Positions 1-64,000 of a stretch of DNA of 64,000 nucleotides are shown piece by piece. Numbering within the stretch: position 1 is the stretch's first letter; the number at the start of each line of letters is the position of its first letter. The stretch comes from an alpha proteobacterium IMCC14465 (GTDB taxonomy: Bacteria; Pseudomonadota; Alphaproteobacteria; RS24), in NCBI GenBank assembly GCA_000293845.2, contig ALYF01000010.1, forward strand, positions 1-64,000. Direction: 5' to 3'. Both the position numbers and the translations under genes were made by a program. The notes beneath the pieces are model-generated. The model had not been told where the DNA came from. It was given only the letters and a program-made list of their open reading frames with translations, and searched no databases.

Positions 1-15
1 TTATTTAAGATTGAA

Positions 16-43
16 GGGGGGTTTTTTGCCCCGCCGTTTTTTT
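16..43 (+). terminator. Possible terminator of a gene left of the window
   Basis: A run of six G (16-21), a T-rich loop and a CCCC (29-32) can form a short G/C stem, followed by a long T tract from 37. This looks like a weak intrinsic terminator for a plus-strand gene ending before the window. The stem is only about 4 bp, so the call is tentative. Confidence 0.35.
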
Positions 44-54
44 ATATGTTTTTT

Positions 55-69
55 TCGAATGACGTTCGA
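55..69. promoter_or_regulatory. Palindrome upstream of the first operon, possible operator
   Basis: TCGAA (55-59) and TTCGA (65-69) form perfect inverted arms around a 5-base centre, about 95 bases before the amidohydrolase start at 165. The position suits an operator for a dimeric repressor controlling the 165-4149 genes. No regulator can be assigned from the sequence. Confidence 0.3.
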
Positions 70-164
70 TTAAAATTGTAATTTCTAGAAAGTTGGCTTA
101 TCATTTTTCTATTGAGTTTGTAAGAACTGCGTATTTCTTGATAATTACTCTGCAGGAGGGCCCC

Positions 165-1235
165 ATGAGTGGCGAGAATCGTAAACTATTTTCAGTAGAC
201 TCACATGTCTACATTCCACCAGAAGCAATTCGTAAGCATGTTGCGAGCACCAAATTGGATGCTTTTGACGAGGCTGTGAAAGCTTATGAAAAATATGATG
301 AAGACATGAAGCAAGGTGAAAGCCTCGCCATGGAAGACTTCGTTGATTTAGAGGCTGCAAGCCATCCGGGTTATCGTGAAGGTCCGGCTCGACTTGAGGC
401 TATGGATAGGGACGGTGTTGCCCACGAGGTTATGTATAATGACCCGCTGGATGATATGCGTTTCTACAATAATCTTGATACTGTCCAGGACAACCTTGAG
501 GCGTTTAACCGCGCGCTTTATGAATTTGCATCCGTCGATCCAAATCGTATCCTGATTACATATCATCTGCCGATTACGGATATTGATTTTGCGATTGAAG
601 AATTGCACCGTGTTGTTCAGCTTGGGGCGCGTTCCGTGCAACTGCCGAATGCACCATCTGTTCTTGGTCTGCCGGATTACCATGATGCACGTTATGACAG
701 ATTGTTTGCAGCTATTGCCGAAGCAGGCGTTGTGATTGCTCACCATTTGACTGTAACAGAGCATTTGTGGGGTACTTTCCGTCGTGACCCAACCCCTCAA
801 AAAGGTATCTTCACAGGTCTTCCGCCATCACTGATGATGGAACCGATGATGTGGTATTTCCTGACAGGTATTCTGGAACGTCACCCTGATCTTAAAATCG
901 TTTGGGTTGAGCCCGGACTGTTCTGGATTCCTGGCTTCTTAAGATTCCTTGATCGCCGTATGCACCAGCATTATGAATTTCCGGGTGTGAAGGAACTCCC
1001 AAGTACATATTGGAAACGCCAAATGGCTGTGACTTTTGTTGATGAGCCGGAAGCTATTGACAATCGTTATGAGCTTGGTGTTGAGAACCTTCTTTGGTCG
1101 ACTGACTTCCCGCATCCGTGCTGTAACTGGCCGAATGCGCAAGCCAAAGTTGCTGAGATGTTTAAAGACATCCCAGAGGAAGAAACTGACAAAATTACAT
1201 GGAGCAATGGCGCTCGCATGTATGGTTTCTCTTGA
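165..1235 (+). CDS. Amidohydrolase-2 family protein (COG2159 type)
   Basis: A 356-residue TIM-barrel amidohydrolase of the ACMSD/COG2159 group, which usually performs metal-dependent hydrolysis or decarboxylation of ring-cleavage or carboxylic intermediates. The ATG at 165 is preferred over an in-frame start at 93 because GCAGGAGGG lies just before it. The N-terminal strand reads VDSHVYIPP, so the usual HxH metal pair is HxY. Later family motifs are present: AHH near the middle and WSTDFPHP near the C-terminus, whose Asp is the usual metal or catalytic Asp. It is the first gene of a plus-strand run with SnoaL-like, SDR-like, ferredoxin and SRPBCC genes. A catabolic role is inferred from this context; the substrate is unknown. 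Confidence 0.75.
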   Translation: MSGENRKLFSVDSHVYIPPEAIRKHVASTKLDAFDEAVKAYEKYDEDMKQGESLAMEDFVDLEAASHPGYREGPARLEAMDRDGVAHEVMYNDPLDDMRFYNNLDTVQDNLEAFNRALYEFASVDPNRILITYHLPITDIDFAIEELHRVVQLGARSVQLPNAPSVLGLPDYHDARYDRLFAAIAEAGVVIAHHLTVTEHLWGTFRRDPTPQKGIFTGLPPSLMMEPMMWYFLTGILERHPDLKIVWVEPGLFWIPGFLRFLDRRMHQHYEFPGVKELPSTYWKRQMAVTFVDEPEAIDNRYELGVENLLWSTDFPHPCCNWPNAQAKVAEMFKDIPEEETDKITWSNGARMYGFS

Positions 1236-1275
1236 TAGATACCTGAACACGTGACTGATTAGTCGCCTATCTATT

Positions 1276-1312
1276 ACGCCGTCGAAAAGTTAATAAAGCT
1301 TTTTGGCGGCGT
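1276..1312 (+). other. Stem-loop between amidohydrolase and SnoaL-like gene
   Basis: ACGCCGTCGAAAAG (1276-1289) and CTTTTTGGCGGCGT (1299-1312) pair at 12 of 14 positions around a 9-base loop. No T run follows, so it may be an mRNA-stabilising or attenuating hairpin rather than a full terminator. Confidence 0.45.
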
Positions 1313-1332
1313 CACTTTAAGTGTGATGGCAG

Positions 1333-1737
1333 ATGAACACAGAGCAACATAAACAGACAGTCATTGATTTCTTTAATCATATGTCCAACGGTAATGTTGA
1401 GGGTTTTGTAGACCTTTATCATGATGAGGGTGCTGTTTGGACGTCTGGTAATACCTTAATCTCAGGTATCCAGAAGAAACCTGCCATTCTCGAATTGGCC
1501 GGGAAGATATATGAGGCTTTTCCTGACGGTATTCAGTTTAATATAGTCAGTATGATAGCCGAAAATGACCGCGTTGCTGTGGAAGCGGAAAGCAAAGGCT
1601 TGCACGCTTCTGGAAAATTATATCAGAACCAATATCACTTCTTATTTATTTTCAAAGAAGGAAAAGTTCTTTGGTTCAAAGAATATATGGACACAGAAAA
1701 AGTTACAGATATTCTGTGTGGTGGACACAAGCCTTAA
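1333..1737 (+). CDS. SnoaL-like (NTF2 fold) protein
   Basis: A small protein of 134 residues with the cone-shaped NTF2/SnoaL layout: an N-terminal helix (HKQTVIDFFNHMSNGN), a Tyr/Asp-rich turn (LYHDEGAVWTSG) and C-terminal strands containing YQNQYHFLFIFKEGKVLWFKEY. The family includes ketosteroid-isomerase-like enzymes, polyketide cyclases and dehydratases. It sits among catabolic genes, so an isomerase or dehydratase role on a pathway intermediate is reasonable. The substrate cannot be read from the sequence. Confidence 0.7.
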   Translation: MNTEQHKQTVIDFFNHMSNGNVEGFVDLYHDEGAVWTSGNTLISGIQKKPAILELAGKIYEAFPDGIQFNIVSMIAENDRVAVEAESKGLHASGKLYQNQYHFLFIFKEGKVLWFKEYMDTEKVTDILCGGHKP

Positions 1738-1812
1738 TAGTAGCGGCCTGAATAGTAGAGGTTTAAATTAGAAGCCGGTTTGAAATCCGGCCTATATTGC
1801 AAGAGGGATATT

Positions 1813-2706
1813 ATGAAAACATTGATTGTTGGTGGTACTGGACTTGTTGGTGCAGAAACGGCGCGTTTGATGGCTTCGAAAGGGCATGAAGTAACGCTTA
1901 TGTCCAGAAAAGCGACATCTAATCCTGCGCTCTCCGAATTTCCCCATATCGCCTTTGACTACATAAATGAAGATATTACGCTCGAGACACTCAATGCCTT
2001 TGACTGGCTTGTTTTTGCCGCAGGAGCAGATATCCGTATGCTGCCGGAGGGGGTGAGCGATGAGACTTTCTTCATGCATACGAATGGTGTGCGTGTACCC
2101 TATTTCTTTGAGCAGGCCGCCAAGTCCAATATTTCAAAAGCTGTTTACGTGGGGACATTTTATCCTGTTGTCGCCTCTGAAAAGATTGAAACAAGCGCTT
2201 ATGTCCGTTCACGTTATGAGGCTGATAAAGCCCTGCGTGCTTTTTCATCACCAGATTTCGAAATTGTTTGTCTCGATGCGCCTTATATTATCGGGCAGTT
2301 CCCCGGCATAGATACACCGCATCTGGAAGGCTTGACCATGTATGCTGCCGGCAAGCTTGAGGGTGTGCCGCTTATCGCCCCGAGCGGCGGTGTTAATCAT
2401 ATTAGCAGTCTATCTGTCGCAGAAGCTGTGTTAGGCGGCTTCACAAGTGGTGAGGCAGGCAAAGCTTATCTTATTGGCGATGAGAATTTAACTTGGAAAG
2501 AATATTTTGAGCTTTTCTGTGAAGCTGTCGGCAATCCACAAGATTTGGATGTTATGACTGATGCTCACCCTATGTTGCCGGATATTATTCTATATGCTGG
2601 GCGCAATGCGACGGTAAGTTATGAGCCAGAAAATGGTGAACTGAATTATGGTCGTAACCGAATTAAAGAAACAATCCAGAATGTTGTTTCATCATATATG
2701 AGTTAG
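1813..2706 (+). CDS. NAD(P)-binding epimerase/reductase-like protein (extended SDR)
   Basis: A 297-residue protein beginning with an extended-SDR nucleotide motif (VGGTGLVG, GxxGxxG). It then shows a Rossmann layout, a mid-domain YVRSRYEADKAL segment that may hold the Tyr/Lys pair, and an NmrA/epimerase-like C-terminal half. The ATG at 1813 follows AAGAGGGATATT and is preferred to an alternative start at 1780. It lies 21 bp before the ferredoxin gene in an apparent operon. The likely role is NAD(P)H-dependent oxidation or reduction of a pathway intermediate; a redox-sensing NmrA-like role cannot be excluded. Confidence 0.7.
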   Translation: MKTLIVGGTGLVGAETARLMASKGHEVTLMSRKATSNPALSEFPHIAFDYINEDITLETLNAFDWLVFAAGADIRMLPEGVSDETFFMHTNGVRVPYFFEQAAKSNISKAVYVGTFYPVVASEKIETSAYVRSRYEADKALRAFSSPDFEIVCLDAPYIIGQFPGIDTPHLEGLTMYAAGKLEGVPLIAPSGGVNHISSLSVAEAVLGGFTSGEAGKAYLIGDENLTWKEYFELFCEAVGNPQDLDVMTDAHPMLPDIILYAGRNATVSYEPENGELNYGRNRIKETIQNVVSSYMS

Positions 2707-2727
2707 AGAATTAAAGGAGTTTAAATC

Positions 2728-3036
2728 ATGACCAAAATTAATTTCATTGGATCAGACGGAAGCGTATCCGAATTTGATGCACAAAAAGGCGACTCGGTCA
2801 TGGAAGTTGCAACCCGAAACGGGGTTCCCGGAATTGAAGCGGATTGTGGCGGGTCATGTTCCTGCGCAACATGTCATGTCTATGTGGATGAGGCTTTTCG
2901 CGAACTTGTTGGCCCACCAAATGTCAATGAAGAGCAAATGCTCGAATTTGCTGATGATGTTCGTCCAGAGTCGCGCTTGTCATGTCAGATTAAAGTCTCA
3001 GATGAATTGGATGGGCTGAAAGTAACACCTGCCTAA
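2728..3036 (+). CDS. [2Fe-2S] ferredoxin, putidaredoxin/adrenodoxin type
   Basis: A 102-residue vertebrate-type ferredoxin. The cluster loop reads CGGSCSCATCHVYV and the fourth ligand lies in SRLSCQI near the C-terminus, giving the C-x5-C-x2-C...C pattern of putidaredoxin. An extra Cys sits inside the loop where putidaredoxin-type proteins commonly have Ala. Such ferredoxins pass electrons to Rieske oxygenases or cytochromes P450. Three Rieske oxygenases lie in this window (4271, 42012, 50340) and no P450 was seen, so it is a plausible electron donor for them. A dedicated ferredoxin reductase was not found here. GGAG precedes the ATG. Confidence 0.9.
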   Translation: MTKINFIGSDGSVSEFDAQKGDSVMEVATRNGVPGIEADCGGSCSCATCHVYVDEAFRELVGPPNVNEEQMLEFADDVRPESRLSCQIKVSDELDGLKVTPA

Positions 3037-3085
3037 AGCGTATATTTTGGCATCTTACGCGATGTTTTTATTATTGGAGTAAGTC

Positions 3086-3610
3086 ATGACTGTGTATCCC
3101 GAAGCAGAAGTTAGAGCCGCCGCTGAAAGACTAATCGAGCATCATTCCAAAGCCTCCGAGGTTACGGATTGGACCTTTTTTGTCGATGAGACCTATACCG
3201 AAGATGCTGTTTATCTTTGTGAATATGCAGGGGTTCGTCCCGTAACGGCTGTCGGGCGCAAGCAAATCAAAGAAACTCATTATGGCGAAGATATGGGGGG
3301 CTTTGAGGACTGGACTTTCCCATATGATGGGTATGGCGTGAATGGTAATCGTATCATCACGCATTGGTGGAATCGCGGCCCGGGCAAACGTCCTGATGGC
3401 AGCTTTTATCAAACGCCCGGCGTATCTTTTATTACCTATGCAGGCAATGGGATGTTCTCGCATCAGCATGACTTCTTTGACCTCGCGCACCAAATGAAAC
3501 TATGTGACGACCTTGAAGAGGCTGGATTGCTCAATGCCCGTTTGAAAGAAATCTGGGTTAAGCCAATGAAAGCGAAACTTGTCGACATGCTCACAAGCAA
3601 TATGGACTAA
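3086..3610 (+). CDS. SnoaL-like domain protein
   Basis: A 174-residue NTF2-like protein with aromatic-rich strands (DWTFPYDGYGVNG, ITHWWNRGPGKRPDG, SFITYAGNGMFSHQHDFFD). It is longer than the SnoaL-like protein at 1333 and only distantly similar by eye. TTGGAGTAAGTC precedes the start. The family covers isomerases, cyclases and small subunits of ring hydroxylases, so a role in transforming a cyclic intermediate is plausible. The function is not assigned. Confidence 0.7.
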   Translation: MTVYPEAEVRAAAERLIEHHSKASEVTDWTFFVDETYTEDAVYLCEYAGVRPVTAVGRKQIKETHYGEDMGGFEDWTFPYDGYGVNGNRIITHWWNRGPGKRPDGSFYQTPGVSFITYAGNGMFSHQHDFFDLAHQMKLCDDLEEAGLLNARLKEIWVKPMKAKLVDMLTSNMD

Positions 3611-3696
3611 GTCTGGCCTAGCATTCAAATGAGATGTCATGCGACCGCGGGTTAGGCGGATAATATAAAAAAAACTACTTGAAGAGGAGAAACGCC

Positions 3697-4149
3697 ATGC
3701 CCGCTATTTCAGTAATTGATGACATTGTTATCCAAGCACCCGCGCAGCTTATTTTTGATGTGATTGCCGATTACAATAATTTTGCTTCTTGGTGTCCTGA
3801 TTATAATTGCACGATACAGGGCGCGGATAAGATTTCAGAAGGGGTGAAGGTAGATCATTGCCTTGGTAAGCCGCCTTTTACATCTGAATTTGTGCGTGAA
3901 ATTAAATCCATTGATGCGCCGAACCGTATTGATGAAGCCTATATTTCGGGAGCATTGGTTGGCACTGGAAGCTGGATATTTACGGCGGAGTCTGAAGGTA
4001 CGCGTGTTGCCTATGATTGTAAGGTTGATGGCACGGGTATGATGATGAAGCTGGTCATGCGATTAATTGGAACACCGGCGCATAGTAAGGTTTATCAAAA
4101 TATACTGAACAGTCTGAAAAATCATTGTGAGGCGAAGGTATCTGAATAG
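3697..4149 (+). CDS. SRPBCC family (polyketide cyclase/START-like) protein
   Basis: A 150-residue helix-grip protein. The opening DDIVIQAPAQLIFDVIADYNNFASWCPD is typical of the SRPBCC/polyketide cyclase-2 family, which binds hydrophobic ligands such as sterols, lipids or polyketides in a deep cavity. The ATG at 3697 follows GAGGAGAAACGCC; a second in-frame ATG at 3679 lacks this spacing. It is the last gene before a strong terminator. A role in binding or carrying a hydrophobic substrate is inferred only. Confidence 0.75.
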   Translation: MPAISVIDDIVIQAPAQLIFDVIADYNNFASWCPDYNCTIQGADKISEGVKVDHCLGKPPFTSEFVREIKSIDAPNRIDEAYISGALVGTGSWIFTAESEGTRVAYDCKVDGTGMMMKLVMRLIGTPAHSKVYQNILNSLKNHCEAKVSE

Positions 4150-4195
4150 ATTACCTTCAACACGCACCTTCATAGGCACTTTCAACACGCATTAA

Positions 4196-4236
4196 AAAAG
4201 GGCACTGCACTACAATGATGTAGTGAGTGCCCTTTT
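4196..4236. terminator. Strong bidirectional intrinsic terminator
   Basis: AAAAGGGCACT (4196-4206) and AGTGCCCTTTT (4226-4236) are exact reverse complements. Inside them CACTACA pairs with TGTAGTG around an ATGA loop, with one unpaired G at 4207. An A tract on the left and a T tract on the right make it active in both directions. It separates the SRPBCC gene (plus) from the converging Rieske oxygenase (minus). Confidence 0.9.
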
Positions 4237-4270
4237 GATTTTGTGACCGCAACGCGATCAGATGAAGGGT

Positions 4271-5272
4271 TTATTCAGCGCCTTCAACATAGAATTGTTT
4301 GAAGTACTCACGGAACTTCAAGATAGGTCCGTCACCATCGCACAGAAGCGGATTTGGACGGTATTTCTTGTTATCCCAAACAATGAGGTCAACAGACTCA
4401 AAACCTGCAGAATCTTCACCTTCGGCTTCACCGATAGAGTGGTTATAAAGATGCTCTGCTGTTTTTGCGTCTTCCGAACCTTCTGGATATTTTTTCCATG
4501 TGAACGCCATACGTGTTCTGGTCAATTCCGCATGTACGGGAGTTGACAGAGCGAACATGAGCATAGCAACATCACCTTTATTATGGCGTGTTTCTGATAT
4601 GCCAGGACCGTGACCAATACCCCAGATATATCCATCCATAATGTTATATTTGGAAATAGGGCCATCTGTCTCAAATTCGACAGGTGGGATCATCGGGGCG
4701 CCGTGAAGAAACTTCAGGTGCGGTGTATCCACTGAGTTTTCAGCGATTTCCTGAATGCAGGTTCCGATATCCCAAGAATGGTACTTAACTTCCACATGGT
4801 TATCAGGATCTTCAAATTCTGGAACTGTTGGAAGGTCCCACATTGGCTCTACATCTTGTGGATGATACCAAGCAAAGATGATGCCATATTTTTCAACGAC
4901 AGGAAGTGTCTTGAGAACTGGCTTCTTCTTACAGATACCGGGCATGACTTTGCCGTAAGGGACTTCCTTACACCATCCTTCAGAATTAAACTGCCAGTGG
5001 TGGAAGGTACATCTGATATTGTTACCTTCAACAATACCACCATGACCCAAATGGGCACCCAGATGCGGGCAGTAAGGGTCGGTAATACCGACAGAGCCGT
5101 CTTCGCCTCTAAACAAAACCCACTCTTTACCAAAGAATGTTTCCATTTTTACTTGGCCGACTTCTAGTTCGTGAGAAAACTGAACCCCAAACCATCCGTA
5201 AGGGATAGGGAATGGGCATCTTTCCAGTTCATCTCCGGTTTGGATTCTCTCCAAATCAACAGGTGCGTTCAT
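4271..5272 (-). CDS. Rieske non-heme iron oxygenase, KshA-like
   Basis: The 333-residue oxygenase component of a Rieske mono-oxygenase. The [2Fe-2S] centre is formed by C68-x-H70 and C88-x2-H91 (YCPH ... CTFH). The mononuclear iron site is E-N-S-V-D182-x2-H185-x4-H190, matching (D/E)x3Dx2Hx4H. The C-terminal CDGDGPI...QFY segment is shared with the oxygenase at 42012. The ATG at 5272 follows GGGAG; an upstream in-frame TTG adds only four residues. KshA-type enzymes hydroxylate steroid C9; other members of the group act on sterol rings. The substrate is not fixed by sequence. It needs a reductase or ferredoxin, possibly the one at 2728. Confidence 0.85.
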   Translation of the reverse strand: MNAPVDLERIQTGDELERCPFPIPYGWFGVQFSHELEVGQVKMETFFGKEWVLFRGEDGSVGITDPYCPHLGAHLGHGGIVEGNNIRCTFHHWQFNSEGWCKEVPYGKVMPGICKKKPVLKTLPVVEKYGIIFAWYHPQDVEPMWDLPTVPEFEDPDNHVEVKYHSWDIGTCIQEIAENSVDTPHLKFLHGAPMIPPVEFETDGPISKYNIMDGYIWGIGHGPGISETRHNKGDVAMLMFALSTPVHAELTRTRMAFTWKKYPEGSEDAKTAEHLYNHSIGEAEGEDSAGFESVDLIVWDNKKYRPNPLLCDGDGPILKFREYFKQFYVEGAE

Positions 5273-5379
5273 AATAACTCCCAATTTTAAAGCTGTTATA
5301 TAAGTATAAACTTACTCAATAAGATAATTCAAACTGTAATTGTGCAAAGAAATTTATTCGTTAATTTATATGTTTCTGC

Positions 5380-5403
5380 GCCCTATACTTTGCCTTATAG
5401 GGC
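5380..5403 (-). terminator. Perfect hairpin just after the aldehyde dehydrogenase gene
   Basis: GCCCTATA (5380-5387) and TATAGGGC (5396-5403) are perfect reverse complements around an 8-base loop. The hairpin starts about 10 bases after the stop codon of the minus-strand aldehyde dehydrogenase. The minus-strand sequence that follows is not T-rich, so this may be a 3' stability element rather than a classical terminator. Confidence 0.45.
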
Positions 5404-5413
5404 ACAAAAACAG

Positions 5414-6820
5414 TTACTTAAGACCCTTCATAATCAAATCGCTATAGCGCTTTGAATAGGGGGGCAATTGCACAAGAAAGTCGCGGAATTTATCCAATGG
5501 CTGATGCACAACAGAGCGGGCATTAGACATATGCTTAAAGCCCTCATAGCCCCCGATACGCCCCATTCCGGACGTGCCGACACCGCCAAATGGCAGATTC
5601 GGGTTCGTGCCGGATTGGATGCAGTTATTATTCACCACAGCAGAGCCTGAGGTGGAATTCTGTAAGAAGTAGTTGATATTATCCTTATTGGTCGAATAGA
5701 CATAAAACGCCAATGGTGTTGGGCGCTTCGCAATAATATCAAGTACCTCAGACCTGGTAGAATAGCTGACGACGGACAGAACAGGGCCAAAGACCTCTTC
5801 ATTCATGATTTCCATATCTTCGGACATATTCGTCAGAATTGTCGGTTCGATATATCTATCAGCCTTATCACCACCGCCACCAAAGACAACTTCAGCCCCT
5901 TTTTTGACAGCATCATCAACCAGCCCTTTAATACGTGTGTAGTGACGCTCATTAATAATACGTGGCACATAGCTTGAATTTTGCAGACCAGAGCCATCCG
6001 AATTATAGAGGGCTTCAATTTTTTCCTTCATAAGAGCCAGGAACTTGTCTTTCACAGACTCGTGAATGACCACATATTCAGGTGCAATACAGACCTGACC
6101 GGCATTCATGACCCGACCCCAAGCAAGCTTGGTTGCAGCATTTTCAAGATTGGCTGTCTCATCAATAATGACAGGCGATTTCCCACCCATTTCGAGCGTG
6201 ATGGAAGCAAAATGCTCCGCTGCGGCTTTCATCACAATCCTACCGACGGTCATGCCGCCTGTGTAATAAATGTGATTGAAGGGCAGTGTGAGTAATTCTT
6301 GAGACACCTCAACACCGCCTTGCATAACTTGTGCTTCATCGGCGGGCAGGGCTTTGTTAATGACTTCCTGCATGACTTGAGCAGAGATTGGCGCAAGCTC
6401 GGACGGTTTCACTGCAATGGTGTTACCTGCGGCAATGGCTGGAATCATCGGCACAATACATTCAGCCGTCGGTGCGTTATAGGCCGAAATATTCAGCACA
6501 ACACCTTTGGATTGATAATTAATCTCACAGCGTTTGCCCATAGTTGCGAGTGAGTTTTTCACTTTTACAGGGCGCATCCATTTCTCGAGATTTTTAATTG
6601 TGAAATCCAATTCACCTTTAATCATAACCAGCTCGGCGGCAACATCCACATCATTGGTGCGACGCTCCTCCTGACCGGATTTAAAAATATCATCTTTTCG
6701 TTCAAGCAACGCCGCCCAGATTGATCTCAGACGATCAGCACGTTCTTTTGCTGTTGTCTGACGCATGCGGGGAGCCGCATCCTGAAGTATTTTAAATTGT
6801 GAAGCTATATCGCTCATCAT
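5414..6820 (-). CDS. Aldehyde dehydrogenase family protein (class 3-like)
   Basis: A 468-residue NAD(P)-dependent aldehyde dehydrogenase. Visible residues are N115 in ISAYNAP, the general base E210 in LEMGGKSP and the nucleophile C244 in NAGQVCIAPEY. The short N-terminus and general layout resemble class 3 and coniferyl-aldehyde dehydrogenases. Two ATG codons stand in tandem; the second, at 6817, has better spacing from GGGG. The stop codon of the upstream SDR abuts the start, so the two are probably translated together. The likely role is oxidation of an aldehyde intermediate to an acid; the substrate is unknown. Confidence 0.85.
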   Translation of the reverse strand: MMSDIASQFKILQDAAPRMRQTTAKERADRLRSIWAALLERKDDIFKSGQEERRTNDVDVAAELVMIKGELDFTIKNLEKWMRPVKVKNSLATMGKRCEINYQSKGVVLNISAYNAPTAECIVPMIPAIAAGNTIAVKPSELAPISAQVMQEVINKALPADEAQVMQGGVEVSQELLTLPFNHIYYTGGMTVGRIVMKAAAEHFASITLEMGGKSPVIIDETANLENAATKLAWGRVMNAGQVCIAPEYVVIHESVKDKFLALMKEKIEALYNSDGSGLQNSSYVPRIINERHYTRIKGLVDDAVKKGAEVVFGGGGDKADRYIEPTILTNMSEDMEIMNEEVFGPVLSVVSYSTRSEVLDIIAKRPTPLAFYVYSTNKDNINYFLQNSTSGSAVVNNNCIQSGTNPNLPFGGVGTSGMGRIGGYEGFKHMSNARSVVHQPLDKFRDFLVQLPPYSKRYSDLIMKGLK

Positions 6821-7696
6821 TTACCCCTTAAATTGTGGAATTTTGCTGGCTGTCTGCAGCATTTTTTCAAATAGTCTGTCCGGCAGCAGTTTAAATAAAG
6901 GTCCCATAACCGCGACGTCTTTGCCAACCAGATAGGAGGATTTCCATTTTTTGACATCAAGCAAACCGAGCACTTGATTAACAACAACCTCAGGCGGGTT
7001 GCCATTTTCAATTTGTGTCGGCATCACATCGGTAATTGTTTCATAAAGATACGGGGCGTAAATATCGTTCATTTCTTTGGAGACATTTTTCCAGACATCT
7101 TTTGTCGTTTCGCGAGAATTGGCGGTCATATGCGTCTTCACAGCCCCCGGTTCAACGGCTGTCACTTGAATACCAAAAGGTGCAAGTTCATTCCGCAATG
7201 TCTTGGTCAGGCCAATAACGGCATGCTTGGACATATTATAAACACCCGACCCAACCGGATTGGCTTTTACCGCACCGGATGCAAAATTGATGATACGGGA
7301 TTTGCCGGGCCCACGGCGAATAAAGGGCAGGAATTCCTGCGTGACACGCATCATGCCCCAGGTATTGACCTCAAACATAGTCTTACCGTTTTTAATCGAC
7401 GCGCCTTCAATGACGCCCGTACCGACATTTGCGATACCCGCATTGTTAATCAGCAAATCGAGTGGCTTACCATCGAGTTCTTTCGCGACAATTTTAGCGC
7501 TGTCCTTGACCGATTTATCGGAAGTGACATCCTGCACCACTGTGAGAATATTTGGATTATCCCCTAACTCAGAGGTATCCGCATCTGGAAGAACCCCTGC
7601 GAAGACCTTCCAACCGCGTTCTGCTAGTGTTTTTGCTTTTAGAGCACCCATTCCCATTGCAGCACCGGAAATGAATACTGTTTGTTGTTCGAGCAT
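6821..7696 (-). CDS. SDR family oxidoreductase
   Basis: A 291-residue classical short-chain dehydrogenase. The cofactor motif is SGAAMGMG, the NNAG motif reads INNAG, and the catalytic YxxxK is YNMSK. The ATG at 7696 follows AGGGGTGGGATT; a longer frame to 7762 lacks a ribosome site. The C-terminal third is longer than in a minimal SDR (KKWKSSYLVGKDVAVMGPLFKL region), as in retinol-dehydrogenase-like SDRs that act on membrane-associated substrates. It heads a minus-strand operon with the aldehyde dehydrogenase and is divergent from the TetR gene, which may control it. Confidence 0.8.
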   Translation of the reverse strand: MLEQQTVFISGAAMGMGALKAKTLAERGWKVFAGVLPDADTSELGDNPNILTVVQDVTSDKSVKDSAKIVAKELDGKPLDLLINNAGIANVGTGVIEGASIKNGKTMFEVNTWGMMRVTQEFLPFIRRGPGKSRIINFASGAVKANPVGSGVYNMSKHAVIGLTKTLRNELAPFGIQVTAVEPGAVKTHMTANSRETTKDVWKNVSKEMNDIYAPYLYETITDVMPTQIENGNPPEVVVNQVLGLLDVKKWKSSYLVGKDVAVMGPLFKLLPDRLFEKMLQTASKIPQFKG

Positions 7697-7868
7697 AATC
7701 CCACCCCTCATTATTAATTTACGAACGTGGTTCATAAAAAATTGTTTTTGAATTTTAGTCAAGCACGGTTATGCCTTTTTTCTGAAATATACCGTTTTCA
7801 TTGCCTGGTTTCTTCTTTAGACTGATAAAATTAAGACAGAAGAACATATTGAATGAACTGGAATAGCT
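7697..7868. promoter_or_regulatory. Divergent promoter region between SDR and TetR genes
   Basis: This AT-rich gap of about 170 bases separates an SDR read leftward from a TetR gene read rightward. TetR repressors often bind such shared promoters. No convincing perfect palindrome was picked out by eye, so the operator is not placed. Confidence 0.4.
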
Positions 7869-8555
7869 TTGACGTCGCAGTCTACGGAATTACCCCAAAA
7901 TTTTGAAAAAAAAGAAACCAGAGGGCGCAAGCGTCTTTTGAAGAGAGATGATATTTTGAAGGGGGCATTGTCTATTGGATTAGACAATCTGACCATGAAA
8001 ACACTTGCCGAGCATCTTAATGTCGGCACAGCCACGCTTTATCAATATTTTGAAAACAGAGAAAATCTAATGATGGAAGCGGCTGAGTACTCAATTAAGC
8101 TGCTACCGTTTCCTGATTATCGAGGGCAGGGGTGGCAGGAGCTGGCAATTGAATACACTCAAAATGTCCAAAGAATTTTGAAGCAGCACCCATCCTTTAT
8201 TCATAGTCATCCGGTGACTGATTACGGCTATAAAATTCATTTCACGTTGACCGAGAAAATTCTCACTGATTTGGTTTCATGTGGTCTTGATGCCAAACAG
8301 GCAATCCAAGTGGCTCATATCATTACCATGGCGTCTTATGGGGGAGCTGTTGAAGCTATCAGGCAGGAGCGTTTACCAATCGAGGGGGCAGACATCCAAA
8401 GTTATATTGCCGGGCAATTCAAAGAAATGGATTCCAATGAATTTCCAATTTTGTCAGAGAATATTGAAGATTTTATTCTCTCGGCAGAGGATAAGACGAA
8501 TTTTTTGCTGAAAATAGCACTCGCTAATATTCAGAGCGAGTTTGAAAAAAAATAA
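7869..8555 (+). CDS. TetR/AcrR family transcriptional regulator
   Basis: A 228-residue regulator. The N-terminal helix-turn-helix is clear (LTMKTLAEHLNVGTATLYQY, residues about 38-57), followed by FENRENLM, the usual start of helix 4. The C-terminal ligand domain is not recognisable as a named subfamily. The only start that keeps the DNA-binding domain intact appears to be TTG at 7869, so the exact start is uncertain. It is followed 19 bp later by the sulfatase gene and is divergent from an SDR/aldehyde dehydrogenase operon. It probably controls one or both in response to a small molecule. Confidence 0.8.
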   Translation: MTSQSTELPQNFEKKETRGRKRLLKRDDILKGALSIGLDNLTMKTLAEHLNVGTATLYQYFENRENLMMEAAEYSIKLLPFPDYRGQGWQELAIEYTQNVQRILKQHPSFIHSHPVTDYGYKIHFTLTEKILTDLVSCGLDAKQAIQVAHIITMASYGGAVEAIRQERLPIEGADIQSYIAGQFKEMDSNEFPILSENIEDFILSAEDKTNFLLKIALANIQSEFEKK

Positions 8556-8574
8556 AATTTAAGGGGGGTATCTT

Positions 8575-10065
8575 ATGCGGTTAGGTCTTTTAATCCTGCT
8601 GTTTGTTGCATTTATTTCAGGCGCAAAAGCATCAGAAAAACCGAATATTGTCATTATTTTAGCTGATGATTTGGGGTATGCCGATCTCGGTTTTCGTGGC
8701 AGTGACATTCAGACTCCGAACCTTGATCGACTAGCGGCTGAAGGTATTGTGCTGAACCGTTTTTATTCATTACCAATTTGCACGCCCACCCGTTCTGCCC
8801 TGATGACCGCCCGCGACCCGATAAAACTCGGCACGGCTTATGCAGGTTTACAACCGTGGGAAAATGGCGGTGTTTCGCCTGATGAACATTTTATGCCTGA
8901 AAGTTTCAAGAAGGCTGGCTATCAAACCGCTATGATTGGGAAATGGCATATTGGACGGCAATATGAATCCCTTGTGCCGCATCATCGTGGCTTTGACCAT
9001 TTCTTTGGTCATTTGAACACGCAAGTGGATTACTACACGCATGCTTCTGCTGGTGGTCATGACTTGCAGGAGAATGGCAAATCCCTCAAACGTGACGCCT
9101 ATGCCACTGATATTCATGGGGATGAGTCAGTGAGATATTTGAAAGAAATTCGTGACCCCTCAAAACCTTTTTTGCTCTATGTGCCGTTTCTTGCCCCGCA
9201 TAGCCCGATGCAAGCACCTGAAGCGTTAGAGGCTAAATATAAGTCACGGCTTAACTTCCCTGTTCCCAAGCGCACCTATGCCGCCATGGTCGACTCAATG
9301 GATCAAGCGATTGGACGCATTATGGATGAGCTGGATCGTCAGGGTGTGAGCGATAACACAATCATTTTGTTCTTTAGCGATAATGGTGGTTTTGCCGGAT
9401 TTGGCGGCGTCAACAAGCCTTATCGTGGTGGCAAATTAGAAACCTTTGAGGGCGGCATTAGAGTCAATGCAATCATGCGCTGGCCTGGAGCAATCCCAGC
9501 TGGGAGCAAAACGGCTCAAGCCATTTCGGTGATGGATGTCTTCCCAACTCTTGCCGCTGCCGCAGATATCGAGATGCATAATGAGAAAAAAATCGACGGG
9601 ATAAATATTTTAAAGGCGCTGACAAAGGCGAAAAATATTAAGCGGCCAAAACCGCTTTTCTTCGCGTCAAACAGCCCTGAATATAATTCATTCCGTCTTG
9701 CCATGATAGATGGTGACCATAAGCTGGTTCAAATTATTGATCACAATAATAGGTCAACCGAAATCACGAACCATCTATTTGATTTGAGCAATGACCCTTA
9801 TGAGAAAAATAATCTGGCAGAGGAAAACCCGTTAAGGGTGAAAAAAATGTCTGATGCGATAAATGACTGGCGGTCGCAACATCCGGTGAGTGGGCTTTAT
9901 GTGTCTATTTCGCCTAACCCGTCTTGGCGTGCGCCTGCTGATTATGCCGAGGATGTGCGTCCGGATAATCAAACTATACTTAAATCATGGGGCGGGTTTG
10001 GGCGCGTTGCGTCTCAAGTTTTGCAAATGCGGTATGGCGAAAAAGGTCGTATCAAATACGAATAA
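8575..10065 (+). CDS. Secreted type I sulfatase (arylsulfatase family)
   Basis: A 496-residue sulfatase with an N-terminal signal peptide ending near GAKAS. Metal ligands are visible in LADDLGYADLG (D31, D32). The active-site signature C69-T-P-T-R matches the CxPxR motif, whose Cys becomes formylglycine through a maturase that is not in this window. A second metal site is suggested by FFSDNGG. It would hydrolyse sulfate esters in the periplasm. AAGGGGGGTATCTT precedes the ATG. It sits between TetR and an alkylsulfatase-like gene, next to steroid genes, so sulfated sterols or other organosulfates are candidate substrates. Confidence 0.88.
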   Translation: MRLGLLILLFVAFISGAKASEKPNIVIILADDLGYADLGFRGSDIQTPNLDRLAAEGIVLNRFYSLPICTPTRSALMTARDPIKLGTAYAGLQPWENGGVSPDEHFMPESFKKAGYQTAMIGKWHIGRQYESLVPHHRGFDHFFGHLNTQVDYYTHASAGGHDLQENGKSLKRDAYATDIHGDESVRYLKEIRDPSKPFLLYVPFLAPHSPMQAPEALEAKYKSRLNFPVPKRTYAAMVDSMDQAIGRIMDELDRQGVSDNTIILFFSDNGGFAGFGGVNKPYRGGKLETFEGGIRVNAIMRWPGAIPAGSKTAQAISVMDVFPTLAAAADIEMHNEKKIDGINILKALTKAKNIKRPKPLFFASNSPEYNSFRLAMIDGDHKLVQIIDHNNRSTEITNHLFDLSNDPYEKNNLAEENPLRVKKMSDAINDWRSQHPVSGLYVSISPNPSWRAPADYAEDVRPDNQTILKSWGGFGRVASQVLQMRYGEKGRIKYE

Positions 10066-10077
10066 TTGGAGGGGATT

Positions 10078-11508
10078 ATGGGAAAAATTTTAAAATTTAT
10101 AGCCATCGGTGTGGTCGGGCTCCTTGTGGTGGGTTTCTTGACCTATCAATATTCCGACAGTGCAAAGAAGCTGGTGCAATTGCAGGCACTTGATACCGTT
10201 CACGATTTGGCAACGAGCCGTATGAAAAAGCAGGCGGAAAATGGCTCAACAAGTGTGGCGGCTGAATTTATTAATTTCCCGATTGAGGCGACGGAAGTCG
10301 CTAAAGGCGTCATCCGCGTCACGGGGATTGGTAACATTTATATGGTGCCGACCGATGCAGGCAATGTGCTGTTTGATACGGGTCTGGTGATGCAGGTTCC
10401 AAAACAAATTGCTGCGATGAAAGCTGCGGTGCCGAATAATAAGCTGACGCATATCGTCCTTAGCCATTCTCATGCGGACCATATTGGCGGCGTCAAATAC
10501 TGGAAAGAAGATGGTGTTGAGATTATCGCACATGACCAGTTCACGGAGGAGCAACGCTATCTCAAAGCGCTTGAACCTTATCTGCATGGCCGTAACCGTC
10601 TTTTATTTCCTTTTATGCCGGAAGAACCGCCAACAGCAGATATGATTGCCTATGGTGGGATTACACCAACACTGACCATTAAAGAAGGTGACAGCTATCG
10701 TCTCGAACTTGGCGGTAAAGTCATGGATATTTACGCGATGGCAGGTGCAGAGGGCGCCGATAATATGGTGATGTGGTTGCCTGAACAGAAGGTGCTTCTT
10801 TCTGGTGATTTCTTTGGTCCTATGTTTCCGCAATTTCCAAATGTATTCACCATGCGCGGTGAGAAAATCCGTAAACCTGCCGAATATATCAGATCGCTTA
10901 ATCGTCTGATTGACTTGGCTCCTGAGGTTATTCTTCCGGGCCATCTTGACCCCGTGACAGGGCAAGAAAAAATTGTTGCCGGTCTGACAAAAATGAGAGA
11001 CGCCGTGCAATATGTTCATGATGAAACCATTGCCGGTATGAATAGCGGAAAAACACTTTATGAGCTGATGGAAACCATCACTCTGCCGCCTGAACTTGAC
11101 TTATCACAAGCGCATGGCCGTGTGTCTTGGGCGGTGAAAAGCATCTGGGAATATTATGCAACATGGTTCCATTTTGACCGGACAACTGAGCTTTACGGCG
11201 TTGACAGGGGTGATGTTATGCCCGATGTCGTCGCACTAGCTGGGGCGACAGCCTTGCTTGAAAAAGCGCGTACGTTTAATACAGCCGATCAACCTGTTCA
11301 TGCCATGCACATTATTGAAATTTTGCTGGCAGACCCAATGCAGGCCTCTGACCCTATGGTTAATCAGGTAAGGCTCGAAACCTTACAGATATTGCTTGAT
11401 AAGGCGGTTAACGGGATTGAAAATAGCTATGAGATTTACTGGTTGAATGCCCAGATTCGTGAGGCGGAAGCTTTACTTGCCGGTAATGAAAATAGTCCTG
11501 AAGGTTAA
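10078..11508 (+). CDS. Metallo-beta-lactamase-fold alkylsulfatase-like hydrolase
   Basis: A 476-residue protein starting with a membrane anchor or uncleaved signal (residues about 4-24). The zinc motif is H130-S-H132-A-D134-H135, followed by further ligands in LLSGDFF and LPGHLDP. The C-terminal half (AHGRVSWAVKSIWEYYATWF onward) matches the dimerisation domain of SdsA1-type alkyl sulfatases. These enzymes release sulfate from alkyl sulfates. The ATG at 10078 follows GGAGGGGATT; an in-frame TTG at 10066 is less likely. Its stop codon overlaps that of the convergent HupE-like gene by 4 bases. Together with the preceding sulfatase it suggests an organosulfate-desulfation unit. Confidence 0.8.
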   Translation: MGKILKFIAIGVVGLLVVGFLTYQYSDSAKKLVQLQALDTVHDLATSRMKKQAENGSTSVAAEFINFPIEATEVAKGVIRVTGIGNIYMVPTDAGNVLFDTGLVMQVPKQIAAMKAAVPNNKLTHIVLSHSHADHIGGVKYWKEDGVEIIAHDQFTEEQRYLKALEPYLHGRNRLLFPFMPEEPPTADMIAYGGITPTLTIKEGDSYRLELGGKVMDIYAMAGAEGADNMVMWLPEQKVLLSGDFFGPMFPQFPNVFTMRGEKIRKPAEYIRSLNRLIDLAPEVILPGHLDPVTGQEKIVAGLTKMRDAVQYVHDETIAGMNSGKTLYELMETITLPPELDLSQAHGRVSWAVKSIWEYYATWFHFDRTTELYGVDRGDVMPDVVALAGATALLEKARTFNTADQPVHAMHIIEILLADPMQASDPMVNQVRLETLQILLDKAVNGIENSYEIYWLNAQIREAEALLAGNENSPEG

Positions 11509-12707
11509 ATTAACAGTCGTTCAGCAAACCAGAATAAGCTCAGTCCAAACATTGCAGGCGCGACAAGATTTTCAAATCTATCGCGCCTGAAGTTTGTGCG
11601 CATTTCAAGGCTGGATATCACAATATAGACCGCAATAAGGGCGGTGAGTTGTGCCAATTCGACACCAAGATTAAAGCCGACTAAAGGTGTGAGGATATCG
11701 CTTTTATCAAGGTTGATATGTTTTAAGCCACCTGCAAATCCTGCGCCGTGAACAAGACCAAAGGCGACGGTGAGAAGGGGAAATAGCTTTGTCTTGGTTT
11801 GCCCGGATTGGCTGAGATGTTGGTAGCTAAACAGCGCGAGAGGCAGAGTGAAGAACAAGCCCGTTGATAGCGGCAGTCGTCCAAGATATATCGCCAGTCC
11901 GCAAATAAGCATCAGACCAATACTGAGCAACATCGCGGAAAGAGGGCGTGTTTTCTCGGCTTTTCCCGCTATATCATAGGCCGTCAGAGCAATGGTCAGG
12001 CCGATAAGGGCCTCTATCATTTTTTCATGTGGCGTGATGATGTCCATATAAGCCAGCGCCAATGTCAGGCTATGCCCAAGCGTGAAGCCTGTAATACAAA
12101 AAACAGCCAATCGCGGCGTGGCGGCAAAGAGCGCTAGGGCGAGCAGAAAAATCATATGATCGAGGCCGGAGATGACATGAATAAAGCCGAGCCCGATAAA
12201 GGCGCTCAAGCTGTCGATAAAGTCCCGCACTTCAAAAACAAAATATTGCTGCGCATTATTCAGCACAATCTCCTGATTTTCGCCGGCGATAGAAAATCTG
12301 GCAAGATGAATATGAGCTGGCGATACGGGGGTAAAGCTCGAAATTGTGATGACAGGTGCTGAGGCGATTATGGTTTCGGGGCAGATGACTTGTCCACGTG
12401 CGCGAAAATAACCACTCATAGTGTGCTGAGTGACATTCAGATTTTCTAAGGGGCAGGGTGTTTTATTTTGGATGACATGAAGGGTGTCCGTAAGATGGCG
12501 ATGCAGGAGTGCGGCATAATCCATGGACGGATAAAGTTGAGCAAGCTGGGTGATACGCCGTTGGTCAACCGAGAAGATGAATTTCAAGCTATTCGCTTCT
12601 TTTTCAGAGATAATTTCCCATTGCGAAAAAGACTGGCTTTTTGTATGCGCTAAAGCGTCGACTTGCGCGGCAACAATCATGACGAAAAACAAGAATAAAG
12701 CGCGCAT
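11505..12707 (-). CDS. HupE/UreJ-2 family membrane protein
   Basis: A 400-residue protein with a signal peptide (MRALFLFFVMIVAAQVDALA), a periplasmic N-terminal domain of about 150 residues, then six or seven transmembrane helices. The membrane part has the HupE/UreJ signatures LGFIHVISGLDHMIFLLAL and FTLGHSLTLALA, whose His/Asp residues bind nickel or cobalt in the known members. No hydrogenase or urease genes are nearby, so the metal or substrate is open. Its start overlaps the stop of the PpiC-like gene (ATGA), showing translational coupling. Confidence 0.75.
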   Translation of the reverse strand: MRALFLFFVMIVAAQVDALAHTKSQSFSQWEIISEKEANSLKFIFSVDQRRITQLAQLYPSMDYAALLHRHLTDTLHVIQNKTPCPLENLNVTQHTMSGYFRARGQVICPETIIASAPVITISSFTPVSPAHIHLARFSIAGENQEIVLNNAQQYFVFEVRDFIDSLSAFIGLGFIHVISGLDHMIFLLALALFAATPRLAVFCITGFTLGHSLTLALAYMDIITPHEKMIEALIGLTIALTAYDIAGKAEKTRPLSAMLLSIGLMLICGLAIYLGRLPLSTGLFFTLPLALFSYQHLSQSGQTKTKLFPLLTVAFGLVHGAGFAGGLKHINLDKSDILTPLVGFNLGVELAQLTALIAVYIVISSLEMRTNFRRDRFENLVAPAMFGLSLFWFAERLLI

Positions 12708-13612
12708 CAGTTTCTATAATCTGGCGGGGTGGTGTAATCGCTGTGTTCGATAGTCTCAATCACCTCGTCGTGAAGTCGGATGTCTGCCGAACGTCGTAAA
12801 TCACGCAGATAGCTCTCAAATGCTTTTTCTTCCTGACGTCTTTGCCATTCTGCGGTGACGATATCCTTAACTTCGCCGAATTGAACATCCAGACGTGTCG
12901 CTTTCATTAGCCATATATACATATATTGTGGATTGGCGGTGCTACCCGATTTTATCGGGCCAATAATCTCGCCTTCTTGCAATTTTGCCAGCCTGTCTCG
13001 TGCCGTGCCACCGAGATAATCAGCGGCTTTGCCAAGGGGAATATCGTCAGGTAGGTCTTTGCCGGTTAACCCAAGTCGTTGCCCAGCGGCTTCAAATGCC
13101 TCACCATTTCTTATGGCCTGTTTGAAGGCATCTGCGATAGACGCATCATTGGTCGTCAAGGCTTTTACCCGCACCATGCGTGGGGCTATAAATAAATGCT
13201 TATTCTCGGCAAAGAATGCTTCCAGCGTCGCCGTGTCAGTTTCATAGTCAGTCAGCAAGGCAGTGCTGCGCATAAGAGCTTGCACCAAATTCTTGCGCGC
13301 CATAGGGTCTGACCGCGCCAGGCCAATGGCGAGCGCATGTTGCAAAATAACTTCTTCATCAATGAGGACTTGCAACGCGGTTTTTTTATCAGCCTCGGTC
13401 AGACTGCGATCTAGCCCGGCCTGCATGGCTGTGAGTGCGCGCAGATACTCAACCTTACTCACCCCCTCACCATTAATGGAGGCGACGGGTACATCGCTGG
13501 ATACGCGCAGGTTTTGATTGCCGAATTGAGGCGGCAGAATACCTAATGCCGTGAGCGAAGCAAGCGTCAGCCCTGCCAATCCTGCCAGTGTGAATAGAAG
13601 CGTGTTTCTCAA
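12707..13612 (-). CDS. PpiC/SurA-like peptidyl-prolyl isomerase
   Basis: A 301-residue protein with an N-terminal signal or anchor (MRNTLLFTLAGLAGLTLASL), a helical SurA-like segment (VSKVEYLRALTAMQ ... LIDEEVILQHALA) and a parvulin-like region around residues 145-250 (KEGEIIGPIKSG-type motif, here LQEGEIIGPIKSGS). It is likely periplasmic and assists folding. It lies between, and is coupled to, HupE-like and DUF3604 genes. A chaperone dedicated to the neighbouring exported proteins is a reasonable inference. Confidence 0.7.
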   Translation of the reverse strand: MRNTLLFTLAGLAGLTLASLTALGILPPQFGNQNLRVSSDVPVASINGEGVSKVEYLRALTAMQAGLDRSLTEADKKTALQVLIDEEVILQHALAIGLARSDPMARKNLVQALMRSTALLTDYETDTATLEAFFAENKHLFIAPRMVRVKALTTNDASIADAFKQAIRNGEAFEAAGQRLGLTGKDLPDDIPLGKAADYLGGTARDRLAKLQEGEIIGPIKSGSTANPQYMYIWLMKATRLDVQFGEVKDIVTAEWQRRQEEKAFESYLRDLRRSADIRLHDEVIETIEHSDYTTPPDYRN

Positions 13613-13649
13613 AACGCATTCAACCTTATTGCATCATCATTTTATCTGA

Positions 13650-15926
13650 CTATTGACCAGCCTGTGCAGACCTATTGGCACCATAATTCAGATAAATGGG
13701 TGATGACCATGCCCGCACATCTTTCATGCTCAGACAGTCATCATCGCCTGATCTGTAATCGCCTGTGCAAACTTTGGCACGCACGCAATTACCTTCTTCG
13801 TCATATTCGCATTTCACCGGCTCAGCGTTTACTGTCGGCATGGGCTCCTGAATGGCACGGGCATAATAAAGCGCGTCTCTTTCACCAGCTTTAAAGTCGG
13901 GGTCGGAGAAACTGAAGCTACAGCCATTTGGGTCAGCTGCGCAATTGTGAACAAGAAACGGATCATCGATTAAATCACCCAGTTTTTCATCTGGTGAGGT
14001 TTGTGGGCGGATACGCACAATTTCAATGCGCTCAATCAGATTACGTTCGTCGGTCGGGTTATAACATTCCCCGCCGCAAATATCATTCAGGCGCTCAGTG
14101 CCTAAGGCGGCGACTGCGTGGTCAGGACAACCTGGCTTTTGCTTGAACGACCCAACGGCTTTCACTTTGAAAGTGCCGCTTGAGGTGGTCTCGATAGATG
14201 AGCCCATCGGTGTTTGAGTGCCATCACTTGCGACATGATCGAACCACATCAACATGCGTGGGCCAGATGTGCCGTAGGTTTCACGTCTTTGTAAAGCGTC
14301 CCAGACTTCCTCGCGGGAGCGACCTTCTGTATGTACAGCGGCAAGGCCACCTGTTAGCCAGAAGCTAGATTGACGTTCAACTTCAGCCAGGCCGAGATTG
14401 GCATTTTTAGCAAGCTCGACCGGATCCAACGGATGCACATAGGCGTCTACGGGTGTGATTTCGGGTTGTAATCTTGCCAACCACTCAGCAGATTTCGGGC
14501 CTGCGGCCTCGGTGTTAAGGCGTCGGCCAAATTCCTTATATCCCGTACCTGGGCGCGCACGGTGATTGTCAGAAGACGAAATAAAGCCCCAGTTAAAGCG
14601 GGTTGGATTTTCAGCATCTTCATCAAAACGCGACAGGGCGAGACCGGCTTGAACACTGGTCAAGGGACGGTGATGAAATGCGGGTAAATAACAATCAGTA
14701 CATTGCCCTGACAATAGCCAGTCAGCAGCTGTGTCGCCGCCCAGTGCAAGGTGATAAGATGGTCCCATAAAGGCTGCAACGTCTCTGGCCTCTGAGGCAC
14801 GCAAGGTGCATTCTTCAGATGACGTTCCCTCGGCGAGACAGCGTTCCTCAACAATCTCACCCATACGGACGCAGGATGGTGTGTAATCTTGCGTGGCGGG
14901 CGGGCAGATGGCTTTGCCATTATCGTCAATGATAAGCGTTTCAAAGTCTCTATATTCTTCTGAGTTACCGTGACCGGAGAAGATTTCAATCAACGAATAT
15001 TCTTCTGGTCGGTTTTCAGGTTTGAGTTGCTTATCCCATGTTGTGTTATGCGGCGTATAGAGACCCCAGCTTGTGCCATGTGGGATGATAAGCGGGTCAA
15101 GATTTTGTTCGTCTCTAAGCTTACGAATAAGGTCGCCGGGGGTAACAGCTGTTTCATAACAATTTGCCGGAAGCTCGTTTGACGGCGTGTCAGCATCACA
15201 TTCTGGCACGGCCTGAATATTGTTGAAAAAAGTATTGAAGTCCCAGTATATCTGACGGTCTTCAAATTCCATGAGAGACACAATGGCTGGCATGCCTTTG
15301 GCATTTTTTCTAAGCGCCAGTGAGGTTATACCTGCGGCGGCAACCGTTCTGACAGGTACGTCTTTATCTTCAAGCCCCTTAAAAATGACATTCTTATGGC
15401 CATAATGGGTCTCAGGTGTGATGCCAACTTGTGTCCATTCAAAACCAATCATAGACACCATGTCAGGATTTGACTGGTCGTTGGATTTGGCCTGACATTC
15501 GCGGATACTTTGTTTTGCATTTTCCCAGCGCTCGGGGATGGAGGCTTCGGCGTGGTCGGTAATAGCCCAGAAATCTAGCGCCGAGCAGTAGCGCGCATAA
15601 TCGCAGGCGTCAGCAAGTGGATGAATGCCTTTGCCCTGATAAAGGGGAAGTGACCATAAAAACGCATCGGTAGAATAGGTTGTATGTACGTGCAAATCGC
15701 CAAACATGATTTGATCGCGGTTCGGGGCAGGCGCAACAGAAGATTCTGCAAGCTGGCGTGCCAGTACAATGTCATCGGGTATCGCTTCGCCTTGAATAAT
15801 GCCGCGTTCGCGTTCGCTTCCAAGGTGTCCATTTTCCGATAAAAAACTAAATACAAACCAACTGCCCACCAGTGCGAGTACAATAGCTGACAGGCTCAAA
15901 ATTGCTTTTTTAAAACCACGAGACAT
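13650..15926 (-). CDS. DUF3604 domain protein, exported
   Basis: A 758-residue protein with an N-terminal membrane anchor or signal (residues about 8-29). The remainder matches DUF3604, a PHP-like putative metal-hydrolase fold. The residues D77-x-H79-x-H81 in FGDLHVHTTYSTDA, D124-H125 in AITDHAEA, HGTSWG and the late SSSDNHRARPGTGYKEFGR segment look like a metal site. Many Cys residues in the C-terminal half suggest disulfides and a periplasmic location. No reaction is established for the family as far as I know. It probably leads an operon with PpiC-like and HupE-like genes. Confidence 0.75.
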   Translation of the reverse strand: MSRGFKKAILSLSAIVLALVGSWFVFSFLSENGHLGSERERGIIQGEAIPDDIVLARQLAESSVAPAPNRDQIMFGDLHVHTTYSTDAFLWSLPLYQGKGIHPLADACDYARYCSALDFWAITDHAEASIPERWENAKQSIRECQAKSNDQSNPDMVSMIGFEWTQVGITPETHYGHKNVIFKGLEDKDVPVRTVAAAGITSLALRKNAKGMPAIVSLMEFEDRQIYWDFNTFFNNIQAVPECDADTPSNELPANCYETAVTPGDLIRKLRDEQNLDPLIIPHGTSWGLYTPHNTTWDKQLKPENRPEEYSLIEIFSGHGNSEEYRDFETLIIDDNGKAICPPATQDYTPSCVRMGEIVEERCLAEGTSSEECTLRASEARDVAAFMGPSYHLALGGDTAADWLLSGQCTDCYLPAFHHRPLTSVQAGLALSRFDEDAENPTRFNWGFISSSDNHRARPGTGYKEFGRRLNTEAAGPKSAEWLARLQPEITPVDAYVHPLDPVELAKNANLGLAEVERQSSFWLTGGLAAVHTEGRSREEVWDALQRRETYGTSGPRMLMWFDHVASDGTQTPMGSSIETTSSGTFKVKAVGSFKQKPGCPDHAVAALGTERLNDICGGECYNPTDERNLIERIEIVRIRPQTSPDEKLGDLIDDPFLVHNCAADPNGCSFSFSDPDFKAGERDALYYARAIQEPMPTVNAEPVKCEYDEEGNCVRAKVCTGDYRSGDDDCLSMKDVRAWSSPIYLNYGANRSAQAGQ

Positions 15927-15956
15927 AAATCCCTCCTAAGTCTGTTGATTATATTA

Positions 15957-16412
15957 TTATGGATAGTATCTGCTAATTGTATCTACGACACAAGCAGGGC
16001 GCTCCTCTCCCTCAATTTCGATTGTGATACGTAAGGTAGATTGGATGCCACCCTTCATTTCTTCGACTGTGATAAACTCACCAATCGCACGAATGCGTGC
16101 CCCGACTTTTACGGCATTCGGGAAGCGCGCCATGCCGACGCCATAATTGACGCCCATAGACATCTGCTTAACCTCAATTAGTTGAGGCAGGAATTTATTG
16201 GCGAGGGATAAAGTAAGATAGCCATGCGCGATGGTGCCGCCAAATGGCCCGTCCTTGGCTTTTTCTGCATCTACATGAATCCATTGATGGTCATCTGTGG
16301 CATCAGCAAACATATTGACCCGGTCTTGTTTCATCTCCACCCAGTCTGTCGGGCCGAGAGTGACGCCTTCCTGACCAAGAAGCTCTGCAGGTGTTTCATA
16401 TATTTTTACCAT
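15957..16412 (-). CDS. MaoC-like hot-dog hydratase
   Basis: A 151-residue single hot-dog protein. It shows the (R)-specific enoyl-CoA hydratase motif FADATDDHQWIHVD (Asp and His of the catalytic pair) followed by GPFGGTIAHGYLTLSL. It would hydrate 2-enoyl-CoA intermediates. The ATG at 16412 fits the family start; a longer frame to 16562 would add 50 unrelated residues overlapping the SDR gene. The gene follows the SDR at 16423 by 10 bp and ends the long minus-strand catabolic run. Confidence 0.85.
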   Translation of the reverse strand: MVKIYETPAELLGQEGVTLGPTDWVEMKQDRVNMFADATDDHQWIHVDAEKAKDGPFGGTIAHGYLTLSLANKFLPQLIEVKQMSMGVNYGVGMARFPNAVKVGARIRAIGEFITVEEMKGGIQSTLRITIEIEGEERPACVVDTISRYYP

Positions 16413-16422
16413 TTTTATTCCC

Positions 16423-17211
16423 CTAAGCGTGTTGGCTGGAAGCTGAAATAACTTCGCCTGTAAGATAAGATGAATAGTCACTGGCAAGGAACACCATAAT
16501 ATTTGCCTGCTCCCAAACTTCACTGCCGCGCCCAAACGCTTCCTTGGCTTCAAGCTCGGCAAGCAATTCTTTCGTTGTTACCTTGTGTAAAAACTCATGA
16601 ATAGCAAGGCTTGGTGCAACAGCATTTACCCGAACGCCAAATTCCGTGCCTTCAATTGCGGCACAGCGTGTCAGTGCCATAACGCCAGCCTTCGCAGCCG
16701 CATAATGTGCCTGTCCCTTTTGTGCGCGCCAACCCAGCACAGAGGCATTATTCACAATCACGCCTTGTTCTTGTTCTTTCATAATCTGCATAGCGGCGCG
16801 GTTAATTCTAAAGCAACCATTTAAAGTCACATCAAGAACCATAGACCACTGCTCATCGGTCATATCAATAATATCTGCTGTGCCACCAAGACCTGCATTG
16901 TTAATGACAATATCAATGCGCCCAAGTGATTTTTGGGCGGCGGCAAATAAAGCGTCCACATCATCTTGAACCGTGACATTGCATAAACCCGTATCGGGTT
17001 TTTGTCCGGTAACGGACTCTAGTCTCTCGGCGGCATCGGCAAGACGCCCTTCATGGATATCAGAAATAAAGACAGTCGCCCCTTCTTCGATGCATTTTCG
17101 CGCCGCAGCAAAGCCGATACCTGTGCCTGCGGCGGCGGTGATGACGACTGTTTTGCCAGCGAGGAGGTTATGCCCCTCGACATAGTTAGGGGGGAGTTTC
17201 AAATTAACCAT
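16423..17211 (-). CDS. SDR family dehydrogenase, IpdF-like
   Basis: A 262-residue SDR. The glycine motif is unusual: AAAGTGIG instead of TGxxxGxG. From memory this variant also occurs in IpdF-type SDRs (Rv3559c), the 5-hydroxy-HIP-CoA dehydrogenase of steroid ring C/D degradation. NNAGLGG and the catalytic Tyr-x3-Lys (HYAAAKAG) are present. The ATG at 17211 overlaps the stop of the acyl-CoA dehydrogenase gene by 8 bases; a longer frame to 17352 is a read-in artefact. Context with acyl-CoA dehydrogenases, thiolase and IpdC-like genes supports an IpdF role, but this is inference. Confidence 0.75.
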   Translation of the reverse strand: MVNLKLPPNYVEGHNLLAGKTVVITAAAGTGIGFAAARKCIEEGATVFISDIHEGRLADAAERLESVTGQKPDTGLCNVTVQDDVDALFAAAQKSLGRIDIVINNAGLGGTADIIDMTDEQWSMVLDVTLNGCFRINRAAMQIMKEQEQGVIVNNASVLGWRAQKGQAHYAAAKAGVMALTRCAAIEGTEFGVRVNAVAPSLAIHEFLHKVTTKELLAELEAKEAFGRGSEVWEQANIMVFLASDYSSYLTGEVISASSQHA

Positions 17212-18361
17212 TTGCACTGCCTCTTGGTTCTTTGGGCATGCCCAAAGCGCGTTCGGAAATAATATTCCGCTGAATTTGGTTCGTGCCTGCGTAAATTGTA
17301 TCTGCACGGGAGAATAAGAAGAGTTTTTGAAGGGGCGAAAGTTCGTCTTCAATTATCTCAGCATCTGCGCCGATAACATCCATTGCCAGTTCACCCAAAT
17401 CTCGATGCCATGTGGCCCAGAAGATTTTGGAGATATAACCTTCTTTGCTGGTGCTGCCATCTTGCGTACCGTTTAGCATGCGGAGCGCATTAAAGCGCAT
17501 GACTTTCAGTCCGGCATGCGCCTCGGCAATACGGCGGCGTAAGGTGGGGTCTTTGGCGCGTCCGTTTTCATTGGCAGTTTTAATGATGAGGTTCAGCTCA
17601 TTTTGGAACATCATTTGTTGACCAAGGGTCGATGCCCCGCGCTCAAAGCCCAGCAATGCCATGGCGATTTTCCAGCCTTCGCCGACATCACCAATCATAT
17701 TTGTGGCGTCGGTTTTAGCTTCCGTGAAATAGACCTCGTTAAATTCTGCCGTTCCGCTTATCTGGTGAATAGGGCGGATTTCTATGCCCGGCTGGTCAAG
17801 CTCGACCAATAAGAAAACAAGACCATCGCGGCCTTTCGAGCCTTCTTCAGCGCGTGCGATAACGAAAATCCAGTCGGATTCATGGGCGAGTGATGTCCAA
17901 ATTTTTTGACCATTAATCACCCAGCTGTCACCGTCTAAGCGGGCCTTGGTTTTAATGTTAGACAGGTCAGAGCCGGCATTGGGTTCGGAATAGCCTTGGC
18001 ACCATAATTCGGTGCCATTTTTGATGCCGGGTAGGAAGCGCTCTTTCTGCGCTTCTGAGCCATAAGCGAGTATTGTCGGTGCCATAAGTGTTTCACCAAT
18101 GTGACCAGCGCGTCCCGGACCACCATGGCGCGCATATTCTTCGTTAAATTCGACAAAATCCATCAAGCTTAAATCGCGCCCACCATATTCTTTGGGCCAT
18201 TGCAGACCAATCCATCCAGCTTCACCGAATTTTTGTTCCCATGCACGGCGTAATTCAGGGGAAGAGTCCTCATCTCCCGGACCACCACGCCAGCGGATTT
18301 GTTCAAATTCGCCGGTTAAGTTCTCCAGCATCCATTGGTTGAGTTCTTCGCGAATACTCAT
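17204..18361 (-). CDS. Acyl-CoA dehydrogenase, FadE large-type subunit
   Basis: A 385-residue acyl-CoA dehydrogenase with family motifs QGYSEPNAGSDLSNIKTKA, INGQKIWTSLAHESDW and IYAGTNQIQRNIISERALG. The position of the MCAD catalytic Glu (YEGT) is Ala. A Glu in GFERGAST lies where isovaleryl-CoA-type enzymes place their base. The ATG at 18361 follows AGGAGAGTGAT; longer frames only read into the next gene. It is adjacent to a second subunit gene (18363), the paired arrangement of heterotetrameric steroid acyl-CoA dehydrogenases in actinobacteria. Confidence 0.88.
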   Translation of the reverse strand: MSIREELNQWMLENLTGEFEQIRWRGGPGDEDSSPELRRAWEQKFGEAGWIGLQWPKEYGGRDLSLMDFVEFNEEYARHGGPGRAGHIGETLMAPTILAYGSEAQKERFLPGIKNGTELWCQGYSEPNAGSDLSNIKTKARLDGDSWVINGQKIWTSLAHESDWIFVIARAEEGSKGRDGLVFLLVELDQPGIEIRPIHQISGTAEFNEVYFTEAKTDATNMIGDVGEGWKIAMALLGFERGASTLGQQMMFQNELNLIIKTANENGRAKDPTLRRRIAEAHAGLKVMRFNALRMLNGTQDGSTSKEGYISKIFWATWHRDLGELAMDVIGADAEIIEDELSPLQKLFLFSRADTIYAGTNQIQRNIISERALGMPKEPRGSANG

Positions 18362-18362
18362 A

Positions 18363-19484
18363 TCACTCTCCTGAGATGTCTGTTGTGTTTTGCGCCAGAC
18401 CAATTTGATCTGCAAGCATTTGGAAACCGTCTTCGGAAGATGTAAAGAGGGCGCGGTTGCCGCGGGCGCGTTTGAAAAAATAGTGCAGGGGATATTCCCA
18501 TGTGAAGCCAATGCCGCCATGCATCTGAATGGCGTCGCCTGCAATTTTGAAATAAGCTTCGGCGGCATAATTTTTAGCAATTAATGAAGCTTCAAATTTT
18601 GCTACAGGGTCATCATCCAAATCAGGGGATGCGGCGAAATATGACGCCGAGCGTGCGCTTTCAAGAGCAATGAACATATCCGCGCATTTATGCTTTACCG
18701 ATTGGAAGCTTCCGATTTGTCTGCCGAATTGAACCCGTTGATTGGCATAATCCAGTGTCATATCCAAGCATCGTTGCCCGCCGCCGACACATTCTGCCGC
18801 CAAGGCGCCATGAGCAATCTGAAGAATTTGTGAAAAAGCGGTATTATCCGTTTTGCCTATCGCTTGCCCATCAGACAGGGCAACATTCTCAAAGAATACT
18901 TTTGCCTGACTTCGGGTCGGGTCTATGGAGGCAAAAGGCGTTACGCTTAACCCTGCCGTATTCGGGCTGTAGCCCGTCAACGCAACATTGTTATCTTCAT
19001 CATAAGCCGCCACCAAAATAAGATCCGCATGCGCTGCATCTGTTGCAGGTGAGACAACGCCGCTTAGTGCGCCATTTTTAAGTGTTAGTTGATTGCGACC
19101 ATCGAGAACAGAAATAATAATGTCGCCACTGGCAATCTTGCTCAGTAAATCCGCTTTGTCATCTTCGCTAGCAAAGGCCTCAATCATATCTGCGCCTAGC
19201 ACACAGGTTGAGAAAAATGGCGCACTGAAAAGCGTATAGCCGGTTTCTTCCATAATCACTGTGCGGCCTAACAGCCCCATGCCTGCGCCGCCATATTGTT
19301 CGGCTATGCTGATACCCGCCATGCCTTGATCACGGGCGAAGCCTTCCCAAGCGGTGCGGTCAAACCCCTGACCTTCCTTGGCGACACGGTGCAGGGTTTT
19401 CCCGCCATCTTCCCAATCAGACAACCAGCCTTTAACGGCCTCGCGGATCATGTCGTGATCTTCCTGAAATGGAAATGACGGCAT
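18363..19484 (-). CDS. Acyl-CoA dehydrogenase, partner subunit
   Basis: A 373-residue acyl-CoA dehydrogenase-like protein. It has the N-terminal helical domain (EDHDMIREAVKGWLSDW, FARDQGMAGISIAEQYGGAGMGL), a short beta domain and C-terminal RVQFGRQIGSFQSVKHKCADM and MHGGIGFTWEYPLHYFFKRAR motifs. It is shorter and more diverged than the partner at 17204, as expected for the second subunit of an alpha2beta2 enzyme. One base separates the two genes, so co-translation is likely. The specific CoA-ester substrate is not known. Confidence 0.85.
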   Translation of the reverse strand: MPSFPFQEDHDMIREAVKGWLSDWEDGGKTLHRVAKEGQGFDRTAWEGFARDQGMAGISIAEQYGGAGMGLLGRTVIMEETGYTLFSAPFFSTCVLGADMIEAFASEDDKADLLSKIASGDIIISVLDGRNQLTLKNGALSGVVSPATDAAHADLILVAAYDEDNNVALTGYSPNTAGLSVTPFASIDPTRSQAKVFFENVALSDGQAIGKTDNTAFSQILQIAHGALAAECVGGGQRCLDMTLDYANQRVQFGRQIGSFQSVKHKCADMFIALESARSASYFAASPDLDDDPVAKFEASLIAKNYAAEAYFKIAGDAIQMHGGIGFTWEYPLHYFFKRARGNRALFTSSEDGFQMLADQIGLAQNTTDISGE

Positions 19485-19489
19485 AGGCT

Positions 19490-20368
19490 TTAACTCCCGT
19501 AAACTTTTTGGGCTGGCGGTGTAATCTCGATTAACTCACGGAGTACCGCTTCGATTTCTTCTGGTTCGTAACGTGCTTCTTTATCTTTAATCGGGCCGGT
19601 TTTATAGCCGTCAGCAATAGATAGTTTTCCGCCAAAGGACTCGAAGCAATAGCCATTAATATCTGCTGACTGTGAACTGCAGAGATAGACAATGAGAGGG
19701 GCGACATTTGCCGGGTCGAATTTATCGAAACTGCCATCTTCAGGCACTTTCATCATTTCGGCAAAGACCTCTTCTGTCATACCTGTACGGCCTTGCGGGG
19801 CAACCGAATTTGCGGTGATGCCATAACGGGCCAGCTCGGCAGATTGGTTGAGGGTTAGTGTCAATATCCCACCCTTTGCGGCTGCATAATTGGTCTGCCC
19901 AACTGAACCTTGCAGTCCCGCGCCGGAACTGGTGTTGATAATCCGCGCATCGGGGTTCTCCCCATTTTTGGATTTTTCACGCCAGTATTTTGCGGCATGA
20001 GAGGAGAGGCAGAAATGCCCTTTTAGATGCACGCGTATGACAGCGTCCCAGTCATCCTCACTGAGCGAGGTGAACATGCGGTCTCTATTATTACCTGCAT
20101 TATTCACCACGGCATGCACATCGCCAAAACGTTCAATGGTGGCTGCTAGAATTTTGCCTGCCGAGGCGTAGTCCGTAATGTCATCGAGATTAACAATCGC
20201 CTGACCACCTGCATCATTAATGATTTTGACAGTGTCGGCGGCTGTGTCAGCATTAATGTCATTAACCACGACATTGGCTCCCGCCGCTCCGAGCGCGATG
20301 GCATAGGCGCGGCCTAAGCCGCCACCTGCGCCTGTGATGATTATTGTTCTATTGTCACATAAGCCCAT
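19490..20368 (-). CDS. SDR family 3-hydroxyacyl-CoA dehydrogenase-like protein
   Basis: A 292-residue SDR with TGAGGGLG, VNNAGNNRD and YAAAK motifs. A C-terminal extension of about 35 residues (KDKEARYEPEEIEAVLRELIE) resembles the hydroxyacyl-CoA dehydrogenase domain of type 2 multifunctional enzymes. The likely step is oxidation of a 3-hydroxyacyl-CoA before thiolysis. It lies 2 bp from the thiolase gene, which fits that role. Confidence 0.8.
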   Translation of the reverse strand: MGLCDNRTIIITGAGGGLGRAYAIALGAAGANVVVNDINADTAADTVKIINDAGGQAIVNLDDITDYASAGKILAATIERFGDVHAVVNNAGNNRDRMFTSLSEDDWDAVIRVHLKGHFCLSSHAAKYWREKSKNGENPDARIINTSSGAGLQGSVGQTNYAAAKGGILTLTLNQSAELARYGITANSVAPQGRTGMTEEVFAEMMKVPEDGSFDKFDPANVAPLIVYLCSSQSADINGYCFESFGGKLSIADGYKTGPIKDKEARYEPEEIEAVLRELIEITPPAQKVYGS

Positions 20369-20370
20369 AT

Positions 20371-21522
20371 TTAGAGCCTTTCAATGATGGTCACATTAGC
20401 CACACCACCACCTTCACACATGGTTTGCAGACCATAACGCCCGCCTGTGCGCTCAAGTTCATTGAGCAGGGTCGCCATGAGTTTTGTGCCCGTTGCGCCA
20501 AGTGGATGACCCAGCGCAATTGCGCCGCCATTCACATTGGTTTTCTCATGCGGATAGCTGGTTTCTTTCAGCCAAGCCATAGGCACCGGGGCAAAAGCCT
20601 CGTTAATCTCGACGAGGTCAATATCATCCAGTGACATGCCGGTTTTCTTCAACGCATATTCCGTAGCAGGAATAGGGGCTGTCAGCATGAAAATCGGGTC
20701 ATCACCGCGGACACTCATATGATGAATACGGGCGCGCGGCTTCAGATTATATTTTTTAACGGCATCTTCAGAAGCCAATAACATGGCTGATGCGGCATCG
20801 GATGTCTGACTGGAAATACCTGCATGGATGCGTCCGCCTTCTTGAATTGGCTCTAGGGTCGCCATTTTTTCCATTGTGGTATCGCGTCTGACGGTCTCGT
20901 CCATATCGAGGCCGTTAAACGACACAACCTCATTGTCAAAGCGGCCTTCATCAATTGCGTTTGCGGCTCTCTGGTGACTGGCGAGCGCATAAGCTTCCAT
21001 CTCTTCTCTGGAAATATCCCATTTTTCAGCAATCAATTCCGCGCCATGAAATTGTGAGACCGGTTCGTGACCATATCGTTTGACCCAGCCTTCTGAGCCT
21101 GAGAACGGATCGTTAAAGCCAAGAGGCTTAGCGAGAACCATGGCGGAACTAATTGGAATTTTTGTCATTGTCTGCACACCGCCAGCAATAACAAGGTCTT
21201 GAACGCCTGCCATAATGCCTTGCGCGGCGAAATGAACAGCTTGCTGCGATGACCCACATTGACGGTCAACGGTCACACCAGGAATGGCTTCGGGCAGTCC
21301 TGCCGTGAGCCAGGCTGTTCGCGCAATATTACCAGCCAGAGGTCCAACCGCGTCAAGACAACCAAAGACGACATCATCATAATCTTCTGCAGGAATATCA
21401 TGCTTATCAACCAGCGTGCGCAGAATAAAAGCGCCAAGATCAGCACCATGCACATCCGCAAGGGTCCCTTTGCGCCGACCTGTCGGTGTGCGGATTGCAT
21501 CAATAATGTAAGCTTCGCCCAT
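20371..21522 (-). CDS. Thiolase (acetyl-CoA acyltransferase), FadA5/FadA6-like
   Basis: A 383-residue thiolase. The nucleophile is C89 in [11 protein letters not shown]. The general-base His is in [11 protein letters not shown], and the second Cys is in MCEGGGVAN near the C-terminus; NEAFAP is also present. The ATG at 21522 follows TAAGGAGAAAATT; an upstream in-frame start at 21573 adds 17 residues without support. It would cleave 3-oxoacyl-CoA esters. In this cluster it is the candidate FadA6/FadA5 counterpart of ring or side-chain degradation. Confidence 0.9.
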
Positions 21523-21532
21523 AATTTTCTCC

Positions 21533-22519
21533 TTAATAACTAAAAGTTGTTCCCGGACCAAGTTCAGCATCATCCGCTAAAATCAGAGTTTCGAGAATAT
21601 TAATATGATGATTGCGGTCTCCCCATTCACCGCAAAGCGCCCATGCGCGTTTCATGAACATGTGCAAACTAACTTCAAACGTATAACCCATCCCACCATG
21701 AACTTGAATGGCTGTTTCTGCGGCTAACATCGCTGTATCTATGGCAGAGATTTTGGCTTGATGCACGCAGCGACCCATTTGTGAGGCGGCGAGTTGAACA
21801 ATCGGGCGGGTGAATTCAATTTGCGTATGTACATTCGCTAGCTGATGTTTAATGGCTTGAAACGACCCGATTTGCTTTCCGAATTGTTCACGGTCTTTGG
21901 CATAGTCCACAGACAGAGTGACCATGCGCTTTGACAGACCGCAGAGAAAGGCCGCATTGAGAATTGTGCCGCGTTGGTCAATCTCATCCAGCCCGTCGCC
22001 AGCCTGTGAAATTTTAAATAGCTTGCGTAGTGGGTCGATAGATTTCAACGGGGTGAGGGTAACATTATTTTTATCAATCAGACGCGCTTTGCCGCCTTCA
22101 CCAATCAGAAACATATCTGCTTCATCTGCATGGCTAACCATACCGGACAAACCGTTAACGGGCAGGACTTTAAGCGCGCCGGAAACCACGCCGTTTAATT
22201 CGTCCGTTGCCCCCATCTCGGCGAGAACAGGTACGCTAATGCCTGCCATGTCGATAAGCGGTTCAGTGAGAGCAACATTGCCGGCCATTTCAGCGATAGC
22301 CGCCATGACAGAGAAATCCTGTGCCAGCCCGCCATTATCTTCGGGCGCCATGAGACCCAATAGTCCCAATTCAGCAAAATTATCCCATAAAGAAGGTGTG
22401 GTATCAGATGTATCAGTCTCCAGAAACTGACGCATATACTCAACTGTATGCTCGCCGGTAAAGAAGCCGTCCGCCGCGTCAATGAGTTCTTGTTGGTCTG
22501 ACGTGTAAATTAAATTCAT
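21533..22519 (-). CDS. Acyl-CoA dehydrogenase, short partner subunit
   Basis: A 328-residue acyl-CoA dehydrogenase-like protein, short for the family (about 380). The N-terminal segment (YTSDQQELIDAADGFF, LGLLGLMAPEDNGGLAQDF) and C-terminal REQFGKQIGSFQAIKHQLANVH and VHGGMGYTFEVSLHMFMKRA motifs are intact, while the middle domain is reduced. The ATG at 22519 fits; the frame to 22681 reads into the neighbour. It is paired with the gene at 22530, probably as the second subunit of a heteromeric enzyme. Confidence 0.85.
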   Translation of the reverse strand: MNLIYTSDQQELIDAADGFFTGEHTVEYMRQFLETDTSDTTPSLWDNFAELGLLGLMAPEDNGGLAQDFSVMAAIAEMAGNVALTEPLIDMAGISVPVLAEMGATDELNGVVSGALKVLPVNGLSGMVSHADEADMFLIGEGGKARLIDKNNVTLTPLKSIDPLRKLFKISQAGDGLDEIDQRGTILNAAFLCGLSKRMVTLSVDYAKDREQFGKQIGSFQAIKHQLANVHTQIEFTRPIVQLAASQMGRCVHQAKISAIDTAMLAAETAIQVHGGMGYTFEVSLHMFMKRAWALCGEWGDRNHHINILETLILADDAELGPGTTFSY

Positions 22520-22529
22520 GCCGATGCTC

Positions 22530-23687
22530 TTATTGCCTTGGAAGACCGAGAACGCGCTCGGCAAGAATATTGCGTTGAATTTCATTTGTGCCGGCATAGA
22601 TAGGACCGGCAAGGCTGAACATATAACCATCCAACCATCTGCCATTCTCAATCGCGCCGTCGCCTTCTTCCAGTTCGGCATGCATGCCCATAATTGTCAT
22701 GGCTGTGCGGTGCATGGCACGGTCCATCTCAGACCAGAAAATCTTATTTGCGCTGGCCTCGGAGGATATGGACGCGCCGCTATCAACCTGCGCGACAAGG
22801 GCATACGTGGCGGCGGTGAATCTTTCCGTATCGCCCCATGCCTGAAGGACTTGCTCTTTAATGCCGGAAGAAAGACGATTGGCGTTTTGCTTGTATAGTT
22901 TCACCAGCCTTGCGGCGGCGGCCTGAAAGCGTGCGGGCGAGCGAAGCAAAAGACCTCTCTCAAATCCAGCCGTTGCCATGGCCACGCCCCAGCCGCCATT
23001 TTCAGGACCTAGAAGATTCTCGACGGGGACACGCACCTCGTCAAAAAATAGCTCGGCAAAACCGGGGTCGCCATCCAATTGGGCAATCGGGCGCACTGTC
23101 AGGCCGGGGCTGTCGAGTGGCACGAGGATTTTAGATAGGCCGTGATGTCGGCTGCTTTCAGGGTCGGTTCTGAACAGGCCAAAACACCAATCGGCAAATA
23201 CAGCGCGTGATGACCAGATTTTCTGTCCGGAGATGACATATTCATCGCCATCGCGCACAGCCTTACTTCGGATAGCTGCCATATCGCTGCCTGCGCCGGG
23301 TTCTGACCATGCCTGCGCCCAGATTTCATCTCCCGCCGCCATAGGCTTCAAGAAGCGTTCTTTCTGTGCGTCTGTGCCATATTCCATAATGGTCGGGCCG
23401 AGCAAGAAAATACCATTTTGGCTCACCCTTAAAGGCGCGTCAGCGCGGTAATATTCTTCTTCAAAAATCAACCAATCGGTGAGGCTACATCCGCGCCCAC
23501 CAAATTCTTCAGGCCATGTGACCATGCCCCAATTTCCGGCATGAAGCTTGCGCTCCCAGTCGCGGTGAAGGTCAAACCCTTCTTGCGTATCGAGAGAGGG
23601 GAGGCGGTCATTCGGCACATTGGCACTCAGCCAGTCTCTGACTTCCTGGCGAAAGCCGTTTTGTTCATCTGAAAATACAGCGTCCAT
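22530..23687 (-). CDS. Acyl-CoA dehydrogenase, FadE large-type subunit
   Basis: A 385-residue acyl-CoA dehydrogenase with WSEPGAGSDMAAIRSKAV, ISGQKIWSSRAVFADW and IYAGTNEIQRNILAERVLGLP motifs. As in the protein at 17204, the MCAD-type catalytic Glu is Ala (YAGT) and AGFERG offers the alternative Glu. Its stop is 10 bp before the start of the partner subunit at 22519, and its ATG overlaps the crotonase stop by one base. Part of an apparent single transcript. Confidence 0.88.
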   Translation of the reverse strand: MDAVFSDEQNGFRQEVRDWLSANVPNDRLPSLDTQEGFDLHRDWERKLHAGNWGMVTWPEEFGGRGCSLTDWLIFEEEYYRADAPLRVSQNGIFLLGPTIMEYGTDAQKERFLKPMAAGDEIWAQAWSEPGAGSDMAAIRSKAVRDGDEYVISGQKIWSSRAVFADWCFGLFRTDPESSRHHGLSKILVPLDSPGLTVRPIAQLDGDPGFAELFFDEVRVPVENLLGPENGGWGVAMATAGFERGLLLRSPARFQAAAARLVKLYKQNANRLSSGIKEQVLQAWGDTERFTAATYALVAQVDSGASISSEASANKIFWSEMDRAMHRTAMTIMGMHAELEEGDGAIENGRWLDGYMFSLAGPIYAGTNEIQRNILAERVLGLPRQ

Positions 23688-24445
23688 TATTCATCCCCAA
23701 AATCGGCAGCCTTGCCGGTCTCAACAAAAGCGTCACGGGATTTCTGGCTGTCCTCATGCATATACATTTCAAAAGTAAAGCCCTGTTCCCAGCGATAGGA
23801 TGCATCCACGTCAAAAGGCTCAATGCCGTTTAATGCCTGTTTAGCAATCCGAAGGGCGTCGCGGCTCTTGCCAGCAACAAGCGCGGCAAGTTTATGTGCT
23901 TCTTCTTCCAGTTTGTCGCGCGGAACAACATTTTCTATTCCGCCAAGGCGATGCATTTCTTGTGCTGTGATTTGCCCGCCAGTTAAGAATGCCGAGCGCA
24001 CTTTTGTCAGCGGTATCATTCTTTGTAAATGTGACGCGCCGCCCATAGCACCACGGTCAATTTCGGGTAATGAGAAAAAGCAATCATCTGATGCAATAAC
24101 AATATCTGATGCACCACACATGCCGATGCCGCCGCCAATCACAAAACCATGCGGCGCAGAAATCACCGGCATCTCGCAATGGTGAATGGCTTTAAAAGTT
24201 TCATAATTGCCTTTATTAACCTCGACAATTGCTGCGCTGTCTGCGGCAAGTTCCTTAATATCAACACCGGCGCAAAAGCCTTTACCTTCAGCACGGATAA
24301 GAAGAACGCGCACATCTTGTCGCTTGCCTAAATCTGTGATGATGGCGGGTAGTTCGTTCCATGTCTGGCTGTTAAACGCATTGACGGGTGGGTGATCAAG
24401 CACTAGCTCGGCAATATTGTCGGCGACATTTACATTGATAGGCAT
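23687..24445 (-). CDS. Enoyl-CoA hydratase/isomerase family protein (EchA20 candidate)
   Basis: A 252-residue crotonase. The oxyanion-hole segments are GKGFCAGVDIKEL and FVIGGGIGMCGASDIVIAS. In the actinobacterial HIP pathway a crotonase (EchA20) hydrolyses ring D in a cluster with ipdC and fadE genes; this gene directly precedes an IpdC-like gene in the same order of functions. Plain hydratase activity is the alternative. The start overlaps the following gene by one base. Confidence 0.8.
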   Translation of the reverse strand: MPINVNVADNIAELVLDHPPVNAFNSQTWNELPAIITDLGKRQDVRVLLIRAEGKGFCAGVDIKELAADSAAIVEVNKGNYETFKAIHHCEMPVISAPHGFVIGGGIGMCGASDIVIASDDCFFSLPEIDRGAMGGASHLQRMIPLTKVRSAFLTGGQITAQEMHRLGGIENVVPRDKLEEEAHKLAALVAGKSRDALRIAKQALNGIEPFDVDASYRWEQGFTFEMYMHEDSQKSRDAFVETGKAADFGDE

Positions 24446-24448
24446 GCT

Positions 24449-25519
24449 TTAATTTCCACTCTTTGATTTAATATTTGTGTTTTGGAGGCGCTCTTGTGCA
24501 TCGGCCATAATCGTGTCGATAATATCGCCAGCACTCGGCAGGTCGTTAATCAAACCGGCAACTTGACCGCTCGGTAACACACCTTTATCGGGATTGCCGT
24601 CAACCATGGCCTTTTGAATGATAATCGGCGCATTCGCTGCCATCAGAGTTTGACCAAGAGTGAGGTCTGTGCCGGATGCCATTTTCCATGCCGTCTTAAC
24701 GGTCTCAAGCATGCTCATTTCCGACTGCGCTTTGAATTTAAATCCATTCACCATGGCGCGGAAAAGCATGCCAAGCGATGACGCATTTTCGAGGTCTTGC
24801 AAAGTTGAATTCATCACCATGCGCTGGGGCAGGCCATCAAGTTTTGTAGAGACGGGAATTTTTGTGACTTCGGCATCTAGATAAGCCTGTTTGGTCGCCG
24901 GTGGCACAGGGCTTTCAGCGCTCATCATAAAGCGTGTACCCATAGCAATCCCGTCAGCACCAAAGGCAAGTGCAGCGGCAAGACCCCGCCCGTCGCGGAA
25001 ACCACCACAGGCCACAACAGGGACATCAAGATTATAATCCAGCACTTGCGCCAGCAGAAGCCAGGTTGGGGTATAGCCCGTATGACCACCACCTTCTTGC
25101 CCCTGACAAACCAAAATATCCGCGCCCATTTCAACTGCTTTAGGGGCGTGCTTTCCAGCGCCGATTGTTGGTACGCATTTAATCCCAGCGGCTTTCACCT
25201 TGTCGATAACTTTTGCTGAAGGCGCACGCCCATAGGAAACTGCGGCGACTTTATAATCGATACACATATCGATGATTTTATCTACATCCTTCTGGAAGGA
25301 GTGAAAGTTAACGCCGAACGGATGGTCACCCGATTGCTTGATTGATTTAATTTCGGCTTCACATTCTTCGGCACTCATGACGGCGGCGGCAAGAAAACCA
25401 AATCCGCCACCACGAATAGAGGCTTTCACGAGTTGCGAGGTCGCAACCCACCCCATCGCTGTTTGAATGACGGGCGCTTGGCATCCCAGTGCTTTTGTGA
25501 GGCGAGTTTCAAGGGGCAT
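24449..25519 (-). CDS. Nitronate monooxygenase-family flavoprotein, IpdC-like
   Basis: A 356-residue FMN protein of the 2-nitropropane dioxygenase family, with VIQTAMGWVATSQLV at the start, GVNFHSF, and the FMN/phosphate-binding QGQEGGGHTGY and GFRDGRGLAAALAFGADGIAMGTRF segments. IpdC of steroid degraders belongs to this family and reduces a HIP-derived enoyl-CoA. The neighbours (crotonase, acyl-CoA dehydrogenases, HsaCDA) strongly favour IpdC over nitronate oxidation. The ATG at 25519 is used; the upstream part of the frame overlaps the next gene. Confidence 0.8.
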   Translation of the reverse strand: MPLETRLTKALGCQAPVIQTAMGWVATSQLVKASIRGGGFGFLAAAVMSAEECEAEIKSIKQSGDHPFGVNFHSFQKDVDKIIDMCIDYKVAAVSYGRAPSAKVIDKVKAAGIKCVPTIGAGKHAPKAVEMGADILVCQGQEGGGHTGYTPTWLLLAQVLDYNLDVPVVACGGFRDGRGLAAALAFGADGIAMGTRFMMSAESPVPPATKQAYLDAEVTKIPVSTKLDGLPQRMVMNSTLQDLENASSLGMLFRAMVNGFKFKAQSEMSMLETVKTAWKMASGTDLTLGQTLMAANAPIIIQKAMVDGNPDKGVLPSGQVAGLINDLPSAGDIIDTIMADAQERLQNTNIKSKSGN

Positions 25520-25523
25520 ATTA

Positions 25524-26435
25524 TCAATCTTGCTCTTTTTTCTTGTTGGAATCGGCCATTTTTTTACCGTCAAAACCAGCAATATAATCGCCGGTTACAA
25601 TGCTGTTTTGAGCATGGGCAAAATGATGCATTGCATAAATACCGTCCATGGCATTTTTCTTATTCTGAAGATTCTCAACATGGTTGCAGGCTTGTTTAAC
25701 CAGCAGGGCGGCAAGGCGCGGCTGGGTGGCAATCTTCAGAGCAGTCTCGGTGACATTCGCCGCCAAGTCATCTACTGGCACAACGCGGTTAATCATACCT
25801 GCTGATAAGGCGCGGTCTGCTGACCAACGCTCGCCGAGAAGAAGAAATTCTTTCGCCATGCGTACATTCAACTCATAAGGGTGTGCAAAATATTCAACAC
25901 CGGGAAAGCCCATTTGCACAACAGGGTCTTGGAAGAAGGCTGTGTCGGAAGCGATGATTAAATCGCATACCCAAGCAAGCATCAGCCCGCCAGCGATACA
26001 GCCACCATGTATTTGGGCGATTGTCGGCTTTGGAATTTCACGCCAGCGATTGCAAAAGCCGAGATAGACTTCAGATTCACGGATAAAGGCTTTTTCAGCG
26101 CCGGGTTTATTGTCGTGATTATAAATCATGGTGCGGCGGTCATCGCGACCAATGGTGAAATCTCTGCCAGGCGTTCCAATATCGTGACCTGCAGAAAAAT
26201 GCTTACCATTGCCTTTCAGCACAATCACTTTCACCCCATCATCACCAACGGCTTTGTAAAAAGCATCATCCAGCGCATAAAGCATCTGGCTGTTCTGGCT
26301 GTTATGATAGGTCGGGCGGTTCAGCGTGATATAGGCGACCTTATCGATTACCTCGTAAAGAATCGGGTTTTCTTCTTCATAAACGACTTCTTTTTCTTCA
26401 CGCGGGACGGTTTCATTTTCGTCTATCTGGCTCAT
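25524..26435 (-). CDS. Enoyl-CoA hydratase/isomerase family protein
   Basis: A 303-residue crotonase, longer than usual because of a charged N-terminal extension rich in Glu (about residues 1-25) and a Lys-rich tail. The CoA-binding and oxyanion segments are GKHFSAGHDIG and IAQIHGGCIAGGLMLAWVCDLIIAS. It lies 4 bp from the IpdC-like gene. It probably hydrates an enoyl-CoA of the pathway; the exact step is not determined. Confidence 0.8.
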   Translation of the reverse strand: MSQIDENETVPREEKEVVYEEENPILYEVIDKVAYITLNRPTYHNSQNSQMLYALDDAFYKAVGDDGVKVIVLKGNGKHFSAGHDIGTPGRDFTIGRDDRRTMIYNHDNKPGAEKAFIRESEVYLGFCNRWREIPKPTIAQIHGGCIAGGLMLAWVCDLIIASDTAFFQDPVVQMGFPGVEYFAHPYELNVRMAKEFLLLGERWSADRALSAGMINRVVPVDDLAANVTETALKIATQPRLAALLVKQACNHVENLQNKKNAMDGIYAMHHFAHAQNSIVTGDYIAGFDGKKMADSNKKKEQD

Positions 26436-26498
26436 ATTTTAGCCCTTTCCGATATTCTATATGACGACACTTAATTTGGTAGTGTCCTAATTGGTTAA

Positions 26499-27401
26499 TT
26501 ACTCACCAATCTGTGGGAAATCATATTCATGTCCCCAGTAATCTCCAGAGGTTGTTTTGGTCGGTGTGTATTGTGACCAGTCTGCAACCTGTTTGCCGTC
26601 AAATCCAAATTCCAGCCCCATGCCGCCGGGGGCAAAGAAATAGAAAGATACCATTTCGTCATTGGAGTGGCGACCAAGGTCAGAGAAAATATGAAGCCCG
26701 GCTTTTTTGACACGGTCCATACAATAGCCGACTTCATCAATCGACCCGACTTCAATCATAAGATGAATTAGTCCGGTTGGGTTGGGAAAATTATACAGGC
26801 CAAGCGTGTGATGGCGTGGGTTTTCAGCATGCATAAACAAAACACGCTGATTGGGCGCACCCTCGGCAGGTGGTGGCAGAGTGAGGTCATCACTTATGCC
26901 AAAGCCAAAAAGGGAGGTGTAAAACTCTTCCGTCGCTTCGTTTTCAGGCGCCGGAATAACTAAATGCCCAAGCCCCATATCGCCGGTGATAAAGGCCTTG
27001 ATGTTATTATTAGGGGTAAAGGGTGAGCCATCTAGCCGCCCGTGGTAAAATTCGACAAGATTTCCAGAAGGGTCGTGGCAGGATGAAAAAGCTGTCACAG
27101 CGCGTCTCGCGGCTTCTTCGTCAGACCCTGTTTCGACTTGAACACCGGCGGCTTTCAGTTTCTCCACTAGCGCGGCATAAGCCTCAGCCGAGGAAAGCTG
27201 TAACCCGCTGGATACAAATTTATCTTCGTCGCCTTGTTCTATAATGTAACGGAAGGGGGCGTCATCCATTCGCAGATATTTTGACCCCTTACCATCATCA
27301 TGGTCAGCAATGCCAAAACCCAAAACATCAACAGCAAAATCCGCCCAAGCTTGTGGGTCGGTCATTTGCATTCTGACATATCCTAGATTTTCAATTCCCA
27401 T
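26499..27401 (-). CDS. hsaC: Type I extradiol dioxygenase, HsaC-like
   Basis: A 300-residue two-domain vicinal-oxygen-chelate dioxygenase. The iron ligands are visible as H146 (GLGHLVIP), H213 (GLIHLMIE) and E264 (GLEFGFDG), nearly the numbering of BphC. The active-site H198 (RHHTLG) and Y254 (SFYFF) are also present. HsaC cleaves the catechol 3,4-DHSA in the meta position after ring B opening. BphC-like activity on other catechols is the alternative, but the flanking HsaD, HsaA and IpdC-like genes favour a steroid substrate. A GACACT...AGTGTC inverted repeat lies just after the stop. Confidence 0.85.
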   Translation of the reverse strand: MGIENLGYVRMQMTDPQAWADFAVDVLGFGIADHDDGKGSKYLRMDDAPFRYIIEQGDEDKFVSSGLQLSSAEAYAALVEKLKAAGVQVETGSDEEAARRAVTAFSSCHDPSGNLVEFYHGRLDGSPFTPNNNIKAFITGDMGLGHLVIPAPENEATEEFYTSLFGFGISDDLTLPPPAEGAPNQRVLFMHAENPRHHTLGLYNFPNPTGLIHLMIEVGSIDEVGYCMDRVKKAGLHIFSDLGRHSNDEMVSFYFFAPGGMGLEFGFDGKQVADWSQYTPTKTTSGDYWGHEYDFPQIGE

Positions 27402-27436
27402 CTCATCACCCCTGATTAATATTTATATTTTATTTT

Positions 27437-28270
27437 CTAGCCGTGGTTTAAAAAGTCAATGCCGGTCGCATTAAACATGCGGGGATGTTCAATCATTACC
27501 CAGTGACCGCACGCATTCACTTCGATAAGGCGCGATTGATTATTAGCCCGTAAGCAGGTTTGCTTGCCCTGTGGCGGCATGAACAAATCATCAGCTCCCC
27601 AAAAGGTGAGGATAGGGCAGGTCAATTCTTGCAGTCTTGGCCCAAGATTAGGTGTCTTCATTGTGGTGATGACTTCTTTAGGTTGATCCTGCGCGACGTG
27701 CCAGCGCATTGTAATCAGGTCAGGTGAGATAAGTGTCTTATCATAGACGAAGTTTTTAAGCACTTTTTGAAGTGTTTCCTCGGTTAGACCGTCTTTAAGT
27801 GCATCCACCATTTTGGTAATACCCGGCATGGTGAAATATTCCTGCTGTTCTTCAATACAGCCGGGGCCCATCATGATGAGCTTGTCAACAAAAGCGGGGT
27901 CATTCAGGGCAATCTGAATGGCAATACCCCCACCCAGCGAATTACCGACAAAACTGCATGATGAAATCCCCAAAGAGATTAATCCAGCCTTCAGCGTGTC
28001 GCAGAATAGGTCGAGTGTGTAATCCCCAAGGTCAATCGGCTTGTCTGTATAACCAAAACCGATAAGATCGGGGAGAACCACATAATAACCTGCATCTGCA
28101 AAGTCTTGCGCATTTTTGCTGAAATTTGCATAGCCACAATTGCCCGGGCCAGAACCATGGAGAAAGACCACGGCTGGGTTTTCGGGATTGCCATATTCAA
28201 GAACATGCATCTTGATAGGGCCCGCTTCAACAAAACGGCCTTCAGGCGGTTTAGATAGATATTCAGCCAT
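27437..28270 (-). CDS. hsaD: Meta-cleavage product hydrolase, HsaD-like
   Basis: A 277-residue alpha/beta hydrolase of the carbon-carbon bond hydrolase group. The oxyanion region is FLHGSGPG, the nucleophile S111 sits in VGNSLGGG, the acid is D228 in WGADDLFMP, and H256 is in ACGHWVMIEHP. HsaD splits the product of HsaC (DSHA) into HIP-type and C5 dienoate fragments. It is coupled to the HsaA-like gene by a one-base stop/start overlap and precedes the HsaC gene. Confidence 0.85.
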   Translation of the reverse strand: MAEYLSKPPEGRFVEAGPIKMHVLEYGNPENPAVVFLHGSGPGNCGYANFSKNAQDFADAGYYVVLPDLIGFGYTDKPIDLGDYTLDLFCDTLKAGLISLGISSCSFVGNSLGGGIAIQIALNDPAFVDKLIMMGPGCIEEQQEYFTMPGITKMVDALKDGLTEETLQKVLKNFVYDKTLISPDLITMRWHVAQDQPKEVITTMKTPNLGPRLQELTCPILTFWGADDLFMPPQGKQTCLRANNQSRLIEVNACGHWVMIEHPRMFNATGIDFLNHG

Positions 28271-29439
28271 TAAACAAACAAGTCCGTGCTTTCGCCTGAA
28301 ATTTGCATGCCACCAAAGTTACGGGCAAAGCCTACCGGATTATTCGCCACATGCGCACGCGCGATGTGAATATCGTGCCATAGCGCCTGAATAGGCGATC
28401 CGTCATAGACGCTCCGACCACCGGCAACATCAAAAATCAGATCAATAGCTTCCATCATACGTTCGATAACGAGGCTGGCCTGATAGCGATATTTAACGCG
28501 GTCAATCATTGGAATTTCTTCGCCCTTATTCACCTTGTCGAGCATCTCGTCAAAGTTTCTGAAAATAATGGCTTCGGTCTCATCAATCAGCGTAGCTGCC
28601 TTTGCAACCCGCACGGTTACATCAGGATCACCGGCAAGACGTGTTGGGTCGGTGGAGCTGGATGTCGCGTTCTCAATGAAGAGGCGCAGAGCGTGCTTGG
28701 CCGCACCAATAGAAGGTGAGGAAACAACACGGATAAAAAGCTGCGCCCAAGGGATTGAATACATTGGGTTTTCCTGTTGGTGAACGCAGTTAAAACCATC
28801 CATCTGAATATGCGTTCTATGCTCCGGCACAAAAACCGGCTCATCAATGACGATGTCATTAGAGCCGGTGGCGTGCAGACCCATTGGGAACCATGTCTCC
28901 TCAATATTGTAGTCACTGCGTGGAAGCAAGAAGGTGCGATAATGAATGCCGTCAGGGTGGTCATGGATGACACCACCCAGTAAGGTCCATGAGCAATGGC
29001 CTGAACCACTGCTCCAGCCCCAGCGGCCGGAAAGTTCAAAGCCGCCATCAACGGTTTTAACTTTTGCACCTGCAGGATTATAAGAGGATGAAATCAGAGT
29101 GTCTGGTGAATCTGCATAGACTTCCTCAGCGGCCTGAGGTGGCATGATAGCAAGTTGATAGGCGTGAACGGCTATAATGCCGCCAGCCCAGGCTGTGCTC
29201 ATATCGCGCTCGGCAATGTCGATAGCCGCACGAAAGAATTCCTGCGGGGTGCATTCATAACCGCCATATTGTTTTGGCAGGAGCATTCTGAAAAAGCCTT
29301 GCTCACGAAGGGCTTCAATGCTGCTATTTGGGATTTGTCTGATCTTTTTTCCCTCAGGCGCATTCTTCTCAATTAGACTCAATGCAGGGGCCACATTTAC
29401 GCTGTGCATATTGCTGGTTTCCAAGGCTGCTTGACTCAT
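28270..29439 (-). CDS. hsaA: Flavin-dependent monooxygenase, HsaA-like oxygenase
   Basis: A 389-residue protein with the acyl-CoA dehydrogenase fold used by group D flavin monooxygenases (HsaA, C2-HPAH). Typical segments are FFRMLLPKQYGGYECTP, the beta-domain SGRWGWSSGSGH, and PIQALWHDIHIARAHVANNP near the C-terminus. HsaA hydroxylates the phenol 3-HSA to a catechol using reduced flavin. The ATG at 29439 has AAGGA eight bases upstream; another ATG at 29445 is too close. The reductase partner is probably at 33855. A TGCGTAA element lies upstream at 29494. Confidence 0.85.
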   Translation of the reverse strand: MSQAALETSNMHSVNVAPALSLIEKNAPEGKKIRQIPNSSIEALREQGFFRMLLPKQYGGYECTPQEFFRAAIDIAERDMSTAWAGGIIAVHAYQLAIMPPQAAEEVYADSPDTLISSSYNPAGAKVKTVDGGFELSGRWGWSSGSGHCSWTLLGGVIHDHPDGIHYRTFLLPRSDYNIEETWFPMGLHATGSNDIVIDEPVFVPEHRTHIQMDGFNCVHQQENPMYSIPWAQLFIRVVSSPSIGAAKHALRLFIENATSSSTDPTRLAGDPDVTVRVAKAATLIDETEAIIFRNFDEMLDKVNKGEEIPMIDRVKYRYQASLVIERMMEAIDLIFDVAGGRSVYDGSPIQALWHDIHIARAHVANNPVGFARNFGGMQISGESTDLFV

Positions 29440-29493
29440 TTTCATGATCCTTTTTGTCTCGACTGTCTGTTTAGAATTAAAGAATATCAAATA

Positions 29494-29522
29494 TGCGTAA
29501 AATTAAAACAGTTTTTTACGAA
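29494..29522. promoter_or_regulatory. Inverted TGCGTAA...TTACGAA element upstream of hsaA
   Basis: TGCGTAA (29494-29500) and TTACGAA (29516-29522) are inverted; the arms CGTAAAA and TTTTACG match perfectly. It lies about 55 bases before the HsaA start. Similar TTACGCAA elements recur upstream of other catabolic genes (31173, 45779, 45818, 48949, 48973). A shared operator is inferred. Confidence 0.45.
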
Positions 29523-29578
29523 TTTTTACTAAAAATATGTATAAAATGCCATCAATGCAGAATTTATTTCCCAAATAC

Positions 29579-31108
29579 CTACATTTTCTCCAATAAAAAC
29601 TTCTGAATCTTACCTGATGCATTACGAGGCAACTCTTCCAAAACAGTTATCTTGCGCGGCACTTTAAAATTAGAAATTCGTTCCTTCGTCCAGCCTATCA
29701 ATGCTTCTGTGTCGATTTCGGGTGTTCGGGCAAGAATAAAGGCTTGTGGTACTTCGCCGAGACGCTCATCAGCCATGCCGATAACGGCGGCTTCAATTAC
29801 GTCCGGATGTTGCATGAGCCATTTTTCAATTTCGGCAGGATAGGCGTTGAAACCGCCGACAATAATCATGTCTTTTTTTCTGTCGGTAATGCGAAGATAG
29901 CCTTTATCATCCATCGTGCCGACATCTCCGGTTTTCAGCCAACCTTCCGGGGTAATGGTCCGCGCCGTATCTTCGGGGGCGTCAAGATAACCCTGCATGG
30001 TATTAAACCCGCGCACCCAAATTTCACCTTCTTCTCCGGCAGCAACCTGATTGCCGTCCTCATCAACCATAATCACTTCGGTTTCGGGGAGGGCGCGACC
30101 AACTGTTGTTGCGATGGTTTCAAAATCATCACCTTTTTGACACAAGGAAACAACGCCGCAGGTTTCGGTCAGGCCATAGGCGGAGTACACATAATCAATA
30201 CCAATGACTTCGTGCATTTTTCTGATGAGGTCGACAGGGATGACGGTTGCACCTGTGGTCGCGAGCCGGAGGGAAGATAAGTCTCTTTTTTCAAAATCAG
30301 GGTGATCCATCATGGTCTGGAATATTGTGGGTGCGCCCGGCATCACGGTAATTTTATCTTCTTCAATGCGTCTCAAAACTTCCCCCGGGTCGAACACGCC
30401 GAGTGGATAAATGGTGGCGGCGCGGATGATGCAACTCAGCCAACCAGCCTTATAGCCAAAACTATGGAAGAAGGGATTGACCACCAAATATCTGTCCCCT
30501 TGCTGCATATTAATCGCTTTGGTGAACACATCAAAGACGCTGATATTTTGACCATGATGCGTCACAGCACCTTTAGGCAGACCGGTTGTTCCAGAGGTAA
30601 AAATAATATCAGACACATCATCAGGGCCTATCTCGTCAAGCGCGTCTTCACTCAGAGGCGCATCGGCAAAATTCAGCAGGTTTTGAAAACCGTCATTACC
30701 TTCTTTGTCGCGCAATATTAGAGTTTCTTTCAAATCGGGGAGGTCTTCACCTTCCAGCATGGCCGGATAATCAAGGCCGAGGAAGCCGTCAACGGTCAGC
30801 AGGAGTTTGCAATGAGAGCGACGAATAATATCCGCGGCCTCCGACCCTTTATAGCGGGTGTTCAAAGTGACAAGCACACCTCCGAGCGTTTGCCCCGCCA
30901 GTGCTGTAACAATCCATTCAGCACAATTAGGCGCCCAGATAGCAAATTTATCTCCCTTGGAAAGCCCTTTGGCTTTAAAGGCCGCCGCGATTTGCAGCAC
31001 CTGATTTTGTAAATCGCGATAGCTGGTGGTGATGCCATTATCAACAATGGCGGCAAGTTCAGGATTATTTTTTGTTGTTTCTTTTAAAACGCTCGGTATG
31101 GTTTGCAT
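29579..31108 (-). CDS. AMP-forming acyl-CoA synthetase, FadD3-like
   Basis: A 509-residue ANL superfamily ligase. The P-loop IIFTSGTTGLPKG lies at residues 168-180. Further motifs are YGLTETCG, GWLKTGDVG, the hinge ITDRKKDMIIVGGFN, and the catalytic Lys in LPRNASGKIQK near the C-terminus. In steroid degraders FadD3 activates the propanoate HIP with CoA; the location next to HsaA and IpdC-like genes suits this. Its promoter is divergent from an SDR gene and contains a TTACGCAA element. Confidence 0.82.
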   Translation of the reverse strand: MQTIPSVLKETTKNNPELAAIVDNGITTSYRDLQNQVLQIAAAFKAKGLSKGDKFAIWAPNCAEWIVTALAGQTLGGVLVTLNTRYKGSEAADIIRRSHCKLLLTVDGFLGLDYPAMLEGEDLPDLKETLILRDKEGNDGFQNLLNFADAPLSEDALDEIGPDDVSDIIFTSGTTGLPKGAVTHHGQNISVFDVFTKAINMQQGDRYLVVNPFFHSFGYKAGWLSCIIRAATIYPLGVFDPGEVLRRIEEDKITVMPGAPTIFQTMMDHPDFEKRDLSSLRLATTGATVIPVDLIRKMHEVIGIDYVYSAYGLTETCGVVSLCQKGDDFETIATTVGRALPETEVIMVDEDGNQVAAGEEGEIWVRGFNTMQGYLDAPEDTARTITPEGWLKTGDVGTMDDKGYLRITDRKKDMIIVGGFNAYPAEIEKWLMQHPDVIEAAVIGMADERLGEVPQAFILARTPEIDTEALIGWTKERISNFKVPRKITVLEELPRNASGKIQKFLLEKM

Positions 31109-31172
31109 TCTTCTTACCTTCTATTTGCCTTGTGGTACATAAAAACAACTAAACTTAGACACGAGGTTTGAA

Positions 31173-31180
31173 TTACGCAA
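31173..31180. promoter_or_regulatory. TTACGCAA element in divergent promoter
   Basis: A single TTACGCAA lies between the FadD3-like gene (minus) and an SDR gene (plus). It matches elements near 29494, 45779, 45818, 48949 and 48973, suggesting a common regulator. Confidence 0.4.
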
Positions 31181-31204
31181 TACTTACTGCCAATGGAGAA
31201 TTAA

Positions 31205-31981
31205 ATGAAGGATTTAAGCGGACAAACAATTATCGTCACGGGTGGTGGCAAAGGGATTGGTAGGGGAATCACAACTGCATTTGCCAATGCAGGCGCGCAT
31301 GTCGCAATTTGTGGACGCTCTGCGCCGGATGCATTTGACGGTGATATTGCTGACCGAATTCATTTTATCGAGCTTGATATTAGAGAAGCGGAAAACGCGA
31401 CGACGCTGATTGATTTTGCGGCAGGTCTCGGGCATCCGGTGACAACGCTCATTAATAATGCCGGCGGTGGCCCTCCGGTTGCGTCGGCTGAGGCCAGCGC
31501 GTCATTAACAGAAAAAGTCATTAAGCTAAATTTGCTGGCCCCGATATATTTATCGCAAGCGGCTTATAATTATATGCGCGCGGATCAGGTCAATGGCTCT
31601 ATTATTAATATTTCAAGCGTCTCTGCGACACGCTCCTCGCCCGGCACGGTCGCTTATGGCGCCGCGAAAGCTGGGCTGATTAATGTTACAACATCGCTGG
31701 CAATGGAATGGGCGCCGGATGTTCGTGTTAATGCCATTATTGTCGGGCTTGTTAAAACCGAGGCTTCCGAGGCTCATTATGGTGGTGAGAAGGGTATGGC
31801 TTATCTGGCCGATAATTTGCCGATGAAACGCATGGGGCAGCCTCAAGATATTGCTCATGCCTGTCTGTTTTTGGCTGATACCGATTCGGCTTATGTTTCC
31901 GGTGCGTGTTTGGAAGTGTTTGGTGGTGGTGAGCCACCTAGCTTTTTGAAAATCACGCAGGATGCTGCCGCGCAAAAATAG
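31205..31981 (+). CDS. SDR family oxidoreductase
   Basis: A 258-residue classical SDR with TGGGKGIG, INNAGGG and YGAAK motifs. GGAGAATTAA precedes the ATG. It is transcribed divergently from the FadD3-like gene and ends 12 bp from the converging Old Yellow Enzyme gene. In steroid clusters SDRs of this kind oxidise hydroxyacyl-CoA or hydroxysteroid intermediates; the substrate is not resolved. Confidence 0.8.
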   Translation: MKDLSGQTIIVTGGGKGIGRGITTAFANAGAHVAICGRSAPDAFDGDIADRIHFIELDIREAENATTLIDFAAGLGHPVTTLINNAGGGPPVASAEASASLTEKVIKLNLLAPIYLSQAAYNYMRADQVNGSIINISSVSATRSSPGTVAYGAAKAGLINVTTSLAMEWAPDVRVNAIIVGLVKTEASEAHYGGEKGMAYLADNLPMKRMGQPQDIAHACLFLADTDSAYVSGACLEVFGGGEPPSFLKITQDAAAQK

Positions 31982-31992
31982 TCTTCTCAAGC

Positions 31993-33075
31993 TTAGAGAG
32001 ATGGATAATCAGTATAGCCTTTTTCGCCAGGCGTGTAGAGCGTGCTGCGTTCCATCTCTGCGAGCGGTGCGTCGGTTTCGAGCCGATGAACAAGGTCGGG
32101 ATTGGAAACAAATAATCTGCCAAATGACACTGCGCTCGCAATGCCGCTCTCTATTATTTTTTGTGCCGCGTCTTTATCAAAACTTTCATTCAAAATAAGT
32201 GGCCCGCTAAAATGCTTTTGAGCCAGCGCGATATTATCAACGCCGCGATTAATTTTCGGATCCATGCGAATGACATGCAAATAGGCAAGGCTCTTTGGTG
32301 AGACCGCATCCAGCAAGGCCGCAAAAGTCTCCGCCGGATTATCATCATGTAAATCATTGAACGGATTGCCCGGGCAAATGCGCATGCCGACCCGTCCTGC
32401 GCCGGCGCGATTAATCATGGCGTCAAGAACATCCAACGTGAAGCGTAGGCGCTTTTCCAGAGACCCGCCATAAGCATCGGTGCGCTGATTGGTGCCGGTT
32501 GATAAAAATTGCGCGGGGAGGTAGCCGCTGGTTGCGTGTAACTCGACACCATCGAAACCAATATTAATGGCGTTTTGAGTGGCGTTGGCGAAGTCGTTAA
32601 TTGTTTGCTCGATATCTTCTAAGGTCATTTCTTCCGGCACGTCATGGGCAACCATACCATCCGTATCGGTATACATTTTTCCTGCCGCTTGACGTGCTGA
32701 AGGTGCGAGAGTACGCGCTGTGTCTGATTTATTTGCCGCCGCCGCAACACGCCCGCAATGCATGATTTGCATGACGATTTTACCGTTATTCTCATGCACT
32801 TTCCGGCACACATTTTCCCATGCTGCAATTTGCTTTTCGGACACAATGCCGGGTGTGCGGACATATCCCTTGCCATCATAGCTGGGATAAACGCCCTCGG
32901 TAATGATGAGGCCTGCTGACGCGCGTTGTGCGTAATAATCAACCGTCATCTGTGTTGGTTCGTCATCCTGCCCGGCGCGACTGCGTGTCATGGGCGCCAT
33001 GACGATACGGTTATTTATGTCAATATCACCGAGACGGTGAGCTTCAAAAAGTATCGTTGGCTTCATGGTGTTCAT
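31993..33075 (-). CDS. Old Yellow Enzyme family ene-reductase
   Basis: A 360-residue FMN TIM-barrel protein of the NemA/OYE class. Visible motifs are NRIVMAPMTRSRA at the start, MQIMHCGRVA, VELHATSGYLPAQFLS, TDAYGGSLEKRLRF and GRLFVSNPDLV. The family reduces activated C=C bonds with NAD(P)H, and OYE-type enzymes can reduce 3-keto-ene steroids. Two possible starts (33075 and 33066) differ by three residues. It is followed upstream by a SnoaL-like gene 16 bp away. Confidence 0.85.
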   Translation of the reverse strand: MNTMKPTILFEAHRLGDIDINNRIVMAPMTRSRAGQDDEPTQMTVDYYAQRASAGLIITEGVYPSYDGKGYVRTPGIVSEKQIAAWENVCRKVHENNGKIVMQIMHCGRVAAAANKSDTARTLAPSARQAAGKMYTDTDGMVAHDVPEEMTLEDIEQTINDFANATQNAINIGFDGVELHATSGYLPAQFLSTGTNQRTDAYGGSLEKRLRFTLDVLDAMINRAGAGRVGMRICPGNPFNDLHDDNPAETFAALLDAVSPKSLAYLHVIRMDPKINRGVDNIALAQKHFSGPLILNESFDKDAAQKIIESGIASAVSFGRLFVSNPDLVHRLETDAPLAEMERSTLYTPGEKGYTDYPSL

Positions 33076-33091
33076 GTGGGGGGTACCTTAA

Positions 33092-33724
33092 TTAACGTAT
33101 TTTGATTTTCGGGTCCGGTTGCCCCGCACGCATTGTTTTTAGAAATTCACCCCAAGGTGCAGGGGTGGCAACTTCGGGGGTGATGCCATCCTTGGGTGGA
33201 TTTTTCCAGAACTTTTCCCATGAAGGAAATAAATCATGAAAGGCGCCGTCATAGCTATCGCGATCTGGCCAGCGCATTTTCTGCTCGCCAATAGGTGGCT
33301 TATTTAAATCTGTGGCATACCAATAACAAGGCAGACGACGCCGGAAATACCAATGCCCGTCAATGCGTTCATAATTATCCCAGTAAAGCATTTGCATAAT
33401 GACCCACTCATCGCCGCCATCACTTGGTGTCTCATGTTCATTTTTAGAGTAAAGCACCCCGTGTGCGTGGTCAGGGTCGTCAAATTCAATGATGTGATTG
33501 CCGACATGGTGAGACGTGCCGGTAAATTGAAGTCTCAATGTATCATCAAGCCATTGCTTAAGATGAGCGCGCCCGGTGGCGTCGCGGCTGACACGAATAT
33601 CTTCGGCAAATAAATTCACATGCGCGTCAAGGTCCCGCATATCGAGGGAGAGAGAATATTTGCTGACCAGCTGACGAATTTCTTCAAGTGACTCCAGTCG
33701 GTCAATTCTTTCTTCAAGTGTCAT
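33092..33724 (-). CDS. SnoaL-like domain protein
   Basis: A 210-residue NTF2-like protein. It starts with a coiled helix (LEERIDRLESLEEIRQLVSKYSLSLDMRDLDAHVNLFAEDI) typical of SnoaL-4 proteins, followed by GTSHHVGNHIIEFDDPDHAHGVLY and RRRLPCYWY. AAGGGGAGAAAG precedes the ATG. Such proteins include dehydratases and ring-modifying enzymes in steroid and aromatic clusters. It shares a divergent promoter with the flavin reductase at 33855. The function is unassigned. Confidence 0.75.
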   Translation of the reverse strand: MTLEERIDRLESLEEIRQLVSKYSLSLDMRDLDAHVNLFAEDIRVSRDATGRAHLKQWLDDTLRLQFTGTSHHVGNHIIEFDDPDHAHGVLYSKNEHETPSDGGDEWVIMQMLYWDNYERIDGHWYFRRRLPCYWYATDLNKPPIGEQKMRWPDRDSYDGAFHDLFPSWEKFWKNPPKDGITPEVATPAPWGEFLKTMRAGQPDPKIKIR

Positions 33725-33795
33725 TCTTTCTCCCCTTTAGGCATAGTCTTTCTAAAAAAGCATATTTCGGTTGCGATGACAAAGTAGTTGATGCA

Positions 33796-33826
33796 GTTTC
33801 GAACTTCATTTAGTTCATGTTCAAAC
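33796..33826. promoter_or_regulatory. Inverted repeat in promoter of the flavin reductase gene
   Basis: GTTTCGAAC (33796-33804) and GTTCAAAC (33819-33826) are near-perfect inverted arms, ending 28 bases before the GTG start of the reductase. A shorter GAAC/GTTC pair lies within. It may be an operator for the divergent pair at 33724 and 33855. It differs from the TTACGCAA and CTGAATAA elements elsewhere in the cluster. Confidence 0.4.
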
Positions 33827-33854
33827 TATTTAGTTAAAAGCGAAAGGTAAAGCC

Positions 33855-34808
33855 GTGACCACTGATCAAAAAGAATTAAGAAATGCTTTGGGGCAATTCG
33901 CTACGGGCGTAACGGTTGTCACGACCTCGGCAGAAGATAATGAACCAGTTGGCGTCACCGCCAGCAGTTTTAATTCTGTTTCTCTCGACCCGCCTTTGGT
34001 GCTGTGGTCACTCTCGAAAACAGCGAAATCCATGCCGGCTTTTGAAACCTCCGGTGGTTTTAATGTGCATATTCTCGCGGCGCATCAGACTGATATTTCT
34101 AATCGTTTCGCCAGTTCTAAAGGCGATAAGTTTGAAGGTTTAGACCACAATAGCTGCGATATGGGCTTTCCGCTTCTGGATGAATATGCCGCGCTTTTCC
34201 GGTGTAAAACGCATTATCAATATGAGGGCGGAGATCATATTATTTTCGTCGGTGAGGTTGTCGAGTATCAAACCAACCCGCTACCGGTGTTAATATTTCA
34301 CGGCGGTAAATATGCGGATGCGCGCCCGAAATTGAATAAAGAAGATACCGATGAAGCGGTGGATTTGCACAGCGGTAAGTTTACTGAAAACTATTTGCTT
34401 TATCTTATTTCCAGAGCGCATTTCCAAACATCGCTCCCAGTTCGTCAATCCTATATTGAGCAAGGTCTCAGCGACCAAGAATTTTTCTGCCTCTCGCTTC
34501 TATCCATGAATGGGGGATTGTCGCCGGAAGCCATCTCAAATCGATTGGCACATACAGGGCATGCGCCCGATAGTGAGATATTTGAACGCCTCGCCAGAAA
34601 AGAGCTTATTTCTCAACAGGGCGGTGAAGCAGGTGACATCTCACTCACTGAAACAGGTCAAAAAGTCTTTATCGAACTTCTCGCCCAGTCCAAGGCGCTG
34701 GAAGAGCAGCTTACAAAACATTTCTCAGAAGATGAGTTAGAGTCTGCTGTTCGCTTTATGAAAAAAATTATCGACATTACCGGTTCTGAAATTCCAGAAC
34801 TTTGGTAA
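33855..34808 (+). CDS. Flavin reductase fused to MarR-like domain (HsaB-type partner)
   Basis: A 317-residue two-domain protein. Residues 1-165 are a flavin reductase (LGQFATGVTVVTT, GVTASSFNSVSLDPPLVLWSL, DHIIFVGEVVEY). Residues about 175-305 look like a MarR winged helix (LSDQEFFCLSLLSMNGGLS, FERLARKELISQ, DISLTETGQKVF). From memory, the C1 reductase of p-hydroxyphenylacetate hydroxylase in Acinetobacter baumannii has the same layout and size, its MarR-like domain acting as an autoinhibitor relieved by the phenolic substrate. Here it would feed reduced flavin to the HsaA-like oxygenase. The GTG start follows AAAGGTAAAGCC. Confidence 0.85.
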   Translation: MTTDQKELRNALGQFATGVTVVTTSAEDNEPVGVTASSFNSVSLDPPLVLWSLSKTAKSMPAFETSGGFNVHILAAHQTDISNRFASSKGDKFEGLDHNSCDMGFPLLDEYAALFRCKTHYQYEGGDHIIFVGEVVEYQTNPLPVLIFHGGKYADARPKLNKEDTDEAVDLHSGKFTENYLLYLISRAHFQTSLPVRQSYIEQGLSDQEFFCLSLLSMNGGLSPEAISNRLAHTGHAPDSEIFERLARKELISQQGGEAGDISLTETGQKVFIELLAQSKALEEQLTKHFSEDELESAVRFMKKIIDITGSEIPELW

Positions 34809-34813
34809 TTGAT

Positions 34814-35572
34814 TTAACCAATAAAAGCCTGACCGCCATCCAGAGCAATTGTTTGACCCGATAAATATCGCGACTCCTCGCGGCACATGAGCATCACAAA
34901 CGCCCCGATATCCTCTTCACATTCGCCGACACGTCTCAGTGGAATAGAAGCCTGAAACGCCTCGGCTTCTTCTGGATTAGTGTTTATCCAGTTAGCCAGA
35001 GCCGGTGATTTGGCGTGGGGCATAATACCATTGACCCGAATACCATCCGGCCCCCATTCGCAGGCTGCTGCTCTTGTGAGCTGTTGAATGGCTGACTTAA
35101 CTGCCGCATAGCCGCCATAGCCTGACATATCCCAGCGCTTCATAACAGAGGAGAGTAAGTTCACAATATGCCCACCTTCGGCTTTTAAATGCGGGTAGCA
35201 ATATTTCATCATTCTCAAAACGGCGAGTGGGCCAGATTTAAACCCGTCCTCAAATGCCTCGTCGGTCAGTGTGTTAATGGTCGCAAGTGGCACGAGCTGG
35301 GCATTATTGACCAGTATATCAAGCCGTCCGAATTCTTCCATTGTTGCATCAACACCAGCGCGTAAATCATTGTCGACTGTTACATCGCAAGCCACAGCGA
35401 GGGCGCGGCTGCCTCTCTCGGTGACTGCGGCACAACTTGATTCAAGTTTCTCCATTGTGCGCCCCAGCAGAGCAACATTCACACCTTCACTCGCCAGTGC
35501 CAAAGCAATGCCAAGGCCAACGCCTTGACCACCTCCGGTAATGAGTGCTGTTTTTCCTTTCAATGAAGACAT
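34814..35572 (-). CDS. SDR family oxidoreductase
   Basis: A 252-residue SDR with TGGGQGVG, VNNAQ (usually NNAG, here Gln replaces Gly) and YAAVK. The C-terminal GQTIALDGGQAF is typical. It overlaps nothing and converges on the flavin reductase, 5 bp away. It is probably co-transcribed with the lipoprotein amidohydrolase gene at 35585, whose start lies upstream on the same strand. The substrate is unknown; a hydroxysteroid or hydroxyacyl-CoA is plausible. Confidence 0.78.
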   Translation of the reverse strand: MSSLKGKTALITGGGQGVGLGIALALASEGVNVALLGRTMEKLESSCAAVTERGSRALAVACDVTVDNDLRAGVDATMEEFGRLDILVNNAQLVPLATINTLTDEAFEDGFKSGPLAVLRMMKYCYPHLKAEGGHIVNLLSSVMKRWDMSGYGGYAAVKSAIQQLTRAAACEWGPDGIRVNGIMPHAKSPALANWINTNPEEAEAFQASIPLRRVGECEEDIGAFVMLMCREESRYLSGQTIALDGGQAFIG

Positions 35573-35584
35573 TTTTAACTCCTG

Positions 35585-37336
35585 CTAATTTACTGTTGTT
35601 GATGTGTAAACAGTTTTGCCGTCTTTCACGGTTTCCAAAACTTTTATGTGTCGTAACGCTGCCTCTGGTGCGGTGAGGGGGTTTTGATCGAGAATAATCA
35701 TGTCAGCTTTTTTGCCGACTTCAATCGACCCTTTCTCGTTTTCAACATAATGCTGATAGGCACTGTTCAGCGTGAGGGCTTTTAAAGCCTGTTGACGCGT
35801 GATGGCCTCATCTGCGCCGAGTATTTCGCCAGCGCTTGTGCGGCGTGCAACGGCGACCCATAGGGTTCTAAACGGGTCTGCCGAGACGACGGGCGCGTCA
35901 TCATGAATGGTGTAAATCAGCTTTCGTTTCTCGGCGGAACCGGCGGGGCTGATTTGCGCGGCGCGGTCAGGGCCAAGAAAAATATCTCTGTGGCGGTCCC
36001 CCCAGAAGTAAACATGATCAACAAAGAAAGATGGGATAAGTGAGACAGCCTGTGCGCGGTCAAGTTGGTCCTGTCGCATGGTCTGGGCATGGATGCTAAC
36101 CGGGCGAAGCGTGTTGTCGGGATAGGCGGCGTTGGCTTGCTCCAGCCCATCTAAAAGGACATCAATTGCGGCATCCCCATTTGTATGAACCAGAAGCGGG
36201 ATATCGGCGGCATAAGCCTGCATCAGCATGTCGTTAAACTTTTGTGGCGGCAGATGTGGGTAGCCGCGATAGTTTAGGTCTTTGCCTTCAGGCGTCACGT
36301 GATATGGCTCACTTAGATGTCCGGTATAACCTTGAAGTGACCCGTCGAGCAGAATTTTGATACCCCCGAGTTTAAAGCCATTTACATCGTCGCGTGTCAT
36401 GGTTTTCATTTGCTCGGCGATAGAGGTGGTGTCTGGCAGCACACGGCGATAAGCAATCATATCGACTGGCACATCGCGGGAGGCAAAATAGGCTTCAAAG
36501 CCTTTTTCCATGGCGCTATCACTGGCATGTTCCACAATTGTTGTATAGCCCAGAGCCAACAAGTCTTGCACAACGCTGTCATAGGTTTTGAAAACCTGCT
36601 GTGGGGAAGGTTGAGGCAGCATGTTGCCGATTACATTCATCGCGGCTTCCTCCAGCACACCATTTGGACGCTTGCTGTTTGCTTCACGCTGGATATGCCC
36701 GCCCTCGGGGTCGGGAGTTTGTTCGTTAATGCCAGCCATTTCCAATGCCTTAGAATTCATAACGGCAAGGTGAAACGAAATATGCATCAGAATAATCGGA
36801 TGCTCGGTAGAGACGGCATCTAAATCTGCACGCGTGGGATGCCTTTTTTCCTCCAAAATTGTATCGTCATAACCGATGCCCATAATGGGATAGCCAGCCG
36901 GTATTTTTTGTGCCGCCGCGGTTAAGGTATTTTTGAGGTCTGTGAGATTGGCTACACTACCATCAGGTGGTGGCGCCAGATTGATGGTCATTTTTTTCAA
37001 TACAATAAGATTGAAATGAGCATGGCTTTGCACAAAGCCGGGCATCAAAGTGAGGCCTTTAAGGTCACTGATTTGTGTGTCTTGCCCGACCCAATATTTA
37101 GGCCAGTCTTCAGAATTTGCAGACCTATCTTGCGCAACAGCAATGATGCGCCCGTCTTTTACAGCTACAGCATTGGCAATAATCATGTCATCCTGTTCAC
37201 CCTCAAAAGACATGGTGAGGATGCGTGCATTATGAAAAACACGATCAGCATTTAGCGGTTCAGCTCGATCACAGGCTGAAAGCGACAGCACGAGGCTCAA
37301 GGCAATGCTAAATACAAATAACGACCCGTAACGCAT
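35585..37336 (-). CDS. Exported YtcJ-like amidohydrolase, lipoprotein
   Basis: A 583-residue amidohydrolase-3 family protein. The N-terminus carries a lipoprotein signal with lipobox LSAC (cleavage before Cys near residue 22), so it should be anchored in the periplasm. The metal site starts with QSHAHF (HxH). VHTNGDAAID and a C-terminal VGKKADMIILDQNPL are typical of YtcJ-like proteins. The substrate is unknown; a cell-envelope hydrolase is unusual inside a cytoplasmic CoA-ester pathway. It may hydrolyse conjugated substrates before uptake, but this is inference. Confidence 0.8.
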   Translation of the reverse strand: MRYGSLFVFSIALSLVLSLSACDRAEPLNADRVFHNARILTMSFEGEQDDMIIANAVAVKDGRIIAVAQDRSANSEDWPKYWVGQDTQISDLKGLTLMPGFVQSHAHFNLIVLKKMTINLAPPPDGSVANLTDLKNTLTAAAQKIPAGYPIMGIGYDDTILEEKRHPTRADLDAVSTEHPIILMHISFHLAVMNSKALEMAGINEQTPDPEGGHIQREANSKRPNGVLEEAAMNVIGNMLPQPSPQQVFKTYDSVVQDLLALGYTTIVEHASDSAMEKGFEAYFASRDVPVDMIAYRRVLPDTTSIAEQMKTMTRDDVNGFKLGGIKILLDGSLQGYTGHLSEPYHVTPEGKDLNYRGYPHLPPQKFNDMLMQAYAADIPLLVHTNGDAAIDVLLDGLEQANAAYPDNTLRPVSIHAQTMRQDQLDRAQAVSLIPSFFVDHVYFWGDRHRDIFLGPDRAAQISPAGSAEKRKLIYTIHDDAPVVSADPFRTLWVAVARRTSAGEILGADEAITRQQALKALTLNSAYQHYVENEKGSIEVGKKADMIILDQNPLTAPEAALRHIKVLETVKDGKTVYTSTTVN

Positions 37337-37345
37337 AATGTCGGA

Positions 37346-38224
37346 CTAGTAGACTTTTGCAGGATTAGGCGGGTTCGGCGATCCCAGCATCTCACGATAA
37401 GATGGCGGGAACTTGCCCTCACGGTCAGGAATATTATACCGGTCTTTCGCAATTTCAGCCGAGATAACTGTATGACCGGAAATTTCAGCAGCCTTATCAT
37501 CACACGCAACCGCATGGACAATGCGGCCGATAAATTCTGGTGTTTCTGCCGTAGCCATAAATTCCGTATATTGTTCAGGATGCACTTCCGCTGCGATAAT
37601 TGCGCGTTCTGTAAGCAATGGCCCCATCCAGATTGAGAGTGTTTGTACATTCACATCTTCAAGGTCGACAGCCATATCATGGGCGAATTTGTCCAATCCG
37701 GCTTTTTGTGCGCCATAAGCTGCGCCATGCATGTAACAGCTTGCTCCGAATGAGGAGGTGAAAACAATCAAACCACTTTTCTGTTGCGCCATAAGTTTGG
37801 CGGCATGCCATGAGGCTACATATGCCGAGCGCAGGCCGACATCCAGAATAAACTGGGCGGCGAGGTCTTTTTCATAAAAGGGCTTTGGCTCGATAAGTTG
37901 CGGGTGAATATATGCGGCATTATTGACAAGAATATCCAGTCGGCCTTGCTCTTTTTGAATTTGTTCAAACAGTGCGGCGACTTGTTCGTCATCAGCGTGG
38001 TCACATATTACGGCAATCCCTTTGCCGCCTGCTTTGGTAATTTCTTCAGCAGTTTCGAGAACAGTACCAGGCAGTGTTGTGCCATCCCAGCCCTTGGCAG
38101 ATCCGACTTCTGTGCTGCGACCTGTTACATAAACTGTCATGCCTTTTTCGGCGAGACCCAGTGCGATACCTTTGCCTGCGCCTCTGCTTGCACCTGTTAC
38201 TAATGCGACTTCTGGTTTGCTCAT
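37346..38224 (-). CDS. SDR family oxidoreductase
   Basis: A 292-residue SDR with TGASRGAG, VNNAAY and YGAQK motifs. An inserted loop (STEVGSAKGWDGTTLPGTVL) after the second strand resembles the DHRS1-like SDR group. The ATG at 38224 follows GGAGGGTCAT; a longer frame to 38284 is not supported. It is transcribed away from the KstD-like gene across a promoter region with three CTGAATAA boxes. Confidence 0.8.
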   Translation of the reverse strand: MSKPEVALVTGASRGAGKGIALGLAEKGMTVYVTGRSTEVGSAKGWDGTTLPGTVLETAEEITKAGGKGIAVICDHADDEQVAALFEQIQKEQGRLDILVNNAAYIHPQLIEPKPFYEKDLAAQFILDVGLRSAYVASWHAAKLMAQQKSGLIVFTSSFGASCYMHGAAYGAQKAGLDKFAHDMAVDLEDVNVQTLSIWMGPLLTERAIIAAEVHPEQYTEFMATAETPEFIGRIVHAVACDDKAAEISGHTVISAEIAKDRYNIPDREGKFPPSYREMLGSPNPPNPAKVY

Positions 38225-38323
38225 ATGACCCTCCATGATTAATTTTGGTAGTAACCTATCAGAGAGAATGACTTGTGCAATCATTTTGGTGCGGTAATTT
38301 GAAATCTCTTTCTGTCTGGCTAT

Positions 38324-38381
38324 CTGAATAATCTATGTGTAGGGTTAAAAAAAAATTGCTGAATAAATAATGATTATTCAG
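38324..38381. promoter_or_regulatory. Three CTGAATAA boxes in SDR/KstD-like divergent promoter
   Basis: CTGAATAA occurs at 38324-38331 and 38359-38366, and as the inverted TTATTCAG at 38374-38381. The last two form a perfect 8-base palindrome around a 7-base centre. The start-to-start distance of the direct copies is 35 bases. This is a strong operator candidate for a dimeric regulator controlling the genes at 38224 (minus) and 38459 (plus). Confidence 0.55.
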
Positions 38382-38458
38382 TCTTTCTTAGAGGTTATGG
38401 GATGGCTTTGGGTTTCAGGAATAACTTTGGGGATAAGAAATGAATAAAGGGTGAGGGT

Positions 38459-40156
38459 ATGGAGCAAATAAAACAAAACTGGTTTTCGTCTGTAGAAGCG
38501 CCAATGCAAGTTTCAGGTCGGGATGCCGTGTCTTGGGATGCATCGACTGATTTGGTGGTTGTGGGTTTTGGCGGCGCCGGTGTGGCGACGGCTCTGCAAA
38601 GTCTTGATAATGGGTTATCCGTTATTGCCCTCGATAAATTCGCTGGTGGTGGCGCGACAACAATTAACGGCGCTGTGGTCTATGCCGGGTCGGGTACCTC
38701 TGTTCAAAAAGAAGCCGATATTTCGGATACAGCAGATAATATGTACAATTATCTGAAACAGGAAACCGAAGATATTGTCTCGGATGAAACGCTGAAAGAT
38801 TTTTGCGATACCAGCCCTGAAATGATTAACTGGTTGCAAGAAAAGGGTGTCAAATTCGGCGCGACGGTTTGGCATAAAAAAACGTCTTATCCCGGGCCGG
38901 AATATTTCGTTTATCACAGCGATAACTCGCTCGCTATGAGCTATAAAAAACATGCTACCCCTGCCGCACGCGGGCATAGAGCCTATGTGCCGATTGAAGA
39001 AGGCCGCAAGGCGACCAATCTCGGCTATTCGATTTTTAATCCCCTTAAGCAATCTGCGCTCGATAAGGGGCTGTCACTGGAAACCTATCATGAAGTGCGC
39101 CAGCTTGTTGTGAATGACAATCAGGAAGTTCTTGGTGTCATGGCGCTTTATTTTGATGATGAAAAACTGCTGAAAAAATATCAAAAACTGAAAAAGCGTG
39201 CGGAGCGTCTCCTGATGGTTTTGCCGCCTATTTTGCCGGGTTATACTTTTTTCGCCAGACGCGCCATGGCCGTTTTAGAAAAAGCCAAAGCATTAGAAGC
39301 AAAAAGAAGCCGGAAAATGATTGAGGCCAAAAAGGGGGTCATGCTTTCAGCCGGTGGCTTTATTTATAATGCCGATATGGTGAACCATTATGCTCCCAAA
39401 TATAATGCCAGCCTGCCTCTTGGTACTGAGGGGGATGACGGTTCGGGCATTCGCCTCGGGCAGTCTGTCGGTGGTAAAGCCGATAATATGGATTGTATTT
39501 CTGCTTGGCGCTTCATTAATCCGCCGCTTTCTTTTGGGCGGGGTTTTATCGTCAATAAGCAAGGCAAGCGTTTTATTGACGAGTTGGTTTACGGTGCGAC
39601 GCTGGGCGTTGAGATGGTTGAAAACCAAGACGGCAAGGGCTGGCTCATTCTAGATAAGAAGCTTGTGAAGGCCGCGCTTGAAGAAGTCAGTGGCGGAAAA
39701 GCCTTGAACTTCCAACGTGATTTGGCGCGATTGAATGTCTGGTTTGCAGCGGTCAAATCCCCGACAATTGAGGGGCTAGCTGACAAATTATCATTACCTG
39801 CGCACGCGCTTAAGGCGCAGCTTGAGACATATAACAAAGCGGCACGCGCACAAAATGGCAGTGACGAATTTGAAAAATCCGATGATGATTTGGTTGAAAT
39901 CACTGGGCCATTTTACGGCATTGATATTAGTCTTGATGCAAAACTTTTCCCCTGTCCGGCATTGACGCTTGGCGGTCTCAAAATTAACGAGGCAACGGGA
40001 CAGGTGCTGGATGATAAGGGCGGGGTGGTTAAAGGGCTTTATGCTTCCGGTCGTAATGCGATTGGTGTGTCATCCAAAAATTATGTGAGCGGGCTATCCG
40101 TCGCTGATTGTATTTTTTCTGGCCGCCGAGCGGCGCAACATATATCTGGTCATTAG
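38459..40156 (+). CDS. FAD-dependent 3-ketosteroid dehydrogenase-like flavoprotein
   Basis: A 565-residue protein of the fumarate reductase/KstD flavoprotein family. The FAD motif VVGFGGAG lies near residue 32, and GGGATTINGAVVYAG follows. The C-terminal SGRNAIGVSSKNYVSGLSVADC contains Y542, near where KstD proteins place a catalytic Tyr, though the motif is not identical. Residues about 230-290 hold a Lys/Arg-rich insertion with a hydrophobic middle (LLMVLPPILPGYTFFA), possibly for membrane contact. Location in a steroid-like cluster favours delta-1 or delta-4 dehydrogenation of 3-ketosteroids. The precise reaction is uncertain. Confidence 0.75.
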   Translation: MEQIKQNWFSSVEAPMQVSGRDAVSWDASTDLVVVGFGGAGVATALQSLDNGLSVIALDKFAGGGATTINGAVVYAGSGTSVQKEADISDTADNMYNYLKQETEDIVSDETLKDFCDTSPEMINWLQEKGVKFGATVWHKKTSYPGPEYFVYHSDNSLAMSYKKHATPAARGHRAYVPIEEGRKATNLGYSIFNPLKQSALDKGLSLETYHEVRQLVVNDNQEVLGVMALYFDDEKLLKKYQKLKKRAERLLMVLPPILPGYTFFARRAMAVLEKAKALEAKRSRKMIEAKKGVMLSAGGFIYNADMVNHYAPKYNASLPLGTEGDDGSGIRLGQSVGGKADNMDCISAWRFINPPLSFGRGFIVNKQGKRFIDELVYGATLGVEMVENQDGKGWLILDKKLVKAALEEVSGGKALNFQRDLARLNVWFAAVKSPTIEGLADKLSLPAHALKAQLETYNKAARAQNGSDEFEKSDDDLVEITGPFYGIDISLDAKLFPCPALTLGGLKINEATGQVLDDKGGVVKGLYASGRNAIGVSSKNYVSGLSVADCIFSGRRAAQHISGH

Positions 40157-40179
40157 GTCAATTTTAAAGGGAGAGAGTT

Positions 40180-40965
40180 ATGAAACTTAAAGATAAAACA
40201 GCAATTATTTCAGGTGGTTCCAGAGGGATTGGTGGCGCTTGTGTTGAACTTTTCGCGCAAGAAGGTGCGAATGTCATTATTGGCGATGTGCTGGAAGCAG
40301 ACGGTCAAGCGCTGGCGGATAGGCTGGGCGATAAAGTGACTTTCAAAAAGCTTGACGTCACGCAAGAAGAAAGCTGGGCTGACGCTGTTGCAACCGGCGA
40401 AACGCAATTTGGCGGTGTTGATATTTTGGTTAACTGCGCTGGCATTTTGACCTTTAATCATGTTGCCGATTTGACCGCTGAAGAAGTGCGCAAGACGCTC
40501 GATGTTAATCTTTACGGTACTATTATCGGGACACAGGCTGTTATTCCCGCCATGCGCAAGCGCGGTGCGGGTTCGATTGTGAATATTTCCTCTACCGACG
40601 GTCTTATCGGTTCCAATGCGCATGCGGCTTATATTGCCTCTAAATGGGGTGTGCGCGGTTTCACCAAAGCGGCAGCGCTGGAATTGGGTTTGGAAAATAT
40701 TCGTGTGAACTCTATTCATCCCGGCGGTGTTGATACACCGCTTGCCAACCCAATGGGCGAGGAGCGTGAGGAATATAATAAACGCTTTGTAACCTTCGCG
40801 GCTCAGCGGGCATGTGATCCAAAAGAAATCGCACAAGGCGTGCTCTTCTTTGCCGGTGATGATGGCAGCTATTGCATGGGATCAGAGCTTGCGATTGATG
40901 GCGGTTTAACTGCGGGTCTTTACTATTATGGTCACCCGGGTGCGCCGGATATCAAATTTGGCTAA
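40180..40965 (+). CDS. SDR family hydroxysteroid dehydrogenase-like protein
   Basis: A 261-residue SDR with SGGSRGIG, VNCAGIL and YIASK motifs. The GSELAIDGGLTAG ending and the overall sequence resemble 3-alpha/20-beta-hydroxysteroid dehydrogenases. AAGGGAGAGAGTT precedes the ATG, and it follows the KstD-like gene by 23 bp, probably in one transcript. Oxidation of a steroid hydroxyl to the ketone used by the flavoprotein is the likely role, inferred from family and position. Confidence 0.8.
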   Translation: MKLKDKTAIISGGSRGIGGACVELFAQEGANVIIGDVLEADGQALADRLGDKVTFKKLDVTQEESWADAVATGETQFGGVDILVNCAGILTFNHVADLTAEEVRKTLDVNLYGTIIGTQAVIPAMRKRGAGSIVNISSTDGLIGSNAHAAYIASKWGVRGFTKAAALELGLENIRVNSIHPGGVDTPLANPMGEEREEYNKRFVTFAAQRACDPKEIAQGVLFFAGDDGSYCMGSELAIDGGLTAGLYYYGHPGAPDIKFG

Positions 40966-40976
40966 AGGGATTTAGC
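40961..40976. terminator. Small perfect hairpin spanning two convergent stop codons
   Basis: GCTAAA (40961-40966) and TTTAGC (40971-40976) pair around GGGA, covering the stop codons of the SDR (plus) and the Lrp-type regulator (minus). No T tract follows on either strand, so termination is doubtful. Confidence 0.3.
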
Positions 40977-41463
40977 GATATTCTAGCGTAAAGTCCTCAA
41001 GCGGGGTGATGATTTTCGCCACCTTATTGTCGTATTTAATAATTTCAGAGACGGCGCTGGTTTCAATCCGCCGGACGCCGTCTATTGAAAGTATGGATTT
41101 ATTGACCAGTTTTTGAAAATTACTTAACCCGTCAAAAAGCCCAATAGCCATAATATCAAAGCGTCCGAGCAAAATAATGACCGCGCCAATATCCGGAATA
41201 TTGGCGATTTCTGAGGCCACAGCCTGAACTTTTTTCTGCTCGGCATAAATGCCTATATAAGCGAGTTGGGTTCGGGGTTGATGCTCCATGCTGGTGACAG
41301 CCGTAAAGCGAATGAAATTATCTTTTTCCAGACGCTTAACGCGCTCGCGAATAGTGCCTTCTGTGAAGCCAAGCTGTGCTGCGATTTTTCGGTTACTCAG
41401 ACGCGCATTCTCGGAAAGTAATTTGATAATGTTCCGGTCAAGATCGTCGATTTTCAGGCCCAT
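40972..41463 (-). CDS. Lrp/AsnC family transcriptional regulator (first of a pair)
   Basis: A 163-residue regulator. The AsnC-type helix-turn-helix is DDLDRNIIKLLSENARLSNRKIAAQLGFTEGTIRERVKRLEK in outline (residues about 4-46), followed by an RAM ligand domain with the LGRFDIMAIG strand. The ATG at 41463 follows GGAAGGGAA. It is next to a second Lrp-type gene, 19 bp away, and both share the strand of the Rieske gene at 42012. Lrp/AsnC proteins act as dimers or octamers and sense small molecules. A catabolic regulator is inferred. Confidence 0.82.
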   Translation of the reverse strand: MGLKIDDLDRNIIKLLSENARLSNRKIAAQLGFTEGTIRERVKRLEKDNFIRFTAVTSMEHQPRTQLAYIGIYAEQKKVQAVASEIANIPDIGAVIILLGRFDIMAIGLFDGLSNFQKLVNKSILSIDGVRRIETSAVSEIIKYDNKVAKIITPLEDFTLEYR

Positions 41464-41482
41464 AATATTCCCTTCCTTGCGC

Positions 41483-41947
41483 TTATACCGGAGCGACATC
41501 AAATTCATATTTGATGATGTCGACAGCAAAAGCGGGGTCAAGGCTCAGCACACCATCAATCTTGGATAGCCTGTTCAGCATAAAGTCGCCCATGGCGGCG
41601 AGGTTAGGGAGTGTCACAAGGATTTCAATATCATGCTTGCCGGTAACGAGTTGAACAGATGCGACCTCATCTAGCGCGGCAATGTCATTGGCAACCTCAT
41701 TGGCCGGCCTGCCTTTCACATCAATGCCGACGGGTAATAGCACATTATAATCAAAGGCGCTGAAGTCAGCGACAGTGACAAGCCGCATCAGGCCATTTTG
41801 TTCCATACGACGAATACGTGAAGCAACAAGCGATGTGGATATATTGAGCGCACTGGCAATCCATTGATTGGTCGCTCGCCCATCCTTTTTTAATATCTCA
41901 ACAATGCGTGTATCCAGCTCACTGAATTTGACTTTTTTATCTGTCAT
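41483..41947 (-). CDS. Lrp/AsnC family transcriptional regulator (second of a pair)
   Basis: A 154-residue regulator with the HTH segment FSELDTRIVEILKKDGRATN and IASALNISTSLVASRIRRME, followed by an RAM domain with VTGKHDIEILVTL. The ATG at 41947 gives the usual family length, but no clear ribosome site precedes it; an in-frame TTG at 41992 would add 15 residues. It differs clearly from the neighbour at 40972, so the pair is not a recent duplication. They may form a mixed regulator or act on separate promoters. Confidence 0.8.
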   Translation of the reverse strand: MTDKKVKFSELDTRIVEILKKDGRATNQWIASALNISTSLVASRIRRMEQNGLMRLVTVADFSAFDYNVLLPVGIDVKGRPANEVANDIAALDEVASVQLVTGKHDIEILVTLPNLAAMGDFMLNRLSKIDGVLSLDPAFAVDIIKYEFDVAPV

Positions 41948-42011
41948 GACAGCGTGCTTTAAGGTGGGCTTTGCTGGATATGTTTTTGCCAAATTTAATC
42001 ACAATTTTGGA

Positions 42012-43142
42012 CTAGTCTGATTTCTTGTCTAGGTCGAGAGAGGTGATTGTCTTTTTACCTTCTTTTTCCCATTCAGCATAAAATTGTGAGAAGTAACTGC
42101 GGAAGGCTGGAATAGGGCCATCGCCGTCACAGATAATTGGGCGGTTAAGATATTTCTGCCTATCCCAGACAACTTTGTCTTGGTCGAGCTGTTTGCAAAT
42201 ATCTTTTTTCAATGCTTTGGCTAGACCTTGCATGGGGCCGTCTGCTTCCTCTTTTGGTTGTGTGAAAGCAAAGCGGATATGGATACGGTCTGGCGCTATA
42301 GGCGTGACACCCGAAATGAGCAGGGTTTCTGAAATACCGGAAAATTTCGTCCAGCTTTGGCCTGGCCCAACTGTGCCATAGGAAATTTTACCGTCAATCT
42401 CACCTTTGGGTGTCCCCATTTTGGCTTCTACAGTGGCGGTACGTTTGTGTCCGTCAAAACTCATCTGGTAATCGGGGAAAGTCGCTGTGCCGTGGACATA
42501 TTTAAAATGCGCGGCGTCGACACCGTTTTCTGCCAGGTTCTGAATTGGCCCGCGGACAATCCATTCATGTTTGTCAAAAGCAGTCCATTCCGGGTTAAAA
42601 ATCTCGTCAAAACGATCCACTTCCCATTCCGGGGCTTTGTCATAGGGGTGATACCAGAACCAGACAGCTTTATTCTCTTCACAAGTCTGATATTGCGTCG
42701 CCGGAGGCTTGGTAGCCGATGGCGGCAGGCGTTTGGCATAAGGCACATTGGTGACGCAACCTTGTTCATTATAAGCCCAAGCATGGAAAGGGCAGACAAG
42801 GTCATTGCCTTCAACTTTACCGCCATAACCCATATGTGCGCCAAGGTGACGGCAATAGGCATCAATGAGACGTGGCTGCCCGTCTTCACCGCGCCACAGC
42901 ACCAAATCGCGTCCGAAATATTGCAATGGCTTAACTTCACCGACAGCCAGCTCGTCAGAATAGCAGGCCATGAACCACCCATACGGATAGGGCAGGACAT
43001 CGAGATTTCTCATTTCTACGCTGGAGACATTATCCAGTTCAGCCATCCGCCATTTGGTAAGTTCTTCGCCTCTGAGCGATTCTAAAACTTGCCATACACC
43101 TACCGGGGCTGTTCTTGCATCTTCTTGTTTCATGTCACTCAT
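42012..43142 (-). CDS. Rieske non-heme iron oxygenase, KshA-like
   Basis: A 376-residue Rieske oxygenase. The [2Fe-2S] ligands are C97-x-H99 and C117-x2-H120 (YCRH ... CPFH). The iron site is E-N-G-V-D209-x2-H212-x4-H217. An N-terminal extension of about 45 residues precedes the Rieske domain. The C-terminal CDGDGPIPAFRSYFSQFY resembles the oxygenase at 4271 more than that at 50340. AAAGGAACCGAA precedes the ATG. It is likely to hydroxylate a ring carbon; the distinct substrate from the other two is unknown. It is 11 bp from the amidohydrolase gene. Confidence 0.85.
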   Translation of the reverse strand: MSDMKQEDARTAPVGVWQVLESLRGEELTKWRMAELDNVSSVEMRNLDVLPYPYGWFMACYSDELAVGEVKPLQYFGRDLVLWRGEDGQPRLIDAYCRHLGAHMGYGGKVEGNDLVCPFHAWAYNEQGCVTNVPYAKRLPPSATKPPATQYQTCEENKAVWFWYHPYDKAPEWEVDRFDEIFNPEWTAFDKHEWIVRGPIQNLAENGVDAAHFKYVHGTATFPDYQMSFDGHKRTATVEAKMGTPKGEIDGKISYGTVGPGQSWTKFSGISETLLISGVTPIAPDRIHIRFAFTQPKEEADGPMQGLAKALKKDICKQLDQDKVVWDRQKYLNRPIICDGDGPIPAFRSYFSQFYAEWEKEGKKTITSLDLDKKSD

Positions 43143-43153
43143 TTCGGTTCCTT

Positions 43154-44020
43154 TCAGATTTTAAAGACGCGTTTCGCGTTTTCACGTAAAAATTTCGGCC
43201 AGACATCTTCGTTAAACGGCACATTTTCCATATCGGAAAAAATGCGATCCAGAGACAATCCCATGGGGAAATATCCTGCATAAATTATTTTCTCACTGCC
43301 GCGCTTATTGGCGTAATTGATAATTGCCTGCGGGTAATGCTTGGGCGCAAAGGCGCTGGTTGAATAATAAAGATTGGGATATTTTAACATCAGTTTAACC
43401 GCTAAATCTTCCCAAGGCTCGGCGCCATGACGCATAACGACTTTAAGTTCGGGAAAGAACCAGCAGACATCATCAAGATGTTCGACCTTTTGTGTTTGTA
43501 ATGGAATGCGTGGTCCCGGCACGCCAACATTAAGAATTATCGGCACATCCATTTCCACACAGGCGGCATAAATCGGGTACATTTCGCGGTCATTAATCGC
43601 AATTTGTGGGCATGTCCCTGCGGGAAAAACTGATACGGCTTTGATGTCATGCTCTTCTTTTAAAGCTTTGAGGCGTCTGACTTCTGCCATGCCACCATTT
43701 GGGTCTGCGGGGGCTTCAAAAGCGAACCGACCGGGATAGTTTTTAGCCGCGGCCTCGCTTGTGCCGTCGGGGTTAAACCCTACTAATGCCGTTTCGATAT
43801 TGTGACGGTCTAAATGTTCAACCGTCCATTTGACGAAGTCGTCGACATTATTTGTTTCGGGAATATCCTTGAACATATATTGCGCCGGCATACTAAACAT
43901 CTGGCGGCTCTCTTCGTCTTTGAGGAGCGGCTTGAAGCTCTCATACCAATCCTGGCGGTCTTCCTGGCTGGGGATGCCAAGCATGGTATCTACAATTCCA
44001 ATATCTTTTGGATAAGACAT
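43154..44020 (-). CDS. Amidohydrolase-2 family protein with altered metal motif
   Basis: A 288-residue COG2159-type TIM-barrel protein. The usual HxH after the first strand is absent (GIVDTMLGIP), and the late Asp motif is replaced by IIYAGYFPMG. The middle His (VVMRHGAEPWEDL) remains. Similar DTM-type members occur among actinobacterial catabolic genes as far as I recall. It may act without a standard metal or carry out a non-hydrolytic role. It lies between a Rieske oxygenase and an AMP-forming ligase, each within 11 bp, in one apparent operon. Confidence 0.75.
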   Translation of the reverse strand: MSYPKDIGIVDTMLGIPSQEDRQDWYESFKPLLKDEESRQMFSMPAQYMFKDIPETNNVDDFVKWTVEHLDRHNIETALVGFNPDGTSEAAAKNYPGRFAFEAPADPNGGMAEVRRLKALKEEHDIKAVSVFPAGTCPQIAINDREMYPIYAACVEMDVPIILNVGVPGPRIPLQTQKVEHLDDVCWFFPELKVVMRHGAEPWEDLAVKLMLKYPNLYYSTSAFAPKHYPQAIINYANKRGSEKIIYAGYFPMGLSLDRIFSDMENVPFNEDVWPKFLRENAKRVFKI

Positions 44021-44023
44021 TCT

Positions 44024-45736
44024 TTACTTCTTTTCCGAGTCTAGAAAAGCCTTTCTCAATTTATGTTTTTCTATTTTACCGGTAGCGGTGTAGTTGAATT
44101 CATCTTCGATGATAAAAGCATGCGGCACTTTATAATCTGCAAGTTTTTCGCGCGCATAGGCATATAGCTGTTCAGTATGAATGGGGGTGTTGAGCGTCAG
44201 CGCAACAATAAGCTTCTCGCCAAGCCGGTCATCATGCACGCCAAAGGCTGCAATCTCTTTAATGACTTCATATTGTCCGAGTGTCTGCTCAATTTCGGCG
44301 CAGTAAATATTTTCACCACCAGAGATAATCATGTCGGTCTTGCGGTCGACAATATATAGATAGCCTTCTTCATCCAGATAGCCGATATCGCCCGTATGCA
44401 TCCAGCCATCTTTTATGGCCTTGGCTGTGTCCTCGGGGCGGTTATAATAGCCTTGCATGACTGTGGCGCCGCGAATGCAAATTTCTCCCGCTTCGCCCCC
44501 CGATTCGCCTTGCGGTATTTCAGTGCCATCGTCGCCAATAATCTTCATATCCACCATAGGCAGAACGAGACCGGCACTTTGCGGCGCGCGCATAAAGGCT
44601 TCACCATTGGCCTGCGATACGGCGCCCGTGGTTTCCGTCATGCCATAGCCCGCACCCAGCTGCGCGTTAGGGTAGGTCTCAGAAATATTTTTCAGAAGGT
44701 TTTGTGTCGCCGCCTGCCCACCATTGGACACTGAATTTAAAGATGACAAATCGTAATCAGTTTCCTTAACCGCATTCAGCATATCCCAGTGTGTTGCCGG
44801 CACACCGCTTAAAGTCGTGATTTTTTCCTTCTCAACGAGGGCAAGCGCTTGTTTGGCATCCCATCTATCCATCATTACAATTTTGCCGCCAATCGTCATG
44901 GTGGTTAGAAAAACACTGGTCAGACCGCTGACATGGAAAAGCGGATAAATCAAAAGGCCGCAGGGCGGTGGCATATGTTCTTTAATGACCTCAACGGCTG
45001 TTTCATATTGATTTGCGAGGCGATGAATAATCGTTTCCATTGCCATTTCAGTATTCATCACGCTGGAAATCACATTGAGATGATTCAAAACCGCCGCCTT
45101 AGCCCGCCCTGTTGTGCCTGAGGTAAACAGCATGGAGGCATTATCGGTTTGCGTCAGTTCGCGCGGTGCAGATAAAGGCGGGTGCGCCAGTGCTGTAGCG
45201 AAGGGCGTGCTGTTATCGTCTGAAGCAAATTGATTATCTGGGTCTGTGACTAAAGCAGGAATATCGCATCCTGCGTCCCTTAGCTTTGTGAGCCTTCTTT
45301 CATCCGCGATGACAAAAACGCAGTCACTATCGGTGAGGGCGGCAACCATGCTCTCAGCGTCATTGCGGCTATTCACAAGTACCGCGACCCCGCCAGCCTG
45401 CACAATGCCAACATAGGCAATCATCCATTCGGGGCAGTTTTTCATGTTAATGGCAACAGATTTGCCTTTTTCCAAACTGTTTTGTGTGACTAACCATGCG
45501 CTCAGTGCGTCTGCTTTACTGAAAAATTCTGAAAAGGAGAGGCGCGTGTCATTATGAATAATGAATTCTTTGTCACCATGTGCGCGGGCATTGTCAAAAA
45601 TCGTGCAAAGACTTTGCGGCGACTTGCTGAACATGCGCAATGATTGCCCCGCATGAGGTTTTTCAACAACCTCGAAAGGGGCTCCCGGAGACATAAGTTC
45701 CGCCAGAATGGGATCAATTTCTTTTGTTTTACTCAT
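44024..45736 (-). CDS. AMP-forming acyl-CoA synthetase/ligase
   Basis: A 570-residue ANL ligase. The P-loop is MLFTSGTTGRAKAAVLNH (Ala replaces a common Gly), followed by AGYGMTETTG, GWMHTGDIG, the hinge VDRKTDMIISGGEN and the catalytic Lys in YTATGKIEKHKL. It differs from the FadD3-like ligase at 29579, so a second acid is activated, perhaps a side-chain acid or the product of the adjacent amidohydrolase. Its promoter is divergent from an SDR gene and contains TTACGCAT and TTGCGTAA boxes. Confidence 0.82.
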   Translation of the reverse strand: MSKTKEIDPILAELMSPGAPFEVVEKPHAGQSLRMFSKSPQSLCTIFDNARAHGDKEFIIHNDTRLSFSEFFSKADALSAWLVTQNSLEKGKSVAINMKNCPEWMIAYVGIVQAGGVAVLVNSRNDAESMVAALTDSDCVFVIADERRLTKLRDAGCDIPALVTDPDNQFASDDNSTPFATALAHPPLSAPRELTQTDNASMLFTSGTTGRAKAAVLNHLNVISSVMNTEMAMETIIHRLANQYETAVEVIKEHMPPPCGLLIYPLFHVSGLTSVFLTTMTIGGKIVMMDRWDAKQALALVEKEKITTLSGVPATHWDMLNAVKETDYDLSSLNSVSNGGQAATQNLLKNISETYPNAQLGAGYGMTETTGAVSQANGEAFMRAPQSAGLVLPMVDMKIIGDDGTEIPQGESGGEAGEICIRGATVMQGYYNRPEDTAKAIKDGWMHTGDIGYLDEEGYLYIVDRKTDMIISGGENIYCAEIEQTLGQYEVIKEIAAFGVHDDRLGEKLIVALTLNTPIHTEQLYAYAREKLADYKVPHAFIIEDEFNYTATGKIEKHKLRKAFLDSEKK

Positions 45737-45778
45737 TTAAAAAAATATGCTTATCTGTTTATCTAAAGAGAGTATAAA

Positions 45779-45825
45779 TTACGCATTAGTATATTTCAAT
45801 ACATCAAAAAATATTGTTTGCGTAA
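45779..45825. promoter_or_regulatory. Inverted TTACGCAT/TTGCGTAA pair in divergent promoter
   Basis: TTACGCAT (45779-45786) and TTGCGTAA (45818-45825) are inverted copies with starts 39 bases apart, between the ligase (minus) and an SDR (plus). The distance is close to four helical turns. It belongs to the same element family as 29494, 31173, 48949 and 48973. Confidence 0.5.
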
Positions 45826-45882
45826 TATTGGGGTATGTATTTTACGAATTTGGTGGAATGCCATGAAAAACGGGAGGGTTTC

Positions 45883-46647
45883 GTGTCTTTAAGTGGAAAA
45901 ACAAGTATTATTACGGGTGGTAGCGACGGAATCGGGCGCGCCATAGCTTCCAAACTCGCCAGTGAAGGCGCGCATGTCGTGATTTGCGCCAGAAATGCCG
46001 AAAAACTTGAAGCTGTCGCAGAGGATATTAAAGCCTCTGGCGGATCTGTTGAGACGCGCGTTCAGGATATTGCCGATACAGATAGCTTCGCCGCTATGAT
46101 TGCGGATGTGGCTTCATCAAGCGGGTTGGATATTCTGGTGAATAATGCCGCCCATGTCGGTTTTGGGTCTGTTGCTGATGCCAGTCTTGAGGACTTCCGC
46201 GAGAATTTTAGAGTGAATGTTGATGCGACCTATGCCGGCATGCAGGCCGCGATTAGGGTTATGTCCGAAAAGGGTGGCTCTATTGTCAATATTTCTTCGA
46301 TTAATGGCGACCGCGCTATGCCGGGCATGGCGGGTTATTCAGCCTCCAAAGCGGCATTGTTGCATCTGACACGTCTTGCTTCTATGGAAACGGCGGCGCA
46401 AAATATCCGCGTTAATGCCGTGACGCCGGGTCCGATTATGACGCCTGGCACGGAAGCATTTATTCAGTCAGACCCAAAGGCCGGAGACGCCATTGCCGCA
46501 GGTATTCCAATGCAACGCATGGGCATGCCTGAAGAGGTAGCTAATGTGGTTCTGTTTTTAGCATCTGATATGTCTTCTTATGTGACGGGTGCAAATATTC
46601 CAGTGGATGGCGGCAAGGCAAATGAGCTTGCTGTCAATCAAGGTTAA
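45883..46647 (+). CDS. SDR family oxidoreductase
   Basis: A 254-residue SDR with TGGSDGIG, VNNAAHVG and YSASK motifs and the common ending VTGANIPVDGG. The GTG at 45883 follows CGGGAGGGTTTC, a strong ribosome site; an in-frame ATG at 45835 would extend the protein by 16 residues through the ribosome site, so it is less likely. It precedes another SDR by 31 bp. The substrate is not resolved. Confidence 0.8.
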   Translation: MSLSGKTSIITGGSDGIGRAIASKLASEGAHVVICARNAEKLEAVAEDIKASGGSVETRVQDIADTDSFAAMIADVASSSGLDILVNNAAHVGFGSVADASLEDFRENFRVNVDATYAGMQAAIRVMSEKGGSIVNISSINGDRAMPGMAGYSASKAALLHLTRLASMETAAQNIRVNAVTPGPIMTPGTEAFIQSDPKAGDAIAAGIPMQRMGMPEEVANVVLFLASDMSSYVTGANIPVDGGKANELAVNQG

Positions 46648-46678
46648 TTATTAAAAATCAAGTGTTTAGGAGATTAAA

Positions 46679-47506
46679 ATGAAGCTAGAAGGTCAAGCTG
46701 CTATTGTGACCGGCGGCGGCCAAGGAATTGGCCGTGCTGTTGTTGAAAGACTTGCTGCTGAGGGTGCGCGTGTCGCTGTTTTGGATATGAATCCTGATAA
46801 CGCACAGGAAGTTATTGACGGGCTGGATACGCCAGCAAATCACCTGGCATTACAAACAAATGTTTCTGATAGCGCGTCGGTTATCGCTTCTATCAGACAG
46901 GCGCGTGATACATTCGGACGGCTGGATATGGCGGTGAATAATGCCGGTATCGGTCAGGCTCCGGGTGACGGATCGGACAAATTTTATGAAGCCATGGGTA
47001 AGCGCACCGAGGAAATTACATCCGGTCAAGCGCCAACAACACATGTTGATCATCTCATTCATATGGGTGATGAGGGCTGGGCAGGCGTGCTTGGTGTCAA
47101 TCTGAATGGTACATTTTATGTATGCCGCGAGTTTGTGCGGATTATGGCTGAGGATGATTGTGGCGGGTCGATTGTTAATGTGTCTTCCACCTCTGCCCAA
47201 TCCGGTGAGGGGTCGCCGCATTATGTGACTTCCAAAACGGCTGTGATTGGTTTGACCCGTCAGCTTGCACGTGAGCTTGCCGGTCGTAACATCCGCGTGA
47301 ATGCCGTCGCACCGGGACCGACGAATACGCCGATTATGCAGGGTATTCCTGAACAATGGATCGCTGATATGGAAAACGCTATTCCGCTTGGTCGTATGGC
47401 ACGCCCAGAGGAAGTCGCGTCGGCGGTAGCCTATTTGATGAGCGAAGACGCCTCATTTGTGACCGGTAGTGTGCTGGTGGCAAATGGTGGTTCTTACTAC
47501 TTCTAA
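46679..47506 (+). CDS. SDR family oxidoreductase
   Basis: A 275-residue SDR with TGGGQGIG, VNNAGIG and YVTSK motifs. An insertion of about 30 residues after the NNAG motif (GDGSDKFYEAMGKRTEEIT) distinguishes it from the neighbouring SDR and may shape the substrate pocket. AGGAGATTAAA precedes the ATG. Likely co-transcribed with 45883. Confidence 0.8.
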   Translation: MKLEGQAAIVTGGGQGIGRAVVERLAAEGARVAVLDMNPDNAQEVIDGLDTPANHLALQTNVSDSASVIASIRQARDTFGRLDMAVNNAGIGQAPGDGSDKFYEAMGKRTEEITSGQAPTTHVDHLIHMGDEGWAGVLGVNLNGTFYVCREFVRIMAEDDCGGSIVNVSSTSAQSGEGSPHYVTSKTAVIGLTRQLARELAGRNIRVNAVAPGPTNTPIMQGIPEQWIADMENAIPLGRMARPEEVASAVAYLMSEDASFVTGSVLVANGGSYYF

Positions 47507-47510
47507 TCGG

Positions 47511-48881
47511 TCACAAATTTGTTTCTGACGCGAGCGTCTCTTTGAGCATTTCTCTGTCAGTGAGGATTGTGTAGCCCGCACTTGCAATTAAAAGTGAGGC
47601 GGGAATACATGGTAGTAGCGTGATGGTCAGCGCATAGCGTATGGCTATGTCTGGCGGGTAAGCGGCAAACATATCTATCATGAAGCCTGCGAATTGAACG
47701 CCGCCGACCAGTCCGGCAAAGGTCAGGGCGAATGCCCAGATTGATGAAGAAGTTGCGCGGATTTTACCGGGCAGTAAATCCTGCAATGCGGCTTGAAGCG
47801 CGACGACCCAGCCGCCCCCCATTAAACCTGCTGGGAACGCCAGCAAAGTTGCGATTTCTACATTATCGGTGAGGCAGACTGCCATCATAAAGGCCATGCT
47901 GCCGACAACCCCACCTGCTGATAACCAGAACGGCCAACGGTGATTTCGTTGCGCGAGGCGGTCACACATAAAGCCCATAAGAAGCGCACCAAACAAACCA
48001 CTAATCCCGAAGGAAACTGCAAATCGCCCGCCCGCTTCTGTCAGCGATAAATCAAAGCCGCGACTGAAAAGCGTGGGCCCCCAATAGCCAAAGCCATATC
48101 CGGCAAAACCGCCCAGCGCCGTACCCGCCGTCATCATTAGATAGCTTCTGGTTTTAACCAGAAGGGCTGCAAGCGTTTTGATAGGGATGGCGGTATCTTG
48201 TTTTTGTTTGTCAAGATTCTCTGAAAGGTCTGTGGGGTCTGAATCGTCGAGTTGCCCGCGCATCGGCTCACGGATGGTGAGGATGGTTAGGCCGGCAAGA
48301 ATAATTCCTGGCAGACCTAATGCGATAAATGCCGCCTGCCAGCCCGCAACAGACTCGATAGCTGGGCCACCAATCAAGCCACCCATCTGACCGAAATAAA
48401 CCCCAAGATTGAGTATCGCAAATGCCATTGTCCGGCGGCGCGGCGGGTAATAATCTGCCAATAGGGAAAAGGCCGGCGCTAGGAAAGCCGCCTCACCAAT
48501 ACCCACCCCGATTCGCGCGACGAGAAACGCTTCCGGTGTGTCGGCAAAACCACTGAGAACCGTGAACAGACTCCAGACCAGCGTGCCTGTGGCAATAATT
48601 TTGACGCGGCTATATCTGTCTGCCAGACGGGCAATCGGAATCGCCAGCGTGGTGTAAAAAAGGGCAAAGGCAGGCCCGACCAAAAACCCCATATAGGTGT
48701 TGGAAACATCCAGCGAGTCCTTAATGGGGTCGAGTAATCCAGAGACGAGAAAGCGGTCAACATAATTGACCGTGTAGAGCGCGGCGAGCATCAAAAGAAC
48801 ATAAACGGCATAACCTTTGGCAGGTTTTGAGTCCGATGTGGTTGTGTCACTTGAAGTGTCTTTTAATGAGTCTTCAGCCAT
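47511..48881 (-). CDS. MFS transporter
   Basis: A 456-residue major facilitator with about 12 predicted membrane helices. After a short acidic N-terminus comes MLAALYTVNYVDRFLVSGLLDPI, and the loop 2-3 motif is ARLADRYSRVKI. It resembles the Spinster-like/aromatic acid transporter group. AGGGATTTTTC precedes the ATG at 48881. It is divergent from an Old Yellow Enzyme family gene and shares a promoter with TTGCGTAA boxes. Uptake or export of a pathway substrate is inferred; it is the only clear transporter in the catabolic region. Confidence 0.82.
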   Translation of the reverse strand: MAEDSLKDTSSDTTTSDSKPAKGYAVYVLLMLAALYTVNYVDRFLVSGLLDPIKDSLDVSNTYMGFLVGPAFALFYTTLAIPIARLADRYSRVKIIATGTLVWSLFTVLSGFADTPEAFLVARIGVGIGEAAFLAPAFSLLADYYPPRRRTMAFAILNLGVYFGQMGGLIGGPAIESVAGWQAAFIALGLPGIILAGLTILTIREPMRGQLDDSDPTDLSENLDKQKQDTAIPIKTLAALLVKTRSYLMMTAGTALGGFAGYGFGYWGPTLFSRGFDLSLTEAGGRFAVSFGISGLFGALLMGFMCDRLAQRNHRWPFWLSAGGVVGSMAFMMAVCLTDNVEIATLLAFPAGLMGGGWVVALQAALQDLLPGKIRATSSSIWAFALTFAGLVGGVQFAGFMIDMFAAYPPDIAIRYALTITLLPCIPASLLIASAGYTILTDREMLKETLASETNL

Positions 48882-48948
48882 GAAAAATCCCTGTTTGAAC
48901 AATTATTGCCAGTTTGGACAATTATAGATTGAGGCCATTAAGCGCATA

Positions 48949-48980
48949 TTGCGTAGAAAACGCAAAATAATATTACGCAA
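48949..48980. promoter_or_regulatory. TTGCGT-n5-ACGCAA palindrome plus TTACGCAA box
   Basis: TTGCGT (48949-48954) and ACGCAA (48960-48965) form a perfect palindrome with a 5-base centre, and TTACGCAA follows at 48973-48980. The cluster sits between the MFS gene (minus) and the OYE-family gene (plus). It is the clearest copy of the element seen at 29494, 31173 and 45779-45825. Confidence 0.55.
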
Positions 48981-49082
48981 AACAAGATTTTTTCACAAAT
49001 AATTGTCGGATTGCTTATTTATGGGCGCATATAATTTGTAAATTGATTTTTATTTGGTTATCATCAGTGGCGGAGGGTTATC

Positions 49083-50309
49083 ATGTCAAATGCAAAAAAA
49101 GAAAAGTCTGTTTTTGAGTCGTGGAAGCTTGGGAAGCTGACGCTTAAAAACAGAATCATCAAAGCTGCAACTTTTGAAGGTCTCGCTCAGGGCGGTTTGC
49201 CTGATGAAAGATTAGTGCAATTTCATGAAAGATTTGCCGCCGGTGGTGCTGGCGTGGTCACTGTTGCCTATGGCGCGGTGAATGATGACGCACGTACTTT
49301 TGATCATCAAATGTGTATGCAGGATGACCGTATCATGGATGTACTGAAAAAAGTGACGTCGACCATTCATAAACATGGTGCTGCGGCTTCGCTTCAACTG
49401 GCGCATTGCGGGATGCAAACGCGCTATTCAAAATTATCCTCTAAGCCCTTTTCCTATAGCGCCTCATGGGGTTTGAACCCTTATGGCTTGCTGGCAGGTA
49501 TTCCGTTTATGCGTCCCATGCCTGAAAAAGTGATTGAGCAAACTTGCGATGATTATGCGATTTCTGCCAAACGTGCTGTTGAAGCGGGTTTTGATATACT
49601 TGAGCTGCATATGGGGCATGGCTATTTGTTCAGCCAGTTTATGTCACCGGCCTATAATAAGAGACGCGATAAATTTGGTGGTAGCCTCGAAAACCGTATG
49701 CGCTTTCCGCGCCTTGCCTTACGCCGTGTGCGAGAGGCTGTCGGGCCGGATATTCCGATTGTGGTCAAGTTGAATTTACAAGATGGTTTTGAAGGTGGCT
49801 CGACATTGGATGATTGCATTGAAGCGTCGCGCATTATCGAACAAGACGGCGATGCGTCTTTGCTGGTTCTCACCGGTGGGTTTAGTGCTAAAAGCCCAAT
49901 GTATCTCTTTCGCGGTCCATCAGCGATTAAGCCATTGATCGCTATACAGAAAAACTTGATTGCCAAGCTGGTTTACACGCTTGCCGCCAAAAAGTTCCCC
50001 GATATGCCGTTTAAAGAAATGTTCTTTTTGGACGATGCCAAAAAAGTTCGCGCGGCGGTTAAAATGCCAATTGCGCTTGTGGGTGGTATTAAATCAATGG
50101 CGAATTTTAAGACCGTTATGAATGAAGATTTTGACGGTATTGTGCTGGGACGCACCCTGATTCATGAGCCTAACTTACCGAATATTTACGAGGCGGAAGA
50201 GCAATCCACCTCTGGTTGTATTTCTTGCAATCGTTGTGTGGCTCACATTGACTCGGATGATGGTGTTATTTGTCCTATAAATGTTGAAATGGCCTCAGAG
50301 GCCGCTTAG
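49083..50309 (+). CDS. NADH:flavin oxidoreductase (OYE/DCR family) with C-terminal Cys motif
   Basis: A 408-residue FMN barrel protein with TLKNRIIKAATFEGLAQ, SLQLAHCGMQ, LELHMGHGYLFSQFMSP and KFGGSLENRMRF. The C-terminus carries C379-x2-C382-x2-C385-x11-C397. 2,4-dienoyl-CoA reductases use a similar four-Cys [4Fe-4S] motif but with three residues between the second and third Cys, and also have FAD/NADPH domains that are missing here. It may reduce a C=C bond using electrons from a separate partner. GGAGG precedes the ATG. It precedes the Rieske gene by 30 bp. Confidence 0.78.
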   Translation: MSNAKKEKSVFESWKLGKLTLKNRIIKAATFEGLAQGGLPDERLVQFHERFAAGGAGVVTVAYGAVNDDARTFDHQMCMQDDRIMDVLKKVTSTIHKHGAAASLQLAHCGMQTRYSKLSSKPFSYSASWGLNPYGLLAGIPFMRPMPEKVIEQTCDDYAISAKRAVEAGFDILELHMGHGYLFSQFMSPAYNKRRDKFGGSLENRMRFPRLALRRVREAVGPDIPIVVKLNLQDGFEGGSTLDDCIEASRIIEQDGDASLLVLTGGFSAKSPMYLFRGPSAIKPLIAIQKNLIAKLVYTLAAKKFPDMPFKEMFFLDDAKKVRAAVKMPIALVGGIKSMANFKTVMNEDFDGIVLGRTLIHEPNLPNIYEAEEQSTSGCISCNRCVAHIDSDDGVICPINVEMASEAA

Positions 50310-50339
50310 ATTATATAAATAGAAATTTGGAGCTTAAAA

Positions 50340-51416
50340 ATGGCTAAAACTGCAGATTATGATTTGGGTGAATTCACCTTCCCGCGTGGCTGGTTTATGG
50401 TTGCCCGCACCGATGAAGTTTCCAAAAAACCTCTTAATTTGAGATATTTCGGACAAGATATGGTGCTTTACCGTGGTGATAGCGGTCGGCTTGTCCTGAT
50501 GGATGCCTATTGCCCGCATATGGGAACGCATCTTGGCAAAAATGAAACATCCTATGTTGTGATGGATAATGAACATATTGACGGCGATAATATCCGTTGC
50601 CCTTACCATGGTTGGCAATTTGGGCCTGATGGTAATTGTGTTGAAATTCCTTATTCACCTGCACCAATTCCAGCTTCAGCCTGTATCCGAACCTATCCGG
50701 TTCAGGAATGGGGCGGGAGTGTGCTGATGTGGTATGATGCAGAGCAGGGTGAGCCGAATTTCGATCCGCCTGAATTGCCACAATGGGAAGACCCATCATG
50801 GGTTCAGTGGAAAATTGAAGACCTTGGTGAACTGGGTCAGCATCCGATGGAAGTCATTGATAATATGGCTGATAAAGCGCATCTCGCGCCTATCCATGGC
50901 AGCACCAATATGGAATATTTCGAGAATGAATTTAACGATCATGTGATTGTTCAAAGACTTGCTGCGGGTCACCGTACTATGTCCGAAACACAGATGATTA
51001 ACGATACATGGTATACCGGACCGGGCATTCTTCTTTCTAGGATTGAAGGCGATTATCCGTCTCTCATGATGATTTCTAACACCCCTATTGAAGATGGTCT
51101 TATTCGCGTCTTTTACGGTATTCTCGTCAAAGGTAAAAACGACATTGCCAATGAAGAAGATAAAGCCGTGGCTGACCAGTTCCATGAGGTCAGTAAAGCT
51201 GCCTTCCTGCAGGATTTTGAAGTTTGGTTTAACAAACGCCCCTGCCTGAATGTTTTACAGGTAATTGGTGATGGCCCATTTGGTAAAACGCGCATCTGGT
51301 ATAAGCAGTTCTATAATCCACGCGATAAAGCCAAGGATTATCAGGCTCAGGTGAACGGTGTTGTCGTGACACGGGGAACGAACCGCGACAATTTCGAAAA
51401 ATCTGCTGCTGAATAG
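50340..51416 (+). CDS. Rieske oxygenase, 3-ketosteroid 9-alpha-hydroxylase-like (KshA)
   Basis: A 358-residue Rieske oxygenase. The cluster ligands are C58-x-H60 and C87-x2-H90 (YCPH ... CPYH), with a loop of about 10 extra residues between them (NETSYVVMDNEHI). The iron site is D-N-M-A-D178-x2-H181-x4-H186. The C-terminal IGDGPFGKTRIWYKQFY is typical of KshA oxygenases. Of the three Rieske proteins here, this one looks most like KshA, which hydroxylates C9 so that ring B opens after delta-1 dehydrogenation. Its reductase (KshB) is not in the window. Confidence 0.85.
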   Translation: MAKTADYDLGEFTFPRGWFMVARTDEVSKKPLNLRYFGQDMVLYRGDSGRLVLMDAYCPHMGTHLGKNETSYVVMDNEHIDGDNIRCPYHGWQFGPDGNCVEIPYSPAPIPASACIRTYPVQEWGGSVLMWYDAEQGEPNFDPPELPQWEDPSWVQWKIEDLGELGQHPMEVIDNMADKAHLAPIHGSTNMEYFENEFNDHVIVQRLAAGHRTMSETQMINDTWYTGPGILLSRIEGDYPSLMMISNTPIEDGLIRVFYGILVKGKNDIANEEDKAVADQFHEVSKAAFLQDFEVWFNKRPCLNVLQVIGDGPFGKTRIWYKQFYNPRDKAKDYQAQVNGVVVTRGTNRDNFEKSAAE

Positions 51417-51521
51417 GCTCTTGTTTTAAATAGGCTTCACTTCTCCTCCAATTCTTGCCGGAATTGGGCCAAAACCGGTATTGCAAAACCGCGCGCGAAA
51501 GAGTACCCAAAGAGGGGTACG

Positions 51522-51573
51522 CCCCGTATCATGTGCCCGTCTTAGGCGCCCGTGTCGTGTACCCGTCTGGGGC
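51522..51573. repeat. Imperfect 26-bp tandem repeat upstream of mgtE
   Basis: Units 51522-51547 and 51548-51573 match at 20 of 26 positions; both contain TGT-x-CCCGTCT. They lie directly before the leader codons of mgtE. The 51417-51607 gap also holds a CCAATTC...GAATTGG hairpin (51448-51467) without a T tract. No known riboswitch was recognised. Confidence 0.6.
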
Positions 51574-51577
51574 TAGA

Positions 51578-51607
51578 ATGTATATTGCCGAACAAATGGC
51601 CGAATAA
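51578..51607 (+). other. Nine-codon open frame abutting mgtE, same frame
   Basis: ATG at 51578 opens a frame of nine codons ending in TAA at 51605-51607, immediately followed by the mgtE ATG. GGGG lies five bases before it, a better ribosome site than any before 51608. The codons continue the 12-base repeat pattern of the mgtE N-terminus. It is either a leader peptide or the old mgtE start cut off by a nonsense change. Confidence 0.45.
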
Positions 51608-52987
51608 ATGACCGAACAAGTAACCGAAAAAAAACCGGAGCAGAATAAGCCTGACCATATTGCCGAACTGGTGAATGCATCTGTTGCTGTTCTTAAAGAA
51701 AAAAACAAAGACGCATTAATAACGCTGCTTGAGACGCATCACGAGTCTGATATTGCCGAAATGATTGCGCTGCTTAATGGCAGTCAGCGTGAGCAATTTT
51801 TTAAGCTTATTGGTGAAGATCTCGCCCCCAGTGTGCTGGCGGAGCTTGATGACCATTCTCAAGCTTGGATTGCCGAACGTCTGGACCCGGAATTTTTGGC
51901 CTCGGCATTGCAGGAGCTGGAAACCGATGATGCGGTTTTTGTTCTGGGTGAGCTGGATGATGACGACCAGAAGGAAGTTCTGGAATTTTTCCCTGAAGGG
52001 GAACGAATTGTTCTTCAACGTTCATTAGATTATCCGGATGAGAGTGCGGGTCGTCTTATGCAGTCAGATGTGGTGGCTGTGCCGCCATTCTGGACAGTAG
52101 GCCAGGTGATCGATTATCTCCGTGTCACTGAGGATTTACCGGATGACTTTTTGGAAATCTTTGTTGTGGACCCCACCCATACGCCTCTGGGCATGGTGAA
52201 GCTCAATAAGGTCATGCGCTCGGGGCGTCCGACTTTGATGCAGGAAATTCTTGATGATAATTTTACGCCTATCTCTGCTGAGCTTGACCGCGAAGATATG
52301 GCGCGGATGTTTGAGCGTTATAATCTCGTTTCCGCGCCAGTGGTGGATGAAGATAATCGGCTGGTCGGGGTGATAACGGCGGATGATGTTTTTGAGGTTA
52401 TTACCGAAGAAGCTGAAGAAGATATTTTGCGCCTTGGTGGTGTGGGTGACGAGACAGTGGGCGATGATATGTTTCGCGCCATGCGCGGTCGTTTTTCGTG
52501 GTTGCTGGTCAACCTTCTGACCGCCATTCTCGCTTCTATTGTGATTGGCTTATTTGACGGTACAATTGAACAAATGGTGGCGCTGGCTATTCTCATGCCA
52601 ATCGTGGCCTCTATGGGCGGCAATGCGGCTACACAAACTCTAACGATTACGGTACGCGCACTGGCGACGCGCGAATTGCTGGCGATTAATACATTGCGCG
52701 TTATTGGTCGTGAAATGGGTATTGGCTTGTTGAACGGTATTTTGTTTGCCGTTTTGCTTGGCATTACAGGCTGGGTCTGGTTCGGTAGTGAGATGCTGGG
52801 TCTTGTGCTGGCCATGGCTATGATTGTGAATATGTTTGTGGCTGGCCTTGCTGGTATTCTTGTTCCGATATGGCTCAACAAGGCGGGTATTGATCCGGCG
52901 ATTGCATCGGGCGTGTTTGTGACCACGATTACCGATATCGTTGGCTTTCTAGCTTTTCTTGGTTTTGCTACACTTTTTCTTATCTAA
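51608..52987 (+). CDS. mgtE: Magnesium transporter MgtE
   Basis: A 459-residue MgtE family Mg2+ channel. It has an N-terminal helical superfamily domain (about residues 35-135), two CBS domains (about 135-260) and five membrane helices at the C-terminus (FSWLLVNLLTAILASIVIGL, MPIVASMGGNAATQTLTI and others). The MGGNAATQ pore motif is conserved. The N-terminal 15 residues follow a four-residue repeat (MTEQ, VTEK, KPEQ). No ribosome site precedes the ATG at 51608, and a short frame ends directly before it. Confidence 0.9.
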   Translation: MTEQVTEKKPEQNKPDHIAELVNASVAVLKEKNKDALITLLETHHESDIAEMIALLNGSQREQFFKLIGEDLAPSVLAELDDHSQAWIAERLDPEFLASALQELETDDAVFVLGELDDDDQKEVLEFFPEGERIVLQRSLDYPDESAGRLMQSDVVAVPPFWTVGQVIDYLRVTEDLPDDFLEIFVVDPTHTPLGMVKLNKVMRSGRPTLMQEILDDNFTPISAELDREDMARMFERYNLVSAPVVDEDNRLVGVITADDVFEVITEEAEEDILRLGGVGDETVGDDMFRAMRGRFSWLLVNLLTAILASIVIGLFDGTIEQMVALAILMPIVASMGGNAATQTLTITVRALATRELLAINTLRVIGREMGIGLLNGILFAVLLGITGWVWFGSEMLGLVLAMAMIVNMFVAGLAGILVPIWLNKAGIDPAIASGVFVTTITDIVGFLAFLGFATLFLI

Positions 52988-53976
52988 TGGTAATGAGATA
53001 TATGCGTTTTTTGACTTCCGCATTATTAGGGTTTTGTCTTGTTCTCGCAGCGGGTTCAATTGTTCGTTCTGCATGGGCTACAGATATGGCTACAAATTTG
53101 GGGGCAGAGTGGCGAAGCGGCGACTCGTTTTCTCAAGCCGTACCGGAGTCAGGGGCAGCGGCTTTAAATGGTACAATCTATCTGCTTAGCGGATCATCAG
53201 GCACCGGTTTTAAGAGATTTTTTGAGGCCTATAATATTATTGAGGATGGTTGGCGTCCTCTGACGCCCTTTCCGGTGGATAGAACTCAATTTTCTGTGGC
53301 GGCGGGCAGTGGTCAGATTGTCGTTACGGGTGGGCGCATTGCCGGAACGTCAGAGGCGACTAAGAGTAGCTGGATGTTCAGCACGGCAAAATCTTACTGG
53401 ACGCAAATTTCCCCCATGCCCGGGCGACGTTATGAGCATATGTCTGCCATCATTGGTAATTTCCTTTATGTATTTGGCGGCGTAGGTGACGATACGGATA
53501 AAATTTATCGCTATAATCTTGGTGCTGGTGAATGGTCTGTTTTACCGGGGTCAATGCCAGAGCCGTTAACTCAATCCGGCATAACAGTCTCGGGAAGTGA
53601 CATCATTATAGCGGGGGGCATGACAAGGACGGGGCGCGCCTCGCGCGAGATTCATGTTTTTCATGCTAAATCACAAAATTGGCGGCGTCTGCCGTCCTTG
53701 CCGGTAGCGCTTATCGCGCCGGCAGTTGGTGTGTTGTCCGATGGGGTGCATGTCGTGGGTGGGTATTCTAATGAGCCGCGTAAGACGTATGATTTACACT
53801 ACCTACTTGGCGACAAGGCAAGAAAATGGCAGAGAAAAGCGCCTTTGCCTGAAGCGCGCCATCATGCCGGCTATGCGGTTGTGAATAATCAATTGATTGT
53901 GATGGGCGGGGCTGTCGGCAGTGGTTTCTTCGCTCCATTTACGGCGACCGATACGGTTTATATATTTAAGCCATAA
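52987..53976 (+). CDS. Exported Kelch-repeat protein
   Basis: A 329-residue protein with a signal peptide (residues about 6-31, ending AWA). Behind it are Kelch repeats: each has a GG pair preceded by hydrophobic residues (VVTGG, YVFGGVGD, IIIAGG, VHVVGGYS, IVMGGAVG), probably making a six-bladed propeller. The first ATG overlaps the mgtE stop (TAATG), indicating coupling; ATGs at 52993 and 53002 are alternatives. It is probably periplasmic, role unknown, perhaps carbohydrate binding or scaffolding. Confidence 0.78.
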   Translation: MVMRYMRFLTSALLGFCLVLAAGSIVRSAWATDMATNLGAEWRSGDSFSQAVPESGAAALNGTIYLLSGSSGTGFKRFFEAYNIIEDGWRPLTPFPVDRTQFSVAAGSGQIVVTGGRIAGTSEATKSSWMFSTAKSYWTQISPMPGRRYEHMSAIIGNFLYVFGGVGDDTDKIYRYNLGAGEWSVLPGSMPEPLTQSGITVSGSDIIIAGGMTRTGRASREIHVFHAKSQNWRRLPSLPVALIAPAVGVLSDGVHVVGGYSNEPRKTYDLHYLLGDKARKWQRKAPLPEARHHAGYAVVNNQLIVMGGAVGSGFFAPFTATDTVYIFKP

Positions 53977-53984
53977 ATCTTAAT

Positions 53985-54003
53985 GGAGGCATTTTGCCTC
54001 TTT
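53985..54003 (+). terminator. Hairpin after the Kelch gene
   Basis: GAGGCA (53986-53991) and TGCCTC (53995-54000) pair perfectly around TTT, extended by a G-T pair and followed by a short T run. It lies 9 bases after the Kelch stop and could terminate the mgtE-Kelch transcript. Confidence 0.55.
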
Positions 54004-54027
54004 CGTGAAACCCTCTAGTTTGTAGAT

Positions 54028-54447
54028 ATGACTTTACACCTTATTAAGCTGGCGGCGCGCGCTACTGGCGTCGATGATCTGATTAATTGGCAGACTTATG
54101 TCAGAGAGACTCATGGGGAACTCTTTCATACGACGCGCATGATGCCTAAAAGGCGCGACGAGTTGCTTAATGATGGGTCGATATATTGGGTGATAAAACG
54201 CAAAATCTGCGTCCGGCAGAGCATTCTTGATATCCAGCCCTTTACGGATGGGGCGGGTGTTAAAAGATGTCATATTTTTCTCGATCCCGAACTTATCGCG
54301 ACCCGACAGCAAGCACGGCGGCCTTTTCAGGGTTGGCGGTATTTGCCTGCCGCAGATGCCCCTGAAGATATGCCAATAGCGGCGGCGGGGGATGATGAAC
54401 TTCCCGAACATCTTAAGGCCGAGCTTATGGCTTTGGGGCTTTTATAA
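54028..54447 (+). CDS. DUF1489 family protein
   Basis: A 139-residue protein matching the DUF1489 family found mainly in alphaproteobacteria. It starts with LHLIKLAARATGVDDLINWQ and includes TRMMPKRRDELLNDGSIYWVIK and LIATRQQARRPFQGWRYL. No function is established as far as I know. It converges on panC, 6 bp away. Confidence 0.85.
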   Translation: MTLHLIKLAARATGVDDLINWQTYVRETHGELFHTTRMMPKRRDELLNDGSIYWVIKRKICVRQSILDIQPFTDGAGVKRCHIFLDPELIATRQQARRPFQGWRYLPAADAPEDMPIAAAGDDELPEHLKAELMALGLL

Positions 54448-54453
54448 GTTTCT

Positions 54454-55308
54454 CTATCTGACGGGACAATTATCAATCAGCCTAATATCACCAAGGCGTA
54501 CAGCTGTCAGAAGGCGTAAACTTTTGGTCTGTGCATCAGGACGTTTGAGCGTTTTGGCATCCCGTATGGTGACATATTCAATTTCTGTGAAGCCCGCTTC
54601 TTTTAAGTGTTGTATGGCGGCGGCCTCCAGCGTGGGGAGGTGATTGAGGTCTTGAGTCTTGAGATAATCCGCACAAAGCGCCTGCATGATTTTGTTTAAA
54701 CTGGCAGCAATTTTGCGCTGGCGATCATCGAGATATGCATTGCGTGAGGACATGGCAAGGCCATCTGCTTCGCGCATTGTGGCGCCGTGTATAATCTCAA
54801 TCTCCATAGCGCTATTGGCAACCATCTGCTCAATGACGCGTAGTTGCTGATAGTCCTTTTCACCGAAAATGGCGATATCGGGTTTGCAGAGCTCAAAAAG
54901 CTTATTGACGACGGTTACTACCCCGCCAAAAAAATGCGGGCGGCTTAAGCTCTCAAGCCCTTCGGCTAAACTTCCGGCTTGCAAGTCTGCGGTGACCTTA
55001 TCGCCATAAATCTCGGCAGAGGTGGGCATAAAAACAAGGTCGGCCTTGGTGCTGTTGAGTTTTTGTAAATCATCTTCTGTGGTGCGGGGGTAGGCATCAA
55101 AATCCTCACCTTCGGCAAATTGCGTCGGGTTCACAAACAGGCTGACAATAATTTTATCCGCATGCGCGGCCATCGTTTCAACAAGCGATAAATGCCCCGC
55201 ATGAAGTGCGCCCATGGTTGGCACGAGGCCGATTTTCAGGCCAGCTTGTCGCCAGTTTGCGCACTTCAGTGCCAAGGCCTCACTTGTTGTGCAGATATCG
55301 AGTGGCAT
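54454..55308 (-). CDS. panC: Pantothenate synthetase
   Basis: A 284-residue PanC, which joins pantoate and beta-alanine with ATP to give pantothenate for CoA synthesis. Motifs are VPTMGALHAGHLSL (nucleotidyl-transferase HxGH-like H36-A-G-H39), SLFVNPTQFAEGEDFDAYPR, IFGEKDYQQL and the late MSSRNAYL. The start lies 2 bp after the stop of the SDR at 55311. panB is not adjacent. CoA supply suits the CoA-rich pathway nearby, but this is probably coincidental housekeeping. Confidence 0.95.
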   Translation of the reverse strand: MPLDICTTSEALALKCANWRQAGLKIGLVPTMGALHAGHLSLVETMAAHADKIIVSLFVNPTQFAEGEDFDAYPRTTEDDLQKLNSTKADLVFMPTSAEIYGDKVTADLQAGSLAEGLESLSRPHFFGGVVTVVNKLFELCKPDIAIFGEKDYQQLRVIEQMVANSAMEIEIIHGATMREADGLAMSSRNAYLDDRQRKIAASLNKIMQALCADYLKTQDLNHLPTLEAAAIQHLKEAGFTEIEYVTIRDAKTLKRPDAQTKSLRLLTAVRLGDIRLIDNCPVR

Positions 55309-55310
55309 TG

Positions 55311-56099
55311 TCAGGGTGTTTCTTGACCATTAATATCATTCACGACATAGGCGTTGGAAATGCCGCCATCCGCAAGATAGCTGGCACCGGTTATATAGCC
55401 GGCATCATCACTCAGCAGAAAACAAACAAGCCCTGCGATTTCATCGGGTGTCCCAAGACGCCCCATTGGGATATGCCGTCGCCGTGTTGCCCATTTCTCA
55501 GCATCTTCGAAATAATGCGCGGTACGGTCTGTTTTCACCGGACCTGGTGCCACACAATTAGCACGAATATTATGACGCGCATGGCTGATAGCGATTTCTT
55601 TGGTCAGGGCTTCCACGCCGCCCTTAGCTGTGGTGTAGGCAATTTGAGAGGAAGCTGACGCCGCATGAGCGACAACAGATGACAAATTCACAATCGCGCC
55701 GCCTTGTTTTGCGAGATGCGGGAGAGCGGCCTGACAGGTAAGAAAAACAGAGGTGAGATTTGTTTCCAGCGTTTTCAGCCAGCTGGTGAGGGGGGTTTGC
55801 GTGATATCATCATCATCGGGCATTAAGATAGCGGCGCTGTTCACCAAACCATCAATTTTGCCGTATTTTTCAACGGCTTCACCCATAATCATGCGCACAA
55901 AGTCAGGCTTGGTGATATCGCCGTCTAAACAAAGAACGTCGCTAAGCAGTTGATTTTTATTTATATTATTGAGGGCTCGAGTGTTATTATCGACAAGAAT
56001 AGGGCAGGCTTTTTCCTCAACAAGGCGAATGGCAATGGCCTGACCCAACCCACCAGCGCCACCTGTTAGAATAATTACTTTGTCTTTTAAACCGCGCAT
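55311..56099 (-). CDS. SDR family oxidoreductase
   Basis: A 262-residue SDR with TGGAGGLG, VNSAAIL and YTTAK motifs and the common ending ITGASYLADGG. The ATG at 56099 is chosen; an upstream TTG at 56132 has no better support. It is divergent from mipZ and closely linked to panC. The substrate is unknown, and it may belong to core metabolism rather than the catabolic region. Confidence 0.8.
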   Translation of the reverse strand: MRGLKDKVIILTGGAGGLGQAIAIRLVEEKACPILVDNNTRALNNINKNQLLSDVLCLDGDITKPDFVRMIMGEAVEKYGKIDGLVNSAAILMPDDDDITQTPLTSWLKTLETNLTSVFLTCQAALPHLAKQGGAIVNLSSVVAHAASASSQIAYTTAKGGVEALTKEIAISHARHNIRANCVAPGPVKTDRTAHYFEDAEKWATRRRHIPMGRLGTPDEIAGLVCFLLSDDAGYITGASYLADGGISNAYVVNDINGQETP

Positions 56100-56205
56100 T
56101 TTCTGTCCATTTTGAAACTCGGGGCTTATCAATTCGCCCTCTCAATAACATATATTCAGGGAAAAACGGAATCGTTGTAAAAATATATACGCATAGAGGG
56201 CAAAA

Positions 56206-57063
56206 ATGGGCTTTTTTAATAACCAAAGTAAAAAAGAAAACGTTTATCCTACCGTTTATCCCTATGTCATTGTTGTTGGCAATGAGAAGGGTGGGTCGGG
56301 TAAAACGACAACAGCCATGCATATTATGGCTGCCCTTTTGGATATGGGTTTTTCAGTAGGCTCGCTAGATATCGACTCGCGCCAGAAATCTTTATCCCGT
56401 TATATCGAAAATAGGCAGGCTTGGTCTTTAAGATCGGGTCGCACTGTCGCAATGCCGGAACACCAAACGGCTGACCCGCCTTTTGGCATTACCATTCAAG
56501 AGCGCCAAGATTACGAGCAGGAGAATTTCCTGAAAGCGATGTCGGGTTTACGCACGCGCAATCAATTTGTGATTGTCGATAGCCCCGGTTCTGACACTTA
56601 TTTATCGCGACTGGCGCATGCTTCAGCGGATACGTTGATTACGCCGATTAATGACAGTTTTGTTGATTTTGACTTGCTCGGCAAAGTGGACCCCGACACG
56701 TTAGAGGTTTTGGGGCCAAGTATATATTCTGATCTGGTCTGGGAGTGCCGTAAGGCGCGCATGCAAGCGGATAATGGTAAAATTGACTGGGTGGTTCTTC
56801 GCAACCGCTACAGCCACGTCTATGCGAAAAACCGCAGACGCGTAGAGGCGGCATTGGAAGAATTGTCCGGGCGTTCGCATTTCAGAGTATTGGCGGGGTT
56901 ATCAGAGCGAGTGATTTTCCGCGAAATGTATCCGGCGGGTCTCACTTTACTGGATTTGACAACAGAAGAAGCCAATACCAATCTCACAATTTCTCACATT
57001 GCCGCCCGTGCTGAGATTTTCAATCTTATTCAAGGTTTGAATCTACCTGGTGTAAAAATTTAA
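56206..57063 (+). CDS. mipZ: Cell-division ATPase MipZ (ParA family)
   Basis: A 285-residue P-loop ATPase. The deviant Walker A is EKGGSGKTTTAMH (residues about 26-38), DIDSRQKSLSRYIENR follows, and Walker B is FVIVDSPGSD. The sequence fits MipZ, which in alphaproteobacteria forms gradients from the chromosome poles and inhibits FtsZ at the wrong site. Its RIxxVR-like partner ParB is not here. GAGGGCAAAA precedes the ATG. A 7-bp stem (57083-57107) lies after the stop. Confidence 0.9.
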   Translation: MGFFNNQSKKENVYPTVYPYVIVVGNEKGGSGKTTTAMHIMAALLDMGFSVGSLDIDSRQKSLSRYIENRQAWSLRSGRTVAMPEHQTADPPFGITIQERQDYEQENFLKAMSGLRTRNQFVIVDSPGSDTYLSRLAHASADTLITPINDSFVDFDLLGKVDPDTLEVLGPSIYSDLVWECRKARMQADNGKIDWVVLRNRYSHVYAKNRRRVEAALEELSGRSHFRVLAGLSERVIFREMYPAGLTLLDLTTEEANTNLTISHIAARAEIFNLIQGLNLPGVKI

Positions 57064-57082
57064 TTTACGCCGCTTCGTGTCT

Positions 57083-57107
57083 TGTAAGATGGGTTGATTG
57101 TCTTACA
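57083..57107 (+). terminator. Hairpin after mipZ
   Basis: TGTAAGA (57083-57089) and TCTTACA (57101-57107) pair perfectly around an 11-base loop, 20 bases after the mipZ stop. The following sequence has only short T runs, so termination is possible but not certain. Confidence 0.4.
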
Positions 57108-57135
57108 TAATCTTATAGTTGTATGATTAGGTTTC

Positions 57136-57549
57136 ATGACAAAAATGGCGCATAAAAACAGCATAATGGATAGCAAGTTTATAAAAAGACCAGTTCTGAG
57201 TGGTTCAACCCCTGGAAATCCGAATGATGATGACCGTCAAGGTGGAGACAAGGGCGGTGATGTCGGCCTTGTGACCAAAACCAAGCCGAAAACCCAAAAA
57301 CCGTCGCTTTACAAAGTCTTATTACTTAATGATGACTTTACGCCGATGGAATTTGTTGTGCATGTCCTACAGCGCTTTTTTAATAAAGATATCAATGAAG
57401 CAACAGAAATCATGCTTCACGTTCACCAAAATGGTGTCGGCATATGTGGCGTATTTACATTCGAGGTCGCAGAAACGAAAGTGACCCAAGTAATTGACCT
57501 AGCACGGCAGCACCAACATCCGCTACAATGCACTATGGAAAAGGAGTGA
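57136..57549 (+). CDS. clpS: ATP-dependent Clp protease adaptor ClpS
   Basis: A 137-residue ClpS. The core ([23 protein letters not shown], residues about 57-79; [22 protein letters not shown]) binds N-degrons and the ClpA N-domain. The first 50 residues are a Gly/Lys/Asp-rich flexible tail typical of the ClpA-contacting extension. ATG codons at 57136 and 57166 are both possible; the core is the same. It precedes clpA by 3 bp. Confidence 0.93.
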
Positions 57550-57552
57550 TTA

Positions 57553-59856
57553 ATGCCGGCATTCTCTAAAGGTTTAGAAACCGTTCTGCACACCGCCCTC
57601 GAATTGGCGAATACGCGCAAGCATGAATTTGCAACGCTGGAGCATTTATTACTCGCTCTGACAGAAGACGAAGATGCAAAAGCTGTCATTGATGCGTGTA
57701 ATGTGGATATGAAACTTCTGCGCGATAATCTGACAGGCTATATCGACAATGATTTATCCGGTCTGGTGATGGATACGGATGAAGACTGCAAGCCTACTGC
57801 AGGTTTTCAACGTGTTATTCAGCGTGCGGTTATCCATGTGCAATCATCCGGCAGGGATGAGGTGACGGGCGCCAATGTTCTGGTGGCTCTATTTGCTGAA
57901 AGAGAAAGCCATGCCGCTTACTTCCTGCAAGAGCAGGATATGACGCGTTATGATGCGGTTAATTTTATTGCGCACGGCGTTTCCAAAAAAGCCGGTGTTA
58001 GCAATGCGGATATGGACAGAGAAAATGCCGATGCGGACCCAGACGGGTTCATGTCCGGTGGTGAGACCGCGCTGGAAACCTATTGCGTGAACCTCAATGA
58101 GAAAGCCAAAATTGGTAAGGTTGATCCGCTTATCGGGCGTCAGCGCGAAGTTGAGCGTACAATTCAGATTTTATGCCGCCGGAGTAAAAACAATCCTCTT
58201 TTAGTTGGTGACCCAGGTGTCGGTAAGACGGCGATTGCTGAAGGTCTTGCGCGCAAAATCATTGAAGGCGATGTGCCGGATGTATTGCAAGATAATGTCA
58301 TTTACGCACTGGATATGGGTGCCTTGCTTGCCGGTACGCGCTATCGCGGTGATTTTGAGGAGCGTATTAAGCAGGTCATGACCGAGCTTGAAGATATGCC
58401 TGAAGGCATTTTGTTTATCGATGAAATTCACACTGTCATTGGTGCAGGCGCGACATCGGGCGGCGCGATGGATGCCTCTAACCTTCTCAAGCCATCTTTG
58501 CAAAATGGCGGATTACGGTGTGTTGGCTCGACGACTTATAAAGAATTCCGTCAGCATTTTGAAAAAGACCGCGCCTTGGCACGGCGTTTCCAGAAGATTG
58601 ACGTTAACGAACCGAGTGTTCCAGATACGATAAAAATCCTGCGGGGTCTGAAGCCTTATTTTGAGGATTTCCACAATATCCGCTACACCAATGAGGCCAT
58701 AAAAACGGCTGTTGAACTGTCATCCAGATATATGACTGACCGGAAACTGCCGGATAAAGCCATTGATGTGATTGATGAGGTTGGCGCGTCTCAAATGCTT
58801 CTGCCAGCATCTAAACGTAAAAAGACTATTAGTGTGCGTGATATTGAAAACACGATTTCAACAATGGCGCGTATCCCGTCTAAATCAGTCTCAAAGTCTG
58901 ATACAGAAAAATTGCGTGACCTCGATAGCGGTCTCAAGCGCGTTGTGTTTGGTCAAGAAGCAGCGATTGATGCACTGTCTGCGGCTATTAAATTATCGCG
59001 TGCCGGATTGCGCGAAGAAAATAAGCCGATTGGCTGTTATCTGTTTTCCGGCCCGACCGGCGTCGGTAAAACAGAAGTTGCCCGTCAACTTGCCGATATT
59101 ATGGGCGTTGAATTGCTCAGATTTGATATGTCTGAATATATGGAACGACATACCGTATCGCGGCTTCTCGGGGCGCCTCCCGGCTATGTCGGTTTTGATC
59201 AAGGGGGTCTGCTGACTGACGGGGTAGACCAACATCCCCATAGCGTGTTGCTGCTGGACGAAATTGAAAAAGCCCATCCAGATTTGTTTAATATTTTGTT
59301 GCAAGTCATGGATAATGGCAGCCTGACCGACGCCAATGGGCGCAAGGTTGATTTCCGTAATGTTATTTTGATTATGACAACCAATGCGGGTGCCGCTGAT
59401 ATGGCAAAAGAGCCTATGGGCTTTGGGCGCTCCATGCGTGAGGGTGAGGATGAGGATGCTATCAAGAAAATGTTTGCGCCTGAATTCCGTAATCGTCTGG
59501 ACGCGACGGTTCCCTTTGCCAACCTGCCGCCGGAAGTTGTCTATCGTGTGGTTGAGAAATTTGTGCTTCAGCTTGAGGCGCAACTGGCAGACCGGAATGT
59601 CATCATCCAACTCAGCCCAGATGCTACTAAATGGTTGGCTGAACGCGGTTATGACAATCAGATGGGCGCACGGCCTCTGGCACGTCTCATACAAGAAAAA
59701 ATTAAGAAACCACTCGCTGATGAAGTCCTATTCGGTTGTTTGACCCAAGGTGGCGTTGTGGTTGTGGATGTAGGCGAAGATGATGCCTTGTCTCTGAGCT
59801 ATAAGGATGATGCGCCTAAAAGCGATGAAGCGGATAAGAAAACTGAGAAAGTTTAG
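57553..59856 (+). CDS. clpA: ClpA unfoldase of the ClpAP protease
   Basis: A 767-residue Hsp100 protein. It has a double Clp N-domain ([11 protein letters not shown]), a first AAA+ module with Walker [10 protein letters not shown] and [12 protein letters not shown], and a second with [21 protein letters not shown] and the sensor arginine region. The C-terminal IGL/IGF loop that binds ClpP is in the clpA-like position. It unfolds substrates, some delivered by ClpS. GGAG within the end of clpS precedes the ATG, so the two are translationally coupled. Confidence 0.95.
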
Positions 59857-59867
59857 GTCAGCAACCC

Positions 59868-59903
59868 TCAAATTTTCTTTCAAATTTTCTCTCAAATTTT
59901 CAT
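59868..59903. repeat. Three tandem 12-bp units at the end of the HIT gene
   Basis: TCAAATTTTC occurs at 59868, 59880 and 59892 with a 12-base period. The third copy provides the stop codon of the minus-strand HIT gene, and the first two lie between it and clpA. It is probably a product of replication slippage. No function is proposed. Confidence 0.7.
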
Positions 59904-60314
59904 TCTGATTTTTTGGGCGAGTTTCTCTAGCTCACTCGGGTCTACCATATCCGTGGCATGAATGCCCAAATCCACCCCGTCATAGCGTGGGATGATATGG
60001 ACATGCGTGTGAAACACGGTTTGCCCTGCGGCGGCTCCATTAAGCTGTGTCAGCATCACGCCCGGACAGCCAATGGCTGATTTCACAGCTCGGGCAATTT
60101 TCTGGACAGTCACAATCAGCTTTTGAGTCATTTCCTCATTGAGATCCATCATGTCACAAGCCTCGGTTTTGGGAATAACCAGCACATGGCCTTCAGCTTG
60201 GGGCATGATATCCATGAAGGCAAAAGTGTCGTCATCCTCATAGACTTTTACACATGGCGCTTCACCGCGTAAGATTTTGGCAAAAATATTGTCCCTATCA
60301 TAATCACTCATCAT
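59892..60314 (-). CDS. HIT family nucleotide-binding hydrolase
   Basis: A 140-residue histidine-triad protein. The triad is HTHVHII in the C-terminal half, and DNIFAKILRGEAPCVKVYEDD is the typical start. Members hydrolyse nucleoside phosphoramidates or dinucleotides. Two tandem ATGs (60314, 60311) are possible. The 5' end overlaps the GNAT-like gene by 11 bases, so the two are co-translated. Confidence 0.9.
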   Translation of the reverse strand: MMSDYDRDNIFAKILRGEAPCVKVYEDDDTFAFMDIMPQAEGHVLVIPKTEACDMMDLNEEMTQKLIVTVQKIARAVKSAIGCPGVMLTQLNGAAAGQTVFHTHVHIIPRYDGVDLGIHATDMVDPSELEKLAQKIRMKI

Positions 60315-61518
60315 CGCTCTCCTTCTTTATTTGGTTTTCATTCTGTTTGAATGGTGTATAATTTTTGAGCGTTTCAATATCTTGTTCAACATGGCGTCTC
60401 TCATGTTCAAGGAAATTTTCAATCGCATCACGAAAGCCTTCATGGGGTATGTAATGAGTGGAATATGTGCGGCAGGGTTCATAGCCTCGTGCGAGCTTAT
60501 GCGTACCTTGCGCTCCAGCTTCGACGCGCTTTAATCCATGGGCAATAGCGAAATCAATGGCTTGATAATAACAAAGCTCAAAATGTAAAAATGGATGATC
60601 TTCAATGCATCCCCAATTACGCCCGAATAACACATCGCCGCCGATGAAATTCAACGCACCGGCAATATACCGCCCGTCGCGTCGTGCCATGACCAGCAAG
60701 GTCTTATCCGGCATGGTTTCATTAATATGGCTGAAAAACGCGCGGGTGAGATAGGCCTGTCCCCATTTCCGATTGCTGGTGTCGAGATAGAAGTCATAGA
60801 AAGTGTCCCAATGCGCTTCTGTCAAATCCGCACCGGTGAGCCACTCAACCTCAATACCATTTTCTAAGGCGCGGATACGTTCCTTTTTGAGATTTTTTCG
60901 CTTTCGCGCTGTGAGGCTGGCTAAAAATCCATCAAAATTTTCAAAGTCACGATTGAGCCAATGGAATTGTTGGTCGGTGCGTTTTAAAAATCCACAATCA
61001 CCTAAAGCGTTCCAGTCATCTTCAGGCAGAAAGTTAATATGCAGGGAGGAGGCGTTAAATTTTCCGGTTAAGGCAATCATCCCTTCCGTGAGGGCGGCTC
61101 GTGCTATTTCCTGTTCTGGTCCCGGGCGCAGCAGAAGCCGCGGCCCGCCCGAAGGCGTGAAGGGAATGGCGCTCAGGAGTTTTGGGTAATATTGTCCGCC
61201 TGCACGGTGCCATGCCTCGGCCCATCCATGGTCGAAAATATATTCCCCCTTACTGTGGGACTTGAGATAAAGCGGCACAATGCCTGCAATCTGGTTGGCC
61301 TGATTGCTTTCTAGGCTGTTTTCTAAAATAAGATGCTGGGCAGCCCATCCCGTCTCTGGCGTGGCAGACCCGCTTTCCTCTAGTGCAAGCAGAAAGGCAT
61401 GGTCGACAAATGGGTTATAATGCGCAGGGTTGGGATTGGCGCAGGCGTTCCATTGCGCGGCTGGTATCTCCGATACTGTACTGACTGTGCGTAATATGGG
61501 GGGGGCAATATCACCCAT
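60304..61518 (-). CDS. GNAT family N-acetyltransferase, DUF482/FemAB-like
   Basis: A 404-residue protein of the group annotated as peptidoglycan-biosynthesis-like GNAT. It has two GNAT-like halves: PILRTVSTVSEIPAAQWNAC and ARKRKNLKKERIRAL with the acyl-CoA-binding loop of the second half, then LFGRNWGCIEDHPFLHFELCYYQAIDFAIAHGL and AGAQGTHKLARGYEP. The function is not settled for the family. It is linked to HIT (overlap) and RidA (one-base overlap). Confidence 0.8.
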   Translation of the reverse strand: MGDIAPPILRTVSTVSEIPAAQWNACANPNPAHYNPFVDHAFLLALEESGSATPETGWAAQHLILENSLESNQANQIAGIVPLYLKSHSKGEYIFDHGWAEAWHRAGGQYYPKLLSAIPFTPSGGPRLLLRPGPEQEIARAALTEGMIALTGKFNASSLHINFLPEDDWNALGDCGFLKRTDQQFHWLNRDFENFDGFLASLTARKRKNLKKERIRALENGIEVEWLTGADLTEAHWDTFYDFYLDTSNRKWGQAYLTRAFFSHINETMPDKTLLVMARRDGRYIAGALNFIGGDVLFGRNWGCIEDHPFLHFELCYYQAIDFAIAHGLKRVEAGAQGTHKLARGYEPCRTYSTHYIPHEGFRDAIENFLEHERRHVEQDIETLKNYTPFKQNENQIKKESDDE

Positions 61519-61982
61519 TAATGAACCTCAAATATAGCGTCTATCTCAACTGCCCAGCCCATTGGAAGGCTCGCAACGCCTACTGCCGACCGGCTATGGC
61601 GTCCGGCATCGCCAAAAACCTCAACCATTAAATCAGAAGCGCCGTTAATAATTGCTGGTTGATGCGTGAAATCCGGTGTGGAATTCACAAAGCCACATAA
61701 GCGGACGCAACTGCCAAAGCGCGCCCAATCACCATCTAAGGCGACTTTTACTTGAGCGATAATATTCAAAGCCGCAAGTTGCGCGGCACGTTGACCGTCT
61801 TCAATTTCAATTGTTTCACCAAGTCGTCCCTTAATGGCGTCACCGGATGCGGTGACAGGTCCTTGACCTGAAATCATTACGAGATTGCCAGCTTGTGTGA
61901 AAGGCAGATAATTTGCCACAGCCGGTTTAGGGGCAGGGAGGATGAGGCCAAGCGCGTTAATTTTTTCTTCAGGGTTTATCAT
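61518..61982 (-). CDS. RidA family protein
   Basis: A 154-residue YjgF/RidA protein. The arginine-containing GRHSRSAVGVASLPMGWAVEIDAI segment and the aromatic/Gly-rich start (FTQAGNLVMISGQGP) are typical. RidA enzymes hydrolyse reactive enamine/imine intermediates; longer members such as this belong to other Rid subgroups with less clear substrates. The start lies just after dinB in the same strand order. Confidence 0.88.
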   Translation of the reverse strand: MINPEEKINALGLILPAPKPAVANYLPFTQAGNLVMISGQGPVTASGDAIKGRLGETIEIEDGQRAAQLAALNIIAQVKVALDGDWARFGSCVRLCGFVNSTPDFTHQPAIINGASDLMVEVFGDAGRHSRSAVGVASLPMGWAVEIDAIFEVH

Positions 61983-61999
61983 TATCTTTCCTAAAATAT

Positions 62000-63313
62000 T
62001 TATTTAAGAGATCGCCCTTTACCGATTGTCTCTTGTCCAAACTTAATGCGAATTTTGTCCATAGCCAATTCCGCCTGCAAGTTTCTTTTATCGGTCGATA
62101 CAAGATCCGGCATATCTGCGAATTCAGCTTCAACAAGCCCAGCCACACCAATACCGATAAGGCGATAGGCCGTTCGTGGGTTGTCTTGAAGTTCAGCGTT
62201 AAGCAATTCTTTTCCGGTGCTGAAAATCCGTTCAGCCATACAGGTTGGCACGGGTAGGGTGCGGTTACGGGTCAGAGATTTAAAATTGCCGGTTTTGAGT
62301 TTTAAAACAACTGTTTTGCCGCCCTTACTTGCCTTCTTGCAACGTAAGGAAACTTTCTCGCTTAATTGCCAGAGGGTTTTCGTCAAGCTATCCGCGTCTG
62401 CGATGTCTTTATCAAAAGTGGTTTCCGAAGAAATGCTTTTTGCCTCACGATTTGGGGAGACGACTCTATCGTCCAACCCACGCGATAATCGAAATAAATG
62501 TTGTCCGACATTGCCATATTGTTTGAGCAAGAACGCTTCATCGAGTTGTTGAAGATGGGCGATTGTTTTGACGCCATTAGCGGAGAGTTTTTTCTGCATT
62601 GCTTTGCCCACTCCCCATATTTTTGATACCGGCATGGGCGCAAGGCGGTCGAGCGTTTCAGATTGTCCAATGACTGTAAACCCGTTTGGTTTATCAAGGT
62701 CAGAGGATAATTTAGCCAGAAATTTATTATGGCTCAGGCCAACAGATACGGTGATACCAACCGTTTTGCGGATATTTCTAACAAGATTAAGGATTGTTTC
62801 TGCTGGGGTGAGACCATGGAGTTTTTCTGTTCCGCGCAAATCCAGAAAGGCCTCGTCAATAGATATGGGCTGAACGAGGGGGGTGAGTTCTTTCATTAAA
62901 TCTCGTATTTGATAGCCCGCTTCTGCATATTTTTCCATGCTTGGTTTTATAACAATAGCATCAGGGCATAATTTTAAGGCTTTGAACATGGGCATGGCAG
63001 AGTTCACGCCGCGGATGCGCGCAATATAACAGGCGGTGGAGACAACGCCTCTTTGCCCGCCACCGATAATGACAGGCTTGTCCTCCAGTTCAGGGTTATC
63101 GCGTTTTTCAATCGCCGCAAAAAATGCATCGCAGTCAATATGGGCAATGCCAAGGTTAAAAAGTTCAGGATGAAATAATAAGCGCGGGCTTTTGCAGGCT
63201 GGGCATCGCGTTATCTTATTGTCCTTAGCGGGATTAATGCGGGTACTACAGTCGCGGCATAGGCCTGTTTGAGACGCAGCTTCTGACTCTAATGTTGGGT
63301 GGGGTGTCGCCAT
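62000..63313 (-). CDS. dinB: DNA polymerase IV with N-terminal zinc-finger-like extension
   Basis: A 437-residue Y-family polymerase for translesion synthesis. The first 45 residues contain C19-x2-C22 and C37-x2-C40, a zinc-ribbon-like extension present in many alphaproteobacterial DinB proteins. Catalysis is supported by D60 (HIDCDAFFAAIE) and SIDEAFLDL. The helix-hairpin-helix and little-finger domains follow (VSKIWGVGKAMQKKL; ISSETTFDKDI). A LexA operator was not recognised. Confidence 0.92.
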   Translation of the reverse strand: MATPHPTLESEAASQTGLCRDCSTRINPAKDNKITRCPACKSPRLLFHPELFNLGIAHIDCDAFFAAIEKRDNPELEDKPVIIGGGQRGVVSTACYIARIRGVNSAMPMFKALKLCPDAIVIKPSMEKYAEAGYQIRDLMKELTPLVQPISIDEAFLDLRGTEKLHGLTPAETILNLVRNIRKTVGITVSVGLSHNKFLAKLSSDLDKPNGFTVIGQSETLDRLAPMPVSKIWGVGKAMQKKLSANGVKTIAHLQQLDEAFLLKQYGNVGQHLFRLSRGLDDRVVSPNREAKSISSETTFDKDIADADSLTKTLWQLSEKVSLRCKKASKGGKTVVLKLKTGNFKSLTRNRTLPVPTCMAERIFSTGKELLNAELQDNPRTAYRLIGIGVAGLVEAEFADMPDLVSTDKRNLQAELAMDKIRIKFGQETIGKGRSLK

Positions 63314-63343
63314 GTCTCATCTTTGCGAGAGCTGTGAAGAATT

Positions 63344-64000
63344 TCAAGTTTTAGATGCGGTGAGCTTCTCCAAAATCCAGCTCTGGGCTTCATGCCATTG
63401 GTCAATTCTGGCTGAGGCGCCTTCGGCTGCACCAATTAGTTTTGATAGGCGCGGGTCGGCAATCATGTGAATACGACCGGACTGCGGCATATGTTCAGCA
63501 ACCGAATTAATATTATGTGGAATATCATCAAGGAAAAATAACGGAGCGTTTATTTTCTCACCGAGGCTTTTAACCGCCGGGCCTTTCAGGCCGGAGCCGA
63601 CAACAACCGGATAATCCATACCGTGTTGGGACAGATTTGTTTGTCGTTCGCTTTTTTGCGCAAGGGGTAGATTTGTTAGAATAATGACCTGCGCTTCTTT
63701 GCTGAGTGCCGCGAGCGCATCAGCCGCACCGTCAACGGGAGAGAAGTTTAACGTCTCGGCGGCGAAAAAATCATCAATGATGTTTCTATTCGTCATGTCG
63801 ACAACTTCATCGCCTCCCTTATATTTGATGTTGCCCTGCAATTTAAAGCTGCTCAAATCAATCCACATATCATGGCGATCGAGGTAAATCTCAAATTGGT
63901 GCATAAATTGGAGCAGAACCTCATCAGCATCTGAGATGACGAGAGGCCTGTCAGGGTCAAGGTCCAGAGTTTCAATCTGGCTGGATATTTCTTCGGAAAG
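63344..64000 (-). CDS. HAD-like hydrolase, 5' end outside the window
   Basis: The frame continues upstream of the ATG at 63904 to the window edge without a stop, and the added residues include PLVISDADEVLLQF, a HAD motif I (DxDx). This shows that the gene is longer than the ATG suggests and is truncated here. Later motifs are VIILTNLPLAQK (motif II, Thr) and FFLDDIPHNINSV (motif IV acidic pair). It is likely a phosphatase or other HAD enzyme of unknown substrate. It is upstream of dinB on the same strand. Confidence 0.8.
   Translation of the reverse strand, partial: LSEEISSQIETLDLDPDRPLVISDADEVLLQFMHQFEIYLDRHDMWIDLSSFKLQGNIKYKGGDEVVDMTNRNIIDDFFAAETLNFSPVDGAADALAALSKEAQVIILTNLPLAQKSERQTNLSQHGMDYPVVVGSGLKGPAVKSLGEKINAPLFFLDDIPHNINSVAEHMPQSGRIHMIADPRLSKLIGAAEGASARIDQWHEAQSWILEKLTASKT

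Follow-up and report, generated by a model that had tools for sequence, protein, structure and literature searches.

Hydrogenase and urease operons encode a metalloenzyme together with a metal permease (HupE/UreJ) and maturation factors, and HupE/UreJ-2 proteins are regarded as importers of metal to the cytoplasm. Members of the PHP superfamily have a multinuclear metal site, for which a ligand pattern resembling HxH, DH, E, H, H, DxH is expected. Within the CehA/McbA carbamate hydrolases, hydrolysis of carbofuran by CehA depends on the HxH pair His313/His315 (PMC8292978). The architecture consisting of a signal peptide, His1, a β-sandwich and a HupE_UreJ_2 domain has been named anglerase by Franco Cairo et al. 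(2025; PMC12537917), who reported that the Ang-1 domain bound copper at 74 nM and nickel at 220 nM, with ZrgA as the nearest fold, and modelled the anglerase-HupE as an uptake device. Neither DUF3604 nor the term "peptidyl" occurs in the main text of that paper.

The window analyzed here is a 64,000-nucleotide stretch of DNA from the alpha proteobacterium IMCC14465. Three co-directional open reading frames on its minus strand (11505-15926) encode a DUF3604 protein, a PpiC-like protein and a HupE-like protein, with the following features:

13650-15926, minus strand: DUF3604 gene (758 aa; PF12228, 98.2 bits against a cut-off of 20.4)
15684-15692, minus strand: codons of the DUF3604 HxH pair (His79, His81), candidate metal ligands, invariant in 40/40 sequences of both subfamilies
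14562-14570, minus strand: codons of the DUF3604 DxH motif (Asp453-Asn-His455), candidate metal ligands, with D453 and H455 invariant in both subfamilies
12707-13612, minus strand: PpiC-like gene (301 aa, TTG start; PF13145 Rotamase_2, 35.3 bits against a cut-off of 27)
11505-12707, minus strand: HupE-like gene (400 aa; PF13795 HupE_UreJ_2, 124.8 bits against a cut-off of 24.5)
12645-12647, minus strand: codon of HupE His21, the expected first mature residue after cleavage between ALA and H
12306-12314, minus strand: codons of HupE His132-x-His134, in the periplasmic domain and specific to the window's subfamily

The reading frames and their Pfam matches confirm the three adjoining genes reported in a preliminary description of this DNA, as well as the codon overlap: the stop codon of PpiC and the start codon of HupE share one base (TGATG), and 37 bp lie between the DUF3604 and PpiC genes. 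The products had been called exported or membrane proteins, and all three indeed have an N-terminal hydrophobic segment. The layout can be likened to that of the hydrogenase and urease operons, but the client would be a putative periplasmic PHP hydrolase, and the earlier remark that no hydrogenase or urease is nearby extends to the whole genome (99.75% complete), in which neither a NiFe-hydrogenase nor a urease was found. This genome (1.9 Mb) carries three trios. The second, also of the divergent type, adjoins mutL (C3:591868-596336), and the third (about C3:362800-366770) is built on a classic 652-aa DUF3604. The part families are known; no description of the DUF3604-PpiC-HupE module, of the specificity of its PpiC protein or of its divergent, cysteine-rich version was found in the searchable open literature, the coverage of which is incomplete.

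Sequence and structure of the three proteins

The DUF3604 protein of the window represents a divergent subfamily with an average of 20 cysteines, most of them invariant, and matches PF12228 only partially, in three stretches; classic members are about 630-650 aa long and have 2 cysteines on average. Despite being longer and cysteine-rich, the window protein has the same candidate ligands as classic DUF3604: 13 residues (H79, H81, D87, D118, D124, H125, E163, H177, H283, E314, E323, D453 and H455) are invariant among 16 divergent and 24 classic sequences. This set of histidines and acidic residues follows the expected pattern and can be read from the alignment as candidate metal ligands of the PHP type, all of which are kept in the window's subfamily. 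In the AlphaFold2 model (pLDDT 88, pTM 0.90), the N-terminal membrane anchor corresponds to helix 3-31, and the best fold match in the PDB is the PHP-superfamily phosphoesterase 3e38 (BVU_3505), a weak hit (E 1.7e-3, probability 0.97, TM by target 0.40) from which DUF3604 differs by large extra domains. A sequence search against the PDB returned nothing useful. There is also a weak domain match to the CehA/McbA carbamate hydrolases (NF038032), which covers the HxH/DH region and, at 32.7 bits, falls below the NCBIfam cut-off of 80.

The profile of the PpiC-like protein matches the structures of CBF2 (3rfw) and SurA, and a SurA-like N domain and a parvulin-type domain are common to it and to the SurA/PrsA/CBF2 periplasmic parvulins. 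It differs from these in that the parvulin histidines (HIL and YHV/YHI motifs) are replaced throughout the window's PpiC subfamily, as judged by structure-profile alignment and by the motif itself; many PpiC proteins of classic trios keep histidines at both positions. Because both are lost, the window PpiC is more likely a chaperone than an isomerase, probably a membrane-anchored periplasmic chaperone devoid of isomerase activity. Its earlier designation as a periplasmic foldase is weakened by the loss of both catalytic histidines.

The model of the HupE-like protein consists of a signal peptide, an N-terminal β-sandwich and about seven C-terminal membrane helices. The signal peptide ends in Ala-Leu-Ala followed by His21 (cleavage site read by eye), a residue observed in 20/20 HupE proteins of the window's subfamily, 18/20 of the classic trios and 15/16 of the unlinked ones. 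A fold search with the model placed the zinc protein ZrgA (8F1B) as the nearest solved fold of the β-sandwich, and the HupE profile had no match among PDB sequences. In sequence and model the protein is thus of the anglerase type, with His1, an eight-strand β-sandwich, the HupE_UreJ_2 domain and ZrgA as nearest fold all in common with Ang-1 and Ang-2, and with predicted metal binding and transport. In the membrane domain H177, D183, H184, H212, E232, H320 and E350 are invariant. Compared to Ang-1 and Ang-2, the window protein adds a Cys85/Cys109 pair, invariant and common to trio HupEs, an HxH motif (H132 in 20/20 and H134 in 18/20 members of the window subfamily, and in 0/20 classic trio HupEs), and a constant partnership with DUF3604 and PpiC. 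The preliminary description had assigned nickel binding to the family; the His1 architecture is consistent with metal binding, but in the closest studied N-domains copper is preferred to nickel (PMC12537917), and these domains are similar to a zinc protein.

Linkage of the trio across genomes

Co-occurrence was surveyed in 240 alphaproteobacterial and 219 Pseudomonadota genomes. In the first set PF12228 is present in 26 genomes, PF13795 in 60 and both in 24 (hypergeometric p = 1.3e-14, with phylogeny ignored), and the DUF3604 and HupE_UreJ_2 genes lie no more than 5 kb apart in 23 of the 26 DUF3604-positive genomes. In the second, HupE_UreJ_2 is found in 11 of 12 DUF3604-positive genomes (p = 3e-8, phylogeny likewise ignored), all 11 pairs being close by their listed coordinates. 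The gene-neighbourhood survey that had been proposed as a check on the preliminary description, with rare co-occurrence as the outcome that would speak against it, accordingly revealed the reverse. The linked loci were drawn from many genera and families.

When bacterial genome contigs were scanned with the window DUF3604 sequence, 46 loci were recovered. In most of them PpiC and HupE follow DUF3604 immediately and in the order seen in the window; Pelagibacterales have the PpiC-HupE pair next to DUF3604 in divergent orientation, and an inverted arrangement occurs in others as well. Maricaulis maris DSM 4734, which can be cultured, has a window-type trio. The association as such extends far beyond the window's subfamily. 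In most loci 1-4 nt are shared by the PpiC and HupE genes. In high-GC genomes, gene calls by longest ORF leave out part of the HupE and PpiC genes, which a six-frame profile search recovers. By this search a PpiC-like gene is present in 26/26 DUF3604-HupE loci and in 0/20 HupE loci that lack DUF3604; PpiC is specific to the DUF3604-linked loci. Longer flanks were available for 19 classic trio loci, and in these only the trio is conserved, the next gene family being present in 4/19. Since PpiC is confined to DUF3604-HupE loci and no other neighbour is conserved, the trio is a free-standing module and not part of one pathway. A pathway-specific context had been considered as a general explanation and was dropped, as the neighbours of the trio differ between lineages.

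The association also extends beyond physical linkage. The HupE tree comprises three groups that match linkage type, namely window-type trio (support 76), classic trio (support 100) and unlinked, of which the unlinked group requires two changes. Of the 11 genomes with a window-type DUF3604, 10 also have a HupE match of the window type that reaches 225 bits or more, against 0/229 others; the next lower score is 122. In ten relatives DUF3604 lies in another neighbourhood and the genome retains PpiC and HupE of the matching clade side by side; in one genome DUF3604 and PpiC are together and HupE is on a different contig. There are also exceptions: three Marinimicrobia genomes and one PS1-type metagenome-assembled genome (MAG) have a window-type DUF3604 and lack the window-type PpiC and HupE, both missing together, one alphaproteobacterial genome has DUF3604 and no HupE, and many genomes contain extra DUF3604 copies outside a trio. 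Because such genomes exist, the partners are not universally needed by DUF3604, unless the assemblies are incomplete.

Proposed function and alternatives

The recurrence of the trio in many proteobacteria, largely whatever its neighbours, suggests that PpiC and HupE help DUF3604 work. We put at somewhat over one half (about 0.55) the probability that the trio is a self-contained module which yields an active periplasmic metallohydrolase, tethered to the membrane, and supplies its chaperone and metal-handling protein. DUF3604 would be the enzyme, a PHP-fold hydrolase whose multinuclear site (HxH, DH, E, H, H, DxH) faces the periplasm and whose substrate is most likely a hydrophobic compound bearing a group of the ester, carbamate or phosphoester type, with the core then broken down inside the cytoplasm. 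DUF3604 would be held or folded by the PpiC-like protein, which has its anchor in the same membrane, the version that accompanies the 20-cysteine subfamily probably acting as a chaperone only. The N-terminal His1 domain of HupE would capture a transition metal, which the protein may either move via its membrane domain or pass to nascent DUF3604. We infer the action of HupE and PpiC on DUF3604, as well as the identity of the metal, the direction of its flow and the class of substrate, from gene identity, conserved linkage, the restriction of PpiC to these loci, the conserved ligands, the N-terminal histidine and the degenerate PpiC motifs, which are direct observations. The preliminary description had already proposed a periplasmic metallohydrolase with folding and metal proteins of its own; co-occurrence, the PHP ligand candidates and the His1 architecture favor that proposal, in which "foldase" and "binds nickel" require the corrections given above. 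Weighing against the module are the genomes that have DUF3604 and lack its partners, the extra DUF3604 copies outside a trio, the presumed direction of HupE/UreJ-2 import, toward the cytoplasm when the enzyme is periplasmic, and the modest PHP fold match.

A more specific and more tentative version, which we consider possible, is that of a dedicated periplasmic metallation pathway, in which an anglerase-type HupE delivers or exports metal for a periplasmic PHP-type enzyme with the aid of a foldase-derived chaperone. If true, HupE proteins would work for an enzyme outside the cytoplasm instead of for nickel enzymes inside it, and DUF3604 would stand as a widespread family of enzymes that possess a maturation system of their own.

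The main rival to the metallohydrolase module, although an unlikely one in our estimate, is a role in metal acquisition: DUF3604 would cleave a periplasmic metal-ligand complex or ligand, the anglerase-type HupE would take the released metal into the cytoplasm, and PpiC would aid envelope assembly of either. The published uptake model of anglerase-HupE (PMC12537917), the persistence of the PpiC-HupE pair where DUF3604 has relocated and the absence from this genome of any nickel-requiring hydrogenase or urease are all compatible with such a role. It is at odds, however, with the neighbours of the trio, which are not metal-uptake genes and in several lineages belong to acyl-CoA, steroid or aromatic catabolism, and with the Rfam search, in which neither the window nor the two paralogous loci gave a riboswitch, for metals or otherwise, or any other RNA element.

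Next in order, and improbable too, PpiC might fold the periplasmic domain of HupE and not DUF3604, which would be tied to the pair by shared regulation only. The short overlap of the two genes, the integrity of the pair upon relocation of DUF3604 and the joint absence of both in the four genomes without them agree with this possibility. However, all 20 HupE genes without DUF3604 also lack PpiC despite the same architecture, indicating that HupE as such needs no PpiC, and the genome in which HupE is on another contig pairs PpiC with DUF3604.

We give little credence to the trio being a local part of the window's steroid/organosulfate degradation cluster and acting there only. A MaoC gene lies 30 bp ahead of the trio, preceded by ring-degradation-type genes (acyl-CoA dehydrogenases, thiolase, BphC-like dioxygenase, AMP ligase), an MBL-fold gene is tail-to-tail with its end, sulfatase and MBL alkyl-sulfatase-like genes are found on its other side, and acyl-CoA dehydrogenase pairs also precede the trio in OCS116; elsewhere, though, it has mutL, topoisomerase, potassium transporter or ammonium transporter genes for neighbours, and its surroundings contain no conserved pathway gene. 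Chance or hitchhiking inheritance is hardly tenable and already disfavoured by the surveys, for although close relatives can retain gene order, the linkage spans many families with changing neighbours and inverted arrangements, three paralogous trios coexist in this genome, and the genes co-occur even when unlinked.

The uncharacterised DUF3604 family is met repeatedly both in abundant marine bacteria (SAR11-type, PS1, OCS116) and among catabolic proteobacteria, and its constant partners provide a concrete hypothesis for it, that of a metalloenzyme of the periplasm accompanied by dedicated helpers for metal and for folding. The trio also offers a testable in vivo role for anglerase-type HupE/UreJ-2 proteins, for which metal binding was first demonstrated in 2025. 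The module would also make it directly testable how periplasmic enzymes come by the right metal. Finally, a DsbA-domain gene adjoins the trio in two unrelated lineages, Maricaulis and, independently, a Rhizobiaceae MAG, in keeping with a 20-cysteine client.

Flanks of the trio in the window

The genes for the DUF3604, PpiC-like and HupE_UreJ_2 proteins (the trio) lie between two gene groups:

7869-11508 (+), on the HupE side: consecutive genes for a TetR regulator, a sulfatase and an MBL-fold alkyl-sulfatase-like protein
15957-31108 (-), on the DUF3604 side: long, co-directional ring-degradation-type cluster

The first row points toward the trio, so that the two are convergent. The second encodes MaoC, two SDRs, four acyl-CoA dehydrogenases, a thiolase and enoyl-CoA hydratases, together with a nitronate monooxygenase-like protein, a BphC-like dioxygenase, an HsaA-like flavoprotein and an AMP ligase, a set that resembles the genes of steroid ring degradation.

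The trio in Pelagibacterales

The trio with the divergent DUF3604 subfamily of the window (window-type) is also carried by Pelagibacterales genomes (loci L039-L043), where DUF3604 and the PpiC-HupE pair are divergently oriented and ammonium transporter genes are close by; here, too, an alkyl-sulfatase-type MBL gene is near (L039:3646-5367). For two of these genomes, the available sequence amounts to 0.8 Mb. The persistence of the trio in such streamlined genomes suggests that it is important.

Separated and apparently decaying members

Window-type DUF3604 genes have a second neighbourhood, devoid of PpiC-HupE (L021-L024, L028, L032, L037, L047, L049, L051), with old-yellow-enzyme, GST, thioesterase, CoA-transferase and solute-binding protein genes. 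At the mutL locus of L059 and L060, a PGI-like gene holds the position occupied by DUF3604 in the window's genome, and HupE is followed by a nitronate-monooxygenase-like gene. Apparently, the trio is in decay at G418:C12:454243-456335, a locus from the genome survey where a DUF3604 fragment that contains an in-frame TGA adjoins a HupE gene. The window's own genome encodes another short HupE_UreJ_2 protein (G000:C3:816625-817143; 239-aa frame), unlinked to DUF3604.

Follow-up and report, generated by a model that had tools for sequence, protein, structure and literature searches.

A probable proteobacterial-type steroid-ring degradation gene cluster in a marine alphaproteobacterium of the PS1 clade

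Results

Gene content of the locus

The 1.92 Mb genome of IMCC14465 belongs to the marine PS1 clade. In the window, i.e., the whole 64,000-nucleotide stretch of DNA analyzed here, the minus strand carries, from 29445 to 15957, the genes hsaA-hsaD-hsaC-scdN-ipdC-echA20-fadE31-fadE32-fadA6-scdE-fadE33-fadE30-ipdF-scdD, and every gene named in the original prediction is an intact open reading frame. The fadE numbers and ipdF were assigned from position in the cluster, and profile scores are read against curated NCBIfam equivalog cut-offs.

15957..16412, minus: MaoC-type hydratase, scdD position (PF01575, 77.6 bits; 55% to same-position Burkholderia gene)
16423..17211, minus: SDR, ipdF/scdG position (PRK07831, 425 bits, cut-off 336; position of CNB-2 1289, PMC5380842 Table 1)
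17204..18361, minus: acyl-CoA dehydrogenase, fadE30 position (53% to same-position Burkholderia gene)
18363..19484, minus: acyl-CoA dehydrogenase, fadE33 position (top-scoring model IpdE2, 171.6 bits, below the 450 cut-off)
19490..20368, minus: SDR, Rv3548c/scdE type (PRK07791, 397 bits, cut-off 373)
20371..21522, minus: thiolase FadA6/scdF (PRK07801, 698 bits, cut-off 591)
21533..22522, minus: acyl-CoA dehydrogenase, fadE32/scdM2 position
22530..23687, minus: acyl-CoA dehydrogenase, fadE31/scdM1 position (62% to same-position Burkholderia gene)
23687..24445, minus: EchA20/scdY ring-D hydrolase (PRK07938, 343 bits, cut-off 260)
24449..25519, minus: IpdC/scdK flavoprotein (identity to IpdC-position proteins, and tree)
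25524..26435, minus: crotonase, scdN position (PRK08290, 405 bits, cut-off 280; 62% to same-position Burkholderia gene)
26436..26498: 63-bp gap at the ipdAB site of Comamonas, Burkholderia, Vibrio and Hellea
26499..27401, minus: HsaC/TesB extradiol dioxygenase (H146, H213, E264)
27437..28270, minus: HsaD-type C-C hydrolase (S111, D228, H256)
28270..29445, minus: HsaA flavin-dependent monooxygenase, oxygenase component
29579..31108, minus: FadD3/scdA HIP-CoA ligase candidate (640 bits, cut-off 657)
31205..31981, plus: SDR, Rv3549c type, not ipdF (PRK07856, 324 bits, cut-off 255)
31993..33075, minus: old-yellow-enzyme-family reductase, kept in the genus cluster (PF00724, 254 bits)
33092..33724, minus: SnoaL-fold protein (PF13577)
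33855..34808, plus: HsaB-type flavin reductase extended at its C terminus (136 bits to the HsaB model, cut-off 230; 207 bits to the HPA reductase model, cut-off 340)
38459..40156, plus: 3-ketosteroid dehydrogenase, closest to the delta4-(5alpha) type (4AT0 match)
42012..43142, minus: Rieske oxygenase with KshA_C, secondary KshA candidate (KshA_C 100 bits; motifs)
44024..45736, minus: acyl-CoA ligase that may act on steroid side chains (366 bits to the steroid-24-oyl-CoA synthetase model, cut-off 750)
50340..51416, plus: Rieske oxygenase, best KshA candidate (KshA_C 188 bits; KshA structures 151 and 131 bits)

Profile scores and intact reading frames bear out the predicted presence of HsaA, HsaC, HsaD, FadD3, IpdC, crotonase, thiolase and paired FadE genes, and the HIP-pathway genes fadD3, ipdC, echA20, ipdF, fadA6 and fadE30-33 are all in the window. 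The profile search that had been proposed matched steroid-type families: FadA6, EchA20, the PRK08290 crotonase and the SDRs of the Rv3548c/scdE, ipdF and Rv3549c types exceed curated cut-offs, and FadD3 and HsaA-D (HsaA 326, HsaC 260, HsaD 153 and HsaB 136 bits) fall below them, as expected for HsaA-D of divergent proteobacterial forms. An IpdF homolog had been predicted and an ipdF-type SDR indeed lies at 16423-17211, but the SDR beside fadD3 is of the Rv3549c type, with 46% identity to the SDR adjoining echA20 in Tsukamurella.

The G+C content of the cluster (48.8%) is close to that of the rest of the window (47.1%), and gives no sign of recent foreign origin. Promoter and terminator scans of the window did not rise above shuffled controls, and neither Rfam nor tRNA matches were found in it. 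The window's list of open reading frames has no regulator gene next to the HIP genes, and neither KstR nor KstR2 was identified among the window regulators (TetR-type, 7869-8555; Lrp-type, 40972-41992).

Gene order

The cluster follows the published Comamonas tesB/scd order (CNB-2 1275-1289; PMC5380842 Table 1, PMC4810484 Table 1, PMC13101464 Fig. 1), with the same genes from hsaC/tesB to scdD and ipdAB, normally found after hsaC, as the sole absentee: ipdAB (scdL1L2) is missing between hsaC and scdN, and lies on another contig beside a delta1-KstD gene. With fourteen genes all pointing one way and arranged as in an experimentally characterized cluster, chance is ruled out. In addition, hsaA-hsaD and fadD3 directly adjoin the front of the cluster in the window, whereas in TA441 they stand at the opposite end of a 120-kb region. 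The same order, identical except for ipdAB, recurs in Burkholderia and in Hellea, and its first part only on a Vibrio plasmid. The Hellea (Alphaproteobacteria) MAG clusters hold the nearest HsaA, HsaC, HsaD and IpdC outside the genus (65-74% identity), with fadD3, hsaA and hsaD upstream in the window's order and a divergent SDR in three of four loci; unlike the window, they keep ipdAB in place, and in three of the four hsaD and hsaC are separated by some 2.8 kb of other DNA.

The enzyme set is largely shared with the actinobacterial KstR/KstR2 regulons of Mycobacterium tuberculosis and Rhodococcus jostii, but gene order differs and HsaD falls on a different branch. The description of the locus as actinobacterial content in a different order is not supported: the order is the published proteobacterial one minus ipdAB, rather than a new rearrangement of genes from actinobacteria.

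Steps inside and outside the window

KstD- and KshA-like enzymes had been placed near the cluster. A 3-ketosteroid dehydrogenase is present, but it is closest to the delta4-(5alpha) type (4AT0, 205 bits, versus 84 bits for the best delta1-KstD); KshA candidates are present as well, but the strongest, at 50340-51416, lies outside the range covered by the original prediction. This protein shares 54% identity with a Rieske protein encoded beside hsaC-hsaA in Sphingobium herbicidovorans; its assignment is based on the KshA_C domain and KshA structures. KshB was not identified.

A true delta1-KstD is encoded on contig C3 (826002-827684; best family PRK12844, 517 bits, under the cut-off of 789), followed by IpdAB at 828.7-830.4 kb, which match solved IpdAB structures at 274 and 151 bits and glutaconate CoA-transferase at 96 and 50 bits. 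Other contigs hold HsaG (327 bits, over its cut-off) and an HsaE-type hydratase (307 bits, below its cut-off); HsaF is found in this assembly only as fragments at contig ends, and HsaG also maps to a contig end. HsaE, HsaF and HsaG may work in phenol meta-cleavage encoded on contig C11, instead of or besides steroid breakdown.

The full aerobic route that had been proposed cannot be drawn from the window alone, which is without delta1-KstD, IpdAB and HsaEFG; their presence elsewhere makes a ring-degradation route plausible genome-wide. PMC4810484 takes at least six of eight key ring-degrading enzymes, KshA and HsaC among them, as the mark of aerobic 9,10-seco degradation, and against that list HsaC, KshA, HsaA, HsaD and delta1-KstD were found, with the mixed matches given above for HsaE, HsaF and HsaG. 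Each reaction of the route is proposed from characterized relatives, the presence, order and phylogeny of the genes being shown. Delta1-KstD and the best KshA candidate would open ring B and aromatize ring A, the resulting phenol would be hydroxylated by HsaA with HsaB, and HsaC would cleave ring A. HsaD would then release HIP and a hexadienoate, the latter broken down by HsaE, HsaF and HsaG. HIP would be converted to HIP-CoA by FadD3 and undergo a first beta-oxidation by FadE30/33, ScdD, ScdE and FadA6, after which IpdF and IpdC would prepare ring D, EchA20 would open it, IpdAB would open ring C, and FadE31/32 with ScdN would process the remaining chain.

Because key genes are scattered and an intact hsaF is missing from the assembly, the pathway might be partial, or might only transform steroids co-metabolically rather than support growth: IpdAB, delta1-KstD and HsaEFG are encoded away from the window cluster, and hsaF is broken at contig ends. 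However, the KstD-TIM barrel-IpdA-IpdB order is kept across genomes of the genus, with IpdA and IpdB at 89-96% identity in the same split arrangement, and two other members of the genus have a full-length hsaF (574 bits). Both findings favor use under selection, and this explanation is unlikely.

It is less probable still that steroids proper are not the natural substrate and that the cluster applies the same ring chemistry to a different polycyclic terpenoid (hopanoid, diterpenoid or triterpenoid) or to a molecule resembling steroids. The below-cut-off HsaA-D scores are compatible with such a substrate, as is the 370-430 kb region of C3, where several Rieske proteins and a P450 are encoded along with CoA ligases and thiolase/lipid-transfer proteins of unassigned substrate. 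However, FadD3-IpdC-EchA20-IpdAB-FadA6 are defined by HIP, the steroid C/D-ring remnant (PMC5380842), the window keeps the HIP operon in its known order, and the genome also has delta1-KstD and KshA-type enzymes.

Phylogeny of HsaA, HsaC, HsaD and IpdC

HsaA falls inside the proteobacterial steroid-cluster set (support 100/99), its top solved relatives being HsaA structures (242 and 235 bits). HsaC branches within the steroid set, apart from BphC and NahC (99/96). Its best solved match is 2ZI8/2ZYQ, which we take to be mycobacterial HsaC deposited under the BphC name. IpdC shows 44-52% identity to IpdC-position proteins versus no more than 33% to other nitronate monooxygenases; a first tree that included a Lactobacillus outgroup gave no resolution (74/61), and removal of that long-branch row resolved it, IpdC grouping with IpdC-position proteins and splitting from nitronate monooxygenases (100/100). 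The catalytic residues predicted for HsaC (H146, H213, E264) and HsaD (S111, D228, H256) lie exactly where they had been placed. HsaD clearly belongs to its family, but its HsaD versus BphD subtype is less clear, as actinobacterial HsaD is no closer to it than BphD or MhpC, both in structure matches and in the split of an unrooted tree.

BphC and BphD share fold and chemistry with HsaC and HsaD, the BphC model scores slightly above the HsaC model for HsaC (270 versus 260 bits), and HsaD scores equally well against structures of BphD and HsaD; nevertheless, the notion that HsaACD and IpdC are biphenyl-type aromatic and generic nitronate or fatty-acid enzymes, neighbors by chance, is highly improbable and was rejected on the trees and identity gaps, together with the 2ZI8/2ZYQ match, the order conserved with characterized steroid clusters, and the lack of a ring-hydroxylating (biphenyl) dioxygenase alpha/beta pair beside these genes. 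The test set for the original prediction, i.e., whether phylogenies would side with biphenyl, terpene or nitronate enzymes, did not refute it: HsaC, HsaA and IpdC group with steroid-cluster homologs, away from the enzymes for biphenyl, naphthalene or nitronates.

Order, trees and family models together strongly support steroid 9,10-seco/HIP catabolism in this alphaproteobacterium, and the window cluster is very probably a proteobacterial-type steroid-ring degradation set whose missing steps lie elsewhere in the same genome.

Discussion

The pathway itself is already known, and the host lineage is little documented. Genome and metagenome surveys predicted alphaproteobacterial steroid degraders, unclassified ones included, in the main texts of PMC5790920 and PMC4810484; these do not name the PS1 clade, which may already stand in Table S1 of PMC4810484, whose supplements list among their entries 'unclassified alphaproteobacteria'. 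In our literature searches, steroid degradation combined with Rhodobiaceae retrieved no paper, and among the titles listed for the PS1 clade, or for Parvibaculales with steroid, none was on the topic.

HsaC and IpdA are found in all six genomes of the host genus, where they co-occur with IpdC, and all three are absent from the remaining family genomes sampled (IpdC, 0 of 22). A tentative scenario is that this marine genus (genomes of about 1.2-2.0 Mb) gained steroid-ring catabolism genus-wide and retained an operon like that of Hellea, from which ipdAB was lost in favor of a divergent, delta1-KstD-linked ipdAB, the genus being an ocean steroid scavenger with lineage-specific splitting-off of ring-C opening. 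Replacement of ipdAB by transfer is only suggestive, given that the IpdA tree, which groups Hellea with genome G078 and leaves PS1 outside, has modest support (88/90), and that FadE32 and FadE33 diverge between PS1 and Hellea about as much as IpdA.

The organisms responsible for marine steroid turnover are poorly assigned. SAR86 genomes are already reported as carriers of the pathway in PMC4810484, and the presence of the pathway throughout a pelagic genus with small genomes adds a specific candidate that can be put to the test and compares with SAR86.

Gene content and order of the steroid cluster

The original prediction of a 9,10-seco/HIP-type steroid catabolic cluster (HIP being the steroid C/D-ring remnant) at positions 15957-40965 of the window is confirmed as a genuine observation, and its reading as such holds in substance, with errors in the gene order and in some of the gene names. 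The genes that it listed are real and are borne out by NCBIfam and Pfam matches, which identified HsaA, HsaD and HsaC, a PRK08290 crotonase, a FabK-like IpdC, EchA20 (PRK07938), two pairs of acyl-CoA dehydrogenases, FadA6 (PRK07801), PRK07791 and PRK07831 SDRs, a MaoC hydratase, FadD3, a PRK07856 SDR and an HsaB-like flavin reductase. The predicted residues of HsaC (H146, H213 and E264) and HsaD (S111, D228 and H256) were found at their positions. The HsaA-D proteins fall short of the curated equivalog cut-offs of NCBIfam; the majority of the HIP-pathway proteins exceed theirs.

From 5' to 3', the minus strand carries hsaA-hsaD-hsaC-scdN-ipdC-echA20-fadE31-fadE32-fadA6-scdE-fadE33-fadE30-ipdF-scdD, in which the names fadE30-33, ipdF and scdD/E/N were assigned by position. 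The order published for the Comamonas tesB/scd genes is the same, except that ipdAB are absent here. A tblastn search with the window proteins found an identical order in Hellea MAGs and on a replicon of Burkholderia arboris, whose first part alone recurs on a Vibrio alfacsensis plasmid; what had been described as actinobacterial gene content in a different order is therefore the standard proteobacterial arrangement.

The pathway itself is already known, and the main texts of two studies (PMC4810484, PMC5790920) predict it for marine alphaproteobacteria, SAR86 and unclassified lineages; those main texts do not name the PS1 lineage to which the present host is assigned below.

Phylogeny of the cluster proteins

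Phylogenies were small (14-27 rows) and unrooted, with un-annotated loci labelled by gene context. The steroid HsaC set is separated from BphC/NahC at 99/96, and IpdC from nitronate monooxygenases at 100/100. Within the HsaC tree, PS1 and Hellea are joined at 100/99, and one long pRHL1 row, labelled aromatic beforehand, is placed among actinobacterial HsaC. HsaD groups with proteobacterial steroid-cluster hydrolases (100/100) and separately from the actinobacterial HsaD, BphD and MhpC sequences; its subtype therefore rests on gene context.

The HsaA tree unites the proteobacterial steroid-cluster proteins at 100/99, with lone Novosphingobium copies inside the group. These HsaA-like genes (L063:15001-16098 and L062:15001-16098 in the fetched loci) are 56% identical to the window HsaA, have no adjoining hsaC, and are its nearest relatives after those of PS1 and Hellea.

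A separate ipdAB locus

In contrast to the Comamonas, B. arboris, Hellea and V. alfacsensis clusters, where ipdAB directly follow hsaC, hsaC and scdN are separated in the window by a gap of just 63 bp without ipdAB, a junction likewise kept in the genomes of the genus. The single CoA-transferase match in the IMCC14465 genome pointed to another contig (C3:828.7-830.4 kb), where two ORFs score 274 and 151 bits against the solved IpdAB, much higher than against glutaconate CoA-transferase. Genes for a delta1-KstD (517 bits) and a TIM-barrel-like protein lie upstream of them, and this KstD-TIM-IpdA-IpdB arrangement is kept in the genus genomes, one locus ending inside ipdA. In the IpdA tree Hellea groups with a different alphaproteobacterium and the PS1 genus stands apart (88/90), in contrast to the HsaC tree, which makes PS1 and Hellea sisters. 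The discord suggests that the in-operon ipdAB may have been lost and a divergent copy used instead.

Ketosteroid dehydrogenase, SDR and Rieske proteins

The gene at 38459-40156, predicted to be KstD-like, does encode a ketosteroid dehydrogenase homolog, albeit one closest to another subtype: its protein reaches 205 bits against the delta4-(5alpha)-dehydrogenase 4AT0 and at most 84 against delta1 enzymes. Among the names requiring revision is that of the SDR at 31205-31981, which is of the Rv3549c type because it matches PRK07856 and resembles the gene adjoining echA20 in Tsukamurella. Three KshA_C Rieske proteins are present in the window. The strongest (50340-51416) retains the Rieske ligands C58/H60 and C87/H90 with a longer spacer, and its closest fetched relative beyond the genus, 54% identical, comes from Sphingobium herbicidovorans, where it adjoins genes resembling hsaC and hsaA.

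HsaF and HsaG at contig ends

Contigs C1 and C11 both begin with HsaG sequence, 97% identical between the two across 652 bp, and C-terminal parts of HsaF occupy the end of C11 and the start of C2; a repeated hsaGF segment thus seems to have broken the assembly at these points. HsaF is full-length in two other genomes of the genus (G001 and G002). As C11 also carries a catechol 2,3-dioxygenase (417 bits) and genes that resemble, by eye, a multicomponent phenol hydroxylase, these side-product enzymes may be shared with, or part of, aromatic catabolism.

C11 (L037-L039), a contig of 48 kb, combines a phenol/catechol meta-cleavage operon with a sugar-utilisation module. Its bordering hsaG and hsaF repeat fragments, which recur at the starts of C1 and C2, and an integrase-like fragment point to an island or plasmid.

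Host and distribution

The genome is 1.92 Mb and 99.75% complete. The nearest named relatives of the window HsaC belong to the Rhodobiaceae MAGs UBA6963 and CPC66 and to 'PS1 clade bacterium MED-G50' (93-94% identity; 95% for one uncultured alphaproteobacterium), which, going by sequence identity, makes the host a marine PS1-clade alphaproteobacterium. HsaC and IpdA are present in all six genomes of the genus and IpdC in five, the sixth being 56% complete; IpdC occurs in none of 22 other genomes of the family. Across an even draw of 385 alphaproteobacteria, IpdC was found at E < 1e-60 in 8 genomes of 4 genera. The simplest reading is that the pathway was gained in the ancestor of the genus, loss elsewhere being a possible alternative.

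Other neighbourhoods

At 8575-11508 of the window, a sulfatase adjoins an alkylsulfatase-like metallo-beta-lactamase, with a TetR regulator alongside; these putative sulfatase genes could act in the release of sulfated steroids. The region C3:370000-432000 (L042-L045) holds numerous Rieske oxygenases and SDRs, several TonB receptors, CoA ligases, a P450, and thiolase/lipid-transfer and OB-fold proteins, possibly for steroid side-chain or other polycyclic catabolism. Two DUF3604-like proteins, within 11505-15926 of the window and within L042:2803-6773, each adjoin PpiC-like and HupE/UreJ-like genes, a neighbourhood duplicated in the genome and mostly recognised by eye. Downstream of ipdAB on C3, a rhodopsin-like protein, of a kind common in marine surface bacteria, was recognised by eye only (L047:17067-17822).
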